The translations under genes and the position numbers were made by a program. DNA of 64,000 bases. It comes from Mesobacillus subterraneus. GTDB lineage: Bacteria; Bacillota; Bacilli; Bacillales; Cytobacillaceae. Below the pieces are notes generated by a model. That model ran no database searches. It had not been told where the DNA came from and saw only the letters and a program-made list of their open reading frames with translations. This document shows, piece after piece, positions 1 to 64,000 of the stretch (position 1 is the stretch's first letter; each line of letters opens with the position of its first letter). The stretch is taken from NCBI RefSeq assembly GCF_020524355.2, contig NZ_CP129019.1, forward strand, positions 434,001 to 498,000, given 5' to 3'.

Positions 1-1223
1 TGAATATACAGGTCAATGATTATTACGATTTGATGCAAGAGGACCTGGATAATCAGATCCAATTCATTATATTGTCGGCAATCATAGGCAGCATTCTGCT
101 TGTGTTAGTTGCCGGAGGAATCGGAATCAGGCTGACTAGTTCGATCACCAAGCCATTGAAGCAGATTGCTATAAATGCACAGGAAATCGCCAAAGGAAAC
201 TTGATGATTAAAAAAATTTCTTATAAACATAATGATGAACTGGGAACTTTGAATGAGTCGTTTGATCTGATGGCTGCACAATTGACAACCTTGCTGCAAA
301 AGGTGAATATGGCGAGCAAGGAAGTAGAGCATTTTGCAGAAGGAATTGAGCAGGAAAATATCGCATTGACCGAAATCTCCAATCAAGTCGCTGTCTCAAC
401 GGATGAGCTGTCTGCAGGGGCACAAACCGTTTCAGAAGATTTGCAGCAATCAGTCGAACTGATAGAAGATATGGATAAAGAAATTATGCTTAACCTGGAC
501 CATACCCAGGAATCGTCTTCTTACAGCTTGGAAGCTGTGCAAGCAATTGGCGAAGGAAGAAGGGCTATCGAAGGACAAAAAGCCTTGATTTCGGAAAACA
601 AGGACGCCTCCCATTCGATCCAGTCGGCAACAGACCAATTTGTAGGCTATGCAGCAAAAATTGAAGATATGACCGCCTCCGTTTCGGCAATCGCTGCTCA
701 AACGAATTTGCTCGCTTTAAACGCTGCGATCGAAGCAGCAAGGGCAGGTGAGGCAGGAAAAGGTTTCGCGGTAGTCGCCGCAGAGGTCAGAAAGCTGGCG
801 GAAGAATCCAACACTGCCACAACACAAATCTTCGACATGGTCAACCAGTTGAAAAGCGGTCTCGCTGAGATTGGGGAGGCAGTGAAAAGAGGCGTTACCA
901 TCGCAGACTGGCAGATGGAGTCAATGAATGTAACGATGAGTGCATTTGGAAATATCGAGTCAAAGGTAACCGGCATTTCTGAAAAAATCACCCAGCTTGT
1001 CGAAGGTATGGAGGCATCTAAAGAACTGGGTGCCAGGGTCCTTCATAATGTCGAATCCATCAGTGCGGTCGTCGAAGAAACAGCAGCAGGAAGCGAAGAA
1101 ATCTCTGCTTCCACCACTGAACAATTATCGGCGTTTGACAACCTATCGAAAAAGGTTACTGACTTGAGAAAGCTGACAAATGAGTTGAATGATTCTGTTT
1201 CTGTTTTTAAGTTTAATAGATAA
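1..1223 (+). CDS. methyl-accepting chemotaxis protein, 5' end missing
   Basis: The reading frame is open back to the window edge, so the N-terminal sensor region is cut off. What remains begins with a short extracellular tail, then one membrane helix (from the first [10 protein letters not shown], about 25 residues), a HAMP linker ([12 protein letters not shown] onward) and a long cytoplasmic signalling coiled coil. The hairpin tip region is recognisable ([20 protein letters not shown]), which is the part that contacts CheA/CheW. The C-terminal helices carry Glu/Gln-rich patches typical of adaptation sites. Such receptors form membrane arrays that control the CheA kinase. The ligand cannot be guessed because the sensor domain lies outside the window. 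No che genes are adjacent; an intrinsic terminator follows directly, so this is probably the last gene of its transcript. Confidence 0.95.
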
Positions 1224-1231
1224 TTTAGAGA

Positions 1232-1264
1232 GTATCATAGCCTTAGGGCTATGGTACTTTTTTT
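1232..1264 (+). terminator. intrinsic terminator after the chemotaxis receptor
   Basis: An 11-bp stem (GTATCATAGCC pairing with GGCTATGGTAC, one G-T pair), a 4-nt loop and a run of seven T. Confidence 0.88.
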
Positions 1265-1320
1265 ATCCGACGTGCTGGTTACTCAATCAGAGGAAGTGTT
1301 TTTACCTGCAAAAATGCGAC

Positions 1321-1467
1321 TTGGTCGAATTAATTGGGTATGTGGTCGAATTATTTGAAAAAGTGGTCGAATTAATTCAAAATGTGGTCGGAATATGTGT
1401 AAATGTGGTCGAATTAATTACAAATGTGGTCAAAATAACTTAAAATGTGGTCGGGAAAATTAAAAAT
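1321..1467. repeat. seven-unit tandem array, exact 21-bp period
   Basis: Seven consecutive units of exactly 21 bp each begin with GTGGTC (the first with TTGGTC), mostly followed by GAATTAATT and an A-rich end. No base is gained or lost between units although the sequence of each unit drifts. The array fills much of the 450-bp gap between the receptor and the chromate transporter genes. The rest of that gap (1468-1673) contains the word TTCGCCAATAAGT, which recurs at the 57-kb array, and otherwise nothing I recognise. Confidence 0.9.
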
Positions 1468-1673
1468 TCGCCAATAAGTCAAGGGACGAGGAGAATTTTC
1501 ACTGATCTGAACCTTTTAAAGGGGAAGATGTAAATTAGTGTGGCAATCGACCTGCAAATTAATATGAATTTGACATGCAGTATCGAATATAGGAGTCTAT
1601 AATAAAATTAAAGCAATAAGATTTATAGAAAGAGACCGCTTTAGGCACCAATAACCAAAGAGAAGGTGAAGTT

Positions 1674-2249
1674 TTGAAACAACGAGATTTATTCTTAGCG
1701 TTTTTTCGCGTGGGAATCCTTGGCTATGGAGGCGGCCCGTCTTCGATTCCGCTTGTACATAAGGAAGTGGTAGAAAAATATAAATGGATGGACTCTGATG
1801 AGTTCGGTGATGTCCTTGCTTTGGGAAATGCACTGCCAGGCCCGATTGCTACGAAAATGGCTGGCTATATAGGCTATCGAGTAGGGGGATATCTTGGCAT
1901 GATCAATGCTCTGGCAGCAACGATGATCCCGGCGATTATCCTGATGATCCTCCTCTTGACCGGCCTGAACTCATACAAAGATGAGCCATGGGTGAAAGGT
2001 ATGGCGGAGGCTGTTGTTCCAGTTGTTGCAGTCATGCTTGCTGTCCTTACATGGGATTTTATCAAGAAGTCAGGTAAATCAAAGCTTGGATGGGTCTGGA
2101 CAGCTGTGGCGCTAATAGGCAGTCTGGTTCTTCTTCAATTCTTCAATCTGCATCCCGCTATTTTGATTTTTGTCTTGCTGCTCGGTGCCTTGCTGAAAAA
2201 AGACCCTGCTCCAGTTGAAAACAAACAAACAGGAGGGGAGCAGCAATGA
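1674..2249 (+). CDS. chromate transporter family (CHR), first half-size subunit
   Basis: A 191-residue membrane protein of the CHR family. The N-terminal family signature is plain (FFRVGILGYGGGPSSIPLV, then ALGNALPGPIATKMAGYIG), followed by four or five hydrophobic segments. Full-size CHR proteins are about 400 residues with two homologous halves; this is a half-size form, partnered by the next gene, as with the ywrA/ywrB pair of B. subtilis. Family members move chromate, probably outward; the true substrate of this pair is not shown. The TTG start at 1674 is chosen because AGAAGGTGAAG lies at the right distance upstream. The gene overlaps the next by four bases (ATGA), so the two are translationally coupled. 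Confidence 0.9.
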   Translation: MKQRDLFLAFFRVGILGYGGGPSSIPLVHKEVVEKYKWMDSDEFGDVLALGNALPGPIATKMAGYIGYRVGGYLGMINALAATMIPAIILMILLLTGLNSYKDEPWVKGMAEAVVPVVAVMLAVLTWDFIKKSGKSKLGWVWTAVALIGSLVLLQFFNLHPAILIFVLLLGALLKKDPAPVENKQTGGEQQ

Positions 2250-2776
2250 TTTACTTTCATATATTTTTGGACTTTTTCATTCCCGGGATTTTAGGATATG
2301 GAGGTGGACCTGCCTCCATACCGTTAATTGAAAATGAAGTTGTTGACCGCTATGAATGGATGTCTGTCAACGAATTCAGTGAAGTGCTGGCAATGGGCAA
2401 CGCCCTGCCAGGCCCGATTGCAACTAAGATGGCTGGGTATATTGGATATGCAGAAGGCGGAATCCTCGGTGCTATCGTTGGGGTATTTGCCACGGTCGCA
2501 CCATCCTTAATCCTAATGATCAGCCTGCTCGGACTTTTAATGAAGTTCAAAGATTCCCCGCGTGTCAAAAGGCTGACAATCGTCGTCCGCCCTGTCATTG
2601 CCGTCCTTTTAGGAGTCATGACCTATGATTTCTTTTTCTCTTCCTATGAGGGGGTCGGTCTAATGCAGACCATTCTGATTGGCGGAATCAGCTTCATCCT
2701 GATGGAAAAATTGAAAGTCCACCCTGCATATGTCATCGCAGGTTCCCTTGTTTACGGCGCCCTTGTTTTATCGTGA
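2246..2776 (+). CDS. chromate transporter family (CHR), second half-size subunit
   Basis: A 176-residue partner of the preceding gene with the same signature near its start (FFIPGILGYGGGPASIPL, then AMGNALPGPIATKMAGYIG) and about five membrane segments. The two proteins are clearly homologous and most likely form an antiparallel heterodimer, as proposed for short-chain CHR pairs. AGGAGGGG lies just upstream, inside the end of the first gene. The stop codon sits within the stem-loop of an intrinsic terminator, so the pair forms a compact two-gene unit. Chromate is the family substrate; no regulator is adjacent. Confidence 0.9.
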   Translation: MIYFHIFLDFFIPGILGYGGGPASIPLIENEVVDRYEWMSVNEFSEVLAMGNALPGPIATKMAGYIGYAEGGILGAIVGVFATVAPSLILMISLLGLLMKFKDSPRVKRLTIVVRPVIAVLLGVMTYDFFFSSYEGVGLMQTILIGGISFILMEKLKVHPAYVIAGSLVYGALVLS

Positions 2777-2795
2777 ACAAGGGTTTTTCTTTTTT
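2760..2795 (+). terminator. terminator overlapping the end of the chromate transporter pair
   Basis: CCCTTGTT pairs with AACAAGGG around an 8-nt loop that contains the stop codon, followed by a T-rich tract. Confidence 0.85.
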
Positions 2796-2861
2796 TAAAA
2801 ACATTTCCTTACTCCGACAATCATGTAAGCGGTGTCATTAAAAAACGCTGAAAAAACTATA

Positions 2862-2890
2862 TTGACAAATATATCAGATAGTTTTAATAT
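2862..2890 (+). promoter_or_regulatory. sigma-A promoter for the SAM riboswitch/metNPQ transcript
   Basis: TTGACA at 2862-2867, a 17-bp spacer and TAATAT at 2885-2890, ending about 30 bases before the aptamer. Confidence 0.85.
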
Positions 2891-2920
2891 TTCAATTATC
2901 GAAATTAATTGAATAAGTTA

Positions 2921-3022
2921 CTTATCAAGAGAGACTGAGGGATTAGGCCCTGTGACGTCCGGCAACCTCCTTTTTAGGAAAGGTGCCACTTCCTGCAGAA
3001 TGAGTTCATTCTGAAAGATAAG
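2921..3022 (+). ncRNA. SAM-I (S-box) riboswitch aptamer
   Basis: The classic S-box landmarks occur in order: CTTATCAAGAGAG opening, GAGGGA, GGCCCTGTGA, CCGGCAACC, the GGTGCCA segment, TCCTGCAG, and a closing AAGATAAG that pairs with CTTATC to form P1. In this class SAM binding stabilises P1 and lets the downstream terminator form. The genes below it encode a methionine ABC importer, which agrees with the RNA class. Confidence 0.97.
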
Positions 3023-3038
3023 TCGTATAGATGTTTAC

Positions 3039-3076
3039 GATGCCTCTTTCTTTGAATGAAAGAGGCATTTTTATTT
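3039..3076 (+). terminator. S-box expression-platform terminator
   Basis: GATGCCTCTTTC pairs with GAAAGAGGCAT around a short loop and is followed by a T-rich tract; it lies 17 bases after P1, as expected for transcription attenuation. Confidence 0.9.
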
Positions 3077-3091
3077 TTAGCTCTGTTTGTT

Positions 3092-3220
3092 GATTTCCGT
3101 TCCAGGCGCTTCGCTTCCCGAGGGCAGTGGGGGAGCCTCCTCGGCGCTATATGCGTCTGCGGGGTCTCCCTATGACTTGCTCATGCCGCAGGAGTCTATG
3201 CGCCTTCCACTACAATCAAC
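3092..3220. repeat. dispersed Bacillus-type palindromic repeat in the metN leader
   Basis: The stretch from GATTTCCGTTCCAGGCGC to CGCCTTCCACTACAATC matches, from memory, an intergenic element common in Bacillaceae. Its ends are inverted (GGCGC and GCGCC) and the middle has further imperfect pairing (GGGGAG against CTCCC), so it can fold as one long hairpin. It is GC-rich compared with its surroundings and separates the riboswitch terminator from metN. Only this copy occurs in the window, so repeat status rests on recall. Downstream, a short GGCTT/GAGCC hairpin and T-rich stretch (3241-3262) precede metN. Confidence 0.6.
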
Positions 3221-3282
3221 ACGGTGTAATAACAAGATTGGGCTTTAACAGAGCCTTATTTTTAAAAAACGGGGGTGCAAAC

Positions 3283-4296
3283 ATGATTGAAGTGAAAAGC
3301 CTGGTCAAGATATACGAAACGAAAAAAGGGTCAGTTACAGGTGTTGACCATGTTTCATTAAAAGTAGCAAAGGGCGAGATATATGGAATTGTCGGTTATA
3401 GCGGTGCCGGGAAAAGTTCTTTGATACGATGCCTGAACCTCCTTGAAAAGCCGACATCAGGAGAGATACATATTGACGGAGTAGAGCTTACTTCTTTGAA
3501 TAAAAATGACCTTAGAAAGGCGCGCTTGAAAATTGGGATGATCTTTCAGCATTTCCATCTTGTCAGCGCAAAGACAGTTAGTGAAAATATTGCATTTGCG
3601 TTGAAAGCAGCCGGCCTTCCGAAAGCAAAAATACAGGATAGAGTGACAGAGCTCCTTGATATGGTTGGTCTTTCGGATAAAAAGGATGTCTATCCGGCAC
3701 AATTGTCAGGCGGACAGAAACAGCGTGTCGGCATCGCCAGGGCGCTGGCGAACAATCCATCAGTGCTTTTGTGTGATGAAGCTACTTCCGCTCTTGATCC
3801 GAGCACGACGAAATCGATTCTATCTCTACTTAAAAAGATTAATAGTGAATTGGGGATCACCATTGTCCTCATCACCCATGAGATGGAAGTCGTCAAGACG
3901 ATCTGTGACAGGATGGCGGTCATGCAGGATGGGAAAATCATTGAAGAAGGCAATGTTTATGATGTTTTCGCGAATCCCCAGCAGACGCTCACAAAGGACT
4001 TCGTCAACTCCATCCTTCAATTCGAATTGCCGGAAAGGTTGCTGGAGGAGCGTCAAGGAAAGCTGATCAAGATTTATTTCCAGGGTGAGATTGCTGAAGA
4101 GGGTGTCATTTCAGATGTTTTCCAAACCTTTAAGGTGCGCGGCAATATCCTCCATGGGAAAATCGAATATATTCAGGACATTCCACTGGGGATTTTCATC
4201 ATGGAGGTCACGGGAGAACAAATGGAGATTGAGCGGGCGATTGCCTACATAGCGGCAAGGACGACAAATCTGGAGGTGATTGGTGATGCTGCTTGA
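3283..4296 (+). CDS. metN: methionine ABC transporter ATP-binding protein
   Basis: A 337-residue ABC ATPase that energises methionine uptake with MetP and MetQ. Walker A is GYSGAGKSS, the ABC signature LSGGQKQRV, Walker B LLCDEATSAL, and the switch His lies in ITHEME. The last 90 or so residues form the C-terminal NIL/ACT-like regulatory domain of MetN, which binds methionine and gives transinhibition in characterised relatives. ATG 3283 is preferred to upstream in-frame codons because GGGGGTG precedes it at normal spacing and the family begins here (MIEVKSLVKIY). The gene overlaps metP by 11 bases and is controlled by the SAM riboswitch about 260 bases upstream. Confidence 0.96.
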   Translation: MIEVKSLVKIYETKKGSVTGVDHVSLKVAKGEIYGIVGYSGAGKSSLIRCLNLLEKPTSGEIHIDGVELTSLNKNDLRKARLKIGMIFQHFHLVSAKTVSENIAFALKAAGLPKAKIQDRVTELLDMVGLSDKKDVYPAQLSGGQKQRVGIARALANNPSVLLCDEATSALDPSTTKSILSLLKKINSELGITIVLITHEMEVVKTICDRMAVMQDGKIIEEGNVYDVFANPQQTLTKDFVNSILQFELPERLLEERQGKLIKIYFQGEIAEEGVISDVFQTFKVRGNILHGKIEYIQDIPLGIFIMEVTGEQMEIERAIAYIAARTTNLEVIGDAA

Positions 4297-4951
4297 TAAC
4301 CTTATTGAACTATTGCCTGAATTGAACAAAGCATTTTTTGAAACAATCTATATGGTTGGCATCTCCATCCTTGTCGCAATAATTGTCGGCTTGCCTACTG
4401 GGGTTCTGCTTTTTGTCACTGATAAAGGACTTTTTCTGGAAAATCAAGTTTTTAAAAATATTGCCAGCTTCATCGTCAATATGATTCGCTCGGTTCCATT
4501 CATCATCTTGTTGATCGCTCTCTTGCCACTCGCGAATTTGATTGCGGGTTCGACAATCGGGCCGACAGCCGCATCTGTATCTTTATCGGTCGCGGCAATC
4601 CCGTTCTTTGCGAGAATCGTAGAACAAAGCTTTCGGGAAATCGATAAGGGTGTCATCGAAGCTGCTGTTGCGACAGGCGCAACGCCGTGGATGATTATTA
4701 AAGATGTCCTTATACCAGAGGCTAAGCCTGGCATCGTTCAGGGTGTGACCATCACGATCATCAGCCTTGTTGCCTATTCGGCAATGGCCGGCATTGTCGG
4801 CGGTGGCGGAGTCGGTGACCTCGCGATCCGCTTCGGTTATTACAGATACGACAATACAATCATGATCACGACAGTCATCATCCTGATTTGCCTCGTCCAG
4901 CTGATCCAGTTTGGCGGAGACAGAATTGCAAGAGTAGTAGACAAAAGGTAA
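4286..4951 (+). CDS. metP: methionine ABC transporter permease
   Basis: A 221-residue inner-membrane permease (MetI/MetP type) with about five hydrophobic helices. The cytoplasmic EAA-type loop that docks onto MetN is visible (EAAVATGATPWMIIKDVLIPEAKPG, in the second half). It forms the methionine channel as a dimer with two MetN. ATG 4286 is chosen over the nearby TTG 4280 and GTG 4283 because GGAGGTG ends seven bases before it. It overlaps metN and is followed after 21 bases by metQ, giving one operon under S-box control. Confidence 0.95.
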   Translation: MLLDNLIELLPELNKAFFETIYMVGISILVAIIVGLPTGVLLFVTDKGLFLENQVFKNIASFIVNMIRSVPFIILLIALLPLANLIAGSTIGPTAASVSLSVAAIPFFARIVEQSFREIDKGVIEAAVATGATPWMIIKDVLIPEAKPGIVQGVTITIISLVAYSAMAGIVGGGGVGDLAIRFGYYRYDNTIMITTVIILICLVQLIQFGGDRIARVVDKR

Positions 4952-4972
4952 ATAATAGGAGGTTCTTTTAAA

Positions 4973-5788
4973 ATGAGAAAATTATTCTTTTCAGTAGTGT
5001 TATTTTTATCAATCGGACTGCTCGCTGCATGCGGCAGCGACTCATCATCCAGCGGAGATGCAAAAAAAGTGACATTCGGAGCGACATCCGGTCCATACAG
5101 CGATATGGTCTCAAAAGCCATCAAGCCACTTCTTGAGAAAAAAGGCTATGAAGTGAAAGTAGTCGAGTTCAGCGATTACATCCAGCCGAACCTGGCATTG
5201 TCAAAGGATGATCTTGACGCTAACCTGTTCCAGCACAAGGTTTATATGGAAAACTTCGCGAAAGAACATAAGCTTGAACTATCGGAAGTCATCGTCGTGC
5301 CAACAGCGCCAATGGGGATTTACTCTAAGAAGTTCAATTCACTGGATGAAGTTGCAGAGGGTTCTGCCATCGCGATTCCAAATGACCCGACAAATGCAGC
5401 ACGCGCCTTCTTGATTCTTGAAGACGCTGGCTTGATTAAGCTTGACCCTAATGCTGACCCACTTACCGTTTCTGAAAAAGATGTAAAAGACAATGTCAAG
5501 AAACTGCAGTTCAAGCCAATTGAAGCAGCACAGCTTCCAAGAGCAGTAGATAGCGTCGACCTTTCAGCTGTACCTGGCAACTTTGCGCTTGCAGCAAAAA
5601 TGGACCTGCTTGAGGCACTGCAGCTGGAAAATATGCCAGACCAATACCGCAACCGTGTCGTCATCAATACAAAAGACGAGGATGCCCTATTTGCAAAGGA
5701 CATCAAAGAAGTCGTAGAATCTGCAGAATTTGAAGAAATCATCGATGAAGAATTCAAAGGCTTCGGAAAGCCAGAATGGATGAAGTAA
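4973..5788 (+). CDS. metQ: methionine-binding lipoprotein
   Basis: A 271-residue NlpA/MetQ-family substrate-binding lipoprotein. It has a typical signal peptide ending in the lipobox LLAAC, so Cys20 would be lipidated and anchor the protein on the outer face of the membrane. Family segments include VTFGATSGPYSDM near the start and ANLFQHKVYMENF, IPNDPTNAARA and the C-terminal KPEWMK. It captures methionine and passes it to MetP. AGGAGG precedes the ATG. Last gene of metNPQ, closed by a strong terminator. Confidence 0.96.
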   Translation: MRKLFFSVVLFLSIGLLAACGSDSSSSGDAKKVTFGATSGPYSDMVSKAIKPLLEKKGYEVKVVEFSDYIQPNLALSKDDLDANLFQHKVYMENFAKEHKLELSEVIVVPTAPMGIYSKKFNSLDEVAEGSAIAIPNDPTNAARAFLILEDAGLIKLDPNADPLTVSEKDVKDNVKKLQFKPIEAAQLPRAVDSVDLSAVPGNFALAAKMDLLEALQLENMPDQYRNRVVINTKDEDALFAKDIKEVVESAEFEEIIDEEFKGFGKPEWMK

Positions 5789-5804
5789 AAGACCCATAAT
5801 AATG

Positions 5805-5840
5805 AAGTCCCGGCGCCAAGCTCCCGGGACTTTTCCTTTT
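5805..5840 (+). terminator. terminator after metNPQ
   Basis: AAGTCCCGG pairs with CCGGGACTT (perfect 9 bp), followed by a T-rich tract. Confidence 0.92.
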
Positions 5841-6138
5841 TTATAGCTTTCTCACCTATATATTGGGTAAAATATTGAAGAGACTCTTTTTGGTAGGCTC
5901 TATAGTTCTTTTATAGTAGAATCTGCACTAACTAGTCAAATGATGCTGCAGAGCAAAAAAGGTCCGACAGAATAAATCTATTAGCCAAAATGAGAAGCCA
6001 AAATGAGGCTGCGAAACAACAACGGTCACATAGGTAAACTCTATACAAGCGGGACGAGCAGTTGAAAGGACATTGCGAGCCTTTCACAGGTAATGGAATG
6101 TCATTTGAAATCAATCTAACAGTAACAGAGGGAGATTT
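5841..6138. other. gene-free stretch before the DUF445 gene
   Basis: About 300 bases with no credible reading frame. It holds a short duplicated phrase (AGCCAAAATGAG twice near 5980-6005) and a small GAAAGG/CCTTTC inverted repeat near 6064. No RNA family or promoter that I can name. Confidence 0.4.
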
Positions 6139-7398
6139 ATGGAAAATCGAGATAAGAGATCTAGACATTTGGCGGCTATTTCGCTGGCGATTATGGGGGC
6201 GGGGTTCCTCGCGACGATGCCGTTTCAGGAGTCATTGATTGGCAAACTGCTTATGGGAGGCTTTGAAGCCGGGCTTGTCGGGGGACTTGCGGACTGGTTT
6301 GCTGTAACAGCACTATTCAGGCATCCGATGGGCATCCCAATTCCTCACACCGCGCTTCTGCCGAAAAATCGTGATAAAGTAACGCGCGCGTTAATTAATA
6401 TGCTTGAAAATGACTGGCTCACGAAAGAGAGCATCATGGATAAGTTCAAGCAGATTCATATTCTGGATAAAATTTTTGAAACGGTTGAGAAGGAACTGCA
6501 TTCTGAGTCTGTTAAGCAGAGCATCCAGTCATTCAGCCTGGATGTCGTGAAAAAAATAGATGTAGAAAGATTTGCGCCAAATATTGAACAGGAAATCAAA
6601 GGCTTCCTTCTATCAGCAGATTCCTCTGAGCTCTTGCAGAAAGCCTCCAGCCACGTATTGGCGAAAGAATATGATGCGGCAGCATTTAATTATGTACTGA
6701 AGGAGACGGAGAAGTGGGCGTCGCAGGATGAAGCAAAAATAGTTCTTGGCAAACTTGGAAAACAAGCAATTGATACTACGGAAGCGGATGGTCTGTTGAA
6801 ATTTGCCATTCAATCATTCAGCAATATGATCACCGAAGAAAAAGTCGGCAACATTTTGCAGTCCTTTATTTTAAAAAGAATGAAAAACCTGCAGGAGGAA
6901 GATAATCGCTACCGCCATATGATTCTTGAGAAAATCCGCAAAGAACTTGGCAGCATAAATGAGCGCGAAGCATTAATGTCCGAAATCCAGAATTGGAAAA
7001 ACATGATGGTTGAGAATATGGATCTAACTGGACAAATCAGGGGTGTACTGGCAAAGTCAAAGGATCGTGTCATTGCTTTCATCGAAGCAGACAGCTTTGT
7101 TGACAATACCGTGACTCCAGTGGTGAAAAGGTTCATACAGGAGATCAAAGAAGATGAGGGTAAAGTGGCGGCGATCGAGAGCTGGCTCCACGCTAAAATA
7201 GCAGGCCTGATTGAAAGAAATCATTCGAAGATCGGCAAGCTTGTTCGTGAGAATCTAGACAAGCTTGATACGGAAACACTGATTGATATGATGGAAAACA
7301 ACGTCGGTAAAGACCTGCAATGGATCAGGGTGAACGGTGCTGTCTGTGGATTCCTGATTGGTATCGGCTTGACGATTTTTAAGCTTATTGTTTTGTGA
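6139..7398 (+). CDS. DUF445 family membrane-anchored protein
   Basis: A 419-residue protein of the DUF445/YjiN-YheB family. The N-terminal family block is clear (GGFEAGLVGGLADWFAVTALF, then RHPMGIPIPHTALLPKNRD), next to an N-terminal membrane segment. The middle 300 residues are helical and charged, and a second membrane helix ends the protein (VCGFLIGIGLTIFKLIVL). This gives a loop-like topology with both ends in the membrane. Function is unknown in the family; its B. subtilis relative YheB is likewise uncharacterised. GAGGGAG precedes the ATG. It stands alone, with its own terminator. Confidence 0.88.
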   Translation: MENRDKRSRHLAAISLAIMGAGFLATMPFQESLIGKLLMGGFEAGLVGGLADWFAVTALFRHPMGIPIPHTALLPKNRDKVTRALINMLENDWLTKESIMDKFKQIHILDKIFETVEKELHSESVKQSIQSFSLDVVKKIDVERFAPNIEQEIKGFLLSADSSELLQKASSHVLAKEYDAAAFNYVLKETEKWASQDEAKIVLGKLGKQAIDTTEADGLLKFAIQSFSNMITEEKVGNILQSFILKRMKNLQEEDNRYRHMILEKIRKELGSINEREALMSEIQNWKNMMVENMDLTGQIRGVLAKSKDRVIAFIEADSFVDNTVTPVVKRFIQEIKEDEGKVAAIESWLHAKIAGLIERNHSKIGKLVRENLDKLDTETLIDMMENNVGKDLQWIRVNGAVCGFLIGIGLTIFKLIVL

Positions 7399-7410
7399 AA
7401 ATTAATGAAA

Positions 7411-7439
7411 GGCCAATCCACTGCGGGATTGGTCTTTTT
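7411..7439 (+). terminator. terminator after the DUF445 gene
   Basis: GGCCAATCC pairs with GGATTGGTC (one G-T pair), followed by five T. Confidence 0.88.
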
Positions 7440-7492
7440 ACTGTATCAGCCGATATGAAATAAATGGTAGTATGATTATGGGAGGGGGATTC

Positions 7493-7870
7493 ATGGCAAG
7501 AAGGAAATTACTTTTATCATTAATTTTCATTCTGGTGAGTGTCGTCCTTTTTACATTATATTGGGCGTACCATCACAAGATACTTTCCGGGGATTTTGAT
7601 AAACTGACCATCCACGGCATGAAAGGCGAGACAATCCAGGTTTTAAAAGACAGGAACGAGATTGCAAAAATCATATCAGACATTAATGAAAGCCCGCGTA
7701 ATTTCAAATTTGACAACGGCTTAACATACGATTATTTACCCCATGGCATCATGACCTTTGAAAATAAAACAAAAAAAGTACAAATAGGGGTTATTTTAAC
7801 AAATGGGAATACAGTCACGAAATATTGGGAGATAGACACAGAGTTTCCTTTCGGAAATACATCAGAATAG
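7493..7870 (+). CDS. small membrane-anchored protein of unknown function
   Basis: A 125-residue protein with a basic start (MARRK) and one membrane helix at about residues 5-27, then roughly 95 residues expected outside the cell. The outer part looks like a small mixed alpha/beta domain and has no Cys. I do not recognise a family. ATG 7493 is used because GGGAGGGGG lies directly upstream at good spacing; an earlier in-frame ATG at 7475 lacks this. The gene ends 13 bases before the cupin gene, so the two are probably co-transcribed. No function can be assigned. Confidence 0.75.
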   Translation: MARRKLLLSLIFILVSVVLFTLYWAYHHKILSGDFDKLTIHGMKGETIQVLKDRNEIAKIISDINESPRNFKFDNGLTYDYLPHGIMTFENKTKKVQIGVILTNGNTVTKYWEIDTEFPFGNTSE

Positions 7871-7883
7871 GGGAGTGGCAAAG

Positions 7884-8243
7884 ATGGAGAAGGTAAATAT
7901 CAGCGAAAAGTTCTCGCTTTTTAGTGACTATTGGAGTCCAAAAATTGCCGGGGAAATCAATGATATGCATGTTAAGTTCGCCAAGCTGAAGGGTGAGTTC
8001 ATCTGGAATAAACATGATCATGAGGATGAAATGTTTCTCGTCATGAAAGGAAAGCTGCTGCTTAAGTTCAGGGATAATGATGTGCACCTGGAAGAAGGAG
8101 AATTCATGATTGTTCCAAAAGGAGTGGAGCATCTTCCCATTGCGGAGGAGGAAGCGCATGTCATCTTCTTTGAACCAAAATCAACCGTTAATACAGGTGA
8201 AGAAGTGAATGAAAGAACAGTTTCCGATCTTTCATCTATATAA
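7884..8243 (+). CDS. cupin domain protein
   Basis: A single-domain cupin of 119 residues. Cupin motif 1 is HDHEDEMFLVMKGKLLLKF (two His and a Glu as likely metal ligands) and motif 2 is EEGEFMIVPKGVEHLPI (third His). Such small cupins bind a metal and act as isomerases, dioxygenases or binding proteins; which of these cannot be told. The start is taken as ATG 7884 because the GTG at 7875 lies within the AGGGGAG ribosome binding site. Probably co-transcribed with the upstream anchored protein. Confidence 0.88.
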   Translation: MEKVNISEKFSLFSDYWSPKIAGEINDMHVKFAKLKGEFIWNKHDHEDEMFLVMKGKLLLKFRDNDVHLEEGEFMIVPKGVEHLPIAEEEAHVIFFEPKSTVNTGEEVNERTVSDLSSI

Positions 8244-8317
8244 ATAGCTTAATAGGCTCGGTTTATGACCAAGCCTTTTTTCATAGATAAGAAAGGATAA
8301 ATTTCACTTCGAGAAAT

Positions 8318-8892
8318 GTCCAGCTCCAGCGCCTAGCCCCTCGAGTCGTTTCGGTCCTGCCAATGAAGTCAAAGAGCGACTTCACTGTCAGGCCCTCCAA
8401 CGCTTGTCGGAGTTGGTCAGTCGCCTCCGCATTTCGAATTGTCTAGCTTTGGCTCCTAACTCCTCGAGACGTTTCGGTCCTGCCAATGAAGTCAAAGAGC
8501 GACTTCACTGTCAGGCCTTCCAACGCTTGTCGGAGTTGGGCAGTCGCCTCCGCATTTCGAATTGTCTAGCTTTGGCTCCTAACTCCTCGAGACGTTTCGG
8601 TCCTGCCAATGAAGTCAAAGAGCGACTTCACTGTCAGGCCCTCCAACGCTTGTCGGAGTTGGGCAGTCGCCTCCGCATTTCGAATTGTCTAGTGTCGCCT
8701 CCTAGAAACTCCGAAACTTCAACTCCGCCGGCAGAAGCAAAAAGCGCTTCTTTGTCGGAGTCTCCAGTTTCTCCGTTTCTGGACAGTCGGCTATACAATT
8801 CGATTTCGGTCCGCTCAGGTGAAGTCAAAGAACGACTTCACCGGTCGACCCTCCAGCGCTTGTCGGGGCTGAACGAGGCGTTTGCGCTTTTC
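8318..8892. repeat. amplified dispersed palindromic repeat (three 123-bp units plus a variant unit)
   Basis: The element opens with CCAGCTCCAGCGCCTAGCCC and closes with GGGGCTGAACGAGGCG plus GCGCTTTTC; these ends are imperfect inverted repeats. Inside, TCCTGCCAATGAAGTC faces GACTTCACTGTCAGG to make a strong hairpin. This inner block occurs at 8348, 8471 and 8594, an exact 123-bp period with almost no divergence. A fourth, diverged block follows after about 209 bases that carry a different segment starting CCTAGAAACTCCGAAAC. Related copies lie at 23.0 and 62.7 kb. The open reading frame across it is an artefact of the repeat. It fills the 730-bp gap between the cupin and PAS-STAS genes. Confidence 0.92.
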
Positions 8893-8973
8893 TTAATAGG
8901 AAAGGAATTTATCAAGTTGTTAAGTTATGGATAACTAATTATGCAGTTTTCTTAATCCAATGATTTTTGTTCA

Positions 8974-9750
8974 TTATTCTTCAATTTTCACTAGTTCAAA
9001 TCCAGTTTCTTTCCACACGTAGCGAATTCCATGGACAAATGTATTAAAAGTTGGAACATTAACATGCAAACCATTCAACACGATGGATTTGGCCATTTCT
9101 GGACTGATTCCTACATAAATTGATTGCACACCCATGAGCTTCAAGGCATTGATGACCTGCTGCAGATGGAACGCTATGGATGCATCCAGTTCATCCGAAA
9201 CACCGGTAAAGTCAAAAATGACAAACTGATTGCCTTGATGGGCGCTGTGTGAGAGGATTTTTTCCCCTAGCAATTCCAGTCGATCTTCAGTTAATTTTCC
9301 CATAATCGGAACGAGTACTGCTGAGTCCACCGAAAGCGGGATGACGGGCATATCAAGAATTTGAAGCTGTTTTCTGTTTTCCTCCAGTGTTTCTTCAAAT
9401 TCGGTTACATCCTTCCACGTAAGGATAAATCCGCATTCCTTTCCTTCATTATTGGTTAGTATATCCACCATAATTTCAGCCGAAAATTTATTGAAAAAAG
9501 TGATGCTTGCAGAATGAGGGAACTCACCTTTGGCGAGGATTTTCTGTGGGCGGCTGCCATGGAACTCTCCTACGTCCCTCCCGATAAATTCTTCTGGATC
9601 ATTAATTCCTACATAAGGGCCAATTTGCGCTAATAATTTCATTGCAGAATCATTAATAAAAACGATTTTGTAATCCTCATTTGCAATCAAAATATTCTCA
9701 TTGATTTTATTTAAAATTTGTTGATTTTTTATTGCATCGAGATTGAACAA
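8974..9750 (-). CDS. PAS-STAS protein, RsbR-like stressosome paralogue
   Basis: From TTG 9750 this is 258 residues: an N-terminal PAS domain (about 1-130, ILIANEDYKIVFINDSAMKLL) and a C-terminal STAS domain (about 145-255). The STAS part has the RsbR/RsbS block FDFTGVSDELDASIAFHL; Ser stands where RsbRA has the phosphorylated Thr171. RsbR proteins build the stressosome that releases RsbT and switches on sigma B; PAS at the N-terminus would be the sensor. No RsbS or RsbT is adjacent. The frame continues upstream to an ATG at 9840, but that codon lies inside the terminator of the previous gene and upstream of a good promoter; TTG 9750 has GGAG eight bases before it. Confidence 0.85.
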   Translation of the reverse strand: MFNLDAIKNQQILNKINENILIANEDYKIVFINDSAMKLLAQIGPYVGINDPEEFIGRDVGEFHGSRPQKILAKGEFPHSASITFFNKFSAEIMVDILTNNEGKECGFILTWKDVTEFEETLEENRKQLQILDMPVIPLSVDSAVLVPIMGKLTEDRLELLGEKILSHSAHQGNQFVIFDFTGVSDELDASIAFHLQQVINALKLMGVQSIYVGISPEMAKSIVLNGLHVNVPTFNTFVHGIRYVWKETGFELVKIEE

Positions 9751-9787
9751 AGGGATCGCTCCAATTCTAGTAGGCGTACTATGTGAA

Positions 9788-9816
9788 ATTATAGCCAAGT
9801 TCTCCAGTTGAGACAA
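9788..9816 (-). promoter_or_regulatory. sigma-A promoter for the PAS-STAS gene
   Basis: On the minus strand: TTGTCT (9816-9811), a 17-bp spacer and a perfect TATAAT (9793-9788). It decides the start codon of the gene below. Confidence 0.75.
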
Positions 9817-9824
9817 GGGAGTAC

Positions 9825-9853
9825 AAAAAGCCTCCTGCATAAGCTCAGGAGGC
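9825..9853 (-). terminator. terminator after the first doxX gene
   Basis: GCCTCCTG pairs with CAGGAGGC around an 8-nt loop, followed on the minus strand by five T. Confidence 0.85.
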
Positions 9854-9861
9854 GTGACAAA

Positions 9862-10365
9862 TCATTTAGTAGATGCTTTCTGTTTGAAGATTGTTTTTCG
9901 AATATATGGTATTACCCAGTGGTCCAACCCGTATTTGCCTGCGTTAAAACCGGCGAAGAGGATAATGAATCCGAAGAAAATATCTGTTGGATTGTGGGAT
10001 ACGGTACCGGCAAGGAAGAAGCTGAAGTTCATCAATAACCCGAAGAACATGGCAGCAGTTGTCAGGCAGCCGAGGATGAGTCCCACACCGACAAGGAATT
10101 CACCAACCGGTACTATGAAGTTGAAAAGCTCAATGTTCGGCAGCGCGAAGTTTTCCAGAAAAGAGACATACCAGCTATAAACCATGTTTCCATCAGGACC
10201 TTTTACCGGATTGGCGACGGCATTTTTCAAATATCCAGTTGCATCAAAGCCTTCCCCAGTCATTTTATGCCATCCAGCAACCATCCAGTTGTAGCCTAGC
10301 CATAATCTTATAACCGTCAGCAGGCCAGCAGCAATCTTGTTTCCCCTTAGCCATTCAGCAAACAT
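9862..10365 (-). CDS. DoxX family membrane protein, paralogue 1
   Basis: A 167-residue four-helix membrane protein of the DoxX family. Landmarks: VIRLWLGYNWMVAGWHK, GYLKNAVANPVKGPDG, VPVGEFLVGVGLILG and GTVSHNPTDIFFGFIILFAG. DoxX relatives include the TQO thiosulfate:quinone oxidoreductase subunit, the mycobacterial DoxX that couples to superoxide dismutase and a sulfurtransferase, and the CatD/MhqP proteins of B. subtilis electrophile defence. The exact role here is unknown. Two near-copies lie at 10804 and 28917. AAAGGGAG precedes the ATG. Confidence 0.88.
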   Translation of the reverse strand: MFAEWLRGNKIAAGLLTVIRLWLGYNWMVAGWHKMTGEGFDATGYLKNAVANPVKGPDGNMVYSWYVSFLENFALPNIELFNFIVPVGEFLVGVGLILGCLTTAAMFFGLLMNFSFFLAGTVSHNPTDIFFGFIILFAGFNAGKYGLDHWVIPYIRKTIFKQKASTK

Positions 10366-10574
10366 ATCAATCGCTCCCTTTCAAGAATGAATTATTATTT
10401 GATTACACTACAATATATTTACTTTCTTAATTTAAATGCGAACCGAATGTCCTTGTTCACAAATTAGCAAAAACATATTGTCAGGAATTTGAACACTTTG
10501 GGAAGGTGATGACGGTAAATTAGTTTAGAAGTGCTCATGTGGAGGATTAACGGAAAATAGCGAGGGAAGCAAAT

Positions 10575-10745
10575 ACGAAGGAGATCACGGCAAAAAAGAA
10601 GCCAGTCAAAATACATGTCAGAGGAATTTACGGCAAAAAGAAGCCAGTCAAAATACATGCAGAGGAATTTACGGCAGAAAGAAGCCATTCAAAATATCAG
10701 GCAAGAGAGTTACCCGCAAAAAACAGCTAGTCAAAACAATAGTCA
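10575..10745. repeat. degenerate tandem array, about 41-bp period
   Basis: Three to four units share TTACGGCAAAAAGAAGCC followed by AGTCAAAATACATG and AGAGGA. The two best units begin about 41 bases apart (near 10620 and 10661); the last degrades. It lies in the 440-bp gap between the two doxX genes, whose remainder (10366-10574) shows the doxX1 promoter region and nothing else named. Confidence 0.8.
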
Positions 10746-10756
10746 GAGCTGATACG

Positions 10757-10787
10757 AAAAAAAAGAGCCAGGCAAATGCCAGGCTCG
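10757..10787 (-). terminator. terminator after the second doxX gene
   Basis: GAGCCTGGCA pairs with TGCCTGGCTC read on the minus strand, followed by eight T. Confidence 0.92.
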
Positions 10788-10803
10788 CTGTTAATAGTAT
10801 GAG

Positions 10804-11319
10804 TTAAACTGCTTTATGCGCAGTCTCAACTTCTCTTTTGAATACAGTTTTACGGATGAATGGAACGACCCAGCGGTCCAGACCGTATTTACCAGCGTTG
10901 TAGCCGGCGAACAGGATGATGAAGCCGAAGAAGATGTCAGTTGGGTTGTGAGATACTGTTCCCGCCAGGAAGAAACTGAAGTTCATTACCAGGCCGAAGA
11001 ACATAGCGGCAGTTGTCAGTGTTCCAAGCAATAATCCAAGTCCTACAAGGAATTCACCTAGCGGCACGATGAAGTTGAATATTTCGACGTTCGGGATCGC
11101 GAAGCTTTCAAGGAAGTTCACGTACCAACCATAAACCATGTGACCGTCAGGACCTTTAACTGGATTCGCCACTGCGTTTTTCAAATATCCAGTCGCATTA
11201 AATCCATCACCAGTCAATTTGCCCCATCCGGCAGTCATCCAGTTATATCCGAGCCAAACCCTGATGACAGTCAACAGGCCAGCAGCAATATTGTTTTCTC
11301 TTAACCAATTAGCAAACAT
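10804..11319 (-). CDS. DoxX family membrane protein, paralogue 2
   Basis: A 171-residue DoxX protein nearly the same as those at 9862 and 28917; the blocks GYLKNAVANPVKGPDG, TTAAMFFGL and FSFFLAGTVSHNPTDIFFGF are identical in all three. It differs mainly at the C-terminus (KREVETAHKAV). Same four-helix topology and family possibilities as paralogue 1. GAAGGGAAGCG precedes the ATG. Upstream it shares the GTGTAATCA word found before all three copies. It has its own promoter region and terminator, so it is not in an operon with paralogue 1 despite lying next to it. Confidence 0.88.
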   Translation of the reverse strand: MFANWLRENNIAAGLLTVIRVWLGYNWMTAGWGKLTGDGFNATGYLKNAVANPVKGPDGHMVYGWYVNFLESFAIPNVEIFNFIVPLGEFLVGLGLLLGTLTTAAMFFGLVMNFSFFLAGTVSHNPTDIFFGFIILFAGYNAGKYGLDRWVVPFIRKTVFKREVETAHKAV

Positions 11320-11521
11320 ATAAATCGCTTCCCTTCAAAAAAAAGTAATTATTGATTACACTTACAATATATCAAAATCCGAAATAAAAATGAGTTAATT
11401 GTGAAGTTTTTCACAAAAATGCAACAACAAATTGACGGAATGATGAACATGACCTCTAAAAAAAGGATACATTTTTGGTTACAGTGCCTAAGCAAAGGGG
11501 CTAACAGAAAGGATGAAAAGC

Positions 11522-12709
11522 ATGGACCAACAATCAGGAGCAACTCAACCAAATCCGGGCACTGAGAAAATCTGGAGCAGGGATTTTTTATTCATCTTCC
11601 TTGCTAACTTTTTTATTTTTCTTGGATTTCAAATGACATTGCCAACGATACCATTGTTTGTAGAGCAGCTTGGTGGCAATGACCAGCTGATTGGTTTCGT
11701 CGTAGGAATCTTCACTTTTTCAGCATTGCTTGTCCGTCCTTTCGCAGGGAGAATGCTTGAAACGAAGGGGAGAGGCTTTGTTTACTTGATTGGCCTGGCC
11801 ATATTCGTGGTCTCGGTGGGCTCATTTGGGTTTGCAGTCAGCATCGCCTTCTTGTTTTTAATGAGGGTAGTGCAGGGAGTTGGCTGGGGTTTTTCTACTA
11901 CTGCTTCTGGCACAATTGCTACGGATTTAATCCCTCCACGCCGCAGAGGGGAAGGGATGGGCTACTTTGGGCTCTCCGGAAACGTTGCGCTTGCGATGGG
12001 ACCGACTCTCGGACTCGCACTTGCTGAAATTATTACATTCAAACAGCTGTTTTTAGCTAGTGCCTTTCTCGGCCTGACTGCGTTCCTATTAGCATCAAGG
12101 ATCACGTATAAAAAAGTTGAAAAAAGCGACAGGGAAGTGGAACGGCGCAGATGGGATGTATATGAGAAATCCGCATTACAGCCATCTTTATTATTATTGT
12201 TCATCACGGTGACTTTTGGAGGAATCGCGTCCTTTCTGCCCCTCTATTCCGCCCAGAAAGGTATTGAGGGAATTCAGTGGTACTTTTTTATTTTTGCGAT
12301 GGCTCTGATGCTGTCACGTTCCTTTGCAGGCAAGATCTATGATAAAAAGGGGCACGGTGCGATTTTCCTGCCAGGGACGTTTTTAATCATGGTCGCGATG
12401 ATTCTGCTGGCATGGCTGCCGAATAGCCTAGTTATGTTCATCGCAGCAGGGTTATATGGATTCGGGTTTGGGTCCGTCCAGCCGGCACTGCAAGCATGGG
12501 CAGTCCAGGATGCGCCAATGAATCGCAAGGGTATGGCAAACGCAACCTTCTTCTCTTTTTTCGATTTAGGGGTTGGGGTCGGCGCAATGGCTTTTGGCCA
12601 GATTGGGCACTGGCTCGGATATGGCAGCATCTACATTGCCTCAACCATTTCCGTTTCCATCTCGATTATCTTATATATTTTTATGGGAAGAAGAACCGTG
12701 AGAAATTAG
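11522..12709 (+). CDS. MFS transporter, drug/proton antiporter-like
   Basis: A 395-residue major facilitator protein with about 12 membrane helices. The start of the membrane part (FIFLANFFIFLGFQMTLPTIP) and the loop 2-3 segment RPFAGRMLETKGRGFVYLIG fit drug:H+ antiporter-1 type exporters. A second, weaker copy of the loop motif lies in the C-half (SRSFAGKIYDKKGHG). Substrate unknown. ATG 11522 is preferred over ATG 11513 because AGAAAGG then lies nine bases away rather than touching the start. It is a single gene between a divergent doxX and its own terminator. Confidence 0.85.
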   Translation: MDQQSGATQPNPGTEKIWSRDFLFIFLANFFIFLGFQMTLPTIPLFVEQLGGNDQLIGFVVGIFTFSALLVRPFAGRMLETKGRGFVYLIGLAIFVVSVGSFGFAVSIAFLFLMRVVQGVGWGFSTTASGTIATDLIPPRRRGEGMGYFGLSGNVALAMGPTLGLALAEIITFKQLFLASAFLGLTAFLLASRITYKKVEKSDREVERRRWDVYEKSALQPSLLLLFITVTFGGIASFLPLYSAQKGIEGIQWYFFIFAMALMLSRSFAGKIYDKKGHGAIFLPGTFLIMVAMILLAWLPNSLVMFIAAGLYGFGFGSVQPALQAWAVQDAPMNRKGMANATFFSFFDLGVGVGAMAFGQIGHWLGYGSIYIASTISVSISIILYIFMGRRTVRN

Positions 12710-12710
12710 A

Positions 12711-12737
12711 CCTGTTCCATACCGGAGCAGGTTTTTT
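12711..12737 (+). terminator. terminator after the MFS gene
   Basis: CCTGTTCC pairs with GGAGCAGG (one mismatch), followed by six T. Confidence 0.8.
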
Positions 12738-12903
12738 ATTTGAAGCAATGGGTTATACAAAGTAAAATACAGTTGTAGGTATATATTGGAATTAAGGCAG
12801 CGCCCGCTGACATATTTTAATACTTTTAAAAAATATGGTGCAGGGTATAGAAGAGTACGGAATTCATGAACCTATGAAAACAAAAAATGCAGGAGGAATC
12901 GTT

Positions 12904-14289
12904 ATGTATTTCAAATCTTTTTTTGATGATCAACTAGCACATATGTCTTATTTGATAGGCTGCCAGCGAACGGGTGAAGCTATTGTCATTGACCCGGCGA
13001 GAAACATCCAGCCTTACCTGGATATCGCAAAAAAAGAAGGCTTCAATATCTCTGCAGCAACAGAAACTCATATTCACGCAGACTATCTCTCAGGTGCAAG
13101 AGAGCTTGCCCACCATCATGGGGCCAAGCTTTATGTATCAGACGAAGGGGATAAAGACTGGAAGTATCAGTATGTCAATCAATATGAGCATGAATTGCTG
13201 ACTGAGGGATCGACTTTTCATATCGGAAATATTTATTTCGAAGTTATCCACACACCGGGCCATACACCCGAAAGCATCTCATTCCTATTGACTGACAAGG
13301 GCGGCGGAGCTAATGAACCGATGGGCATATTCACCGGTGACTTCCTGTTCGTAGGCGATGTCGGCCGCCCAGACCTCTTGGAAAAAGCGGCAGGCATCAA
13401 AGATACATCTGAATCAGGGGCACGCCAAATGTTCGAATCGCTTCGTAAAGTGGAAAAACTGTCGGACTTTCTGCAGGTATGGCCAGCACACGGCGCAGGC
13501 AGTGCATGCGGAAAATCCCTCGGCGCTGTGCCGATGTCCACTTTAGGCTATGAAAAAAAATTCAATTGGGCTTTTCAGATCAACGAGGAGGATAAATTCG
13601 TTGAAGAACTGCTTGCAGGTCAGCCAGAACCTCCAAAGTACTTCGCAGAAATGAAAAAGCTCAATAAAGTTGGACCAGAATTACTTCGTCGTGAAGAAAC
13701 ACCTAAGGTTTCATTATCTGCTGCTGGCAATGCAGCCGTTGTTGACACCCGCCCGGCAGAGGAGTTCGCGGACGGACATGCAGAAGGGACAATTAATATC
13801 CCGTACAATAAATCCTTCACGAACTGGGCAGGCTGGCTATTAAGCTATGATGAGGATATCGTGCTGATTGCTGATCCTGAAATATTACCTGATGTGGAAA
13901 AGTCCCTGCAGTCAATCGGACTTGACCAGGTCATTGGCTTCATCGATCCGAAAGAACTTGATGGTCAGTTGGAAGAGTACAAGACCGTAACGGCAAGCGA
14001 TGCAAAAGAATTGATGGAAGACGAAAACTACTTTGTGATCGATGTCCGCAACCAGAGTGAGTGGGACAGCGGCCATATTCCAGGTGCCCACCATCTGATG
14101 CTGGGAAACCTGAATGATAACCTTGATCAGGTTCCTAAAGACAAGAAAATCATCGCACACTGCCAGTCAGGCGCACGCTCGGCAATCGGTACAAGCCTGC
14201 TTTTGAAAAATGACTTTAAGGACGTAGTCAATCTCGAAGGCGGCTTCTCCGCATGGGAAGAAGAAGGACTACCTGTGAAAAAAAACTAA
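12904..14289 (+). CDS. CstB-like persulfide dioxygenase/rhodanese fusion
   Basis: A 461-residue protein with three domains: a metallo-beta-lactamase dioxygenase (1-250), a degenerate rhodanese (275-350) and an active rhodanese (365-461). Fe ligands are visible as THIHAD (His56, His58, Asp60), TPGH (His120), TGDFLF (Asp146) and PAH (His196). Cys202 (GSACGKS) and Cys420 (HCQSGARS) match, as I recall them, the two Cys of S. aureus CstB. The middle rhodanese has no Cys. CstB-type enzymes turn low-molecular-weight persulfides into thiosulfate, clearing sulfane sulfur. AGGAGG precedes ATG 12904, so the longer in-frame start at 12835 is rejected. No CstR regulator is adjacent; the CsoR at 47.7 kb has copper-type ligands. 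Confidence 0.9.
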   Translation: MYFKSFFDDQLAHMSYLIGCQRTGEAIVIDPARNIQPYLDIAKKEGFNISAATETHIHADYLSGARELAHHHGAKLYVSDEGDKDWKYQYVNQYEHELLTEGSTFHIGNIYFEVIHTPGHTPESISFLLTDKGGGANEPMGIFTGDFLFVGDVGRPDLLEKAAGIKDTSESGARQMFESLRKVEKLSDFLQVWPAHGAGSACGKSLGAVPMSTLGYEKKFNWAFQINEEDKFVEELLAGQPEPPKYFAEMKKLNKVGPELLRREETPKVSLSAAGNAAVVDTRPAEEFADGHAEGTINIPYNKSFTNWAGWLLSYDEDIVLIADPEILPDVEKSLQSIGLDQVIGFIDPKELDGQLEEYKTVTASDAKELMEDENYFVIDVRNQSEWDSGHIPGAHHLMLGNLNDNLDQVPKDKKIIAHCQSGARSAIGTSLLLKNDFKDVVNLEGGFSAWEEEGLPVKKN

Positions 14290-14298
14290 AGAATGAGG

Positions 14299-14331
14299 GC
14301 CAGCTCAGTTGATGAGCTGGCTTTATTTATT
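14299..14331 (+). terminator. terminator after the persulfide dioxygenase gene
   Basis: GCCAGCTC pairs with GAGCTGGC, followed by TTTATTTATTT. Confidence 0.88.
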
Positions 14332-14390
14332 TGTGTAAAGGAGAAAAGATTGTTAGTAGTGACCTGAATAAGTGAAGGTATGAAAAAAAG

Positions 14391-14833
14391 ACGCCAACTG
14401 AGAGTATTGGTGTCCTAAATCCTGAGATACGAGAAAAGAGGTAGCCGATGGAGCTTATTGGTGTCCTAAGGAAAAGAGGTAACCAATAGACCGTTTGGTG
14501 CCCTGAAATGTAAGAATATAGGAAAAGAAGGTAACCAATAGGCCGGATTGGTGCACTAATTTGTAAAAATACGGGAAAATAGGATACCAATAGACCGTAT
14601 TGGTGCACTAATTTGTAAAAATACGGGAAAATAGGATACCAATAGACCGTATTGGCGCCCTAAATTTGTAAAAATAAGGTAAAATAGGTAAACAATGAAC
14701 CGCATTGGCGCCCTAAGATGTAAGAATATAGGAAAAGAATGTAACCAATAAGGCGCATTGTTGCTTGAAAATGTAAGAATACAGGAAAAAGAAATGACCA
14801 ATAGTCCGCATTGGCGTCCGAAAATGTAAGAAA
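14391..14833. repeat. tandem array of about nine units, 52-bp period, each with a short palindrome
   Basis: The core of each unit is ACCAATA-N5-TATTGGT, a hairpin, followed by GCACTAATTTGTAAAAATA and a GGGAAAATAGG-like stretch. The two best units start at 14581 and 14633, exactly 52 bases apart; the outer units are degenerate. The array occupies most of the 740-bp gap between the terminator at 14331 and the response regulator. The flank 14834-15032 shows no other feature I recognise. Confidence 0.88.
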
Positions 14834-15032
14834 CTGAAGAAGGGCATACCCTGAATACTGCGATGAGTAATCTAAGCAATCTATGCAATATGACTGAAAC
14901 CAAGTCCGCTAAAATCATGAACAAACTATGACCAACATATTAAATAATCTGTAACATCAGGCGAAACAGTTGATTCTGCTGGCTCTGAGCTATAATTTAG
15001 ATATAACAGATATCCGATAAGAGGGGATTAGC

Positions 15033-15731
15033 GTGAAAATTTTAGTCATTGAGGATAATGAAAGTGTCTGCGCGATGATTGAGATGTTCTTTTCAAAAGA
15101 GGGCATCCGGGGCGAGTTTGTGAATGATGGACTGAAGGGGTACGAGGCTTTTAAAAATGAAGAATGGGATTTGCTGATTGTCGACTGGATGCTGCCTGGG
15201 ATGGATGGTGTGACTTTGTGCCGGAAGATCAGGCAGGAGGGCAGCGATGTGCCAATCATCATGCTGACGGCAAAGGACAGTGAGTCGGATCAGGTTCTTG
15301 GTCTGGAAATGGGTGCTGATGATTATGTGACGAAGCCTTTCAGTCCATTGGCTTTGATGGCAAGGATCAAGGCGGTGGCTCGCCGCTATCAGAAGTTAAA
15401 GCCAGAAGAGAACAGTGAAGTTGGGACAAGTCTCATTAAAATAAATAAAGAAACACGTGAAGTGACTCTGGCCGGCAAACCAGTCACTAACCTGACACCG
15501 AAGGAGTTCGATCTGCTTATCTTCTTCGCCCAGCATCCACGGCAGGTTTTTACAAGGGAGCAGCTTCTCGAGCGTGTCTGGGGTTACCAGTTTTACGGGG
15601 ATGAGCGTACTGTAGATGTTCATATCAAGCGTCTGAGGAAAAAGATTGGCACGCCTGAACAGCCATTGTTCCATACTGTGTGGGGCGTGGGCTATAAATT
15701 TGATGAAAGTATGGATGGGCATGAAGGTTAA
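15033..15731 (+). CDS. OmpR/PhoB-family response regulator
   Basis: A 232-residue two-domain regulator. The receiver (1-120) has the acidic pair in VIEDNE, the phospho-acceptor Asp in LIVDWMLPGMDG, Thr in MLTAKD and Lys in VTKPF. The winged-helix DNA-binding domain (about 135-230) ends with RTVDVHIKRLRKKIG and HTVWGVGYKF. GTG start with GAGGGGAT upstream. It overlaps the kinase gene that follows, so both form one two-component system. Layout and size resemble B. subtilis YkoG/YkoH, but the stimulus and regulon cannot be read from the sequence. Confidence 0.93.
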   Translation: MKILVIEDNESVCAMIEMFFSKEGIRGEFVNDGLKGYEAFKNEEWDLLIVDWMLPGMDGVTLCRKIRQEGSDVPIIMLTAKDSESDQVLGLEMGADDYVTKPFSPLALMARIKAVARRYQKLKPEENSEVGTSLIKINKETREVTLAGKPVTNLTPKEFDLLIFFAQHPRQVFTREQLLERVWGYQFYGDERTVDVHIKRLRKKIGTPEQPLFHTVWGVGYKFDESMDGHEG

Positions 15732-17127
15732 GTATATTTACCAGCAATTCCTCAGCCATATCAGCATCATCATCGTCGCCTTCCTCATCTTAAGTCTCGT
15801 ATTCACACAATATGTTGAAACGCTCGTTTATAAAAACAAGACCGAGGAGCTGATTTCCTACGGAGAGAATATCCTGCGCGACCTCGACCGCGGTGCAGAA
15901 CTGCCGGACCCGGTGATCAATCAATATGCACGCGTTCTTTTCGGCAGGGATATCCAGTTCAGTGTGTTTGACGAGAATATCCAGCTCCTGAATCCAATCA
16001 GGTGGAGAGGGCCAGCCATTGAATTGACAGAGAATGAGTGGAGCCAGCTTACAAACGGTGATCCGATTGTGAAAAACTATGACCTTCAACGCTTTGACAG
16101 GGCCGTGACCCTGGTTGTTTTGCCATATTTGGACCAAGGTCGATTCATCGGCGGAATCCTTCTCACCTCCCCAATCAGCGGGACACGGGAAATGATTGCA
16201 GAAATCAATAAATATCTATTTTATACAGTGCTGATCGCGCTTGCTGTTTCGTTTCTGTTGAGCTGGTTGCTGTCGCGCATCCATGTCAACCGGATCAAAA
16301 AGCTGCAGGAAGCAACCTCTGCTGTATCATCTGGGGATTATACCGTAAAAGTTCCAACCTCGGATTTCGATGAGATTGGGGAATTAGCGAATGATTTTAA
16401 CAGTATGGTGAGCAAACTCCACGAATCGAAGGCCGAGATAGAAAACCTGGAAAACCGGCGTCGCCAGTTCATGTCGGATGTATCCCATGAATTGAGGACC
16501 CCGCTAACGACGATCAGCGGAATCATCGAGGGCTTTAAGTCTGATATGATCCCCGAAGCAGAAAAAGAGCGCGGCATCAATCTGGTCAGCAAGGAAACGA
16601 GGCGGCTGATCAGGCTGGTGAATGAAAACCTCGATTATGATAAGATCCGCTCGAATCAGGTCCAGCTATTTAAGGAAGCTATTGAATTGGTCGAGGTGCT
16701 GGAAATCATCCAGGATCAGCTCGGGTTTCAGGCTGAGGAGCGCAATAACAACATCGAGATCGAAGCTGAAGAGTCGGCTATTGTTCAAGCTGATTATGAT
16801 CGATTGGTCCAGATTTTAATCAATATTACGAAAAACAGCATTCAGTTCACTGAAAACGGGAGAATCTGGCTGCGCGGCAGGATGGATGGAACCAGTACGG
16901 TGATTGAAATCGAGGATACGGGGATCGGAATCGACCCTGCTGAAATCGAACAAATCTGGCATCGCTTTTACAAAGCGGACATCTCAAGGACGAGCAATCC
17001 GTTCGGGGAATTCGGGCTCGGCTTGTCGATTGTTAAACAGCTTGTACAAATGCACGATGGAAAAATCTCAGTGGAAAGCAAACACGGCAAAGGGACAAAG
17101 TTTGTGATCGAGCTTCCATTTCGATAA
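15721..17127 (+). CDS. sensor histidine kinase partner of the response regulator
   Basis: A 468-residue membrane kinase. Two membrane helices (about 10-30 and 160-185) flank an extracellular sensor of roughly 130 residues. HAMP follows (SRIHVNRIKKL), then HisKA with the phosphorylated His in SDVSHELRTPLTT, and HATPase with N-box NITKNSIQF, G1 DTGIGI and G2 GEFGLGLSI. ATG 15721 overlaps the regulator stop; ATG 15715 is also possible. It senses an unknown envelope signal and phosphorylates the upstream regulator. The next gene starts 59 bases later and could be read through from here. Confidence 0.92.
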   Translation: MKVKYIYQQFLSHISIIIVAFLILSLVFTQYVETLVYKNKTEELISYGENILRDLDRGAELPDPVINQYARVLFGRDIQFSVFDENIQLLNPIRWRGPAIELTENEWSQLTNGDPIVKNYDLQRFDRAVTLVVLPYLDQGRFIGGILLTSPISGTREMIAEINKYLFYTVLIALAVSFLLSWLLSRIHVNRIKKLQEATSAVSSGDYTVKVPTSDFDEIGELANDFNSMVSKLHESKAEIENLENRRRQFMSDVSHELRTPLTTISGIIEGFKSDMIPEAEKERGINLVSKETRRLIRLVNENLDYDKIRSNQVQLFKEAIELVEVLEIIQDQLGFQAEERNNNIEIEAEESAIVQADYDRLVQILINITKNSIQFTENGRIWLRGRMDGTSTVIEIEDTGIGIDPAEIEQIWHRFYKADISRTSNPFGEFGLGLSIVKQLVQMHDGKISVESKHGKGTKFVIELPFR

Positions 17128-17186
17128 GATTGAAAAAGAGCTGCAAGCATTGCCGTCAGCTTTTGCTAATTGAAAGGGTGAACAAC

Positions 17187-18170
17187 ATGGTACGTTTCGG
17201 AGTGGTAGGTACGAATTGGATTACAGAAGCTTTTATAAAAGGCGCTAGTCATCATGAGGATTTTCAGCTTGCGGCCGTTTTTTCGCGCACAGAGCAACGC
17301 GCTGGGGAATTCGCAGATAAATACGGTGTGAATAGAATTTTTACCAACTTGGAAGAGATGGCGAAAAGTGATGTGATTGATGCGGTCTATATCGCTAGCC
17401 CAAATTCCATGCATGCAAGCCAGGCGATTACATTCATGGAAAATGGCAAGCATGTGCTGTGCGAGAAGGCGATCGCGTCCAATAGCGTTGAGCTTTCACA
17501 CATGATTAAGACTGCAAAAGAAAATCAGGTAGTGTTGATGGAGGCGTTAAAATCAACCCTCATGCCTAACTTTAAAGCTGTCCAGAATCATATTGATAAA
17601 ATCGGCAAGGTCAGAAGATACTTTGCAAGCTATTGCCAGTATTCTTCCCGATATGACAAATATAAAGAGGGCACAGTGATGAATGCCTTTAACCCGGAAT
17701 TTTCGGCAGGTTCCTTGATGGACATCGGCATTTATTGCATCTATCCGCTGGTAGTCTTGTATGGAGAGCCAAAATCAGTCCAGGCGAATGGCTATGTGCT
17801 TGAGTCAGGAGTAGATGGAGAAGGCAGCCTGATATTGAAGTACGAGGAAATGGATGCTGTCATCATGTTCTCAAAAATCACGGATTCTTCGCTTCCATCT
17901 GAAATTCACGGCGAGGATGGCAACATCAAAATTGATAAAATCAGTTCACCTGAAAAAGTCGAAATCATCTATCGTGATGGCAAGCATGAAGATATATCGA
18001 GAGAGCAATTGGCGGATAATATGTACTATGAAGCAGATGAGTTCATGACGTTAATTCAGCAAGGGAAATCGGAATCATGTAACAACTCGCTTGAGAACTC
18101 GAGAATCACAATGAAGATTCTTGATGAAGCAAGGTCGCAAATGGGTGTCAAATTTCCAAGCGACAAGTAA
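17187..18170 (+). CDS. Gfo/Idh/MocA family NAD(P)-dependent oxidoreductase
   Basis: A 327-residue oxidoreductase with an N-terminal Rossmann fold (FGVVGTNWITEAFI, then VYIASPNSMHASQA) and the EKAIASN segment carrying the conserved Lys of the EKP-like motif. The C-terminal alpha/beta domain contains GSLMDIGIYCIYPLV, where Asp and nearby His/Tyr usually serve in catalysis. Family members oxidise or reduce sugars and inositols; the substrate here is open. ATG 17187 is selected by AAAGGGTG just upstream. A terminator shared with the convergent lactonase gene follows. Confidence 0.88.
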   Translation: MVRFGVVGTNWITEAFIKGASHHEDFQLAAVFSRTEQRAGEFADKYGVNRIFTNLEEMAKSDVIDAVYIASPNSMHASQAITFMENGKHVLCEKAIASNSVELSHMIKTAKENQVVLMEALKSTLMPNFKAVQNHIDKIGKVRRYFASYCQYSSRYDKYKEGTVMNAFNPEFSAGSLMDIGIYCIYPLVVLYGEPKSVQANGYVLESGVDGEGSLILKYEEMDAVIMFSKITDSSLPSEIHGEDGNIKIDKISSPEKVEIIYRDGKHEDISREQLADNMYYEADEFMTLIQQGKSESCNNSLENSRITMKILDEARSQMGVKFPSDK

Positions 18171-18174
18171 AAAC

Positions 18175-18212
18175 CAGGGCAGGTGCACTTAACGGCACTT
18201 GCCCTGTTTTTC
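18175..18212. terminator. terminator between convergent oxidoreductase and lactonase genes
   Basis: CAGGGCAGGTGC pairs with GCACTTGCCCTG (one mismatch-type pair) with T on the plus side. The minus-strand side has only a short T tract. Confidence 0.88.
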
Positions 18213-19268
18213 TTAGTAGTTCAAAAATTTCACGCATACCGGGTCTGGAACTTTCACATCAGACTGCAGCAATGTCAATCTGCCTGTTTCTTCGTCGCGT
18301 GAGTAGAGAGCGACATTGCTGGAATTCTGGTTCGTTGCAATCAGGAATTTCTCGCTAGGGTCAAGTACAAAATCCCTTGGCCAATTTCCCTCTGTAGAAG
18401 TATGTTCAACAAAGGTAAGCTCAAAGCTTTCAGGGTCAACGCTAAAAATAGCGATGCTGTCATGACCGCGGTTGGCAGCGTAGACAAATTTCCCATCGGA
18501 TGAAAGGTGGATGGCGCTGCCCTGGTTGTTTTCAGTGAATTCTGCTGGCAACGTTGAAATCGCTTGAATTTGTTCAAAGCTGCCATCACCTGAGTTGTAC
18601 TTCAGCACAAGAACCTTTGAGCTGAACTCAGTCATCACAAAGGCGATTTGATTATTTGGGTGGAAGACTAAGTGCCTTGGACCACTTCCAGGCTCTACTT
18701 TCAATACATGATTCTCGATTAACTGGCCATTATCAAGTGAATAAGTGAGGACCTGATCAATGCCAAGTTCTACAACAACAACAAAGTTTCCATCCGGGGT
18801 AAAGCCGGTATAATGGGTATGAGCTTTTTCCTGACGTTCATCTGGACCTGAGCCTTCGTGTACAGCACTTGATAAAGCAGCTTCAATGCTTCCATCTTCA
18901 GAGTTTAGTAAATACGAATCTGCAGATCCTTTATGATAATTTGCGGATAATAGCAGGTTGTTTTCTCTGTTCACGCTCACATGGCATGGAGAGGCTCCTG
19001 GAGAGAGCAGGGTGTTGATGAACGATAATTGTCCTGTATCACTAATGCCAAATCCTGCCACACCGCCTGATGCTCCTTCCTTTGCAACTGCATATAAGAA
19101 GCGGTTATCTTCGCTGATTGTCAGGTAGGTTGGATTTTCAAGAGCTGCTGCTGCCTTAACATCATTAATTTTCCCATTAGTTACATCCAGTGAAAAAGAA
19201 TAGATCCCTTCACTATCACCTTTTGTATATGTACCGAAATAGCCTGTGAATTTTTCATTTGCTGCCAT
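18213..19268 (-). CDS. pgl: lactonase family protein, probable 6-phosphogluconolactonase
   Basis: A 351-residue seven-bladed beta-propeller of the YbhE/lactonase type. Repeating blade motifs are visible (NPTYLTISEDNRFLYA, GASPCHVSVNRENN, GSGPRHLVFHPNN, NWPRDFVLDPSEKFL). The closest well-known relative by size and sequence type is B. subtilis YkgB (Pgl), which hydrolyses 6-phosphogluconolactone in the oxidative pentose phosphate pathway. No signal peptide, so cytoplasmic. ATG 19268 is used because GGAGG lies eight bases upstream; the longer TTG start overlaps that site. Confidence 0.85.
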   Translation of the reverse strand: MAANEKFTGYFGTYTKGDSEGIYSFSLDVTNGKINDVKAAAALENPTYLTISEDNRFLYAVAKEGASGGVAGFGISDTGQLSFINTLLSPGASPCHVSVNRENNLLLSANYHKGSADSYLLNSEDGSIEAALSSAVHEGSGPDERQEKAHTHYTGFTPDGNFVVVVELGIDQVLTYSLDNGQLIENHVLKVEPGSGPRHLVFHPNNQIAFVMTEFSSKVLVLKYNSGDGSFEQIQAISTLPAEFTENNQGSAIHLSSDGKFVYAANRGHDSIAIFSVDPESFELTFVEHTSTEGNWPRDFVLDPSEKFLIATNQNSSNVALYSRDEETGRLTLLQSDVKVPDPVCVKFLNY

Positions 19269-19522
19269 TGTGAATGCCTCCAATTTGAATACATTTATAG
19301 TCTAGATTATAGTCTAGCAAAAAACTCTTGTCGGACAAAATGTTACGAACAATAAGCAAATGGGTAAAATAAATCGTGAACGCATTAATCGGAATGTTAG
19401 ATTTTCTGACCAACATCTGGACTTTAAACTTTTTTAGAGATATGCTTTTTTAAAAATGGTGTTCTAACCTAAATTAGCGAAAGAGCATGATAAATAGTTA
19501 ATAGTGATTTAGGAGGTATAAT

Positions 19523-20344
19523 ATGATCGTACAAAAACAGATTATAGAAGCATTAAATGTCCGTCCGGAAGTCGATCCTCAGGAGGAAATCAGGAAAAGA
19601 ATTGACTTTCTTAAAGAGTATTTACAGAACTCAAAAGCAAAAGGGTTCGTTCTGGGTATCAGCGGCGGGCAAGATTCTACACTAGCTGGCAGGTTGGCAC
19701 AGCTGGCAGTCGAGGAACTGCGCTCTGAGGGTACAGAGTCAAAATTTGTGGCGGTAAGACTTCCATATTCAGTGCAAAAGGATGAAGATGATGCTCAGAA
19801 AGCGCTGGAATTCATCCAGGCCGATCAAACAATCACCTTTAACATCCAGCCTGCAGTAGATACTTTCAACTCACAGTTTGAAGATGCAATTGGTGATAAG
19901 ATGACCGATTTTAATAAAGGGAACGCGAAAGCCCGCATGAGGATGATCACTCAGTATGCGATTGCCGGCCAGGAAGGCTTGCTTGTGATTGGGACAGACC
20001 ATGCAGCGGAGGCCGTTACAGGATTCTTTACAAAATACGGAGATGGCGGAGCCGATTTGCTTCCACTAACTGGACTGAACAAGAGGCAGGGAAGGGAGCT
20101 GCTCAAAGCATTGAACGCAGAACCAAGACTGTATCTTAAAGAGCCTACAGCAGACCTTCTCGACAACAAGCCGCTTCAGGCAGATGAAACTGAGCTTGGT
20201 GTGAGCTATGAAGCCATCGATGATTATCTGGAAGGAAAGCAGATTGACGAAGCAGATGCAGCTAAAATTGAACGAAGATACCTTACTTCAGAGCACAAAC
20301 GTCATATACCTGCATCCATGTTCGACTCCTGGTGGAAGAAATAA
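19523..20344 (+). CDS. nadE: NH3-dependent NAD synthetase
   Basis: A 273-residue adenylating enzyme that makes NAD from nicotinic acid adenine dinucleotide, ATP and ammonia, the last step of NAD synthesis. The ATP pyrophosphatase P-loop is [10 protein letters not shown] (about residues 43-52); the second hallmark is [20 protein letters not shown]. Length matches the ammonia-dependent Bacillus enzyme with no glutaminase domain. AGGAGGT precedes the ATG. Single gene, ending in a bidirectional terminator. Confidence 0.97.
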
Positions 20345-20348
20345 ATTA

Positions 20349-20390
20349 AAAAAGCCTGGCTGATGAGTTTCATCAGCCAGGCTTTGATTT
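20349..20390. terminator. bidirectional terminator after nadE
   Basis: AAAGCCTGGCTGATG pairs perfectly with CATCAGCCAGGCTTT (15 bp). Confidence 0.93.
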
Positions 20391-20734
20391 TACTCTGATT
20401 GTGCCACTGCCAACTGGGGTGTTTCTTCTTTTTCAGTAACTTTCTCTATTTTATCAGTGAACATTTGGAAGACTCTTTTCTTCTCTTCCAGCTCCTTGAT
20501 ATATTCCTTCAAATCATTGAATTTTTCCTCAAATGGCTGATGGTACAACTCGCGGATCTTCCTGTTCAAATCAGGATTGACGGTTGACTGGACAACCTGC
20601 TTTGTAATGTTGAATTTATATGTATATACCTTTAGCTCGTTTTTCACTTCTTCATATTCCGCGTCAATTTCTTTAAGAATCTCTTCGATTTCTGCTTTCC
20701 ATTCATCTAGCGACATCTTAACATGCTGTTCCAT
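20390..20734 (-). CDS. coiled-coil protein of unknown function
   Basis: A 114-residue, highly charged protein (many Glu and Lys) predicted by eye to be almost all alpha-helical: two coiled-coil stretches (about 8-40 and 70-100) around a central NPDLNRKIRELYHQPFEEK segment. No Cys, no membrane helix, no signal peptide. I do not recognise the family. GCAGGAGG precedes the ATG at six bases, so it is very likely a real gene. It is convergent with nadE and shares its terminator. Confidence 0.75.
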   Translation of the reverse strand: MEQHVKMSLDEWKAEIEEILKEIDAEYEEVKNELKVYTYKFNITKQVVQSTVNPDLNRKIRELYHQPFEEKFNDLKEYIKELEEKKRVFQMFTDKIEKVTEKEETPQLAVAQSE

Positions 20735-21065
20735 ATGGATCCTCCTGCCATTCGCCTGTATTAAAGCTTCTTCTTTCTATTCTAGCAACTGAATTTTACA
20801 TGTTGATTGCTGCAGTATTACATTGTTAAAACAATCTACTCTGAACCGAAGCAGGCATTGGCGAAAATAAAGTGACAGAGTGTAAAAAAGTTCGAATCCG
20901 GGATAACTTCGTGAAAAATTATCGCAGAGTCAAGGGTGGAAGTTCGAATAGGTAATTTTTTTCTTAAAAAAATTTGTCGTTTATCCAGCAATAATTAGTT
21001 CATAAGTTCACTTCACTTCTTTGTAGGATAATAGACTCATGTTTGTAAGTAATTGGCGAATTTTG

Positions 21066-21094
21066 TTGATAAAATAGTTCTTAAGATTTATATT
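21066..21094 (+). promoter_or_regulatory. promoter for the c-di-GMP riboswitch
   Basis: TTGATA (21066-21071), a 17-bp spacer and TATATT (21089-21094), placing the start just before the aptamer. The stretch upstream (20735-21065) holds only a twice-repeated AGTTCGAAT word. Confidence 0.6.
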
Positions 21095-21107
21095 TTAATT
21101 AGAACTG

Positions 21108-21187
21108 AAAAAGGCAAACTTATCGAAAGGTAAGGACGCAAAGCCGCGAGTCTAAGGCATTTCAGCTATGATCGTCGGGCTGCCAAA
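21108..21187 (+). ncRNA. c-di-GMP-I (GEMM-I) riboswitch
   Basis: The sequence follows the GEMM-I pattern: AAAAAGGCAAACTTATC, the tetraloop GAAA with its pairing arms (CTTATC/GGTAAG), GGACGCAAAGCC, the second stem ending AGCTATG, then CGTCGGGCTGCC closing P1 with GGCA. This aptamer class binds cyclic di-GMP. A possible expression-platform hairpin follows at 21209-21260 (AGAT-GGTG against CGCCATCT, then T5), with a long loop, so an on/off sense cannot be stated. Confidence 0.93.
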
Positions 21188-21446
21188 AAAAGATCGGACG
21201 TACATAACAGATAGGTGAATGGTTTCGTTTTCCTTCTTGTCAAAATTCCGCCATCTTTTTAGGGATTTTTATTTTGGAATGTCTCTTTCTGTCCAATATT
21301 GCAAAAAGAACTGAATTTTAAGTTTGTATATTGTGAGATGGGATAAATAATACTTAAGATACTTGACAGGAAAAATAAAACAATCCTTTTGGCAGGTTTA
21401 GTTTTTGCGCAGAATTTGAAAATTTAAACGGAAGGTGGAGGAAGCG

Positions 21447-21671
21447 TTGACTGTTTTATTCGGGACAATAGAGTACTTCGAACGGGAAATTGAGTTTCAT
21501 TTATCAGAGGTTGAAAAAAGAGAGCGGCTGAGAGAAGAAATCAATCAAATTCAAATGAAGCTTGAAGAAGAGCTGCTGAATGATTTTATATGCGACGAGA
21601 AGCTAAGAATGGAATGTTTGCAGAATCTATCGAATGCTTGCAGTAAATTAACAGAAGATCAATTAGTTTGA
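21447..21671 (+). CDS. small coiled-coil protein downstream of the c-di-GMP riboswitch
   Basis: A 74-residue protein rich in Glu, Leu and Arg, with one long helix (GTIEYFEREIEFHLSEVEKR onward) and a second short one containing two Cys (FICDEKLRMECLQNL). No membrane helix. I do not know the family; it lacks the SQELD-type signature of Spo0E phosphatases. TTG 21447 is taken as start because GGTGGAGG ends five bases before; GTG 21435 would lie inside that site. It is the only gene between the riboswitch and a terminator at 21689, so it is the likely c-di-GMP target. Confidence 0.65.
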   Translation: MTVLFGTIEYFEREIEFHLSEVEKRERLREEINQIQMKLEEELLNDFICDEKLRMECLQNLSNACSKLTEDQLV

Positions 21672-21688
21672 AAGCTGACGGAAATATG

Positions 21689-21719
21689 AAAGCCTGTGGA
21701 CCGATCCACAGGCTTTTTA
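21689..21719. terminator. bidirectional terminator between the small coiled-coil gene and the thiolase
   Basis: AAAGCCTGTGGA pairs with TCCACAGGCTTT (12 bp perfect), with T5 on the plus side. Confidence 0.93.
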
Positions 21720-21722
21720 CTA

Positions 21723-22913
21723 TTAATCTATAAAATTTTCAATGATGGTCGCAACACCCATGCCGCCGCCGATACAGAGAGTTGCCAATCCATACTTTTG
21801 CTCTCTCTTCTTCAATTCGTGGATCAGTGTTACAAGAATTCTCGCACCGCTCGCGCCAATTGGGTGGCTGAGTGCGATTGCTCCTCCGTTTACGTTAACA
21901 TTATCTTCTCTCATGCCAAGCTCTTTCATCACTGAAAGGGCCTGTGCGGCAAATGCTTCATTTGCCTCAACTAAATCTATGTCGGTTAACTCCATTCCCG
22001 CTTTTTTCAGTGCTTTTTTAACAGCACTAACCGGGCCGATTCCCATGATGGAAGGGTCAACGCCCGCAGAGCCATTTGCCTTGATTGTCACAAGCGGTGA
22101 TACACCAAGTTCTTTTGCTTTTTTGCCGCTCATAACAACTACGGCTGCTGCGCCATCATTAATTCCAGAAGCGTTTGCTGCAGTAACTGTACCGTCTTTT
22201 TTGAATGCAGGCCTTAACTTGCCAACTTTCTCAAGCGTGCTGCCAAATTTCGGATGCTCATCTTGATCAACGATGATTGGGTCGCCTTTTCTTTGTTTTA
22301 CAGCTACAGGGACGATTTCATCCTTGAAGCGTCCGGAAGTAATCGCCGCTTCCGCTCTATTCTGGCTCTTTACAGAGAATTCATCTTGCTGGTTACGAGA
22401 AATTTCATACTTTTCCGCAAGGTTTTCGGCTGTGATTCCCATATGATAATCATTGAACGCACATACGAGTCCATCACCAAGCAATGTGTCAACAAGCTTC
22501 TGGTCCCCCATTTTGAAGCCTTCGCGTGCGCCTTTAAGTAAAAATGGAGCCTGGCTCATATTTTCCATGCCGCCTGCTACAACAATATCAGCTTCACCGG
22601 AGGCGATCGCTTGATAAGCAAGGTGTACGGCCTTTAAACCTGAACCGCACAGCTTGTTGATCGTCATGGAAGGGCATGTTTCAGGAAGTCCAGCTCTCAT
22701 CGCAGCCTGGCGTGCCGGGTTTTGACCAAGTCCAGCCTGGAGGACATTCCCCATGATGACTTCATCGACAACATCCGAGCTGACATTCGCTTTTTCTAGT
22801 GCCGATTTAATAGCTGCTGCTCCTAAGTCCACAGCTGAGACATTAGAAAATGCACCGCCAAATGCTCCAGTTGCGGTCCTTACCGCACTTGCAATAACGA
22901 TTGTGTTTTCCAT
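21723..22913 (-). CDS. acetyl-CoA acetyltransferase (thiolase)
   Basis: A 396-residue thiolase. The acylated Cys is in [15 protein letters not shown], the His in [17 protein letters not shown], and the second catalytic Cys in [11 protein letters not shown]. It splits acetoacetyl-CoA into two acetyl-CoA, or runs in reverse. It lies downstream of the 3-hydroxybutyrate/acetoacetate genes (23431-27271) on the same strand and would supply the final step, although a 414-bp repeat element separates it from them. ATG 22913 has AAAGGGG at correct spacing; the in-frame TTG at 22931 lies upstream of that site. Confidence 0.93.
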
Positions 22914-23014
22914 TTTTACTGCCCCTTTCAAAATTGAAATGATAAAGGGAGATTAGCTCCCTTTTCTGTTGTTGTTATTATATAAGAAAGTATAAATTAT
23001 CAATTCGAGAATTT

Positions 23015-23428
23015 TCCAGCTCCAGCGCCTAGCCCCTCGAGTCGCTTGTCTAGCTGCGGCTCCTAACTTCTCGAGACGTTTCGTTCCTGCCAATGAAGTC
23101 AAAGAGCGACTTCACTGTCAGGCCCTCCAACGCTTGTCGGAGTTGGGCAGTCGCCTCCGCTTTTCGAATTGTCTAGTGTCGTCTCCTAGAAACTCCGAAA
23201 CTTCAACTCCGCCGGCAGAAGCAAAAAGCGCTTTATCGGAGCCTCCAGTTTCTGCGTTTCTGGACAGTCGGTTATACTTTTCGGTTTCGGTCCGCCTGAT
23301 GTAGTCAAAGAACGACTTCACCGGTCGGCCCTCTGTGGCACACGATGTGCTGATCCGCCTGCCACAGGACGTTGCGGTTTTAGGCGGACAGCGCTTGTCG
23401 GGGTTGACCAAGGCGCTTGCACTTTTCG
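23015..23428. repeat. dispersed palindromic repeat between gntP-type and thiolase genes, with a nested insertion
   Basis: Second copy of the element seen at 8.3 kb: CCAGCTCCAGCGCCTAGCCC start, the GAAGTC/GACTTC hairpin blocks, the CCTAGAAACTCCGAAAC segment and the CAGCGCTTGTCGGGG end. Positions 23334-23388 (TGTGGCACACGATGTGCTG onward) interrupt the normally continuous CCCTC-CAGCGC junction; this 55-bp piece has its own inverted repeats (TGTGGC/GCCACA and CCGCCT/AGGCGG). The element ends within a few bases of the permease stop codon. Confidence 0.88.
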
Positions 23429-23430
23429 TA

Positions 23431-24873
23431 TTATACTAGTCCAGTTAGCTTGTAGACTGCAATAATGAAGAATACGGCTAGCGTTTTAATGATTGTGATC
23501 GCAAAGATATCTTTATAAGACTGTTTGTGAGTTAATCCTGTAACAGCGAGCAAGGTAATGACAGCTCCGTTATGTGGGAGTGTATCCATGCCGCCGGATG
23601 CCATCGAGATGACGCGGTGCATAACCTCAGGCGGGATGTTGAACTCAGTTATTGCTTTCATATACGTATCTGCCATGGCGCTCAATGCAATTCCCATACC
23701 GCCTGAAGCAGACCCTGTAACACCTGCAAGTGCAGTTGTTGTAATGGCTCCATTGACAAGCGGATCTGTAAATGTAGATGAAATTCCCTTACTTACAACG
23801 GAGAATCCTGGAAGTGAGGAAATGACTCCGCCAAATCCATATTCTGCTCCTGTGTTCATCGCAGCAAGCAATGCCCCACCAATTGCTGTGTTGACACCAA
23901 CTTTGAAGCCGCCAGTAACCTTTTTAAAGTCGTATAAAAGAGTAGCGATTATTCCAAGAATGAGTGCTAGTTCAACTGACCAAATTCCAACTACTCCAGA
24001 CATCTGGACGGTTCCATATGACTCTAACCCGATTGTTGAAAAATCAAATCCATTTGGATACCATTTTGGCAGATTCACTGTGAAAAATTTGTTAGCGACA
24101 CCAACAAGCACTAAAGGTGCAAAAGCCAGGACTGCTCTTAAAGTGCTTGTTTTTGCAGTCATATCAATCTTGTTAACGCCTTCCTCAAGAGCATCAGCTT
24201 CAGCTGCAGCAGCAGATTCAGCGTTATCGAATCCATAGAAGCCTTCTCCTCGCTTGTCAGCTTTCTTTCGCAGCGTTTCAAGATAAATTATACCTAATGT
24301 GAAAACAAAGATTGCACCAATGATTCCGAGGCCTGGTGCTGCGTATATATCAGTTCCGAAGAAGCTTGTTGGAATAACATTCTGGATTTGTGGTGTACCC
24401 GGAAGAGCATCCATTGTGAAGGTGAACGCTCCAAGCGCAATCGTTCCAGGAATAAGTCTTTTCGGGATATTCGCTTGCCTGAATAAGTTTTTAGCAAAAG
24501 GATAGATGGCAAATACAACAACGAACAAGCTGACGCCGCTGTATGTTAAAATTGCCCCCATTAATACGATGGCAAGAATCGCACGGGTGCCGCCTACCAA
24601 TTTAATGATGGACTTCGCGATTGATTCGGCAATCCCTGACATCTCGACGACCTTACCAAAAATCGCGCCTAGCAAGAATACCGGGAAGTAGTTTTTAATG
24701 AATCCTACCATCTTCTCCATGAAGATGTTGCTGAAGAATGGAAGCACATGGCTTGGATCTGTCAGCAGGACAGCAAGCAATGCTGCGATTGGTGCAAACA
24801 GGATGACTGAGTATCCTTTGTAGGCAGTGAACATCAGCAAGCCGAGCGCTAAAAGTATAATAAATAGCTCCAT
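23431..24873 (-). CDS. GntP family permease, probable 3-hydroxybutyrate/acetoacetate uptake
   Basis: A 480-residue membrane protein with about 12-14 helices and the GntP-family blocks GAIFGKVVEMSG, YSGVSLFVVVFAIYPFAKNLF, ALPGTPQIQNVIPTSFFGT and SGGMDTLPHNGAVITLL. GntP proteins import gluconate and other organic acids by proton symport. The neighbours (CoA-transferase, short-chain dehydrogenase, thiolase) suggest a ketone-body or short-chain acid, as with yxjC beside scoAB and yxjF in B. subtilis. GAGAGGGG precedes the ATG. It follows the CoA-transferase gene by 37 bases in one operon. Confidence 0.9.
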   Translation of the reverse strand: MELFIILLALGLLMFTAYKGYSVILFAPIAALLAVLLTDPSHVLPFFSNIFMEKMVGFIKNYFPVFLLGAIFGKVVEMSGIAESIAKSIIKLVGGTRAILAIVLMGAILTYSGVSLFVVVFAIYPFAKNLFRQANIPKRLIPGTIALGAFTFTMDALPGTPQIQNVIPTSFFGTDIYAAPGLGIIGAIFVFTLGIIYLETLRKKADKRGEGFYGFDNAESAAAAEADALEEGVNKIDMTAKTSTLRAVLAFAPLVLVGVANKFFTVNLPKWYPNGFDFSTIGLESYGTVQMSGVVGIWSVELALILGIIATLLYDFKKVTGGFKVGVNTAIGGALLAAMNTGAEYGFGGVISSLPGFSVVSKGISSTFTDPLVNGAITTTALAGVTGSASGGMGIALSAMADTYMKAITEFNIPPEVMHRVISMASGGMDTLPHNGAVITLLAVTGLTHKQSYKDIFAITIIKTLAVFFIIAVYKLTGLV

Positions 24874-24910
24874 ATAGGGAACCCCTCTCTAATACTCAAA
24901 TGATCATTTC

Positions 24911-26509
24911 TTAGATTGCTGCAATATTACTATTAAGAGCAACTTTGCTTTCATTTTTCAGTCCCATTGGTTCATCCATGAAAATCCTGCTGTCCATCAA
25001 CTTTAAGTCTTTGGCAATCAATGGTCGGAAATTCATTTGGGAAAGTACATCTCTCTCTAGATTGATACCTGGTGCAATTTCCGTAAGCGTCAGACCTTCG
25101 GGTAGCAACTCGAAAACAGCGCGTTCAGTAATATAGATTACCTTTTTATTGTTTTCACGTGCCACATCACCGCTGAAAGTGATTTGTTCTACGACTTCAA
25201 TAAATTTTTTAGCTTTACCTTCCTGGAGGACTTCAAGCCTGCCATTGCTAGCGTCCACCTTTAAGCCGCCTGCAGTGAATGTACCGCAAAAAGCAATCTG
25301 TCCAGCATTTTGGGTTATATTTATGAATCCGCCGCAACCGGCAATTTTAGGGCCAAACTTTGATACGTTGATATTACCTTTTACGTCACATTGAGCCAGG
25401 CCAAGGAACGCTGCATCAATTCCGCCGCCATCGTAGTAATCGAACATATATGGCTGGTCAATAATCGCCTGTGGGCCGATTGAGCAGCCAAAATCCAGTC
25501 CGCCTGCTGCTGTACCGCCAATTGCTCCAGGTTCAAGCGTTGGAGTGAACAGGTCACTCATTCCCTCTTCTTGAAGGACATTCGCGATGATTTCCGGAAC
25601 TCCGATTCCATAGTTTAGTACTTTTATATCTTCGTTTAATAACATCGCGGCACGGCGGGCAATTACCTTGCGCTCGTTTAGCGGATATTTCTTATTTGAC
25701 TGCTGATGAACAATATCGCCACGGTAAAAGTCTTCATTGTGCTGTGTACCGAATGTTTGCATATGGTTAGCCATATTTTCCACAACAACCACGTAATCTA
25801 CCAAAATTCCCGGAATAGCTACCAGCTTAGGATCGATCGAACCGTTTTTGACGATTTTTTCTACCTGGACAATCACTTTGCCGCCGCTGTTGCGTGCATT
25901 CATAGCTATCGAAAGGATTTCTAGTGTTAGTGGTTCTTTTTCAAAGCTAATGTTACCGCTTTCATCAGCTACCGAACCTTTAAGCAAAGCAAAATCAAGT
26001 TCCTGCGTTTTATAGGCAAGATAAGGTTTTTGGTCAAAGGTTACCTTTTCGACGATTTCATCTTTTGTAGCTTGATTAAGCTTGCCGCCATCAATATCAG
26101 GATCAACAAACGTTCCAAGCCCGACATGGGTGATCGTGCGCGGCTTACCTGCAGCACCATCACGGAACATTTGCGAAATGACACCTTGAGGCAGGTTATA
26201 TGCCTCGATTTTGTTATTTACAACAAGTGGCTGGAACTTAGGGGCAAGTCCCATGTGCCCGCCGATAATTCTTTTTACGAGTCCTTCGTGGGCATAGTGA
26301 TTCATGCCGCGTTCGACTCCATCTCCGTTACCTGCAGCATATACCAAGGTCAAATTCCTCGGAGATTGATTTTTCAGGAATCTATTTTCTACCTCTATAT
26401 AAATCTCTTCTGCGACGCCTACGCCGATAAAACCGCCCAGACCAACTACCGCATTGTCGGTGATCAGACCTGCTGCTTCTTGTGATGAAATAATTTTAAC
26501 AGAAGACAT
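24911..26509 (-). CDS. family I CoA-transferase, fused alpha and beta subunits
   Basis: A 532-residue protein carrying both halves of a family I CoA-transferase in one chain, like YdiF and propionate CoA-transferase. The N-half has the glycine-rich VGLGGFIGVGVAEE; the C-half has the catalytic Glu in TLEPGAIGGTAAGG, which forms the glutamyl-CoA thioester. It probably activates acetoacetate or a related acid using another acyl-CoA as donor. B. subtilis uses separate ScoA and ScoB in the comparable operon. ATG 26509 has GAGGTG six bases upstream; the in-frame GTG at 26518 lies within that site. Confidence 0.93.
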   Translation of the reverse strand: MSSVKIISSQEAAGLITDNAVVGLGGFIGVGVAEEIYIEVENRFLKNQSPRNLTLVYAAGNGDGVERGMNHYAHEGLVKRIIGGHMGLAPKFQPLVVNNKIEAYNLPQGVISQMFRDGAAGKPRTITHVGLGTFVDPDIDGGKLNQATKDEIVEKVTFDQKPYLAYKTQELDFALLKGSVADESGNISFEKEPLTLEILSIAMNARNSGGKVIVQVEKIVKNGSIDPKLVAIPGILVDYVVVVENMANHMQTFGTQHNEDFYRGDIVHQQSNKKYPLNERKVIARRAAMLLNEDIKVLNYGIGVPEIIANVLQEEGMSDLFTPTLEPGAIGGTAAGGLDFGCSIGPQAIIDQPYMFDYYDGGGIDAAFLGLAQCDVKGNINVSKFGPKIAGCGGFINITQNAGQIAFCGTFTAGGLKVDASNGRLEVLQEGKAKKFIEVVEQITFSGDVARENNKKVIYITERAVFELLPEGLTLTEIAPGINLERDVLSQMNFRPLIAKDLKLMDSRIFMDEPMGLKNESKVALNSNIAAI

Positions 26510-26545
26510 GTTCAACACCTCATTGTCGTATTCTTATTCTGTCGA

Positions 26546-27271
26546 TTACAGTCTTAAACCGCCTGTCACTTCAAGGACATGGCTATTGACATAGCTTGAT
26601 TCATCGCTTGCAAGGAAGAGGACTGCATTTGCGATTTCCTGTGGCTGTCCCAGACGTCCAAGCGGAGTCTTCTCCCTGATCGGCTGAAGGACTTTATCTG
26701 GCACAGTTGCCATCATTTCTGTTTCAACATATCCTGGAGCGATTGCGTTTGAGCGGACAGCAGCACCTTTGCGGGTGAATTCCTTTGCCCAAGTATAAGT
26801 CATGCCGATTACACCGGCTTTAGTTGCTGCATAGTTTGTCTGGCCAACGTTGCCATAGACACCGACAACAGAAGAGATGCTGACAATCGACCCTTTGCCA
26901 TTTTCCATCATGATTGGCGCAACTGCCTGAGTCAGGTTGAACACACCTTTAAGGTTTACGTCAATTACTGCATCCCACATATCTTCTGTCATCTTTTGGA
27001 TTAATGCGTCGCGAGTGATGCCTGCGTTATTTACCAAAACATCGATTTTGCCGAACTCATTTTTTACTTCTTCGACAAATTTCGCAACCTGGTCACGATT
27101 CGTTACATTCAGTTGAACATGTCGTACATTTGGCATTTCATAATCACCGGTTCCCATATCCAGAGAATATACCAGTTTCGCTCCTTCATGGGCAAACGTT
27201 TCCACTATCTGGCGGCCGATGCCCCTTGCTCCACCAGTAACAATCGCAATCTTATCTTCCATTCTATTCAT
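26546..27271 (-). CDS. short-chain dehydrogenase, 3-hydroxybutyrate dehydrogenase or FabG/PhaB-like
   Basis: A 241-residue SDR. The NAD(P) site is VTGGARGIG, followed by NNAGITRD, the catalytic Ser in VSISSVVG and YAATKAG (Tyr and Lys). Overall it looks like FabG/PhaB (3-oxoacyl reductases), but its place as first gene of a CoA-transferase, permease and thiolase operon favours oxidation of 3-hydroxybutyrate or reduction of acetoacetyl-CoA. AGGGGG precedes the ATG by eight bases. The intergenic region upstream carries a catabolite-responsive element and a LysR-type palindrome. Confidence 0.9.
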   Translation of the reverse strand: MNRMEDKIAIVTGGARGIGRQIVETFAHEGAKLVYSLDMGTGDYEMPNVRHVQLNVTNRDQVAKFVEEVKNEFGKIDVLVNNAGITRDALIQKMTEDMWDAVIDVNLKGVFNLTQAVAPIMMENGKGSIVSISSVVGVYGNVGQTNYAATKAGVIGMTYTWAKEFTRKGAAVRSNAIAPGYVETEMMATVPDKVLQPIREKTPLGRLGQPQEIANAVLFLASDESSYVNSHVLEVTGGLRL

Positions 27272-27312
27272 AATGTAAGCCCCCTACATGATATAAGTTA
27301 TTTACATCCTTA

Positions 27313-27328
27313 ATGTAAGCGTTAACAG
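27313..27328 (-). promoter_or_regulatory. catabolite-responsive element (CcpA site) of the ketone-body operon
   Basis: TGTAAGCGTTAACA fits the 14-bp cre consensus TGWAANCGNTNWCA at every position. It lies about 42 bases upstream of the first start codon, near the expected promoter, so glucose repression through CcpA is likely. Confidence 0.8.
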
Positions 27329-27362
27329 AAATAAAATAAAATACATAAAAATCATAGAAGGG

Positions 27363-27377
27363 ATAACTTTTGGTTAT
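27363..27377 (-). promoter_or_regulatory. LysR-type operator candidate
   Basis: ATAAC-N5-GTTAT is a perfect inverted repeat of the T-N11-A type bound by LysR regulators. It sits between the lysR gene and the operon it would control. Confidence 0.55.
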
Positions 27378-27383
27378 AGAGAC

Positions 27384-27423
27384 AAAAAACGGAAGTGCAA
27401 GGCACTTAAGCCTTGCACTCCCG
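27384..27423 (-). terminator. terminator after the lysR gene
   Basis: GGAGTGCAAGGC pairs with GCCTTGCACTTCC on the minus strand, followed by a T6 tract. It separates lysR transcription from the operon, which therefore needs its own promoter. Confidence 0.88.
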
Positions 27424-27434
27424 CCCTAAAGTAT

Positions 27435-28316
27435 TTATTTTATGTGTTCCTTTATATATTCGATAAATTTTTTGGCAGCGAATGAGACATACCTGTTTTT
27501 CTTTAAGATGATGGCAATCCGCCATTTCATTTCCGGGTGCTCAATCGGAATTTGCTTAATGTTCCTGCTGTTGAATCTTGCAAGAATGGGGCGCGGTAAA
27601 ATCGAAACGCCCTGATTGAGGCAGACCAGTTCGGTAAGAAAATCCCATTGCGAACTTTTGAAATAGATATTTGGTTCGAAGCCAGCTTCACGGCAAGCTT
27701 TGACAACATGGTGGTGAAGCAGGAAGGTCTCATTAAGGAGTGCGAAGGATTCATCCTTTAGATCCTCAAATATGACTTTTTCCTGGTTTGCTAGTGGATG
27801 ATCTTTATGGACAATCAGGACAACCTCGTCATTCGTAACTGGTATATACTCAATCTGATCAGAAAGCTCAGGCATTATGACAAGTCCAAGGTCGACTAAT
27901 CCCTTTTCAACCATCTCATAAACAGTGACAGCCCCATTTTCAATGATTGAAAGATTGATTCCCGGATAATCATGACGGAAGTTTGCAATCAGCGGTGGAA
28001 AATAGCTTGTCCCAATAACTGGCGGGATTCCAACGCTCACATTCCCTGTTTTCAGATTTTTTGTATCTTGTATCGCCTCTGTAATAGAGTCCATTTCAGA
28101 TAGAAGCCTTTGTCCCTCTTCAAACAGTCTCTCACCAGCATCAGTCAAATTCATTTTATATTCAGACCTGTCAAAAAGCTGGACACCAAGATCTTCTTCC
28201 AGCTTTTTGATCATCTTGCTCAGAGCAGGCTGGGAGAGGTGGAGATTCTTCGCTGCAATCGTAAAACTGTTATCCTTTGCAACCTGGACAAAGTACATTA
28301 ACTGTCGAGTATCCAT
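27435..28316 (-). CDS. LysR family transcriptional regulator
   Basis: A 293-residue LysR protein: N-terminal winged helix-turn-helix (MDTRQLMYFVQVAKDNSFTIAAKNLHLSQPALS..., residues 1-60), a linker helix, and a two-lobed effector-binding domain (about 90-290). It lies directly upstream of the ketone-body operon on the same strand and is its probable regulator, with a T-N11-A palindrome in between. The CcpC/CitR-type N-terminus is common in Bacillus. The inducer would be an organic acid or acyl-CoA, but this is inference. GGAGGAA precedes the ATG. Confidence 0.92.
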   Translation of the reverse strand: MDTRQLMYFVQVAKDNSFTIAAKNLHLSQPALSKMIKKLEEDLGVQLFDRSEYKMNLTDAGERLFEEGQRLLSEMDSITEAIQDTKNLKTGNVSVGIPPVIGTSYFPPLIANFRHDYPGINLSIIENGAVTVYEMVEKGLVDLGLVIMPELSDQIEYIPVTNDEVVLIVHKDHPLANQEKVIFEDLKDESFALLNETFLLHHHVVKACREAGFEPNIYFKSSQWDFLTELVCLNQGVSILPRPILARFNSRNIKQIPIEHPEMKWRIAIILKKNRYVSFAAKKFIEYIKEHIK

Positions 28317-28538
28317 ATTTATTCCTCCGTCTTTTATCCATCAATCTAAATATTGTATCACAAACAGGTCTATGAAAAATCATGCTATTTAGCCCTTTGA
28401 CAGTGAGGACGCGAGATGATGTCCAAAAGCATCCGTCAAAGATTAAAAGCTGTTGTAAAGCGAGATTTAATACAAAGGAGTTTGAACACATGTATTTAAG
28501 GTTATGTTTACCAATAGGACAGCTAAAGGGGAATCGAC

Positions 28539-28874
28539 ATGGAGAAAAAGGAATATAACAAGCTTGTAAGAGACTATTTTCCGGATTTGATGAAGGGAAA
28601 AGGCAAGAATGTGGAATTTGAAATCTTGGATGGAAGTCAATATAGTGAAAAACTGATGGAAAAGTTCAATGAGGAAGTCGTAAAGTTCCGTCATGCTGGA
28701 ACTGACAGGCTGCTGAGTGAAATAGTTGACTTGCTTGAAGTGGTCTATGCGATTGCCGAGCATCGCGGCATAACAGAATCTGAAGTGGACTTCATGCGCC
28801 AGCTAAAAAAGACTCGCAATGGTGGCTTCCGGAAGAAAATCATGCTTAAAACAATTGAAGAAAAATCCATGTAA
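28539..28874 (+). CDS. MazG-like nucleoside triphosphate pyrophosphohydrolase
   Basis: A 111-residue all-helical protein of the MazG/phosphoribosyl-ATP pyrophosphohydrolase-like superfamily. The opening KEYNKLVRDYFPDLM is typical of the short Bacillus members often named phosphoribosyl-ATP pyrophosphohydrolase-like. The metal site is suggested by KFNEEVVKF and SEIVDLLEVVYAI (the ExxE-12-28-ExxD pattern). It probably hydrolyses unwanted nucleotides; a role in histidine synthesis is unlikely with no his genes nearby. AAAGGGG precedes the ATG. Confidence 0.8.
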   Translation: MEKKEYNKLVRDYFPDLMKGKGKNVEFEILDGSQYSEKLMEKFNEEVVKFRHAGTDRLLSEIVDLLEVVYAIAEHRGITESEVDFMRQLKKTRNGGFRKKIMLKTIEEKSM

Positions 28875-28875
28875 A

Positions 28876-28907
28876 AAATGCCCTCTGCCTATTGGCGGAG
28901 GGCATTT
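28876..28907 (-). terminator. terminator between the MazG-like gene and the third doxX
   Basis: AAATGCCCTCCGCC pairs with GGCAGAGGGCATTT on the minus strand, followed by T. It may also stop plus-strand transcripts. Confidence 0.88.
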
Positions 28908-28916
28908 GCTATATCG

Positions 28917-29432
28917 TTAAGCAGATTTATGTGCAGCTTCTGGTGTTTGTTTGAAAACTGTTTTGCGGATGAACGGAACCACCCAGCGGTCTAAACCGTA
29001 TTTACCAGCGTTGTAGCCTGCGAAAAGGATGATGAAGCCGAAGAAGATGTCAGTTGGGTTGTGAGATACTGTTCCGGCAAGGAAAAAGCTGAAGTTCATT
29101 ACCAGGCCAAAGAACATTGCTGCAGTTGTCAGTGTTCCCAGGATCAAACCAAGACCAACAAGGAATTCTCCAAGAGGAACAATGAAGTTGAAGAGTTCGA
29201 CGTTCGGGATCGCAAAGCTTTCAAGGAAATTCGCATACCATCCATAAACCGCATTTCCGTCTGGACCCTTTACTGGATTCGCTACTGCATTTTTCAAATA
29301 TCCAGTTGCGTCAAATCCATCGCCAGTCAATTTTCCCCATCCTGCAGTCATCCAGTTGTATCCCAGCCAAACACGAATCACAGTCAAAAGGCCAGCAGCA
29401 AGATTGTTTTCTCTTAACCATTTAGCGAACAT
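28917..29432 (-). CDS. DoxX family membrane protein, paralogue 3
   Basis: A 171-residue DoxX protein, third copy in the window, closest to the one at 10804 (TVIRVWLGYNWMTAGWGKLTG is shared by these two and differs in the first copy). Four membrane helices, as described for the family. GAAGGGAAGCG precedes the ATG exactly as for paralogue 2, and the upstream region keeps the GTGTAATCA word, showing that the promoter was copied with the gene. It stands alone about 18 kb from the other two. Confidence 0.88.
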   Translation of the reverse strand: MFAKWLRENNLAAGLLTVIRVWLGYNWMTAGWGKLTGDGFDATGYLKNAVANPVKGPDGNAVYGWYANFLESFAIPNVELFNFIVPLGEFLVGLGLILGTLTTAAMFFGLVMNFSFFLAGTVSHNPTDIFFGFIILFAGYNAGKYGLDRWVVPFIRKTVFKQTPEAAHKSA

Positions 29433-29693
29433 CTAAATCGCTTCCCTTCAAAATATATAATGATTACACTCTTAAGATATCAAAGCAATTTATAGAAATC
29501 TGTGAAAAAAGTGTGAAGACACATATCATCCACAATGTTTTGAACAAATTTTGTCAGATGATTTCCTTTAATGGAATATTATACCTGTATGGGTATAGAA
29601 GGAGTTATTCCTTTTTCCTTGCGGTATATGTTGGAAAAATATAGAATATAGTATATATAGTATCGAGTACAAGCTGAAAAGGGGAAGGGATAT

Positions 29694-30149
29694 ATGAGCG
29701 AGCTTTTATTCAAGCAGTTTGGATTAACAAGAAGTTCTTTTTTGAAAACCATTGAAGCAATCACTCCTGAACAGGCAAGTGTTCAGCCCGAAGGCTTCAA
29801 TAATAACATCCACTGGCACATCGGACATGTGCTGACAGTTACTGAGCAATTTATGATGGGGTTTCCGAAAAAATCCAATCACCTTCCTGCAAACTACATA
29901 GAATTATTCGGAAACGGTACCCAGCCATCGGAATGGACCGAAACTGTTCCTTCTGTAGATGTTTTGAGGGACCAAATGAAAGCCCAGCTAGGAAGGATCA
30001 AACAAGTACCGGCTTCAATGCTGGAAGAAAAGCTTAAGAAACCTTTTAAGGGTCTCGAGACTTTTGGAGAGCTGGCGAACATGGCACTATTTCATGAAGC
30101 CTATCATCTTGGCCAAATCCATTCGATGCGAAAAATGATAAAGTCATAA
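29694..30149 (+). CDS. DinB superfamily protein
   Basis: A 151-residue four-helix-bundle protein of the DinB/YfiT superfamily. The three His that usually bind a metal are seen in NIHWHIGHV (about residue 45) and FHEAYHLGQI (near 135-139). The family includes thiol-dependent S-transferases (bacillithiol or mycothiol) and DNA-damage-induced proteins; the role of this one is unknown. AAAAGGGGAAGG lies upstream. A single gene, with a G-rich hairpin and long T run after it. Confidence 0.85.
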   Translation: MSELLFKQFGLTRSSFLKTIEAITPEQASVQPEGFNNNIHWHIGHVLTVTEQFMMGFPKKSNHLPANYIELFGNGTQPSEWTETVPSVDVLRDQMKAQLGRIKQVPASMLEEKLKKPFKGLETFGELANMALFHEAYHLGQIHSMRKMIKS

Positions 30150-30221
30150 TATAGCAGGGTCCTAATTTGGGCTTTTTTTTTTTGAAACCTGAAATCCATT
30201 ATTACATATAAGGAAATAAGG

Positions 30222-30335
30222 TTATTATGACAGGTTTCAAGCCGTAGAGCGCAAAGCTGTTAAAAAACGGGGGCATTATGTCAGGGTTCAAGGTATAGGA
30301 CCCAAAGTTGTCAAGTAAGCGAGGTTATTAGGACT
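30222..30335. repeat. short degenerate tandem array, 51-52-bp period
   Basis: The phrase ATTATG(A/T)CAGG(T/G)TTCAAG recurs at 30224 and 30275, with a third decayed copy (ATTAGGACTG) at 30327, giving steps of 51 and 52 bases. The units also share CAAAG(C/T)TGT-AA. Too few units for a firm claim on its own, but the period equals that of the arrays at 14.4, 36.6 and 44.9 kb. Confidence 0.6.
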
Positions 30336-30359
30336 GTAGTAGGAATGGAGGCACTAAAA

Positions 30360-30751
30360 ATGTACCGGGAGAATTGCCCATATTGCAATGTAAATACAGA
30401 TGTAGAGCAGGAAATCGTATTGGAGAATGAAACATGTTATTTCATTCAAAAGGAGTCGGAACAGCAGGTCCTTCAGGGGAGCGGGCTGATTATTCCGAAG
30501 CTTCATAAGCAAGATGTCTTTGAGTTAACAGACCAGGAGTGGAGGGATTCCCGGGATTTGCTACTTGGTGCAAAGAAGATACTGGATCAAAAGTTTTCCC
30601 CAGATGGTTACAGTGTTGGCTGGAATACCGGAAGGGCTGGCGGACAATCGATTTTTCATGCCCATTTGCCTGCAAGCGATTCAAGGATGAACCGCTTGCA
30701 GGCAAGGGAATCAGGTATTGGATTAAACAAATGGAGAATAAGCGAACATAA
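30360..30751 (+). pseudogene. HIT family hydrolase, frameshifted in the active-site motif
   Basis: The first 100 residues read as a HIT protein: ENCPYCN zinc-type start, LIIPKLHKQDVFEL, GYSVGWNTGRAGGQSIFHAHL. The active site should continue as HxHxHxx, but after HAHL the frame is lost; the expected rest (RFKDEPLAGKGIRYWIKQ) continues in another frame to 30751. Compared with the usual HLHVIPRF, about four bases are missing around 30669-30676. The changed stretch is one arm of a perfect 13-bp inverted repeat. As it stands the protein lacks the last catalytic His and its C-terminus. GGAGG precedes ATG 30360. Confidence 0.85.
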
Positions 30752-30817
30752 TTCACGTAGTTCTTGTTGGGAAAATTTCTAACAAATCATTTGAATATTT
30801 TAACAAAAATGATTCTA

Positions 30818-30849
30818 AAATCCCGGGTGAGCAGTCACGGGATTTTTCT
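30818..30849 (+). terminator. terminator after the HIT pseudogene
   Basis: AAATCCCG pairs with CGGGATTT around a 12-nt loop, followed by T5. Confidence 0.85.
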
Positions 30850-30982
30850 ATTTTTAAAGAGGGTTGGGTCTATAGTGGTATAGACATCTATACTGTTAAT
30901 TAGATAGTCTAAGGTTACAACATGAAAGCCTTTTCAAAGTTTACTAGATTAAATGGAGCAATAGCTCGGAAAAGGAGGAAGC

Positions 30983-32680
30983 ATGAAGAACAAACGATTG
31001 TATGTTGCCTTAGCGTCAGCGGTTCTCGGTACAGGAGTGATGATTCCAGTGTCATTTGCAGAAGGCAATCAAGTGCCTGGAGCCTCGATTGAACAGCGGG
31101 AGGGAAAAGCAGGGGGTAAGGAAGTGCATCCTGTATTTTCCTGGGACAAGCCAGGCCCTTTATCACCAGTCCTTCATAAAGGATCGGTGCGGGGAGCGGG
31201 CATGGTACAGCAGCCGCTGGATGAGATTGACGCGCATATGGAAAAGATGATTGCTGACGGAGTGATGCCTGGTGCTGTCGCATTCGTTGCTCGACGCGGC
31301 CATATCGTGAAGCAGGAAGCCTATGGATTTGCCTACAAATATGAAGATGATCAGTTCACTGAATCCAGTAATCCGATCAAGATGGAGGAGGACACTATTT
31401 TCGACCTTGCCTCTATCAGCAAAATTTTCACGACTACTGCAGCGATGATTCTATATGATCAGGGAAGGTTCGAGCTTGATGACAAAGTTTCTGAGCATAT
31501 TCCCGAGTTTGCCGCCAATGGAAAAGAAGACGTGACCATCAGACAGCTCCTTACCCACACCTCTGGTTTCACTGCCTGGGTGCCTCTTTATACAAAAGGA
31601 AGCAGCCGCGAAAACAGAATGAATATTGTGTTAGAACATCCATTGAAAAATGAACCGGGCAGTACTTATACATACAGTGACCTCAACATGATCACGCTCG
31701 GGCTTTTGATTGAAAGACTCTCAGGCCAGCGCCAGGATCAGTTTGTCAAAGAGAATATATCAGAGCCGCTGGGGATGGCAGATACTATGTACAATCCTCC
31801 GTTATCACTGAAAAAACGGATTGCCGCGACAGAATACCAGCCATGGACGAACCGAGGAATCGTTTGGGGAGAAGTCCATGACGAAAACGCCTGGTCGCTT
31901 GATGGAGTTGCAGGCCATGCCGGAGTGTTCTCGACAGCAGACGACCTGGCAAAGCTTGCCCATATGTATTTGAATGACGGCCGTTATGGCAGCGAAGTCA
32001 TTTTAAAGCCTGAAACAGTGAAGATGATCATCGAAAATCAAATCCCGCAATTCCCTGGTGATGACCATGGATTAGGCTGGGAGCTTGCCCAGGGATGGTT
32101 CATGGATGCTTTATCTGAGGGTTCATCGCTTGGCCATACAGGTTATACCGGAACATCTATTGTCGTAAACAGGAACAATGGGACGATCGCAATTCTGCTC
32201 ACCAACAGGGTCCATCCAAGCCGAAGCACTGTTTCTACGAACGTCGCTCGGAGACAGCTTGCAAGACAGGTTGCCGATTCTATTCCAGTAGACATTCCGG
32301 ATGGGTCTGCGTGGTTTTCAGGATATGGAGACAAACTCCAACGCACGATGACGGCAAAAGTGGAGCTTGAAAGGCCAGCAAAACTATCATTCGACACATG
32401 GCATCGGATTGAAGCGGATGCAGATTATGGATATCTTGAAATCTCGGAAGACGGTGAAAACTGGGAACAATCAGCTGTTTTTTCAGGCAGCAGTGTCGAA
32501 TGGGACAAAGTGGAGGTTGAAATACCTGCAGCGTCTAAGCACATCCGTTTCCGCTACCAAACGGACAGTTATACCAATGGACGCGGCTGGTATGTCGACA
32601 ATATCAGTCTAATAACCTCTGGTAGTAAAAAGGTTGATCCAGAGTTTACAGGCGAAGGCTGGCAGCAAAGAAATTACTAA
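30983..32680 (+). CDS. secreted serine beta-lactamase-fold hydrolase, AmiE-like (muropeptide amidase)
   Basis: A 565-residue secreted protein: signal peptide (1-26, ending VSFA), class C beta-lactamase/PBP4*-type domain (about 75-440) and a C-terminal domain of about 110 residues. The catalytic SxxK is SISK (Ser144, Lys147); the YSD of TYTYSDLN is the second motif and GHTGYTG the third. By fold and neighbours (nagZ, namZ) it matches AmiE (YbbE) of the B. subtilis mur operon, an N-acetylmuramyl-L-alanine amidase. Its C-terminal part (SFDTWHRIEADADYGYLEIS to GRGWYVDNISL) looks like a jelly-roll module, which as I recall makes it longer than YbbE. AAAGGAGG precedes the ATG. Confidence 0.83.
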   Translation: MKNKRLYVALASAVLGTGVMIPVSFAEGNQVPGASIEQREGKAGGKEVHPVFSWDKPGPLSPVLHKGSVRGAGMVQQPLDEIDAHMEKMIADGVMPGAVAFVARRGHIVKQEAYGFAYKYEDDQFTESSNPIKMEEDTIFDLASISKIFTTTAAMILYDQGRFELDDKVSEHIPEFAANGKEDVTIRQLLTHTSGFTAWVPLYTKGSSRENRMNIVLEHPLKNEPGSTYTYSDLNMITLGLLIERLSGQRQDQFVKENISEPLGMADTMYNPPLSLKKRIAATEYQPWTNRGIVWGEVHDENAWSLDGVAGHAGVFSTADDLAKLAHMYLNDGRYGSEVILKPETVKMIIENQIPQFPGDDHGLGWELAQGWFMDALSEGSSLGHTGYTGTSIVVNRNNGTIAILLTNRVHPSRSTVSTNVARRQLARQVADSIPVDIPDGSAWFSGYGDKLQRTMTAKVELERPAKLSFDTWHRIEADADYGYLEISEDGENWEQSAVFSGSSVEWDKVEVEIPAASKHIRFRYQTDSYTNGRGWYVDNISLITSGSKKVDPEFTGEGWQQRNY

Positions 32681-32732
32681 CTTTAGTAATTCTCAATAAA
32701 TTGGATAAAATATGCAAAACGGAGGAGATAAG

Positions 32733-34857
32733 ATGAGGAAACTCAGCAAGCTTATGCTCTATTCACTAGTGTTCGTGCTGGCTTTTTCACAAAATGCTTC
32801 CTGGTATTTCGTTGAAAAAAGCTAGTGCAGAGGAAAATAACACAGTAGAGGATCTAGTGATTTACGAAAACGTTCCAGAAGCGGAAGCAGAAGTGAAAGA
32901 GGGAAGCATACAATTGAAAGCTCTGCATGTGTATTCAGCAGGACAGTTTATGCTGGCATCAGAAAACCTGGTCTGGGAGTCGGCGAATAAAAATGTCGCA
33001 ACAGTTGGCCAGGATGGAAAGGTGAAATTCACAGGGCAGAATGGACGGACGTTCATTACCGTGACAGACGGTAATTTCAAGGACCGGATCGCACTCGATT
33101 ATAAAGTGAAATCATCCTCCAAAGCGGAAGGTGAAAAAGGAAAGCCAGAATCAGCAGCTTTTGTCATTAAGCAGGAAGGTCAGCGATATGACTTGATTGG
33201 AAATGCAATCAGCAAAATGACCCTGGAGGAAAAAATAGGGCAAATGCTAATGCCTGATTTCAGGACCTGGAAAGGTGAAAATGTAACAAAAATGCTGCCG
33301 GAAATTGAGCAGCTCGTGAAAAAATATCATTTGGGCGGGGTCATCCTTTTCCGTGAGAATGTGGTTACCACAGAACAGACTGCACGCTTAGTCTCTGATT
33401 ATCAAGCTGCGGCTGAAAAATTCGGCCTGCTGCTGACGATTGACCAGGAAGGCGGAATTGTCACAAGGCTTCAATCTGGGACGGATATGCCAGGAAATAT
33501 GGCATTAGGCGCAACACGTTCACCGGAAATCGCTTATAACGCAGGGAAAGCAATCGGCGAGGAACTGGCTTCTTTGGGAATCAACATGAATTTCGCGCCG
33601 GTTATGGACGTGAATAACAACCCGGACAATCCGGTAATCGGTGTCCGTTCATTTGGCGAAGACCCACAGCTTGTTGCTGACATGGGTGTAGCGTATACAA
33701 AAGGACTCCAGACCGCTGGTGTCGCCGCTACAGCCAAGCACTTCCCGGGACATGGGGACACGGCAGTCGATTCCCACCTTGGACTGCCTGAAGTTCCACA
33801 TGATAAAGAACGCTTGAAGCAAGTTGAACTTTACCCGTTCCAAAAGGGAATGGAAGCAGGCGTGGACGCGATTATGACAGCACATGTCACTTTCCCTAAA
33901 ATCGACGGAACAAAAGCCGTTTCCCAGAAAACAGGGGAAGAAATCGCGATTCCGGCAACCCTTTCATACAAAGTGCTGACAGAGCTGATGCGTGAAGAAA
34001 TGGGCTATGACGGTGTCATTACAACAGACGCGATGAACATGAAAGCCATCGCTGACCATTTCGGTCCTGTTGATGCAGCCATCCGCGCAGTAAAAGCAGG
34101 CACGGATATCGTGTTGATGCCGGTCGGTCTTGAAGAAGTTGCAACAGGTCTGCGTGAAGCTGTAAAAGCAGGCGAGATTTCCGAAGATCGAGTAGAAGCA
34201 TCTGTTAGACGTATTTTAACCTTGAAGGTAAAAAGAGGTGTGGTAAAGGAAGAAACACCTGTTTCAATAGAAGACAAAATAGCGAATGCAGTGAAAGTGG
34301 TCGGTTCTGCTGAGCACAAGCAAATTGAAAAAGAAGCAGCTGAGAAATCAATCACTTTGGTTAAAAATGATGCAGTACTGCCTCTGAAGCTGGAAAGCAG
34401 TGAGAAGATCGTCGTTGTGGGCAATACTTTCATCAGCAGCCTGGGTGATGCGATTAAAAAGCGCCATGAAAATACAACCGTCATCTCATCTTCTACTTAT
34501 AAGCTGACAGAAGCTCAGCTGGAAGCTATTAAAAACGCCAGCGCGGTGGTAGTAGGGACCTATACTTACAATGTATCAGGCCGTACGCCTTCTAGTGCTC
34601 AGATGACCATGGTCAACCAGATCATTGAGCTTGCAGATGCTCCGGTTGTTGGGGTTGGCATCCGAAATCCATACGACATCATGGCTTACCCTGAAATAGA
34701 CGCTTATTTGACCCAATACGGTTTCCGTCCAGCAAGCTTTGAAGCAGCGGCTGGTGCGGTGTTTGGTGAATTTGCGCCTACAGGGAAGCTGCCTATCACG
34801 ATTCCGGATTATAATGGCGGCGTGCTGTACGAGTTTGGTCATGGTGTAACTTACTAA
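32733..34857 (+). CDS. nagZ: NagZ family 3 glycosidase (beta-N-acetylglucosaminidase), signal peptide frameshifted
   Basis: The glycosidase frame, open from ATG 32794, contains the family 3 hallmarks TIDQEGG, FAPVMDVNNNP, KHFPGHGDT with DSHLGLP, and TTDAMNM (Asp nucleophile); a C-terminal domain follows (to 34857), as in Bacillus NagZ (YbbD). It releases GlcNAc from muropeptides outside the cell. The good start, ATG 32733 after GGAGGAG, opens a signal peptide (MRKLSKLMLYSLVFVLAF) but hits TAG after 30 codons because it is one frame off. Removing one base from T5 (32783-32787) or A4 (32791-32794) would join it to LKKASAEE with an AxA cleavage site. Read from 32794 alone the enzyme would stay inside. 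Confidence 0.88.
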
Positions 34858-34958
34858 AAATTTATAGGCGGGCTTCGTAAAAGTGGCTCGTCCTTGTTTT
34901 TTTTATATGTGATTTGTGCTTATTAATAGTCTCAAAATCTATTAAAACAGGAGTGATT

Positions 34959-36224
34959 ATGTTGAAAAAATGGCTGGCAGCATTATTGACGACCGTCCTC
35001 ATTCTCTCTTCATTGACCATTGCATTGGCAAACCATGATAGCGGACAGGGCAAGAGCCAGGACCTGAAGAAATTCAAGGTTGGTGCTGAAGCATTGCTCG
35101 AGGACCACAAGGATCTGATCAAAGGAAAGCGAGTCGGGCTGATCACGAATCCTACTGGAGTAGACCAAAATCTGAACAGTGTTGTCGACCTGCTTTTTAA
35201 CGATCCGGATGTTGAGTTGACGGCACTTTACGGACCCGAGCATGGCGTCCGGGGAAGCGCACAGGCTGGAGCTTATGTCGAATACTATATCGATGAAAGA
35301 ACGCAGCTCCCTGTATACAGCCTTTACGGTAAAACGAAAAAGCCAACACCAGAAATGCTGGAAAACATCGATGTCCTGCTGTTTGATATCCAGGATGTAG
35401 GTACCAGATTCTATACGTACATCTACACAATGGCTTATGCGATGGAAGCGGCAAAGGAAAATGATATCCCATTCATCGTACTTGACCGCCCGAATCCGCT
35501 TGGCGGAGATAAGGTAGAGGGACCTGTCCTGGAAACTGAATATAAGTCCTTTGTTGGAAACTATGAAATCCCGCTGCGCCACGGCATGACGGTTGGTGAG
35601 CTGGCCAAGCTCTTCAATGAAGAATTCGATATTGGTGCAGACCTGACTGTCGTTGAGATGGATCGCTGGAAGCGCACAATGAATTATGATGAAACGCCGC
35701 TTGAGTTTGTCATGCCTTCACCAAACATGCCTACTCTGGATACAGCATTCGTATATCCGGGAGCGGCACTGATTGAAGGAACGAATGTATCAGAAGGAAG
35801 GGGCACGACAAGACCGTTTGAGCTGATCGGGGCACCGTTCATCAATTCAGATGATCTATCCGCAAAATTGAACTCATTGGGTCTTCCAGGGGTTAAGTTC
35901 CGGGCAGCATCATTCACCCCGACATTCTCAAAGCATACCGGCAAACTTTCACATGGAATTCAGATCCATATTAGCGACCACGATGCGTTTGATCCGATTG
36001 TAACAGGGCTTCATATTGTAAAAACGATTCACGATATGTATCCGGAAGAATTTGAGTTTCGAGCTGAAGACAGCAGGGGAATTTCCTTCTTCGACCTTCT
36101 GACAGGAAACGGCTGGATCAGGGAAGAAATTGAAGCTGGTACATCCGTGGAAGAAATCCAGAACATGTGGGAAGCTAAATTGAAAGAGTTTAAGCAGGTA
36201 AGGGAAAAGTACCTTCTCTATTAA
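34959..36224 (+). CDS. namZ: exo-beta-N-acetylmuramidase, NamZ (DUF1343)
   Basis: A 421-residue secreted protein with a signal peptide (1-25, ending ALA) and the DUF1343/NamZ core: RVGLITNPTG, LYGPEHGVRG, DIQDVGTRFYTYIYTM, LDRPNPLGG, FVMPSPNMPTLDTA and YPGAALIEGTNVSEGRGTT. B. subtilis NamZ (YbbC) cuts terminal MurNAc from wall fragments. With the amidase and NagZ upstream it forms the amiE-nagZ-namZ set that strips turned-over peptidoglycan to sugars and peptides. The transporter and etherase genes (murP, murQ) and the regulator murR of B. subtilis are absent here. GGAGTG precedes ATG 34959. Confidence 0.92.
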   Translation: MLKKWLAALLTTVLILSSLTIALANHDSGQGKSQDLKKFKVGAEALLEDHKDLIKGKRVGLITNPTGVDQNLNSVVDLLFNDPDVELTALYGPEHGVRGSAQAGAYVEYYIDERTQLPVYSLYGKTKKPTPEMLENIDVLLFDIQDVGTRFYTYIYTMAYAMEAAKENDIPFIVLDRPNPLGGDKVEGPVLETEYKSFVGNYEIPLRHGMTVGELAKLFNEEFDIGADLTVVEMDRWKRTMNYDETPLEFVMPSPNMPTLDTAFVYPGAALIEGTNVSEGRGTTRPFELIGAPFINSDDLSAKLNSLGLPGVKFRAASFTPTFSKHTGKLSHGIQIHISDHDAFDPIVTGLHIVKTIHDMYPEEFEFRAEDSRGISFFDLLTGNGWIREEIEAGTSVEEIQNMWEAKLKEFKQVREKYLLY

Positions 36225-36231
36225 TTGTAGA

Positions 36232-36266
36232 AAAAATGGCCGCTGCATTTGCAGTGGCCATTTTTA
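36232..36266. terminator. bidirectional terminator after namZ
   Basis: AAAAATGGCC-CTGC pairs with GCAG-GGCCATTTTT, with T on both strands. Confidence 0.92.
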
Positions 36267-36476
36267 GGTCGTACTGTTGCTCCAATCTGTATATAATCCA
36301 CTGCCACTGCAGCCAGGACATTCGTATGGTGCAGCATAATAAACAAACTCATTCGCGGAAAAAGCATAATATCCTCTGCCATGGCAGTCAGGACATTTAT
36401 TCTGGTCCTTCATAGTCGTAAGGTGGTTTTCATATCTTGCATTTCTCCATTGGTTAAGCGCATTAAATAAACCCAT
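36264..36476 (-). CDS. small DnaJ-type zinc-finger protein
   Basis: A 70-residue protein carrying two CxxCxGxG motifs, CPDCHGRG and CPGCSGSG, about 25 residues apart: one DnaJ-like cysteine-rich zinc unit with nothing else attached. The first 28 residues are a charged helix (FNALNQWRNARYENHL). There is no J domain. Such mini-proteins occur in Bacillaceae with no set function; binding of unfolded proteins or of a client enzyme is a guess. ATG 36476 is fixed by AGGTGTAAAGGA directly upstream; the longer in-frame start has no such site. Confidence 0.8.
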   Translation of the reverse strand: MGLFNALNQWRNARYENHLTTMKDQNKCPDCHGRGYYAFSANEFVYYAAPYECPGCSGSGLYTDWSNSTT

Positions 36477-36632
36477 TCCTTTACACCTCCATCTATGCAT
36501 AGTTTGGAGAAATAATTCCTTTATTATGTATAGTTTATGGAGAAATTTGGGTTTTGATCCGGTATCAGCACATGACTTGTCTGAAAATTTGATAGTCCTG
36601 TGAAAAAATCTGCGATTCAAGCCGTAATGGGA

Positions 36633-36840
36633 TTAATGGACATTTCACGAAAGTTGCGGGAGCGGAAGGTCTAAAAACAGGAGTGTAATGGACATTTCAA
36701 GCAAGCTACAGAAGTGAAATGTCTAATAACAGTGGCTTAATGGACATTTCTAGAAAGATACAAAGACGAAATGTTTAAGAACAGGGGGTAAAGGACATTT
36801 AAGCAAGAATGCCATAGTGAAATATCTAATAAAAGTTTCT
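36633..36840. repeat. four-unit tandem array, 52-bp period, with an inverted repeat in each unit
   Basis: TAATGGACATTTC recurs at about 36634, 36686, 36738 and (as TAAAGGACATTT) 36789. In each unit GACATTTC faces GAAATGTC about 18 bases downstream; in the first unit the right arm has decayed. It fills most of the 460-bp gap between the zinc-finger gene and the HxlR gene. Confidence 0.87.
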
Positions 36841-36878
36841 TATCGAGTCGTGTTTTAGGTTTTATATATGCAAAACAG

Positions 36879-36908
36879 CAAAAGCACCCAATCAATGGGT
36901 GCTTTTAA
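36879..36908 (-). terminator. terminator after the HxlR gene
   Basis: AAAAGCACCCA pairs with TGGGTGCTTTT around a 5-nt loop. Confidence 0.88.
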
Positions 36909-36936
36909 GATGGAAATTTCACTTTGGATCTATTAT

Positions 36937-37245
36937 TTATACTTCCAGCCAGCTCTGTGACCATCTTTCAATTTCCTTCATAAGAGGTTCCAGTGCCTTG
37001 CCTTTGTCGGTCAATGAATACTCGATTCGGACTGGAGTTTCAGGATGGACTTCGCGTCTCACAATTCCTTCGCTTTCCAAGTCCTTCAATCGCTCTGAAA
37101 GCACTCTTCCACTAACACCTATAGATGATTCAATCGTGCAGAAACGCTGCGGTCCGGACAGCAGCTGATATATAATCATTCCAGTCCAGCGCTGGCTTAG
37201 GATTGTCATGGCTTTTTCAAATCTGGGACAAATCGACTTATCCAT
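36937..37245 (-). CDS. HxlR/DUF24 family redox-sensing repressor (YodB/CatR-like)
   Basis: A 102-residue winged-helix regulator: CPRFEKAMTILSQRWTGMIIYQLLSGPQRF, the recognition helix region SGRVLSERLKDLESEGIVRR, and the wing EYSLTDKGKALEPLM. The N-terminal Cys6 (MDKSIC) is the residue that senses diamide and quinones in YodB/CatR. It is transcribed away from a CatE-like dioxygenase, whose promoter overlaps a GTTACTT/AAGTAAC palindrome, so it probably represses that gene until quinones oxidise Cys6. ATG 37245 has AAGGAG eight bases upstream. Confidence 0.9.
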   Translation of the reverse strand: MDKSICPRFEKAMTILSQRWTGMIIYQLLSGPQRFCTIESSIGVSGRVLSERLKDLESEGIVRREVHPETPVRIEYSLTDKGKALEPLMKEIERWSQSWLEV

Positions 37246-37315
37246 ATCAATCACTCCTTACTAACATTATAAACATAACAACTGAAAAATAAATTACTTT
37301 TTATAAAAAAGTTAC

Positions 37316-37361
37316 TTGACGTAATTTGAATACAATTATATAGTTACTTACATAAAGTAAC
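37316..37361 (+). promoter_or_regulatory. catE promoter with overlapping operator
   Basis: TTGACG (37316-37321), 17 bp, TATAGT (37339-37344). A perfect inverted repeat GTTACTT-N5-AAGTAAC (37343-37361) starts inside the -10 box and covers the start site, the ideal place for a repressor. A looser copy (TTACTTTTTATAAAAAAGT) lies at 37295-37313, towards the HxlR gene. Confidence 0.82.
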
Positions 37362-37466
37362 CGTTTATGATGATTGAAATGGCAGAATATGAGCACAACA
37401 AGTTCTAGCCATCCAGACTATGTCCAACTTAATATCTATTTCTTAATCAAAAAGGAGGAATTGAAT

Positions 37467-38321
37467 ATGACCTTTCATCAACCGCCGGTCACTTTTGTGA
37501 GGCAAGTAAATTTAAAAGTGGAAAATTTGGAGCGTTCCCTGGCTTTTTATGAAGAAATAATTGGCTTTAAGGTATATGAAAAAACAGATACAACCGCTCA
37601 GTTAACCGCAGATGGAAAAACAGTGTTATTAAGCATCGAGCAGCCCTCTAATATAATTCCGAAGAAGGGAAGAACTACTGGATTATATCATTTCGCCCTG
37701 TTACTGCCTGACAGGACTGACCTGGCAAAAATACTGAAGCACTTCTTGCAGACTGGATATCCATTGCAGGGAGCATCTGACCATCTTGTAAGCGAAGCCC
37801 TCTATTTAGCGGATCCGGATGGAAATGGAATAGAAATATATATAGACAGACCAGCGTCTAAATGGGAATGGAATGACCAGCAAGTGGTGATGGCTACTGA
37901 GGCTCTCCATGCAGAAAACCTTCTTGCAGAAGGAAAGGAGCAAACTTGGAATGGGCTTCCTGCAGGAACAGTGATGGGACATATCCATTTACATGTCGCA
38001 GAACTAGTAAAAACAGAAGAGTTTTATACAAAGGGACTTGGATTTGAAGTGGTAAGCCGTTACGGACCACAGGCTCTCTTCATTTCTTCAGGAAAGTACC
38101 ATCACCATATCGGGCTAAACACCTGGAATGGAGTAGGTGCACCTACACCGCCTGCTAATAGCGTTGGTCTTGACTCTTTTTCAATAGTATTGCCGGATGA
38201 AGTGAGCTTGAAGGAAACAGTTGCCCGCCTGAAAGAAATCGGGGTGGAGGTATCAGATGAAAATGGTACATTCATTACTGCAGACCCGTCTGGAAACCAG
38301 ATCAGGCTAGAAACAGCGTAA
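37467..38321 (+). CDS. catE: catechol-2,3-dioxygenase-like glyoxalase/VOC protein (CatE-like)
   Basis: A 284-residue protein with two VOC modules (about 10-130 and 170-284). Metal and active-site positions are suggested by GLYHFALLLP, NGIEIYIDRP, GHIHLHVAE and HHHIGLNTW. Its length and layout match B. subtilis CatE, an extradiol dioxygenase that breaks catechols and is controlled by YodB/CatR. The divergent Cys6-type HxlR gene supports this. No catD-type DoxX gene is directly next to it, although three DoxX paralogues lie elsewhere in the window. AAAGGAGG precedes ATG 37467; the longer frame start is rejected. Confidence 0.85.
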   Translation: MTFHQPPVTFVRQVNLKVENLERSLAFYEEIIGFKVYEKTDTTAQLTADGKTVLLSIEQPSNIIPKKGRTTGLYHFALLLPDRTDLAKILKHFLQTGYPLQGASDHLVSEALYLADPDGNGIEIYIDRPASKWEWNDQQVVMATEALHAENLLAEGKEQTWNGLPAGTVMGHIHLHVAELVKTEEFYTKGLGFEVVSRYGPQALFISSGKYHHHIGLNTWNGVGAPTPPANSVGLDSFSIVLPDEVSLKETVARLKEIGVEVSDENGTFITADPSGNQIRLETA

Positions 38322-38489
38322 AATGAAAGCCTCAGTCCTTAACTTTACTGATTCACATGTAACCTAATCAAAGCCCGAAATGTGAGTAAGCAGCAAGCCT
38401 TGAACATAGCCAATGTTAGTGCGTGGCCTGTTAGGCGGAGTTATGGCGCAGAGCATTGAAAATTTCAGTGATTTAGACGAGCATTTCTT

Positions 38490-38548
38490 TTGACCTTTGA
38501 TGAAAAACGGATTAATATCTCGAAGTAAGGTATTTTAAATTCGAGATT
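38490..38548 (+). promoter_or_regulatory. azoR promoter with MhqR-like operator
   Basis: TTGACC (38490-38495), 17 bp, TAATAT (38513-38518). ATCTCGAA (38517-38524) and TTCGAGAT (38540-38547) form an inverted pair across the start site. The right part, TATTTTAAATTCGAGATT, agrees at 14 of 18 positions with the MhqR box of B. subtilis as I remember it (tATCTcgaAtTCgAGATa). I see nothing else in 38322-38489. Confidence 0.65.
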
Positions 38549-38600
38549 TATTCTTCTCCAAATAATATTACAAATAAGAAAGAAAAGGTGGAATAACAAC

Positions 38601-39236
38601 ATGGCTAAAGTTTTATACATCACAGCACACCCGCTTACTGAAGAACAATCCTTCAGCCTGGCAGCAGGAAAAGCATTCATTGATACGTACAAAGAACAGA
38701 ACCAGAATGATGAAATCATCCATCTGGATTTATTTAAGGAGAACATCCCCCACATTGATGCCGACGTTTTAGGCGGCTGGGGCAAACTCCAACAAGGCAC
38801 CGAGTTCACTGAGCTAACAGCAGACGAACAATCCAAAGTAGGCCGTCTGGCTGATCTGGTTGACCAGTTCACAGCAGCAGACAAATTTGTTTTCGTGACT
38901 CCGCTTTGGAATTTCTCATTCCCTCCAGTCATGAAGGCATATCTGGACGCAGTATCCGTAGCAGGCAAAACATTCAAATATACACAGGAAGGTCCTGTCG
39001 GTTTGATGACGGACAAAAAAGCACTGCATATCCAGGCGCGAGGCGGTTACTACTCAGAAGGACCGGCAGCAAACATGGAGATGGGAAATCGTTATTTCGA
39101 AACAATCATGAATTTCTTCGGTGTACCTTCATTTGAGTGCCTATACCTAGAAGGTCACAATGCAAACCCAGAAAAAGCACAAGAAATCAAAGAAAATGGA
39201 ATCACGCGTGCCAAGGATTTGGCGCATACATTCTAA
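38601..39236 (+). CDS. azoR: FMN-dependent NADH-azoreductase
   Basis: A 211-residue flavodoxin-fold NADH:quinone/azo reductase. FMN-binding parts are visible: the opening [35 protein letters not shown] and [11 protein letters not shown]. It reduces quinones and azo compounds by two electrons using NADH, keeping them from redox cycling. B. subtilis has AzoR1 and AzoR2, controlled by YodB and MhqR; this copy sits beside catE and an HxlR gene and has an MhqR-like box. AAAGGTGG precedes the ATG. Confidence 0.93.
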
Positions 39237-39249
39237 TGAATAAAAGACG

Positions 39250-39286
39250 GAAAGCAGGCTGGTTCTATTACCGGCCTGCTTTTACA
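39250..39286. terminator. terminator between azoR and the anti-sigma gene
   Basis: AAAGCAGGC-GGT pairs with ACC-GCCTGCTTT, serving the convergent genes on both sides. Confidence 0.88.
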
Positions 39287-40402
39287 CTATTTCAATGTAA
39301 TGGTAAGGTCTTTTCCAACTTCAAGGACACAATTGTCACGATCCTTGACTGGAGCGAAGGACATGATATATTCATCTTTTCCGCTTTCGACTTCGCCCTT
39401 ACTGAAGATTGGATCAGCTTTTTTTCCAGCAGAGGTTAAGAAAACACCAGGCTTCGTGTAATCCACATAGTAGCCTCGCTCCTTATCTATTTTCCTGGCG
39501 TTAAGGTATTGATGTTCCAATTGGCTCATCACTCTATAGGTCATGCCATTTTCGGTGATTAACTTTGTGTCGGAACCTGTGACGACGACTCTTGTTTCCG
39601 TTTCGGAAAATTCTATTTGTTTAATGACGTAAGCTTCATTGTTAAAAGTGAATTCCTTATTTAGCACGACAATTTCCCGGTTAGAAACAGCTGATTGGTC
39701 CAGCTTGAATTCCAGAGGCCATATAGTAGCTATACTATCAGTTTTTGTTTCGGTATAGATGGTTAAATTTTCGATTTCCAATCGAATATCCTGACCCTTG
39801 AAGTTCTTGACAGACTCAAAGGACAAGGCTTCTGCAACTTTATTTTCTTTTTGATCGTAATATCTGCTGCCCCAGCCCACATTATCCAATTTCACCTTTT
39901 GACCGTTTGCTACAAGGTAGATTGAGCTTTTGCCCTCAAAGATATCAACATAATAATTTTCCAAATCTGTTTTTTCACTTTGGAAGGTGAAGAGGAGCTT
40001 GGTCTCCTTATCATCCGTCATCAAGCTTTGAAAGTGGACGGTTATATCATTTTTTTCGTCATAGAAAGTCTGGTCCAGTACCTGTCCCAGCCCTGAATTA
40101 ACGGCCATCCGGACTCCTTTATCATCAATATGTTCACTGGAAAATAGCTGATCATAGATCTCCTGTATTGCGGCAAGTGCAGGAGTAAATGTCAGAGCGG
40201 AAGCCGCCACTATACAGACAGCAGCAACAACAGCTAGCCTTCTAAATGCAACTCCTTTTTTAGGAGTAGTCTTGCTCACAGGCATGACGATTACATTTTG
40301 GGACTCTTTATTATGCAGTTTGTTGTTAAGTTCATCCCAAACATCCGGCACTTGCTTTTCAATGGCTTGATCCAAGTGCTTAAGCATCTTCTCTTTATCC
40401 AT
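39287..40402 (-). CDS. DUF4179-type membrane protein, probable anti-sigma factor
   Basis: A 371-residue protein with a short cytoplasmic N-terminus (about 50 residues, including HLDQAIEKQVPDVWDELNNKL), one membrane helix (about 53-72, RRLAVVAAVCIVAASALTFTP) and a 300-residue extracellular part of beta-type sequence. The order sigma gene, then this gene 14 bases later, and the single-pass topology are those of ECF sigma/anti-sigma pairs with DUF4179. The outer domain probably senses an envelope stress and the inner end holds the sigma factor. GCAGGAGG precedes the ATG. Confidence 0.83.
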   Translation of the reverse strand: MDKEKMLKHLDQAIEKQVPDVWDELNNKLHNKESQNVIVMPVSKTTPKKGVAFRRLAVVAAVCIVAASALTFTPALAAIQEIYDQLFSSEHIDDKGVRMAVNSGLGQVLDQTFYDEKNDITVHFQSLMTDDKETKLLFTFQSEKTDLENYYVDIFEGKSSIYLVANGQKVKLDNVGWGSRYYDQKENKVAEALSFESVKNFKGQDIRLEIENLTIYTETKTDSIATIWPLEFKLDQSAVSNREIVVLNKEFTFNNEAYVIKQIEFSETETRVVVTGSDTKLITENGMTYRVMSQLEHQYLNARKIDKERGYYVDYTKPGVFLTSAGKKADPIFSKGEVESGKDEYIMSFAPVKDRDNCVLEVGKDLTITLK

Positions 40403-40416
40403 TAGTGCGCCTCCTG

Positions 40417-40926
40417 CTATTCAATGTTTTTCCTGAGTTTTTTCAAGGCCATTTGGTATTTCCACAATACTGTCCCCAATGGTATTTCAATGATTTTGGC
40501 AATTTCCCTGTGCTTCATGCCTGAAATGTCTTTTAAGACAACAATTTGTCTTTCTTCGCTGTCCAGCAATTCAAGGTATTTCCTCAAAATCATTCGGTCG
40601 AGCGGATCTGTGCTTTTATGGTGCTCCTGGTCGAAATATTGTTCTTCATACCCAGTGATTTCGCGCTTCTTCTTGCGATAGAGATCCAAAGCCATATTCC
40701 TCGAGACACTAAGCAGCCATCCCTTCAAATTAGAGATATCCTGATGTTTTTGGTGCTGATAAAGTTTGATGAAAGTTTCTTGCATGACATCCTCTGCCAA
40801 GGCAGAGTCCCTCAAAATTGATAGCGCCATCGCAAAGATACTTTTTTTATGTAAATCGAATAACTGCTTGAACTCCAGATTGCTATCCACCGGATTTTTT
40901 TGCTGATGCAAATTTGTTTGGCTCAT
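40417..40926 (-). CDS. ECF-type RNA polymerase sigma factor
   Basis: A 169-residue sigma-70 family protein with only regions 2 and 4. Region 2 reads KSIFAMALSILRDSALAEDVMQETFIKLYQ (the D-AEDVMQETF core), then GWLLSVSRNMALDLYRKKKRE; region 4 reads REIAKIIEIPLGTVLWKYQMALKKLR. It directs transcription of an unknown envelope-stress regulon and is probably held by the anti-sigma factor encoded next. ATG 40926 follows AGAAGGAGGTG; the longer in-frame start is not supported. No certain autoregulatory ECF promoter could be picked out. Confidence 0.92.
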   Translation of the reverse strand: MSQTNLHQQKNPVDSNLEFKQLFDLHKKSIFAMALSILRDSALAEDVMQETFIKLYQHQKHQDISNLKGWLLSVSRNMALDLYRKKKREITGYEEQYFDQEHHKSTDPLDRMILRKYLELLDSEERQIVVLKDISGMKHREIAKIIEIPLGTVLWKYQMALKKLRKNIE

Positions 40927-41130
40927 CTTGCACCTCCTTCTATATAGTAAACGATTTGCTGTCATCATTTATTGGAGAAAAATTAAATTTTTTCCAGGAA
41001 AAATAATGCCTGAAAAAAGGCACTCTTGTTATGGATAAATTGAAGGAGTAGGTCTACCGGACTTTTTTCAGGAAAAGGTACTGAGCTTTTCCGATAGAAT
41101 CATTCTAATGCCCATCAGCTTTTGTATGAT

Positions 41131-41163
41131 AAAAAACGGATGCCTAATAAAAGGCATCCGTTT
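41131..41163 (-). terminator. terminator after the catalase gene
   Basis: AAACGGATGCCT pairs with AGGCATCCGTTT on the minus strand, followed by T. Confidence 0.9.
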
Positions 41164-41172
41164 CTCGTATTA

Positions 41173-42633
41173 TTAAACTTCCTGTGGCACCTGCAGTCCC
41201 AAGCCTTGAGCAATGCGTGTTCCGTATTCAGGATCTGCCTTGTAGAAGTGGCTGATTTGGCGAAGTTTGATATCGTCTCGCTGAACTGGCTTCATTGCAG
41301 CGACAATGTTAGCGACAAGGCGCTCGCGTTCTTCTTCGGTCATCAGACGGTACAGGTCACCTGCTTGTGTGTAATGGTCGTGGTGATCGTAGTCCACGTT
41401 TTCAGCTACCCCGCTGACAGGTAAGGCTGCTTGCTTGTGTTCATTGACTTCAGTAGGCCCTCCGAAACTATTTGGCTCGTAGTTTACTGTTTTGCCTCCA
41501 TTGTCGTCAAAACGCATTTGACCGTCACGCTGGTAGGAGTTTACTTCTGTTTTTGACCTGTTGATTGGAAGGTGCTGGTGATTAGAGCCTACACGGTAAC
41601 GGTGCGCATCAGCATATGCAAACAGGCGGCCCTGCAGCATTTTATCAGGAGATACATCCACACCAGGTACAAGTGTTCCAGGTGAGAAGGTTGCCTGCTC
41701 AACTTCCGCAAAGTAGTTTTCAGGATTGCGATTCAATACCATGCGTCCGACTTCAATCAATGGATAGTCTTTTTGTGACCATACTTTTGTGACATCGAAT
41801 GGATCGAAACGATATGTGTTCGCATCCTCAAGTGGCATAATCTGCACATATAGCTTCCATGCAGGGAAGTCTTCAGCTTCAATCGCATTGAACAAATCTT
41901 CTGTATGATAGTCAGGATTTTCGCCTGCAATTTTAGCGGCTACATCTGCTGTCAGATTTTTCACGCCTTGTTCTGTCTTGAAGTGGTACTTAATCCAGAC
42001 GCCATCACCCTCGGCATTTGTCCACTTGAACGTATGGCTGCCGAAACCGTGCATATGGCGAAGGGTAGCCGGGATGCCGCGGTCGGACATCAGGATCGTT
42101 ACCTGGTGCAATGACTCTGGTGAAAGGGACCAGAAATCCCAAACGGCATTCGGATCCTTCAGGTGTGTCTGTGGGTTTCTCTTTTGTGTATGGATAAAAT
42201 CTGGGAACTTGATCGCATCACGGATGAAGAATACCGGAGTGTTGTTTCCAACGATGTCATAGTTTCCTTCTTCCGTATAAAACTTCACTGCGAAGCCACG
42301 TGGGTCACGGACGGTATCCGCTGATCCAAGTTCACCTGCTACTGTTGAGAAGCGGATGAACAAAGGAGTCTTCTTGCCAACCTCTGATAGGAAAGCAGCT
42401 TTTGTATATTTAGACACATCATTTGTTACTTTAAAATAGCCATGTGCTCCGGCCCCTTTTGCATGCACAACACGTTCAGGCACACGCTCACGGTTAAAGT
42501 GGGCTAATTTTTCCAGCAAGTGTACGTCTTGCAGTAGAGTAGGACCTCTTTGTCCTGCAGTCATAGAGTTCTGGTTATCCCCAACCGGCGCACCCCAGCT
42601 TGTAGTTAAATGATTCTTAGGATAATTGCTCAT
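41173..42633 (-). CDS. katA: vegetative-type haem catalase
   Basis: A 486-residue monofunctional clade-3 catalase. The distal His is in [14 protein letters not shown], with [10 protein letters not shown] and [16 protein letters not shown] in the haem pocket; the proximal Tyr is in [14 protein letters not shown]. It breaks hydrogen peroxide down to water and oxygen in the cytoplasm. The promoter region carries a near-perfect PerR box, so peroxide induction like B. subtilis katA is expected. The start ATG 42633 follows GGCGGG. Single gene with its own terminator. Confidence 0.97.
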
Positions 42634-42662
42634 TTTTTTAACCCGCCTTTATCATGTATTGA

Positions 42663-42690
42663 TTTATACCTAAATGATAACACTTTTCAA
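42663..42690 (-). promoter_or_regulatory. katA promoter
   Basis: On the minus strand: TTGAAA (42690-42685), a 16-bp spacer and TATAAA (42668-42663). Confidence 0.6.
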
Positions 42691-42708
42691 TTAAAAATCA
42701 ATACTTAA

Positions 42709-42723
42709 TTATAATTAATATAA
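42709..42723 (-). promoter_or_regulatory. PerR box upstream of katA
   Basis: TTATAATTAATATAA matches the 15-bp PerR consensus TTATAATNATTATAA at all but one position. It lies about 19 bp upstream of the -35 box. Confidence 0.75.
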
Positions 42724-42764
42724 ATAAGTAATGAATATAAAGTTAGGTTTATCATTTGATGCAT

Positions 42765-42827
42765 GGTCGATATATTTAGAGAGAGGGTCTAAATATCTTT
42801 AAATGTGGTCGATATATTTATTTTTTC
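42765..42827. repeat. three-unit tandem array, exact 21-bp period
   Basis: GGTCGATATATTTA, GGTCTAAATATCTT and GGTCGATATATTTA begin at 42765, 42786 and 42807. The unit and the connecting AAATGT are of the same kind as the array at 1321-1467, so these two sites belong to one repeat family. The rest of the 530-bp gap (42828-43162) shows no other feature. Confidence 0.82.
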
Positions 42828-43162
42828 GACAATAAAAGAAAATCCTTCGGCTAATGATATAGTTTCCAGAGATAATCCTGGGAGAAGATAGAAAAATGGT
42901 TTCATTGTTTAAAAATATAGCAGACAAACAAGTTACAAACATGTAACACAATGTAAAATATGAACCGATAACTTACAAGTCTGGTTATTGAAGGAAAGTG
43001 GGAGTCAGAGGAATTAATTTCTAGGTTTAATAAAATTCAAGCGTTTTCAGTGGATTGAAGATTTTTCTTCTGATTGGTACTTATTGGGCCGTGAATAACT
43101 ATGTTACAACTGCTAGCCTTAGTAGGAGAGAAAGAGAGCAACACTACTGGGAGGTATGGAGA

Positions 43163-43759
43163 TTGAGAAAAATGAAAAAAACATTGGCAGCGTTAACAGC
43201 GGTGGTATCTTTATCTTTATTTTCAACGGGGGCAGCTGCTGAAGCGGCAACTTACCAGGTGAAAACAGGAGATACAATGTGGGGAATCGCCAGCAAATAT
43301 GGTGTACAACTGACAGAGTTGAAAAAAGCGAACAATACGACTAGCAATCTACTATATGCAGGACAAAAGTTGACCATCCCGGCAGTGGCTATATCTTCAG
43401 CAGATCAGGACTTGCTTGCAAGGCTTGTTCAAGCTGAAGCAAAAGGCGAGCCATATGCAGGGAAAGTAGCAGTAGCAACTGTTGTCTTGAATAGAGTAGC
43501 AAGCCCGAAATTCCCAAACACAGTAAAGGGTGTCGTCTATGAAAAGGCAAATGGATACTATGCATTCACACCTGTTAAAAATGGCGCGATCAATAAGCCT
43601 GCAGATGCAGAAGCAAAGAAAGCTGTAAAAGAAGCTCTAGCATTCAGAGGGCAGGGAAGCGGCTCATTGTTCTTCTTTAACCCGAAGACTGCGGTGAGCA
43701 AGTGGGTATTCTCAAGAGAAGTGACCGTGACAATCGGAAATCATAGATTTGCTAAGTAA
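43163..43759 (+). CDS. LysM-SleB cell-wall hydrolase
   Basis: A 198-residue secreted protein: signal peptide (about 1-30, ending AEA), one LysM wall-binding domain (about 31-75, TYQVKTGDTMWGIASKYG) and a SleB/CwlJ-type hydrolase_2 domain (about 85-198) with the catalytic-type Glu in LVQAEAKGEPYAGKVAVA and the C-terminal FFFNPKTA. Relatives cut spore cortex or vegetative wall peptidoglycan. One LysM and a secreted form resemble the B. subtilis YkvT/SleB group. TTG 43163 is used because GGGAGG lies eight bases upstream; ATG 43172 is the alternative. Confidence 0.87.
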   Translation: MRKMKKTLAALTAVVSLSLFSTGAAAEAATYQVKTGDTMWGIASKYGVQLTELKKANNTTSNLLYAGQKLTIPAVAISSADQDLLARLVQAEAKGEPYAGKVAVATVVLNRVASPKFPNTVKGVVYEKANGYYAFTPVKNGAINKPADAEAKKAVKEALAFRGQGSGSLFFFNPKTAVSKWVFSREVTVTIGNHRFAK

Positions 43760-43800
43760 CCTTAACGAAAGGTCAACAAATTTTCATGAGCTAAGGCGGA

Positions 43801-43837
43801 AAAAGCCGTGCGGATTCTCAATCTGCACGGCTTTTTC
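43801..43837 (+). terminator. terminator after the SleB-type gene
   Basis: AAAAGCCGTGC-GATT pairs with AATC-GCACGGCTTTT, followed by T. Confidence 0.92.
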
Positions 43838-43950
43838 TCAATTTGTTATGTGGAAATTAATCTGCATAGCACTTGAAGTGAAAAACTTGTAAAATATTCT
43901 AATAAAACTTACTATTTAATTGCAATACATAATGAATGGAGGAATGTTTT

Positions 43951-44865
43951 TTGATAGTTAAATCACGTGTTGAATCCCTTGAACTGCAGATTCTGAGGAT
44001 GCTGAATGCCCGAATGAAATTATCTCCGAAAGAATACAGTAACTATCTCTACCTTGAAAAAGGTTATGAAGGAGAAGTGATTTTTGATCGCAGGATGGAG
44101 GAGGTTGGAAAAAGCTTCTTAGTTATGAATGATCTGCTCCTTGAACATGGAAATACCAAATTTCAAATCGATTCCCTATTCATCTCCAAGATCATCCATT
44201 TGTTTGAAATAAAGTATTTCGAAGGCGATTATTATACTGAAGGGGATAGGTGGTATACAAACAATGGAGTAGAAATCAAGAATCCACTACAACAAATGGA
44301 AAGAGCAGAGTCTCTCCTTCGAAGATTGGTACGAGACCTTGGATTCAACACTAATATTGAATCAACTCTAGTCTTTGTAAACCCGAACTTTTACCTCTAT
44401 CAAACTCCGCGTAATTTACCAATTATCTTTCCTAATCAGATTCCAAGACTTCTTCATAACCTGCAAAAACAAATTACCCCAATAAAAAATACTCATACAA
44501 ATCTATCAGATAGGCTGCTTTCCCTGCACTCCCAAGATTCGCCGTATAAAAGGCTCCCTGATTATAGTTTCGAGAAATTGAAGAAGGGAATAGCCTGTTC
44601 TCATTGTCATACTGTGAATACTATCGTTAACAGGAAAACATTAATATGCAATAGTTGCGGGAAACGGGAAAATATTCATGAAGCAGTATTGAGAAGTGTT
44701 AAAGAGCTCCAATTACTTTTACCGGAAGAAGAAATAACAGTCAATAAGGTTCATGAATGGTGCAATTCTATCAAAACAAAAAAGCCTATTAGAAACACGC
44801 TTTTAGAAAACTATACATTGATTGGGTCTGGCCGTTCTACTCACTATATAACTAAAAATGAATAA
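43951..44865 (+). CDS. NERD domain protein with zinc ribbon
   Basis: A 304-residue protein. The N-terminal part is a NERD (nuclease-related) domain: YEGEVIFDRRMEEVG, NDLLLEHGNTKFQIDSLFIS and IHLFEIKYFEGDYY, with the D-x(n)-ExK core of PD-(D/E)XK-type nucleases. A small zinc ribbon follows (CSHCHTVNT and CNSCGKRE, about 210-240), then a helical tail. NERD proteins are thought to act on DNA or RNA, but none of this subtype is characterised that I know of. TTG 43951 is chosen since GGAGG lies eight bases before; the ATG at 43936 overlaps that site. The 53-bp repeat array begins right after its stop. Confidence 0.83.
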   Translation: MIVKSRVESLELQILRMLNARMKLSPKEYSNYLYLEKGYEGEVIFDRRMEEVGKSFLVMNDLLLEHGNTKFQIDSLFISKIIHLFEIKYFEGDYYTEGDRWYTNNGVEIKNPLQQMERAESLLRRLVRDLGFNTNIESTLVFVNPNFYLYQTPRNLPIIFPNQIPRLLHNLQKQITPIKNTHTNLSDRLLSLHSQDSPYKRLPDYSFEKLKKGIACSHCHTVNTIVNRKTLICNSCGKRENIHEAVLRSVKELQLLLPEEEITVNKVHEWCNSIKTKKPIRNTLLENYTLIGSGRSTHYITKNE

Positions 44866-44883
44866 TAAAGGATCATGACTAAT

Positions 44884-45785
44884 AGGGTACCGTTCAATCG
44901 AAATCGTATCCTTATGAAGTCCAATTCAGTAACATAAGGGTATGGTTCAATCGAAATCGTATCCTTATGAAGTCCAATCCAGCAACATAAGGGTATGGTT
45001 CAATCGAAATCGTATCCTTATGAAGTCCAATCCAGCAACATAAGGGTATGGTTCAGTCGAAATCGTATCCTTATGAAGCTCAATTCAGTAACATAAGGGT
45101 ATGGTTCAATCGAAATCGTATCCTTATGAAGTCCAATCCAGCAACATAAGGGTATGGTTCAACCCAAATCGTATCCTTATGAAGCCCAATTCAGCAATAT
45201 AAGGGTACCGTTCAACCCAAATCGTATCCTTATGAAGTCCAATCCAGCAACATAAGGGTATGGTTCAATCGAAATCGTATCCTTATGAAGTCCAATCCAG
45301 CAACATAAGGGTATGGTTCAATCGAAATCGTATCCTTATGAAGTCCAATCCAGCAACATAAGGGTATGGTTCAACCCCAATCGTATCCTTATGAAGCCCA
45401 ATCCAGCAACATAAGGGTATGGTTCAACCCAAATCGTATCCTTATGAAGTCCAATCCAGCAACATAAGGGTACCGTTCAGTCGAAATCGTATCCTTATGA
45501 AGTCCAATTCAGTAACATAAGGGTATGGTTCAATCGAAATCGTATCCTTATGAAGTCCAATCCAGCAACATAAGGGTATGGTTCAACCCCAATCGTATCC
45601 TTATGAAGCTCAATTCAGTAACATAAGGGTATGGTTCAATCGAAATCGTATCCTTATGAAGTCCAATCCAGCAACATAAGGGTATGGTTCAATCCAAATC
45701 GTATCCTTATGAAGCCCAATTCAACAACATAAGGGTACCGTTCAACCCAAATCAGATTCTTTTGAAGTCCAATCCAACTCCATAA
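44884..45785. repeat. 17-unit tandem array, 53-bp period, with an inverted repeat in each unit
   Basis: Sixteen near-identical units plus one decayed unit. AGGGTA recurs at 44884, 44937 and 44990, an exact 53-bp step, and CGTATCCTTATGAAG follows through the array. In every unit CATAAGGGTA faces TATCCTTATG across 17 bases (one G-T pair), so each can form a hairpin; the loop has a further TTC-AATC-GAA. Units differ by a few bases (TATGG or TACCG; TCGAA or CCCAA; CAATCCAGCAA or CAATTCAGTAA). The array fills the whole convergent gap between the NERD gene and the carboxypeptidase gene. Confidence 0.96.
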
Positions 45786-45811
45786 GAGCATCGTAATTTT
45801 TATAAGGGTAT

Positions 45812-47302
45812 TTATCTCGCAAGTATCCTAACAATTCTATCCTCCACCTTCCTGCCTTCTCGATCATCAAGGAGGTTATTCAACAAAACGGAAAAAATAA
45901 GGTTTTCTCCGCTGCTTGTTTTTACATATCCGGCTAGCGTACTCACGCCGGTCAGTGTCCCTGTTTTAGCGGATAAACGATGCTTCAGGTCCTCTTCTTT
46001 CAGCCTGTTTCGCAATGTCCCGCCTATCATCCTGTCCTTTTCACCTGCAACGGGAAGTGAACGCTTGAAAGCAGGAAACCATTTCTCGCTTTGGGCAAGA
46101 AACAGCAGTTTTGTGATTTCGTTTGCTGGTACGAGATTGGCATGCGAGATTCCGGATCCGTCCCGCAACACAAGACGGTTCGTATCAATCCCAATGCTGC
46201 CAAGCTCTGCACCCATGACTTCAAGGCCGTCATCCCAGCTTCCCTTCCCATGAATGACCTTTCCCATTTCCTTTACTAGTACTTCGGCGTGCCCATTATT
46301 GCTTAGCTTCATGAATGGAATCATCAAATCAGCAAGAGGCATTGATTTATGAGAAATTAAATTGGTCATTGTGCCGGTGGCAGCTCCCGTTTTAATTTTC
46401 CCAACTACTTTTATCCCATGTTCTTCTAGAGACTTTTTAAAAAGACTTCCTGCAAACAAGGAAGGCTCCCAGACGGCAACCCATTCTCTTGCGTTATGAG
46501 CGTTGACCGGAATCGTTCCGCTCACCAAAATGCTGTTCGACCCATGCTCACGTTCGATTATTAGGTCATGTTCTCCCTCAGAATCTACTGTTTTTGTTTC
46601 ATTGATAATATTTACATAATCGGTTTCGGGCTCTAGTGAAATGTTTGCTGCTTTTCCTATTTTGCCTGGTAAAATATTGACAATGACAGTGCCGGCATCA
46701 AAATCCTGATTTGGTGAAGCAGTCAGAGCGGAAACCTGGGCTCCGAAATATTGATGCTCATCATTCCAGGTTAGGTCCTCTGAATAACGGACATTATCAT
46801 ACCATCTGTCATCAGTTACTATAGCGCCGGTAATTTTCTTGATTCCTTTACTCTTCAGTTTTTTTGCCATTTCATCGAAGTCTGCCGGAAGCAGGGTTGG
46901 ATCGCCCATTCCTTTTAGAAAAAGGTCACCTGCAAGCGTACCGCCGTCGATTTTTCCATCCGACCAAACTTCAGTTGTAAAACGGTATTCATCTCCTAAA
47001 ACGGAAAGCGCGGCTGCTGCTGTGAACAATTTCAGCACGGAGGCTGGCTGCAGCCTTGTATCCCCAATATGCTCGTACAAAAGCACTCCATCTTCCGCAG
47101 ACCTGATGCTGATACCAGCCAAAGCCCCATCAAGAACTGGTTCGCTTGTTAAAATGTTGCTGATTTTTTCCGCTAGGTCCCCGCCAGGCTCCACGGCACT
47201 GGCTGGCGGTTCTTCAGTATGAAAAAACGGAATGATGGCTAACATGATAACTAATGAGAATATGGTGATTGCTGTAGTTTTTTGTTTCATCTTTTGGTTC
47301 AT
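45812..47302 (-). CDS. D-alanyl-D-alanine carboxypeptidase, S13 family (PBP4/DacC-like)
   Basis: A 496-residue secreted or membrane-attached penicillin-binding protein. An N-terminal hydrophobic segment (about 10-30) is followed by the S13 core: SxxK is SVLK in LQPASVLKLFTAAA, SxN is in KLSNNGHAEVL and KTG in SAKTGTLTG. The long insert between SxxK and SxN fits PBP4/PBP4a (DacC). It trims D-Ala from, or cuts cross-links in, peptidoglycan. The start is uncertain: ATG 47302 (AAAGGG touching it) and ATG 47293 are both possible. The gene runs into the 53-bp array at its 3' end. Confidence 0.92.
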   Translation of the reverse strand: MNQKMKQKTTAITIFSLVIMLAIIPFFHTEEPPASAVEPGGDLAEKISNILTSEPVLDGALAGISIRSAEDGVLLYEHIGDTRLQPASVLKLFTAAAALSVLGDEYRFTTEVWSDGKIDGGTLAGDLFLKGMGDPTLLPADFDEMAKKLKSKGIKKITGAIVTDDRWYDNVRYSEDLTWNDEHQYFGAQVSALTASPNQDFDAGTVIVNILPGKIGKAANISLEPETDYVNIINETKTVDSEGEHDLIIEREHGSNSILVSGTIPVNAHNAREWVAVWEPSLFAGSLFKKSLEEHGIKVVGKIKTGAATGTMTNLISHKSMPLADLMIPFMKLSNNGHAEVLVKEMGKVIHGKGSWDDGLEVMGAELGSIGIDTNRLVLRDGSGISHANLVPANEITKLLFLAQSEKWFPAFKRSLPVAGEKDRMIGGTLRNRLKEEDLKHRLSAKTGTLTGVSTLAGYVKTSSGENLIFSVLLNNLLDDREGRKVEDRIVRILAR

Positions 47303-47404
47303 CCCTTTCACATCTCAACTGAATTCGACAGGAAATTTCCCAATAACCAACTAGTAGAGTCTATGATAAAGTTTTAATTAATATAAGGTTCAGGAGGGAA
47401 AAAA

Positions 47405-47605
47405 ATGTACCGATACTTTTGGAATACCTTACTCATTCTAGCCATCGGAGCAGGATTTTACTTCTATGCCCATCTGATTTTTTCAAAGGTGTCAGACCCT
47501 CTGTACGGAACACTGGCGCTTCTGGCAGGCAGCCTCTTTACTGCTGGAATTTCAAGAGAGCTTCTGTTACTCTCGCAAACTAGGAGAGAGAATAGTCAAA
47601 TCTAG
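47405..47605 (+). CDS. small membrane protein of unknown function
   Basis: A 66-residue protein with two hydrophobic helices (about 6-27 and 35-55) and a basic C-terminal tail (QTRRENSQI). TCAGGAGGG precedes the ATG, which makes it a credible gene. It is divergent from the carboxypeptidase gene. I do not recognise a family. Confidence 0.7.
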   Translation: MYRYFWNTLLILAIGAGFYFYAHLIFSKVSDPLYGTLALLAGSLFTAGISRELLLLSQTRRENSQI

Positions 47606-47672
47606 AATGTACTACACCCTGATTCATGGGGTGTATTTTTGTTTTTTAAGAATAAATAGGTTTTATGATAGG

Positions 47673-47687
47673 TACTATCAGGGGGTA
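47673..47687 (+). promoter_or_regulatory. CsoR-type operator candidate
   Basis: TACTATCAGGGGGTA resembles the CsoR site TACCC-N4-GGGGTA, with the right half intact and the left half decayed. It lies 39 bases upstream of the regulator gene, as expected for self-repression. Confidence 0.5.
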
Positions 47688-47725
47688 TGATAAAATAAGC
47701 TTAAAAGATAAAGGGGGGTTTTTAG

Positions 47726-48067
47726 ATGGACATATTAGAGCCCGAAGTGAACCCAACTGAATGTGGTGACAGCTGTTGCTCATCAGAAAGGAAAAGCCAT
47801 CACTCTGAAAAAACGAAAAAGAATCTCGTGACGAGATTGAACCGGATAGAAGGACAGATTCGCGGCATTAAAGGCCTGATTGAGAGAGATACGTACTGTG
47901 ACGATGTAATCACACAAATTTCAGCGACGCAGGCTGCTTTGAACAGCGTAGCCAAACTCCTCCTCGAAGGCCATATGAAATCTTGCATCGTCGAACGAAT
48001 TCAGGAAGGCGACAATGAGGTAGTTGATGAACTTTTGACTACGATTGAGAAGTTGATGAAAAAATAA
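47726..48067 (+). CDS. csoR: CsoR-family metal-sensing repressor
   Basis: A 113-residue all-helical repressor of the CsoR/RcnR family: RLNRIEGQIRGIKGLIER, then the x-y-z ligand set Cys in TYCDDV, His and Cys in GHMKSCIV, spaced 25 and 4 residues apart exactly as in copper-binding CsoR. Copper release from DNA normally turns on copA/copZ, but neither gene is nearby. The first 25 residues are unusual, with Cys-rich CGDSCCSSE and two His. It might regulate itself and distant copper genes. GGGGGG-type ribosome binding site upstream. Confidence 0.9.
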   Translation: MDILEPEVNPTECGDSCCSSERKSHHSEKTKKNLVTRLNRIEGQIRGIKGLIERDTYCDDVITQISATQAALNSVAKLLLEGHMKSCIVERIQEGDNEVVDELLTTIEKLMKK

Positions 48068-48130
48068 AAAGCTTTTTTGTTTTTCATTTAACATAATGTT
48101 CTGTATAATGTCACTAACTTAATATATTCC

Positions 48131-48263
48131 TTCGGGGTCGGGTGAAATTCCCAACCGGCGGTGATGAAGCGATGCTTCTTAGTCCGTGACCCGGTTAACA
48201 TTTGTTAAACGGTGGATCTGGTGAAACTCCCAGGGCCGACAGTTAAAGTCTGGATGGGAGAAG
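48131..48263 (+). ncRNA. FMN riboswitch (RFN element)
   Basis: The conserved RFN blocks follow in order: TTCGGGGTCGGGTGAAATTC, CCAACCGGCGGTGATG, AGTCCGTGACCCG, GGTGGATCTGGTGAAACTCC, AGGGCCGACAGTTAAAGTC and TGGATGGGAGAAGG. FMN binding favours the downstream terminator and shuts off riboflavin synthesis. The ribDEAH operon follows. Confidence 0.98.
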
Positions 48264-48337
48264 GAAAAAACGAGGATTAAAAGATCGGGATCAGTATGCC
48301 CTTTTTTAACCCTCTAGTTTGACATTGCCTTTTTTAG

Positions 48338-48371
48338 GACCCCGAAGCCATTTTGTTTCGGGGTCTTTTTG
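48338..48371 (+). terminator. FMN riboswitch terminator
   Basis: GACCCCGAA pairs with TTCGGGGTC (perfect 9 bp), followed by T5, 35 bases before ribD. Confidence 0.93.
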
Positions 48372-48405
48372 TTGTGAAATTACCCTATTGAAAGGAGGGA
48401 CCAAG

Positions 48406-49488
48406 ATGAACGACCGGGATTATATGGCATTGGCCATCAATCTCGCCAGTGCGACCGAAGGCCAGACATCACCGAACCCCCAGGTTGGTGCTGTCCTTGT
48501 AAAAGAAGGTCAGATTATTGGAATGGGTGCCCATTTGAAGGCGGGTGAGCCGCACGCTGAAGTACACGCGATCTCCATGGCTGGTGAGAATGCTGAAGGC
48601 GCCACATTGTACGTGAGCTTAGAGCCGTGCAGTCATTTCGGAAAGACGCCGCCATGCTCGAATCTGGTGATAGAATCTGGAATCAAGAAAGTGTTTGTCG
48701 CCATGGTCGATCCGAATCCGCTTGTTGGCGGAGAAGGAGTGAAAAAGATGCTTGCAGCAGGCTTAGATGTCCAAGTTGGGTTAATGGAGGAAGAAGCAAA
48801 AGCGCTGAACAAAGTATTTTTTCATTACATAAGCACAGGTTTGCCCTATGTTACCTTGAAGTCAGCCACCACCCTTGATGGGAAAATCGCTACTGTGACA
48901 GGAGAGAGCCAGTGGATTACAGGAGAAGAGGCAAGGAAGGATGTCCATCAGTTTCGACATACACATGACGCGATACTGGTTGGCGTCAACACCGTCATCA
49001 ACGACAATCCTAGCCTGACGACAAGGCTTGAAGCTGGCGGGAAAAATCCGGTGAGGGTCGTTCTGGACAGCACACTTCGCACCCCTCTGGATTCAAGAAT
49101 CATAAATGACAGGGCTGCACGAACCATTATCGTGACCGGAGCACGGGCAGAGCCTGAAGGGATAAAGCAATTTACTGAGCTTGGCATTGAGATTATCAAG
49201 CTGGAAACTGAAAAAGTTGGAATTCCTGACATGCTGAAAAAACTTGGAGACTGGGGCATTACTTCTGTCTACGTAGAAGGCGGAGCCGAGGTCCATGGCA
49301 GCTTTTTAAAGGAGAAAGCCTTTCAGCAAGTTATCACATATATCGCTCCAAAGCTGCTCGGCGGGAAGCGTGCTCCCACTGCTTACGGAGGCGAAGGCAT
49401 TGCCCGGCTTGAGGATACAGTTCATTTAGAAATTAAAGAGGTAAAACAAATTGACCAGGATATCCGGATCATTGCCGAGCCGTTATAG
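48406..49488 (+). CDS. ribD: bifunctional riboflavin deaminase/reductase
   Basis: A 360-residue enzyme that performs the second and third steps of riboflavin synthesis. The N-terminal deaminase (1-145) has the zinc site PHAEVHA (His50, Glu52) and PCSHFGKTPPC (Cys75, Cys84). The C-terminal NADPH reductase (147-360) begins near VTLKSATTLDGKIAT and includes VEGGAEVHGSF. AAAGGAGGG precedes ATG 48406. First gene of ribDEAH under FMN control. Confidence 0.97.
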   Translation: MNDRDYMALAINLASATEGQTSPNPQVGAVLVKEGQIIGMGAHLKAGEPHAEVHAISMAGENAEGATLYVSLEPCSHFGKTPPCSNLVIESGIKKVFVAMVDPNPLVGGEGVKKMLAAGLDVQVGLMEEEAKALNKVFFHYISTGLPYVTLKSATTLDGKIATVTGESQWITGEEARKDVHQFRHTHDAILVGVNTVINDNPSLTTRLEAGGKNPVRVVLDSTLRTPLDSRIINDRAARTIIVTGARAEPEGIKQFTELGIEIIKLETEKVGIPDMLKKLGDWGITSVYVEGGAEVHGSFLKEKAFQQVITYIAPKLLGGKRAPTAYGGEGIARLEDTVHLEIKEVKQIDQDIRIIAEPL

Positions 49489-49500
49489 AAGGAGGTTATT

Positions 49501-50157
49501 ATGTTTACGGGGATTATTGAAGAAATTGGGACTGTCGCGAATATCCAGCATGGAAGGGAGTCATTTGTCCTGACGATTGACGCAAGGAAAGTCCTGACAG
49601 ATGTCCGCCTTGGGGATAGCATCGCTGTTAACGGGGTGTGCCTGACCGTCACCTCCTATACAGAGAACAGATTTACAGTTGATGTCATGCCTGAAACGGT
49701 CAAAGCGTCCAGTTTAAAAGCTGTCAAAAGAGGTTCGAAGCTGAACCTGGAGAGAGCGATGGCAGCGGGCGGCCGGTTCGGCGGACATTTTGTCGCCGGC
49801 CATGTGGATGGCGTTGGAACCATTAAAGGGAAAAAGCAAATAGAGAATGCCGTTTACTATGAAATTCAAGTAGATCCCGAATTGCTGAAGTATGTCATCA
49901 TGAAAGGCTCTGTCGCTGTTGACGGGACGAGCCTGACTGTTTTCGGAGTATCAGAAGACAGCTTGACTCTATCGCTCATCCCGCTCACTTTACAAGATAC
50001 GGTGTTAGGTTTCAAGGATACAGGTGATATTGTCAACATTGAATGTGACATGATCGGCAAGTATGTAGGTCACTTTTTGAGTAACCAGTTTCCGGCAGCT
50101 ATAAAACGAGGCAACAATATTACAGCCCAGTTCTTAGAGGATAACGGGTTTATGTGA
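49501..50157 (+). CDS. ribE: riboflavin synthase, alpha chain
   Basis: A 218-residue enzyme made of two similar beta-barrels (1-96 and 97-190), each with its own substrate site: MFTGIIEEIGTV with SIAVNGVCLTV, and GGHFVAGHVDGVG with SVAVDGTSLTV. It converts two 6,7-dimethyl-8-ribityllumazines to riboflavin and one pyrimidine, working with the RibH capsid. AAGGAGG precedes the ATG, 12 bases after ribD. Confidence 0.97.
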   Translation: MFTGIIEEIGTVANIQHGRESFVLTIDARKVLTDVRLGDSIAVNGVCLTVTSYTENRFTVDVMPETVKASSLKAVKRGSKLNLERAMAAGGRFGGHFVAGHVDGVGTIKGKKQIENAVYYEIQVDPELLKYVIMKGSVAVDGTSLTVFGVSEDSLTLSLIPLTLQDTVLGFKDTGDIVNIECDMIGKYVGHFLSNQFPAAIKRGNNITAQFLEDNGFM

Positions 50158-50168
50158 GGGTGATGTAA

Positions 50169-51362
50169 ATGTTTGATCCAATTGAAGAGGCTATATACGA
50201 ACTTATGCAGGGGAATGTGGTCATCGTTTGTGACGATGAAGACCGGGAAAATGAAGGAGACTTCATCGCCCTCGCAGAGAAGGCGACACCGGATGTCATC
50301 AATTTTATGGCAACACATGGCCGGGGATTGATTTGCGTACCGATTGAAGAGGAATTAGCCCAGAAGCTGGACTTAATGCCGATGGTTTCCCGAAATACAG
50401 ATCCACACGGCACAGCGTTTACCGTCAGCATTGATCATAAATATTCAACAACCGGGATATCCGCTTTCGAACGCTCGGCTACTGTATTAAGCATGCTGGA
50501 CCCAGAATCAAAGGCCGCTGATTTTAAAAGGCCAGGCCACATCTTTCCGCTTGTTGCAAAGAAGGGCGGAGTATTAAGGAGAGCGGGCCATACTGAGGCT
50601 GCTGTGGACCTGGCTAAATTGAGCGGTGCGAAGCCTGCCGGAGTCATCTGTGAAATCATGAATGAAGATGGGACAATGGCTCGAGTTCCGGAACTCCGTA
50701 AAATTGCTGACCAATTCGATTTGAAAATGATTACGATAAAAGATCTCATTCAATATCGAAATCGCAAGGACCAGTTGATAAAAAGAGAAGTTGAAATTGA
50801 TCTTCCAACTGAATTCGGTATTTTTAAAGCAGTTGGGTATTCAAATATCGTAGATGACAAAGAACATATTGCTCTTGTAAAAGGAAAAATCGATCCGGAA
50901 GAACCGGTTCTTGTAAGAGTCCACTCTGAATGCCTGACTGGCGATGTGTTCGGCTCCTTCCGTTGTGATTGCGGCCCGCAGCTTCATGCAGCATTGAGCC
51001 AGATAAACAAAGAAGGGCGCGGTGTCCTTCTGTACATGCGCCAGGAAGGAAGAGGCATCGGCCTGATGAACAAGCTTCGCGCGTATAAGCTTCAGGAAGA
51101 GGGCTATGACACCGTAGAGGCCAATGAAAAGCTTGGCTTCAGTGCAGACCTGCGAGAATACGGAATTGGCGCCCAGATTTTAAAAGACCTTGGCATCAAG
51201 CAAATGAAATTGCTGACCAATAATCCTAGGAAAATCAAAGGACTTAAGGGATATGACCTGGAAGTGGTCGACCGAGTGCCAATCCAGATGCCAACAAGGG
51301 AAGAAAATGAAAATTATTTAAAAACAAAGCACAGCAAGTTAGGACATTTACTACATTTTTAA
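50169..51362 (+). CDS. ribBA: bifunctional DHBP synthase/GTP cyclohydrolase II
   Basis: A 397-residue fusion. Residues 1-200 form 3,4-dihydroxy-2-butanone 4-phosphate synthase ([36 protein letters not shown]). Residues 205-397 form GTP cyclohydrolase II with zinc Cys in [18 protein letters not shown] and [11 protein letters not shown]. It supplies both starting branches of riboflavin synthesis, from ribulose 5-phosphate and GTP. Called ribA in B. subtilis. GAGGGTGATG precedes the ATG, 11 bases after ribE. Confidence 0.97.
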
Positions 51363-51396
51363 TCCAAATTAAACGGGCTAATTGGAGGAATAGAAC

Positions 51397-51867
51397 ATGA
51401 ACAGAATTTTCGAAGGTAATTTAGTAGGAACAGGTCTTAAAGTTGGAATCGTAGTAGGGCGTTTCAATGAATTCATCACAAGCAAACTTCTGGGCGGCGC
51501 ACAGGACGCATTGAAAAGACATGGTGTCGAAGAAGGCAATGTCGATGTAGCATGGGTACCGGGTGCCTTCGAAATCCCATTGGTTGCGCAAAAAATGGCG
51601 AAAAGCAATAAATATGACGCGGTCATCACATTAGGAACAGTCATTCGCGGTTCCACTCCACACTTCGATTATGTCTCGAATGAAACAGCAAAAGGTGTAT
51701 CAGCCGCAGCGATGAATTCAGGGGTCCCTGTCATCTTCGGAGTTCTGACAACCGATACTATTGAACAGGCAATCGAACGTGCTGGCACAAAAGCCGGCAA
51801 CAAAGGCTGGGACGCTGCAATGTCCGCGATTGAAATGGCTAATCTGATGAAAAATATTGAAATGTAA
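51397..51867 (+). CDS. ribH: lumazine synthase (beta chain)
   Basis: A 156-residue enzyme that joins the pyrimidine and butanone precursors into 6,7-dimethyl-8-ribityllumazine, and forms a 60-mer capsid in Bacillus. Motifs: VGRFNEFIT (substrate ring), [25 protein letters not shown] with the catalytic His, and GVLTTDT. TTGGAGGAA precedes the ATG. Last gene of the operon; a ribT gene, found after ribH in B. subtilis, is absent. Confidence 0.97.
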
Positions 51868-51880
51868 TATTCTTACGAAG

Positions 51881-51911
51881 CTGCAGGCAAATTAGCCTGC
51901 AGTCATTTTTT
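51881..51911 (+). terminator. terminator after ribDEAH
   Basis: CTGCAGGC pairs with GCCTGCAG, then CATTTTTT. Confidence 0.9.
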
Positions 51912-52092
51912 GAGTGGGCAATCCTCCTCCGTATAGCCCCCTCGATTTCCTCTATGAAAAGGAGGACTTAGACATTCCCCTTTTAACGCAAAAATCTTCC
52001 CCGAATTTTAAAACCCTCGCCGCAGTTTGTTAATAATTTGTTCATAATTTCTGGTTAAGATGAAGACAAGTTAGAAGCGAGGAGGAAAAAAC

Positions 52093-53295
52093 ATGAATGA
52101 ATTTGAACAGCGTTCCCGTTATGAAGAACAGGAGCCAATCAAAAAATCATATAGATTAAAAAGCATCATGTCGACTGTCATGGCTGGGGTAGTAGGTTCG
52201 GCGATGACACTTGCAGCTGTTAATTATACAGAAGTGAACGCAGGGAGTCAGCACCAGCCTCAAACTGAATCAGCCGCAGAAACGGATTCTAATATCATTA
52301 CGACACCCACTTCAACAAAAGATTCTGGGTCGATAGCTGATATCATTGAAACTTCATCTAAATCCATTGTCGGTATCACGAATATCCAGGCGCAAAGCAA
52401 TCCTTTTTCCCAAAGTCAGGGAAATGTTGAGAGTGGGTCTGGTTCCGGGGTTATTTTTAAGAAGGAAGGAAACAGTGCTTTCATCGTGACGAACAACCAT
52501 GTCATTGAAGGTGCTTCAAAGGTTGAGGTCAGCTTGTACAATGGAGAGAAAGTTGATGCAGAAGTTGTCGGTGCGGACGCATTGACAGATTTAGCGGTTG
52601 TTAAAATTGATGCAGCAAAAGCAGAGGATGTCATTGAATTTGGTGATTCTTCTGAATTAAGAGCTGGTGATCAGGTGCTTGCCATCGGCAACCCGCTCGG
52701 TCTCGATTTATCGCGGACAGTGACTCAGGGAATCGTCAGTGCGATAGATCGTTCAATTTCAGTTCCAACCTCTGCCGGGGAATGGGAAATGAACGTCATT
52801 CAAACGGACGCTGCTATCAATCCAGGTAACAGCGGTGGTGCGTTAATCGATACAGATGGAAAAGTAATCGGGATCAACAGCTTGAAAATCTCGCAAAATG
52901 GCGTGGAAGGCCTGGGGTTTGCAATACCAAGCAATGAAGCTCTGCCAATCGTCAACCAGCTTATGGAAAAAGGGGAAGTAGAACGTCCGTATTTAGGTGT
53001 AAGCCTTGCCGATCTGGCGCAGATTCCAGATATGTACCTCGAAAACCTGCCAGACAGTGTTGATTCAGGAACAATGGTGACCTATGTGGACCCTGAATCA
53101 GCGGCTGCTGCAGCTGGACTTCAGAAGCAGGACGTCATCATTGGAATCAATGATGAAAAAGTGGAGAATGCAAGCGAGCTAAGAAGATACATGTATACGA
53201 AACTTCAAACGGGCGATAATGTCGAATTGAAAATATACCGTGACGGCAAACAGCAAACCTTAAAAGTAGCAATTTCCGCTGCTAGTCCAGAATAA
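52093..53295 (+). CDS. HtrA/DegP-type membrane serine protease
   Basis: A 400-residue S1C protease: a cytoplasmic N-terminus (1-22), one membrane helix (about 24-44), a trypsin-like domain (about 80-290) and one PDZ domain (about 300-395). The triad is His136 (TNNHVIEG), Asp166 (TDLAVVKI) and Ser247 (NPGNSGGAL). It degrades or refolds damaged exported proteins on the outer face, like B. subtilis HtrA, HtrB and YyxA; which of these it equals is not clear. GAGGAGG precedes the ATG. A foldase gene follows 12 bases later. Confidence 0.93.
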   Translation: MNEFEQRSRYEEQEPIKKSYRLKSIMSTVMAGVVGSAMTLAAVNYTEVNAGSQHQPQTESAAETDSNIITTPTSTKDSGSIADIIETSSKSIVGITNIQAQSNPFSQSQGNVESGSGSGVIFKKEGNSAFIVTNNHVIEGASKVEVSLYNGEKVDAEVVGADALTDLAVVKIDAAKAEDVIEFGDSSELRAGDQVLAIGNPLGLDLSRTVTQGIVSAIDRSISVPTSAGEWEMNVIQTDAAINPGNSGGALIDTDGKVIGINSLKISQNGVEGLGFAIPSNEALPIVNQLMEKGEVERPYLGVSLADLAQIPDMYLENLPDSVDSGTMVTYVDPESAAAAAGLQKQDVIIGINDEKVENASELRRYMYTKLQTGDNVELKIYRDGKQQTLKVAISAASPE

Positions 53296-53307
53296 TGGAG
53301 GGAAATG

Positions 53308-54186
53308 ATGATAGCTTTTATGAAAAATAATAAACTCTTAATGATATTTACCGCTATTTTTCTGGGAGTGCTCTTAATCTTTGCGACTGCTTTTGCCAAA
53401 ACAGAAACTGCAGCGAGCATCGATGGAGAGAAAATCACGAAGGATGAATTGAACACGAAATTAACAGAAATGTATGGTGCTGAGATATTGGATTCCTTAA
53501 TCACGAACAAAGTGATCGAAATGGAAGCTTCAAAGGAAAAGGTAAAGGTGACAGGTAATGAGATAGATGAAGAGCTTAAGAAGCTACAGGAATCATATGG
53601 TGGTGAAGAAGCTTTTGCTTCAGCGCTTGAACAAAATCAGGTATCCATGGAAAGAATCAGGAAGGACATCGAAATATATCTGCTCGCGGAAAAAATAATC
53701 GGACCTTCGATCGACGTGACTGAAGAGGAAATGAAGTCATATTTCGAGGAAAATAAAGATTCTTTTGACCAGAAGGAACAGGTGAAGGCGAGCCATATAC
53801 TGGTAGAAGATGAGGAAACGGCCAAGAAGGTCAAGGAAGAGCTTGATAATGGAAAAGATTTCGCAGAACTTGCAAAGACCTATTCAACGGATGCTAGCAA
53901 TGCAGATAACGGTGGGGATCTCGGTTATTTTGGAAGAGAAGAAATGGCGGAGGAATTCGAGAATGCAGCATTTGCCTTGGAAGTGAATGCGGTCAGTGAG
54001 CCGGTCAAAACAGAATTCGGCTTCCATATCATTAAGCTTGTTGATAAAAAAGCTGCTAAGGAAGCAGTATTTGATGAACACCAGGAAGAGATTAAAGAAC
54101 TGTTATTTGACCAGAAAATCCAGGCGCAATATCCAAACTGGCTGGATGAGAAAAAAGCCGAATACGATATTAAAAGCTATTTATAA
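53308..54186 (+). CDS. parvulin-type peptidyl-prolyl isomerase, PrsA-like
   Basis: A 292-residue exported foldase: N-terminal hydrophobic segment (about 10-30), SurA/PrsA-like N-domain (about 35-150), parvulin domain (about 160-250; KASHILVEDEETAKK, DNGGDLGYFGREEM, FGFHIIKLVDKK) and a C-terminal helix. B. subtilis PrsA is a lipoprotein, but here no lipobox Cys is present, so this one is either secreted or held by its N-terminal helix. Its position right behind the HtrA-type protease gives a refold-or-degrade pair. Start ATG 53308 (53305 also possible) after GGAGGG. Confidence 0.88.
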   Translation: MIAFMKNNKLLMIFTAIFLGVLLIFATAFAKTETAASIDGEKITKDELNTKLTEMYGAEILDSLITNKVIEMEASKEKVKVTGNEIDEELKKLQESYGGEEAFASALEQNQVSMERIRKDIEIYLLAEKIIGPSIDVTEEEMKSYFEENKDSFDQKEQVKASHILVEDEETAKKVKEELDNGKDFAELAKTYSTDASNADNGGDLGYFGREEMAEEFENAAFALEVNAVSEPVKTEFGFHIIKLVDKKAAKEAVFDEHQEEIKELLFDQKIQAQYPNWLDEKKAEYDIKSYL

Positions 54187-54195
54187 TAAGTTGTA

Positions 54196-54226
54196 AAACC
54201 TCTGCGCTTTTTGCAGGGGTTTTTTA
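54196..54226 (+). terminator. terminator after the htrA-foldase pair
   Basis: AACCTCTGC pairs with GCAGGGGTT (one G-T pair), followed by T. Confidence 0.85.
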
Positions 54227-54285
54227 GTGTTTAGGTTAGTCCATCGAAAAAATCATAAATTTTTAGAATAATTTAGTTGCAGGCT

Positions 54286-54327
54286 AAGTTTCCTTTGCTT
54301 TAAAATGTTGAGCAAAGGAAACTTTTT
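54286..54327 (+). terminator. second, orphan terminator-like hairpin
   Basis: AAGTTTCCTTTGCT pairs perfectly with AGCAAAGGAAACTT (14 bp) around an 11-nt loop, then T5. It lies 60 bases after the previous terminator with no reading frame between them. The rest of the gap up to zupT (54328-54548) holds no feature I can name. Confidence 0.85.
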
Positions 54328-54548
54328 AATCCATACGCATATATTGTGTTTAGTAAAAGGATTTCTGCACCCTGAAAGTTTACCTGAGGAAACATTTTGG
54401 TTCATGTCCATCTTTGCGAAAATATTAGACTTGAAAATTTAGCAAGTGTAACAATTTCGTGTTGCGGCATAAACTAAAGATTATTGTTCACTTTTTATGA
54501 AAATTCTAGGGTGCAGGGTAAATAATGATGGTCAAAGGAGAATGAAAA

Positions 54549-55358
54549 ATGTCACAGGAGATTCTATTTGCATTCGGTTTAACTTTATTTGCAGGTCTAG
54601 CTACCGGAATCGGTAGTATTTTAGCTTTTTTCACATCAAGGACGAATACAAAATTCCTTTCGGTCGCACTTGGATTTTCTGCTGGTGTGATGATTTATGT
54701 GTCGATGATCGAGATTTTCGTCAAAGCAAAGGATTCACTGGTTTCTGCAATGGGTGTACAATTAGGCAACTGGGCAACAGTAGGCGGTTTTTTCGCTGGA
54801 ATCCTGTTAATTGCCTTGATCGATAAGTTCATACCCAAGCAGGGAAATCCTCATGAACTAAAAAAGGTCGAGGATATGAACGCGCCGTCTAATGTTGCCC
54901 ACGATGCAGCCTTGTTGAAGATGGGCACCTTCACAGCTCTGGCAATCGGGATTCACAACTTCCCGGAAGGAATCGCTACCTTCACTTCGGCCATCCAGGA
55001 CCCGGCTTTGGGTGTGGCGATAGCCATCGCGATTGCGATCCACAACATTCCTGAGGGAATTGCCGTTTCTGTCCCGGTGTATTTTGCCACTGGCGATAAG
55101 AAGAAAGCCTTTAAACTGTCATTTCTGTCGGGTCTTGCCGAGCCGATCGGCGCTCTTGTGGCGTACCTCTTCTTAATGCCATTCCTGAATGACATAATGT
55201 TTGGTGTCATTTTCGCGGCCGTAGCTGGCATCATGGTATTTATCTCACTTGATGAATTGTTACCTGCTGCAAAAAAATATGATGAATCTCATCTAGCCAT
55301 TTACGGCTTAATTGCTGGAATGGCAGTCATGGCCGTCAGTCTGCTGCTATTTATATAA
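54549..55358 (+). CDS. zupT: ZIP family metal transporter
   Basis: A 269-residue ZupT-type importer with eight membrane helices. The metal-site helices carry HNFPEGIATF and HNIPEGIAVS, the two conserved HNxPEG motifs. It takes up zinc and, in relatives, iron, manganese or cobalt. AAAGGAGAA precedes the ATG. Single gene; I saw no Zur or Fur box upstream. Confidence 0.94.
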   Translation: MSQEILFAFGLTLFAGLATGIGSILAFFTSRTNTKFLSVALGFSAGVMIYVSMIEIFVKAKDSLVSAMGVQLGNWATVGGFFAGILLIALIDKFIPKQGNPHELKKVEDMNAPSNVAHDAALLKMGTFTALAIGIHNFPEGIATFTSAIQDPALGVAIAIAIAIHNIPEGIAVSVPVYFATGDKKKAFKLSFLSGLAEPIGALVAYLFLMPFLNDIMFGVIFAAVAGIMVFISLDELLPAAKKYDESHLAIYGLIAGMAVMAVSLLLFI

Positions 55359-55375
55359 GTTTACTACCCTGTATG

Positions 55376-55406
55376 AAAGAGTGACCTGTAAAAGGTCACT
55401 CTTTTT
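55376..55406 (+). terminator. terminator after zupT
   Basis: AAAGAGTGACC pairs with GGTCACTCTTT, followed by T. Confidence 0.92.
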
Positions 55407-55594
55407 GGTTCTTCGGATATTGGGAAAATCCAAAAACAGTTCTTTACGCATATGAAAATTTGGTAAATGTGCTAATCATCCTGATTCAAAAGACTTAAAA
55501 ATGAACAGTTTAGCATATTTATATTTTCTGAATATTTTAAATATAATAGAGTCTGTAAGCTGGCAACACCATAAAAATGCAGAGGAGTGGTTGG

Positions 55595-56836
55595 GTGAAA
55601 AAGAAGAAAGTATTAGGAGCCGCACTATTAAGCATGACAATGGGTTTATCTATGTTCACGGCTGGGGCATTTGACCAGGCACCAGAGACACAGGATACAT
55701 ACCGGGTTTTGGTCCAGGGTCCCGCAGCTGAAAAGGCTAAGGCAAAAGATCAGTTCGGCAAAAGATGGGATTTTGGTGCGAAAGGTTTTACAATAGAAGT
55801 CAATGCGAAGCAATACCAGGCACTATTGAAAAATAAGAATCTACAAATAGAAACAGTTTCCCAGGTGCAGCTGAATGCAAAACCGGGGTCCGGAGCACAG
55901 TCTGCGCCAGCCGATCAAACGCCTTGGGGAATGGAAGCAATCTATAATGATAGCAATCTTCAGGCAACATCTGGAGGTAACGGAGTAAAGGTAGCCGTAC
56001 TCGATACCGGGGTGAACGTAAATCATGCTGACTTAGCTGGCAGCGACGAACAATGTAAGGATTTTACACAGCGTAAGTCGCCTCTAGTCAATAATTCATG
56101 TTCGGATAAAAATGGCTATGGAACTCATGTTGCAGGAACAGTCCTGGCTCATGGCGGAACAGGTTTGGGCATTTACGGAGTGGCTCCGAATGCAGACCTT
56201 TGGGCTTATAAAGTATTGAATGACAGAGGATCAGGTTATTCGGATGATATTGCTGGAGCTATCAGGCATGCTGCGGATGAAGCAGTACGTACAGGTTCAA
56301 AAGTGGTCATTTCCATGTCACTCGGATCCAGCAGCAAGAGCACGATGATTGCTGATGCTGTCAATTATGCATATGGAAAAGGTGTCCTAGTTGTCGCCGC
56401 GGCAGGTAACAGCGGACCAAATGCCAATACGATTGGTTATCCGGGTGCCCTTCCGAATGCAGTGGCTGTAGCGGCTTTAGAAGATGTCCAGCAGAACGGT
56501 ACATACCGTGTTGCAGACTTCTCATCTCGTGGCAATCCGCTGACAGACGGTGACTATGTGATCGGTGAGCTCGATGTGGAACTGTCCGCACCTGGAAGAG
56601 CGATCGAATCTACATGGTACGATGGAACCTATAACACAATCAGCGGAACATCCATGGCGACTCCGCACGTATCGGGACTCGCTGCAAAGATTTGGGCTGA
56701 AAATCCAAACATGAGTCATACGCAACTTCGTGCGGAACTTCAGAACCGCGCAAAAGCGAATGATATTCTTGGCGGATCAGGAGCAGCATCTGGTGATGAC
56801 TATGCATCAGGCTTTGGATTCCCGCGAGTGAAGTAA
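55595..56836 (+). CDS. secreted subtilisin-like serine protease
   Basis: A 413-residue pre-pro-protease: signal peptide (about 1-25), inhibitor I9-type propeptide (about 35-95, YRVLVQGPAAEK...GFTIEVNAKQYQALL) and S8 catalytic domain. The triad is Asp137 (VLDTGV), His178 (GYGTHVAG) and Ser353 (GTSMATPH), with oxyanion Asn272. Two Cys (154 and 169) bracket an insert between Asp and His and could form a disulfide, unusual for Bacillus subtilisins. GTG 55595 is chosen because AGAGGAG lies at proper spacing; an ATG at 55577 is upstream of that site. Confidence 0.94.
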   Translation: MKKKKVLGAALLSMTMGLSMFTAGAFDQAPETQDTYRVLVQGPAAEKAKAKDQFGKRWDFGAKGFTIEVNAKQYQALLKNKNLQIETVSQVQLNAKPGSGAQSAPADQTPWGMEAIYNDSNLQATSGGNGVKVAVLDTGVNVNHADLAGSDEQCKDFTQRKSPLVNNSCSDKNGYGTHVAGTVLAHGGTGLGIYGVAPNADLWAYKVLNDRGSGYSDDIAGAIRHAADEAVRTGSKVVISMSLGSSSKSTMIADAVNYAYGKGVLVVAAAGNSGPNANTIGYPGALPNAVAVAALEDVQQNGTYRVADFSSRGNPLTDGDYVIGELDVELSAPGRAIESTWYDGTYNTISGTSMATPHVSGLAAKIWAENPNMSHTQLRAELQNRAKANDILGGSGAASGDDYASGFGFPRVK

Positions 56837-56846
56837 ATATTGAATG

Positions 56847-56885
56847 AAAAACCACTTAATCGAGAGCTGATTAAGTGGTTTTTTT
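56847..56885 (+). terminator. terminator after the subtilase gene
   Basis: AAAAACCACTTAATC pairs perfectly with GATTAAGTGGTTTTT (15 bp) and is followed by T. Confidence 0.94.
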
Positions 56886-56934
56886 GTTCTCTGCTTGAAA
56901 AAAACGCCCGGAATTTCCAGTTCGTCAATATAAT

Positions 56935-57165
56935 TTGATTTTCGCCAATAAGTAAGTGGATTTAGCCAATAAAAATTGAAAATCACTAATAAAAATTGAA
57001 AATCACAAATAAAAATTGAAAATCACAAATAAAGTTGTGAAAATCGCCAATAAGTTGTGAAAATCGCCGATAAGTTGTGAAAATCGCCGATAAGTTGTGA
57101 AAATCGCCAATAAAGTTGTGAAAACCGCCAATAAAGTTGTGAAAACCGACAATAAAATAGTTCAA
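56935..57165 (+). repeat. 20-21-bp tandem array, plus-strand orientation
   Basis: About ten to eleven units. The right part repeats GTTGTGAAAATCGCCAATAA; towards the left it drifts into AAAATCAC(A/T)AATAAAAATTG. Steps are 20 or 21 bases. The shared core reads AAAATCGCCAATAA on the plus strand, the coding direction of the subtilase gene just upstream. It starts directly after that gene's terminator. Confidence 0.92.
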
Positions 57166-57236
57166 GCATCTAAAAGGATAGTAACTTGGTGTGAAAACTA
57201 GTCTTGAACATGCCTGTTCACACAATAGAAATGATA

Positions 57237-57350
57237 TTATAGCGAAAATCTTCATTTTATAGCGACTTTCTGATTTTTATAGCGAAAATCCATTTTTTAT
57301 AGCGATTTTTCCATTTTTATAGCGAAAAATTCGTTTTTATAGCGAACTGG
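57237..57350 (-). repeat. 20-bp tandem array, minus-strand orientation
   Basis: TTATAGCG occurs at 57237, 57257, 57277, 57297, 57317 and 57337, an exact 20-bp step. Read on the minus strand the unit ends in AAAATCGCTATAA, very close to the AAAATCGCCAATAA core of the neighbouring array. This array thus points against the other and follows the transcription of the CAP gene on the minus strand. Confidence 0.92.
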
Positions 57351-57393
57351 AAATTATCCGCGATTTTTTCCAATTCAAGAAATGAGATCCGGC

Positions 57394-58525
57394 TTAAAAT
57401 TTTCTCTTACTATAAAAATTCTCAGTAAAATAAGGCTCATCTTTCGGACCGAACGCGACGCCGACACCGAGCAGTTTAAAATCTGCCTTCAGTATATTTT
57501 CGCGGTGCCCGAGTGAGTTCATCAGACCTTCGTGAGCAAAAATGCTGCTGAACTGTCCATACGCCAGATTCTCTCCGGCAACGGAAAATGCAATATCATC
57601 CTCTTCCATTCTGTCAAAAGGTGACTGCCCTTCAAAGTTCGTGTGGCTGAAATACGAGTTTTCCGCCATATCTGCACTGTGCTTGCGGGCTGTTATTCGA
57701 ACCTGATCATCCCACTCAAGTATGCCAAGGCGGTGCATCAACCTTGAAGCATTTGTCACGTCGAACAGCTGGTATTCAAATCCTTCCTTCAATGCATCAC
57801 TTGCTTTTGTATAAAAGCCTGCTTTGCTTTGCTCCAATTTTTCGCTGACAATCTGGATGGCTGTCACGGTATTATCTCTATGTTTGTCATAAAAAACAGT
57901 CACATAGCTGTCGTCCAAATTGTAGACATCATAGTCCTGATCCTTTTGGAATTGATAGTAGACAAGCCCTTTCCTGATCTCGCTAAGCGGTTCACCAAGC
58001 GTTTGACGCACCGTTTCTTTAGGAGCACCGTACTTGATGCCATTTTTAGCAGCAATCAAATCCTGATTTGAATACAAAGCATTCACAATTCCATCTTTAT
58101 TGTAGGAAACCATGACGAAGTTCTGGAAATTCTCGTGATAAGCATGCCATTCGGTTCCATACTCATTAATGGATACTCGTTTAGGTCCGCCAAGCTGTTT
58201 TTCAACTTCCGCTTTTCCATCCCCAATGCCGATATTATGAATCGTGAAAGTTTTTTCAGAAGGGGTCTCCAACTCAGGTTTTGCCACTTTTGGCAAAATA
58301 TTTTGTTCATCCTGTGTTAATTCTTCCTTCTTTTCATCAAGCTTCCATAACAACTGATTGATTCCATCGTTGACCGTTTCCATTGCTTGGATTAGCTCTG
58401 GATTATCTTTTAACTTATCTATTTCCTGATTTATATTTTGAATTTCTTTTTCATTCGTTAAAAATGGCCATGCAAAATATAGTAAGGCCGGCCCCAAAAA
58501 TCAAGATTGAAAATAAACGTCCCAA
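57394..58525 (-). pseudogene. CAP-domain secreted protein (YlbC-like), frameshifted near the N-terminus
   Basis: The main frame codes for about 367 residues: a coiled-coil stretch, a CAP-associated domain (about 100-220; GIGDGKAEVEKQLGGPKRV) and a CAP/SCP domain (about 245-367; HSADMAENSYFSHTN, SLGHRENILKADFKLLGVGVAFG). The frame has no ribosome binding site at its first TTG (58497) and a TGA six bases further upstream. Another frame begins at TTG 58525 behind AAGGATGGTG and reads MGRLFSILIFG; joining it to PALLYFAWPFL needs removal of one base in the C4A5 run (58492-58500, plus strand). That would restore a normal membrane anchor. It is therefore a one-base frameshift or a sequence error. 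Confidence 0.75.
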
Positions 58526-58750
58526 AGATTATTCACCATCCTTTCTTCCATATCACCAATATACCCATTAATACTTGTTTAAAAAAGCATACTAGCTTGT
58601 TAACGGGGCAAACTTTGTATGTAAAAACAATACAGGTGAATTTATTGTGAATCATTTCACAAAATGTTCGTGATTCTGCTGTTAAATTCGTATGAATCAG
58701 TAGTATTATTACTATCTCTATAGTGATTATATTGCCAGGAGGTCTGATTA

Positions 58751-59746
58751 GTGAAAAAAATTCTGCAACTCATCATTGTGTTCGGACTTATTCTGACACC
58801 TTTTTATACAAATGCTCATGTAAAATGGTTTACTGAAGTGGCGCCTAAGAAAGAAAGTATCGAGAATATTTTGTCTCCGTTATTCATGGGGCTTGCCTTG
58901 CTGGCTGCATTAGTCCTCGCCTCACTGACACTAATAATCCCAAAGATGGCACAATGACCACTCATTCAAAAATGGGATGATTTCCTTTCGGGATTCCGGA
59001 AATATTCTAGATATTTATTGAAATACGGAACAGCAGTCGCTCTAATCATCCAGGTAACAAACGGTACCTTATTCGCACCGGAATTCCAGGTCGACAGCAC
59101 CTTGATGATGATCTTGGCTTGGGCAACGATAGGCCTTCTCCTCGTACCGCACCATATCGCGACAAAAATGGGAGCGGCGATATTACTGATATTATTCATC
59201 ATGGTCACTGTAAACCATGGCATTTTCTATATGCTTGATTACGGTTTTTATGTGGCGATCATCGGAGTGCTGCTTATCGGCAGCACTAAGCTTGAAAATG
59301 TCGGCTTCCCGTTCTTATATTTGGGGACAGGACTCTCATTATGCTGGGTCGCCGTTGAAAAATGGGTATACCCCACCATGTCGCTGGATATCGTCGCAAA
59401 CCACCAGGTGCCTACCTTCGGATTTGACTCAGCATCCTTCATCGTCATGGCCGCTTTCATCGAATTTGTTGTTGGCTATTTGCTGGTAGTCGGTATCTTG
59501 AATCGAGTACTGGGAGTTGTTGTCACAACCATCTTTATTTTAACGACAATGCTTTTCGGATTTACAGAGATCATCGACCACTTCATGATCCATATTGTCC
59601 TGATCATCTTCATCATCGAAGGAGTATCCTTCTATAATCCGCCAATTAAAATGCACAAAACAAGAGTAGACCAATTCATCTTTATATTTTTGAATTTCAT
59701 CTTTGTCTTATCGACCTTTGTGTTAATTTATTATCGTTTTGCTTAA
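58751..59746 (+). pseudogene. DoxX-like polytopic membrane protein split by an in-frame stop
   Basis: Two open stretches in the same frame, 58751-58957 (68 residues: signal peptide, AHVKWFTEVAPKKESIEN, one membrane helix) and 59018-59746 (242 residues, seven or so helices), are joined without a gap by PLIQKWDDFLSGFRKYSRYLL. Only the TGA at 58955-58957 interrupts them; TGG (Trp) would give one 331-residue protein. The family, recalled from other Bacilli, is a DoxX-related membrane protein with an extracellular AHVKWF start. The GTG start has AGGAGGT. The second part has no ribosome binding site of its own, so a nonsense mutation is likely. Confidence 0.75.
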
Positions 59747-59747
59747 G

Positions 59748-59777
59748 CAGCCTTTTATGGAGGCTGTTTTTCTTTTT
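59748..59777 (+). terminator. terminator after the DoxX-like gene
   Basis: CAGCCT pairs with AGGCTG around a 7-nt loop, followed by TTTTTCTTTTT. Confidence 0.8.
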
Positions 59778-59860
59778 GGAATACTCAGACCTTTTGTTGA
59801 CGCTTGCTTCTGTTCTTTGTTACGATTTCTCTAGTTGCAAATGGAATGGGAGAGATGATG

Positions 59861-61147
59861 ATGAAGCCTTATTCTTTTGAACCTGATGCGGAACTTGCCG
59901 CACAGCTTGACGGTGAAGATCTGTTAGCCCGTTACCGGGATGAGTTTTACCTGATACCTGATTCAATCTATCTTGATGGAAACTCGCTTGGTCTCCTTTC
60001 AAAGCGTGCTGAAAAAACATTGCTAGAGTCATTGACCGACTGGCGCGAGCTTGGCATTGATGGCTGGATGGATGGCAACCATCCGTGGTTCTATTTATCT
60101 GAAAAACTGGGAGAATTGACTGCTCCGCTAATCGGTGCTGCTTCTGAAGAGGTAATTGTAAGCGGCTCCACAACGGTCAACCTGCATCAGTTGGTGGCGA
60201 CTTTTTACAAGCCTGAGGGTAAAAAAACCAAAATCCTTGCTGATGAATTGAATTTTCCGTCGGATATCTATGCGCTTCAAAGCCAGCTGCGAATCCATGG
60301 CTATGATCCAGATACGCACCTGATCAGTGTGAAAAGCAGGGACGGAAGGTTCTTGGATGAGGACGATATCATTGAGGCAATGACCGAAGAAATTGCGCTT
60401 GTCGTGCTGCCGACTGTGCTGTACCGCAGCGGACAAATTCTTGATATGGAGCGCCTGACAAGAGCTGCACACAGCCGCGGAATCCTGATTGGTTTCGATG
60501 GCTGCCATTCGATCGGCGCGATTCCTCATTCCTTTTCTGATTGGGGAGTCGACTTTGCCTACTGGTGCAATTATAAGCACCTGAATGGCGGGCCGGGGGC
60601 GGTAGCAGGTCTTTATGTGAACTCGAAGCATTTAGGCACGAAGCCTGGTCTTGCCGGCTGGTTCGGTTCAAGAAAAGATAAACAGTTTGATATGAAGCAT
60701 GTCATGACACCTGCAGAGACTGCCGGCGCTTACCAAATTGGTACACCACATGTTCTGAGCCTTGCGCCTTTACTCGGCTCATTGGAAATGTTCGCAGAGG
60801 CTGGAATTCAGAATATCCGTGAAAAATCATTAAAGATCAACCGTTATCTCATGGATCTGATACAGCAGGAGCTTGGTGATGCAGGCTTCATTATCGGCAG
60901 CCCAACAGAAGATTTCAAACGAGGCGACCATGTCAGTCTGGAGCACAAGGAAGCTGCAAGGATTTGCAAGGCGTTGAAGGAAAAAGGAATCATCCCTGAT
61001 TTCCGCGCTCCGAACATTGTCCGCCTTGCCCCTGTGGCCCTTTACACTTCTTACAATGACGTCTGGAATGCTGTCCAGATCTTAAAAGATATCATGGATA
61101 ATAAATTATACGAGAAATATAGCAATGAGCGCGGAGTTGTGGCGTAG
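59861..61147 (+). CDS. kynU: kynureninase
   Basis: A 428-residue PLP enzyme that cuts kynurenine to anthranilate and alanine. Family blocks: [59 protein letters not shown] (Lys binds PLP), and [21 protein letters not shown] at the end. First gene of a kynU-kynA-kynB operon for tryptophan breakdown to anthranilate. Three ATG codons stand in a row (59855, 59858, 59861); the last has GGGAG at the best spacing. Confidence 0.95.
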
Positions 61148-61162
61148 GGGAGGAGTCCGGAA

Positions 61163-61993
61163 ATGAAGGAAGAGCAAAAAACACATCAAATTCACACTGA
61201 TTTTTCAAAAGAGCTTTCTTATGGCAGTTACCTGCAGCTGGATAAAATTTTATCGAGCCAGCAGCGCCTGTCTGATCATCATGATGAAATGCTGTTCATC
61301 ATTATCCACCAGGCTAGCGAGCTGTGGATGAAGCTGATTTTACATGAAGTGAGCGCGGCGATTGACTGCATACGAAAAAATGATTTGGAGCCGAGCTTCA
61401 AGATGCTCTCAAGGGTGTCAAGGATCCAGCAGCAGCTGATCCAATCATGGAGTGTACTTTCGACGCTGACTCCGGCTGAATATATGCAGTTCCGTGACAA
61501 GCTTGGCCATTCGTCAGGATTCCAATCCTATCAGAACCGTTTGATTGAATTTGCTCTTGGCTAAAAGAGCGAACATGTATTGTCTGTGTACAAACATGAT
61601 GCCCAACTGTATAAACAAATGGAGGATGCGCTGCATGGACGATCGATTTATGATGCGGCGATCAGTGCGATGGCGATGCGCGGACTGCCGATAGATGTTG
61701 AAGCCTTAAATCGTGATTGGTCTGCTCCGTACGAACCACATGCCAGTGTCGAGGAAGCATGGCTCACGGTGTACCGAAACGTCGATCAATATTGGGATTT
61801 ATATGAGCTTGCGGAGAAGCTTGTCGATATCGGCAGCCAGCAGCAGCTTTGGCGTTTCAACCATATGAGCACGGTTGAACGGATCATCGGCCACAAAACT
61901 GGAACAGGCGGATCTGCCGGTGTATCCTATTTGAAAAAGGTCGTCGACCACCGATTTTTCCCAGAGCTATGGAGCCTGAGGACGAAGCTATAA
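61163..61993 (+). pseudogene. kynA: tryptophan 2,3-dioxygenase, interrupted by an in-frame stop
   Basis: The frame encodes a typical Bacillus TDO of about 276 residues, which opens the indole ring of tryptophan to N-formylkynurenine. The N-half has [20 protein letters not shown] (haem-side His) and [15 protein letters not shown]; the C-half continues in the same frame with KSEHVLSVYKHDAQLYKQM and RFNHMSTVERIIGHKTGTGGSAGVSYL. A TAA at 61562-61564 separates them. One base change (for example TAT or AAA) would restore the gene. GGGGAGGAG precedes ATG 61163. If real, the first step of the pathway is lost while kynU and kynB remain intact. Confidence 0.85.
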
Positions 61994-62012
61994 TAAGAAA
62001 GTAGGTAACAGT

Positions 62013-62639
62013 ATGGGAAACTGGATTGATATTTCGCAGGTTTTACATGATAAAATTCCTGTTTGGCCGGGCGATACGCCATTTCATTATGAAGTGAGCT
62101 GGGGGATGGAAGAAAGCGGCTCTGTGAATGTCGGACAGGTAACGATGAGCACGCATACCGGCACACATATCGATGCGCCTTTTCATTTCGATAGTGATGG
62201 AAAAAAAGTAATCGATCTGGACTTTAACCTGTATATCGGTCCTGCAAAGGTGATTCATTTACAGAAGCCGGAAAGTATCGGAATTAAGGAAGTGGAAGCT
62301 GAGGATTTGCGCGGAGTCAAGCGCCTGTTGATCCGTACGGACGCATGGCAGGATAAGACGGTGTTCCCAGAATCAATTCCGCATATCGAGCCTGAATTGG
62401 CTGCTTATCTTGCTGAGCAAGGAGTACATTTGCTTGGGCTAGATTTACCATCGGTTGATCCATTGGACAGCAAGGAACTAAGTGCCCATCATGAGTTGAA
62501 CAACCGGGACATTCATATCCTTGAAGGACTGGTACTTGAAAATATCGAACCAGGAGATTACGAGCTCGCTGCATTGCCTCTGCCGCTGGAACAGGCGGAT
62601 GGAAGTCCTGTTCGTGCCGTGATCCGAAAAAAGAATTAA
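62013..62639 (+). CDS. kynB: kynurenine formamidase (arylformamidase)
   Basis: A 208-residue metal-dependent cyclase-family hydrolase that turns N-formylkynurenine into kynurenine. The zinc signature HTGTHIDAPFHF is intact (about residues 50-61); DLPSVDPLDSKELSAHHELN carries the second set of ligands. It starts 19 bases after kynA and completes the tryptophan-to-anthranilate operon. A strong terminator follows. Confidence 0.94.
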   Translation: MGNWIDISQVLHDKIPVWPGDTPFHYEVSWGMEESGSVNVGQVTMSTHTGTHIDAPFHFDSDGKKVIDLDFNLYIGPAKVIHLQKPESIGIKEVEAEDLRGVKRLLIRTDAWQDKTVFPESIPHIEPELAAYLAEQGVHLLGLDLPSVDPLDSKELSAHHELNNRDIHILEGLVLENIEPGDYELAALPLPLEQADGSPVRAVIRKKN

Positions 62640-62643
62640 GATG

Positions 62644-62676
62644 AAGGCTGCCTTCAATTGGGCAGCCTTTTTTGTT
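62644..62676 (+). terminator. terminator after the kyn operon
   Basis: AAGGCTGCC pairs with GGCAGCCTT, followed by T. Confidence 0.93.
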
Positions 62677-62735
62677 TGTTAACCAGGAATTATAAAATTA
62701 ATTAAGTGTGTATAACTACATGTAGTTTTCTTAAT

Positions 62736-62852
62736 CCAGCTCCAGCGCCTAGCCCCTCGAGACGCTACTGTCCTGACAATGAAGTCAAAGAACGACTTCA
62801 CTGGCAGGCCCTCCAGCGCTTGTTGGGGCTGAACGAGGCGCTTGCGCTTTTT
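62736..62852. repeat. dispersed palindromic repeat, single complete unit
   Basis: Third copy of the element at 8.3 and 23.0 kb and the simplest: CCAGCTCCAGCGCCTAGCCC, one GAAGTC-N7-GACTTC hairpin flanked by CCTGACA and TGGCAGG, CAGCGCTTGTTGGGGCTG and AGGCGCTTGCGCTTTTT. At about 117 bp it shows the basic unit, with inverted ends (AGCGCCTAGCCCC against GGGGCTGAACGAGGCGCT). Confidence 0.9.
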
Positions 62853-62896
62853 GTTCTTTGAGGAAAATCATGTCGAAAAGAGAACTAAGATTGTTG

Positions 62897-62947
62897 TTGA
62901 CCAAAGTGGTCAATAGGGAATATAATGATATTGACCAGGTTGGTCAA
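62897..62947 (+). promoter_or_regulatory. tetR promoter between twin operators
   Basis: Two identical-arm palindromes, TTGACC-N5-GGTCAA, lie at 62897-62913 and 62931-62947. The first includes the -35 (TTGACC, 62897), TATAAT follows at 62921-62926 after 18 bp, and the second covers the transcript start. Strong sign of autorepression by the TetR protein encoded next. Confidence 0.88.
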
Positions 62948-62970
62948 TGCGGTTTTTTAAGGAGGTCATG

Positions 62971-63600
62971 ATGTCTTCAAAATTTTTAAGTTTGAATCCT
63001 GAAAAGCAAGAACGAATCCTGAACGCAGCTCTAAAGGAGTTTGCCCTGAAAGGATACGAAAATGCATCCACAAATGAAATCGTCAAATCAGCAGGAATCT
63101 CAAAAGGGCTGCTATTCCACTATTTCTCGAATAAAAAAGAACTCTATTTGTTTCTCTATAACCACTTTGTTGATGTGTTATTGGAAGAACTATTTAATGA
63201 ATTAGACTTCAGCGAACGTGATATTTTTGAGCGGCTGAAGAACATGATGATCCTCAAAAATAAGCTGATGGCAAGACATCCCGAAGTATTCAACTTTATG
63301 ATGTCAGCTTCAATGGAAACTTCAGAAGAAGTGAAAGAGGCATTGAACAGCACCAGCACAGAACTGATGAACAACAGCTTTGGCAGATTATTCGAAAATA
63401 TCGACCTTGCAAAGTTCCGTGAAGGTACGGATATTCCAAGAACAATCAACATCATCATGTGGACTCTCGAAGGCTTCAGCAACCAGGAACTCGAAAAAGC
63501 GAAAAAACTGAACAAAGAGTTTCTTAATTTTAATGAAGCTTTTAAAGAAGTCGAAGTGTATATCGATATGATGAAGAAGTCATTTTATAAAAGTGAGTAA
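62971..63600 (+). CDS. TetR family transcriptional repressor
   Basis: A 209-residue regulator. The N-terminal helix-turn-helix (about 8-55) reads RILNAALKEFALKGYENAST, EIVKSAGISKGLLFHYFSNKKELY; the rest is a helical ligand-binding and dimer domain. The start is one of two tandem ATG codons (62968 or 62971) after AAGGAGG. Twin operators overlap its own promoter. The genes it controls, probably an exporter, would lie beyond the repeat array at the window end or elsewhere. Confidence 0.92.
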   Translation: MSSKFLSLNPEKQERILNAALKEFALKGYENASTNEIVKSAGISKGLLFHYFSNKKELYLFLYNHFVDVLLEELFNELDFSERDIFERLKNMMILKNKLMARHPEVFNFMMSASMETSEEVKEALNSTSTELMNNSFGRLFENIDLAKFREGTDIPRTINIIMWTLEGFSNQELEKAKKLNKEFLNFNEAFKEVEVYIDMMKKSFYKSE

Positions 63601-63639
63601 TCCGAATTTCTAACAGGCAGCAACATAGACGGAAATGGT

Positions 63640-64000
63640 CACAACCGTCGATCAAAAGAGTCCAACCGTAGATAAAATTTCATTAACCGTTTATAAAAAG
63701 AGTCCAACCGTAGATAAAAGTGCTCCACCAGTTAGAAAGTTGGAAATTGAACCATATCTGTTTTGAAAAATGGCTCAACCGGTTGGTATTAAAACAGCTT
63801 CAACTGGTATTAAAAGAGAACCAACCGGCATTAAAACAGCTTCAACTGGTATTAAAAGAAAACCAACTGGTATTAAATCAGCTTCAACTGGTATTAAAAG
63901 AGAACCAACCGGCATTAAAACAGCTTCAACTGGTATTAAAAGAAAACCAACTGGTATTAAAACAGCTTCAACTGGTATTAAAAGAGAACCAACTGATATT
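63640..64000. repeat. 21/42-bp tandem array running off the window end
   Basis: From about 63780 to the edge, CTTCAACTGGTATTAAAAG and AACCAACCGGCATTAAAAC (or its AACTGGT form) alternate, giving a 42-bp period (starts at 63798 and 63840) made of two 21-bp monomers CAAC(C/T)GG(C/T)ATTAAAA. The earlier part (63640-63780) has a looser relative, CCAACCGTAGATAAAA, repeated about every 21 bases. It begins directly after the tetR stop. Confidence 0.92.

Follow-up and report, generated by a model that had tools for sequence, protein, structure and literature searches.

Intergenic tandem arrays of two unit-length classes in Mesobacillus subterraneus as putative recognition arrays of NERD-domain proteins

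Why does one bacterial genome hold so many intergenic tandem arrays whose unit length falls into two narrow classes, about 21 and about 52 bp? The question is raised by the window analysed here, a stretch of 64,000 nt of Mesobacillus subterraneus (assembly GCF_020524355.2, contig NZ_CP129019.1, positions 434,001-498,000 of the forward strand), in which a first, sequence-only reading had noticed at least nine such tracts. Bacterial intergenic satellites are usually regarded as slippage noise or as typing markers; here the satellite period tracks the type of the neighbouring protein, and the presence of one family tracks that of one gene. Tandem Repeats Finder (TRF) returned rows at 1.3, 10.6, 14.4, 36.6, 44.9, 57 and 63.6-64.0 kb, and the tract at 42.8 kb proved to consist of three 21-bp cores. 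At 30.2 kb about two decayed units were recognized by eye, with no row in TRF (Table 1).

Table 1. Tandem arrays, head boxes and the NERD-A gene of the window
Feature	Position	Strand	Remarks
21-bp array (TRF x6.3; 6-7 units), family a (TGGTCGAATTA)	1322..1467	+	last core family-b-like
41-bp array, 2.6 units	10587..10696		TRF; matched to no family
52-53-bp array, x5-7, family F5 (ACCAAT...ATTGGT)	14470..14832		TRF; borderline resemblance (score 16; shuffles reach 17) to the array next to NERD-A gene L316
About two decayed 51-52-bp units, family F2-like (TGACAG...CTGTCA)	30216..30330		assigned by eye
52-bp array, 3.4 units, TGGACATTTC...GAAATGTC	36634..36829		TRF; NERD partner none identified
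Three family a cores, 21-bp spacing	42764..42816	+	site between divergent genes
NERD-A gene, 309 aa	43936..44865	+	PF08378 domain; four conserved cysteines, zinc-ribbon-like; C-terminal part winged-helix-like (by eye)
53-bp array, 16.8 units, family F1 (CCCTTATG-N16-CATAAGGG)	44884..45776		TRF; starts 19 bp past NERD-A stop codon
Head box (TTGAAAAAAACGCCCGGAATTTCCAGT) ahead of array b	56895..56921	+	
20-21-bp array, family b, core TCGCCAATAAAA	56922..57156	+	TRF 20 x9.4
20-bp array, family c, six TCGCTATAAAA cores	57235..57345	-	TRF 20 x5.5; strict 20-bp spacing
Head box of array c (AATTGGAAAAAA-N-AATTTCCAGT)	57346..57375	-	directly ahead of first core
21-bp array, family d (CAACCGTAGATAAAA)	63642..63719	+	TRF
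21/42-bp array, family d (CAACTGGTATTAAAA)	63784..64000	+	TRF; continues beyond window end

The window and 40 further stretches of 20 kb were combined into a sample of 864 kb (18% of the genome), in which TRF detected 66 noncoding tandem arrays. Their periods are clustered: 25 arrays have units of 20-21 bp, five of 41-42 bp and 25 of 52-53 bp, with 11 of other periods, so that 55 of the 66 fall into the two size classes proposed from the window, and the period is kept even in decayed units, as had been claimed. When the 177,163 bp of intergenic DNA in the sample were resampled ten times under a first-order Markov model, TRF gave 23 rows at a score of 50 or more, none of which had at least three copies at a period of at least 15 bp. 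A coding origin was rejected, as 52-53 is not divisible by three and the codon score is that of noncoding DNA. Nor do they fit the pattern of CRISPR arrays, which have repeats of 24-48 bp and unique spacers; the arrays described here are built of 11-15-bp cores with 8-9-bp spacers, or of 52-bp units alike throughout. Among the arrays of other period, the three with 34-bp and the two with 123-bp units appear by eye to be one separate dispersed repeat, and one with a 134-bp period resembles a tRNA array.

Arrays of both classes lie mostly near gene 3' ends in the 864-kb sample. Among 51 arrays of both classes for which both flanking genes were called, one has divergent and 18 have convergent genes on either side, compared with 87 and 53, respectively, of 397 reference intergenic regions of at least 100 bp (Fisher p 2.4e-4 for divergent avoidance and 3.0e-4 for convergent excess). 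A flat period histogram and a random placement with respect to genes were the two outcomes that the sequence-only reading had named as fatal to it; since the histogram is clustered and the placement non-random, both refutations fail. Orientation relative to genes is biased in family c only, which is in sense in 12/16 cases between same-direction genes here and in 8/8 in relatives (pooled 20/24, p 0.0015, a weak bias from partly non-independent cases). No pattern of replication-strand polarity was seen by eye among the matches listed.

The array sequences had been thought mostly private to each locus. This proved wrong: matches across the genome reveal families that recur at dispersed loci, their cores conserved and their spacers varying, which rules out locus-private satellites. 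Six orthologous family b arrays differ pairwise by 7.1% in cores and by 25.6% in spacers (column permutation, 2/20,000), the fifth spacer (9.6%) being conserved as well as some cores (10.6%). At one orthologous site the six family b cores keep a spacing of 20, 21, 20, 20 and 21 bp in 7 of 21 species, and the same spacing recurs beside a NERD-B gene of M. subterraneus. Family c is a defined element, with exactly six cores in 17 of 27 clusters and a sharp head box ahead of 26 of the 27. Compared between loci, its spacers lack any positional likeness (0.482 vs 0.480), and the arrays are therefore not recent copies. In the 52 class an inverted repeat is present in 17 of 25 consensus units at the 5% level, in keeping with the inverted repeats first noticed in the clearer arrays, and inspection of these units by eye showed no common tag of the GTAG or CGTC type. 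Copy number in this class varies widely, a trait of plain slippage satellites and VNTRs, ranging among species from 2.5 to 20 units at one orthologous site (site 53), and arrays are present in some relatives and absent from others at orthologous sites. In one relative (G002) a family-a array occurs near site 53, at a distance of about 1 kb, and does not replace the array there.

Many of the array families have a neighbour of one kind. The window's longest 52-class array follows a gene for a NERD (nuclease-related) protein, here called NERD-A, which scores 56.7 bits against PF08378 (curated cut-off 22.1) and in which Pfam recognizes no transposase domain above cut-off. Each of the six intact NERD-A genes in this genome is followed, 7-210 bp downstream, by a 52/53-bp array, and a 20/21-bp array lies 39-81 bp from each of the three NERD-B genes; the genome's tenth NERD match is an array-less protein of 546 aa. 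Among 728 genes taken as a baseline, a 52-class array lies within 450 bp of 37 and a 21-class array within that distance of 42. Each NERD-A paralogue is accompanied by its own sequence, the six adjacent units being mutually unlike (pairwise scores 6-13; shuffle maximum 17). Related arrays occur elsewhere: of the 21 dispersed arrays of the 52 class, 16 score higher against one of the six families next to NERD genes than any of 60 shuffles, the other five being borderline or unmatched. For families a and e no NERD partner was seen in this genome, nor for the arrays at 10.6 kb (41-bp unit) and 36.6 kb.

The survey of this link covered 120 NERD loci in 23 genomes, comprising the ten of M. subterraneus and 110 of 148 further matches, with arrays of other genera that had been found independently of NERD genes left aside. 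Thirty-nine loci carry 52-class and 48 carry 21-class arrays, two are mixed (read as 21), three are of other period and 28 have no TRF array. On a tree of 114 NERD proteins the period class changes once. Clade A holds 39 loci of the 52 class, none of the 21 class and six without arrays, of which four end at a contig end within 191 bp; the other clade holds 48 of the 21 class, none of the 52 class, 17 without arrays and three of other period. One array-less protein on a long branch sits beside clade A. Period class follows NERD subfamily. The nuclease-type residues are kept in both subfamilies: E42, D74, K88 and Q115 do not vary among 54 NERD-A proteins, with E86 present in at least 90%, and E59, D92, K107 and Q139 are retained in 45/45 NERD-B proteins.

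Family F1 allowed the link to be followed among relatives. In 21 congeneric genomes, 23-167 F1 sites were counted in the 14 with an intact NERD-A orthologue, and 0, 4, 0, 0, 0 and 0 in the six without the cognate gene (Fisher 1.8e-5, for this one family and for genomes that are related rather than independent). The remaining genome (G018) keeps 60 sites with a split orthologue; arrays can therefore outlive the gene. At the window's own F1 site, 11 species have the NERD gene together with the array, and in five the Hydrolase_2 gene adjoins the S13 peptidase gene with neither between them, an insertion polymorphism.

On these grounds we consider it probable that the arrays are recognition arrays of NERD-domain proteins, in which the subfamily sets the unit. 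Each NERD protein would recognize one array family and is probably also responsible for its spread or upkeep. A paralogue has one array of its own next to its gene, and related ones at other places, for the most part close to gene 3' ends, with NERD-A corresponding to alternating inverted half-sites every 51-53 bp and NERD-B to same-direction cores every 20-21 bp. The core may be bound by the C-terminal part together with the zinc ribbon, and protomers packed along the DNA may set the spacing at about two or five turns; the nuclease fold would initiate copying or local amplification in the manner of RAYT/REPIN, and bent or protein-coated DNA at gene ends might be a by-effect. The initial suggestion of a spacing constraint or a common amplification mechanism pointed in the right direction, because period class follows NERD subfamily, and was incomplete in that many families stand beside a NERD gene. 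Its appeal to helical turns survives in part: two and about five turns are a plausible reason for the two period values, and strict phasing is unsupported, as periods of 20.0, 20.4, 21, 51, 52 and 53 bp are incompatible with one helical repeat. More tentatively, NERD proteins may be satellite-writing enzymes that read a core, write or repair the array, measure the unit length themselves (about two turns in NERD-B, about five in NERD-A) and deliver arrays to gene ends, where these would form bent or coated DNA elements, which would give about ten co-evolving enzyme-satellite pairs per genome.

A serious possibility, if short of a probable one, is that NERD proteins are host proteins that bind arrays without copying them, in nucleoid shaping, as a roadblock at gene ends or in control of their own genes, and that slippage arrays are kept through this binding. 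The constrained cores and freer spacers, the conserved family b spacing and the placement near gene ends fit this, as does predicted curvature in c, b and some d arrays. In family c units two A/T runs stand some 10 bp from each other, and strong curvature is predicted, with an end/contour ratio of 0.62 (26 arrays) vs 0.90 (439 windows) and 14 TpA steps vs 59.5 expected; 15 of 21 arrays pass the 5% level under an AA-only wedge model, vs 20 of 21 otherwise. Overall, predicted curvature passes the 5% level in nine of 30 arrays with 21-class units and in two of 25 with 52-class units, and curvature was rejected as a general function, being true of c and of some b and d arrays and not of a or the 52 class. 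Invariant nuclease-type residues would be odd in a pure binder, however, and the many families per genome, with different sequences in other genera, are better fitted by a selfish or domesticated mobile system. That NERD is the enzyme of such a non-autonomous mobile array, with no host benefit, is conceivable though somewhat doubtful: dispersed families tied to one gene, presence and absence at orthologous sites and the sharp family c head box favour it, but core constraint persists long after insertion, target duplications and recent copies did not come to notice in passing, and a search of 72,556 plasmid and 50,697 phage records gave no relative of the window's NERD-A, on which a plasmid or phage origin was rejected.

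The conserved nuclease-type residues and the many diverging paralogues would also suit a defence system in which arrays label the cell's own DNA and the nuclease attacks unlabelled DNA; we consider this unlikely, and PADLOC gave no match for the window's NERD-A. Still less likely are arrays acting as RNA hairpins or terminators, for which the inverted repeats of the 52 class, the sense bias of family c and covariation in two of ten flanking column pairs (194 distinct F1 dyads) might be cited; the other eight pairs do not exceed shuffles, which disfavours hairpins for F1, A- and T-runs exchange in family c spacers, and Rfam at gathering scores returned three riboswitches only and matched no array. 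A terminator, moreover, already lies between gene and array in 20/38 and 16/27 gene-end flanks (130/307 gene ends generally). Neutral slippage that persists at gene ends for want of counter-selection, to which the wide copy-number variation of the 52 class and the avoidance of divergent regions (promoters) could be ascribed, is scarcely credible: it leaves the fixed periods, the NERD link, the period by subfamily and the gene co-occurrence unexplained, and is already contradicted by the tree and by the F1 counts.

Among known systems, plasmid iterons and parC-type centromere repeats also present several same-direction sites of about 20 bp beside the gene for a DNA-binding protein. The arrays described here differ in being chromosomal, in many copies and partnered by NERD proteins, the window's NERD-A being absent from the plasmid records. 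Phased A-tract curved DNA was reportedly studied earlier by Tolstorukov (2005) and Kozobay-Avraham (2006). Family c resembles it, as far as the available part of one account goes, in predicted curvature above composition-matched DNA (PMC3940949), and departs from it as a fixed element, linked to a protein family and made up of a head box and, in most cases, six cores; arrays of the 52 class are mostly uncurved. SmdA of Staphylococcus aureus is a NERD-like, membrane-bound cell-shape protein that lacks several conserved NERD residues and is similar in part to NERD proteins; its authors knew of no earlier study of the domain's role in bacteria, and arrays do not figure in the portion of their account available to us (PMC9040797). 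Among the papers listed by full-text searches, judged on titles and abstract openings and mostly outside subscription journals, no description of NERD proteins with repeats or of such arrays in Bacillaceae was seen. The arrays would provide the little-studied NERD domain with a DNA partner and an unexplained class of satellites with a testable one.

The E. coli REPs, described in part of one source as gyrase-cut palindromic repeats at gene 3' ends (PMC3733652), share palindromy and gene-end placement with the arrays, whereas direct 52-bp periodicity and a NERD partner are found only here. The closest parallel, on the available portions of two accounts, is that of REP/REPIN elements and RAYT transposases, dispersed short palindromic repeats found mostly between same-direction and convergent genes (PMC3733652, PMC8049555). 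In both systems a chromosomal gene is flanked by its own repeats, the repeats are more numerous where the cognate gene is present (23-167 vs 0-4 sites for F1), and the gene is absent from plasmids, as the window's NERD-A is. Unlike RAYT, a tyrosine transposase, the partner here is a NERD protein; unlike REPINs, the arrays are phased at 20-21 or 51-53 bp and compensatory pairing, as judged in F1, is barely visible, several NERD paralogues occur per genome and the hosts are Bacillales. The arrays would thus constitute a second system with the logic of RAYT/REPIN and a different enzyme, and why bacteria keep populations of short repeats therefore becomes a testable question in environmental species.

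The tandem tracts that the sequence-only reading had claimed in the window were confirmed by Tandem Repeats Finder (TRF). The genome surveyed, treated as a Mesobacillus because its RibBA shares 93% identity with the M. subterraneus protein and because of the relatives of its NERD protein (below), is a single contig of 4.79 Mb, of which 864 kb (the window and 40 evenly spread 20-kb stretches, with genes called by a simple codon score) were sampled for arrays. The proposed clustering of periods was borne out in this sample, where 55 of the 66 noncoding arrays had periods of 20-21 bp (n=25), 41-42 bp (n=5) or 52-53 bp (n=25). None of the 15 intragenic arrays had a 52-53-bp period, and resampled intergenic DNA yielded no array with at least three copies at a period of 15 bp or more. 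Placement relative to genes was likewise non-random: of the 51 arrays with both neighbours called, 18 had convergent flanking genes and one had divergent ones, vs 53 and 87 of 397 intergenic regions (p 3.0e-4 and 2.4e-4, respectively). The idea that array sequences are mostly private to each locus did not hold, as the 44.9-kb array (family F1, 53 bp) matches 15 other places in the genome and the 21 class (20-21 or 41-42 bp) consists of dispersed families. The inverted repeat ascribed to each unit of the clearer 52-53-bp arrays was found in part of the class; 17 of 25 consensus units beat 95% of shuffles and the other eight did not.

Features of the window and repeat sequences of the array families
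Feature	Position	Strand	Sequence
Family a array (core)	1322..1467	+	TGGTCGAATTA
Family-b-like core	1468-1479		TTCGCCAATAA
SAM riboswitch (Rfam)	2919-3024		
Dispersed repeat, 34-bp and 123-bp forms	8332-8692		TGTCTAGCTCCAGCGCCTAGCCCCTCGAG
c-di-GMP-I riboswitch (Rfam)	21103-21187		
NERD-A gene	43936..44865	+	
F1 array (half-sites)	44884..45776		CCCTTATG/CATAAGGG
FMN riboswitch (Rfam)	48124-48269		
Family b array (core)	56922..57156	+	TCGCCAATAAAA
Family c array (core)	57235..57345	-	TCGCTATAAAA
Family d arrays (core)	63642..63719, 63784..64000	+	CAACNGGNATTAAA and variants
Family e (core)			AAGGAATATAT

Translation of the neighbours of 52-class arrays revealed four related proteins, each beside a different array family; the one in the window is a NERD (nuclease-related domain, PF08378) protein. 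The genome has ten NERD matches. All six genes of subfamily NERD-A (~309-328 aa) are followed by a 52/53-bp array, at 7, 19, 49, 55, 68 and 210 bp, and the six array sequences are all unlike. The three NERD-B genes (322-343 aa) have 20/21-bp arrays at 39 (family c), 71 and 81 bp, and the 546-aa NERD protein has no adjacent array. As a baseline, 5.1% and 5.8% of genes have a 52- or 21-class array, respectively, within 450 bp. No NERD partner was seen in this genome for families a and e. The sample contains 21 dispersed arrays of the 52 class; 16 matched one of the six NERD-adjacent families (score above the best of 60 shuffles), two were borderline and three unmatched. The four dispersed F1 arrays keep the 53-bp period found beside the F1 gene, and the others have a period of 52 bp, apart from one of the borderline arrays (53 bp). 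A NERD-A gene at G000:C1:4219059-4219957 is fragmented into several frames; orphan array families may originate from such genes.

NERD matches occurred in 22 of 24 named genomes, with a maximum of 14 in Sutcliffiella horikoshii and none in Bacillus swezeyi and Paenibacillus arenosi. We examined 110 of 148 matches (30 obtained directly as loci and 80 picked by frame length before arrays were inspected) plus the ten of this genome, in 23 genomes. Within 450 bp, 48 of these 120 loci were labelled 21, 39 were labelled 52, two both (L332 and L403, read as 21), three other and 28 none; the 21 label of L326, which belongs to another NERD type and has a 22-bp unit in two copies, is probably false, and loci without arrays may reflect decay or true absence. 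Class-52 arrays, seen in 16 genomes, lay downstream of the NERD gene in 35 of 39 cases, at a median distance of 49 bp, and class-21 arrays, seen in 19, lay upstream of it in 37 of 48 cases, at a median distance of 82.5 bp. On a maximum-likelihood tree built from the stop-to-stop frames of 114 proteins (six others excluded for their length) a single change of period class suffices: clade A holds 39 class-52 loci, six without arrays and no class-21 locus, and the other clade 48 class-21 loci, 17 without arrays, three other and no class-52 locus. The arrayless L343, on a very long branch, is placed beside clade A. For four of the six arrayless clade-A loci the contig stops within 191 bp, as would happen if arrays interrupted assemblies. 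Array sequence seems to differ gene by gene when consensus units are compared. A contig end was reached in ten of the 80 NERD stretches (L356, L375, L376, L378, L381, L396, L401, L405, L423 and L429); arrays may therefore break assemblies and be under-counted.

Co-occurrence was assessed for one family, F1, in 21 congeneric and mutually related genomes. Where the F1-type gene is intact (14 genomes, 79-100% identity), each genome carries 23-167 F1 sites, and G018, in which the gene is split into two frames, carries 60. In G002, G003, G010 (66% complete), G012, G019 and G020, where the best paralogue is at most 46% identical or absent, we counted 0, 4, 0, 0, 0 and 0 sites. At the window's F1 site, the Hydrolase_2 gene immediately adjoins the S13 peptidase gene in five of these species (all but G012), where both the NERD gene and the F1 array are missing; the NERD gene is present in eleven species, followed in G015 by the Hydrolase_2 gene. 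Gene and array have thus been gained or lost jointly at this site. The moeA-moaE gap holds a 52-bp TRF array of up to 18 units in nine of 20 loci examined (22 returned), and one or two decayed units, or none, in the others. The site of the 53-bp array is occupied in G020 (L121) by roughly three to four units of 20 bp, ATTCCGGAAA, one array class standing in for the other. The dispersed repeat TGTCTAGCTCCAGCGCCTAGCCCCTCGAG, also found at L012, L013, L019 and L022, was seen by eye in G019 (L126) at the site where other species have the 53-bp array.

The inverted repeats could be RNA stems or DNA sites. F1 dyads were retrieved with one mismatch permitted per half-site; in the 194 distinct ones, taken from 28 loci, the half-sites are almost invariant, and of ten flanking column pairs two pair above shuffles and eight do not. 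The 52-class repeats therefore resemble inverted half-sites alternating along DNA more than they resemble stems of RNA. The exact dyad occurs at 26 sites in M. subterraneus; of 23 other named genomes, two have a single site and 21 have none.

Families of the 21 class combine an 11-15-bp core with a freer spacer. Allowing up to two mismatches, family-c cores form 131 pairs at exactly 20 bp genome-wide, and a reversed control pattern none. Among the matches listed, 125 of 141 gaps in 27 clusters are 20 bp, 17 clusters have exactly six cores (the other ten 4, 5, 5, 5, 5, 7, 8, 8, 9 and 10), and in 26 a head box, TGGAAAAAA-N9-AATTTCCA, sharp at both edges, immediately precedes the first core. Spacers show no positional likeness between loci (same index 0.482, other 0.480; 17 arrays). 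In a sample of the order covering 95 genera, all five Mesobacillus genomes contain the exact pair pattern and the other 194 genomes lack it. The family-b-like core TTCGCCAATAA terminates family-a arrays, like a tail box (also at L025 and L188). At L393, a different locus, the array next to a NERD-B gene of M. subterraneus has the spacing (20,21,20,20,21) and head box of the b array that the genus orthologues of window 56922 carry at the subtilase site. By NERD-B genes at L330 and L351 (Metabacillus) and L332 (Neobacillus mesonae), 21-bp units are organised into higher-order repeats (216 bp; 102-144 bp).

The orthologous site 3' of the subtilase gene has at least four b cores followed by at least four oppositely oriented c cores in 16 of 21 congeneric genomes; one further locus is interrupted by a contig end. 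For six species that share the same b spacing (excluding a seventh that nearly duplicates one of the six), differences affect 7.1% of compared positions in cores, 25.6% in spacers and 24.0% in the 40 bp upstream, a core/spacer contrast equalled by random column labels in 2 of 20,000. In the Bolshoy wedge model, the end-to-contour ratio averages 0.62 for 26 family-c arrays, compared with 0.90 (SD 0.06) for 439 AT-rich intergenic windows. Against column permutations that keep the period, the observed curvature ranked within the lowest 5% for 20 of 21 family-c arrays (15 of 21 in an AA-only model). Because A-runs and T-runs are alike permitted while TpA is avoided (14 observed vs 59.5 expected; 8 vs 36 in relatives), family-c spacers fit selection on A-tract shape, not on letters. 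Predicted bending as a common denominator was ruled out, since only 9 of 30 class-21 and 2 of 25 class-52 arrays pass the same threshold. The host may gain from the arrays, candidate roles being curved or coated DNA at gene ends, or control of transcription or supercoiling.

In 54 aligned NERD-A proteins, G41, E42, D74, K88, Q115 and the cysteines C216, C219, C233 and C236 are kept, with E86 in at least 90%; matching residues are kept in 45 NERD-B proteins. These residues agree with a putative PD-(D/E)XK-type nuclease core plus zinc ribbon, and a C-terminal winged helix, judged by eye only, is likely. Sequence comparison of the window's NERD-A with proteins of solved structure gave no relative (best E 0.18), and this protein had no PADLOC, plasmid or phage match. 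Among the best 120 of 800 matches, its named relatives belong to Bacillales or near, the closest being Mesobacillus.

The best reading, by analogy, is that NERD proteins and arrays are putative enzyme-satellite pairs following the logic of RAYT/REPIN, a known repeat-transposase system, with a different enzyme. In PMC8049555 the RAYT gene is described as passed on vertically and not found on plasmids, and gene-bearing genomes as having more repeat copies. Membership in RAYT/REPIN itself is rejected because the partner here is a NERD protein and not the defining transposase; the likeness includes a copy number that is high where the cognate gene is present, as seen here for the F1 family.
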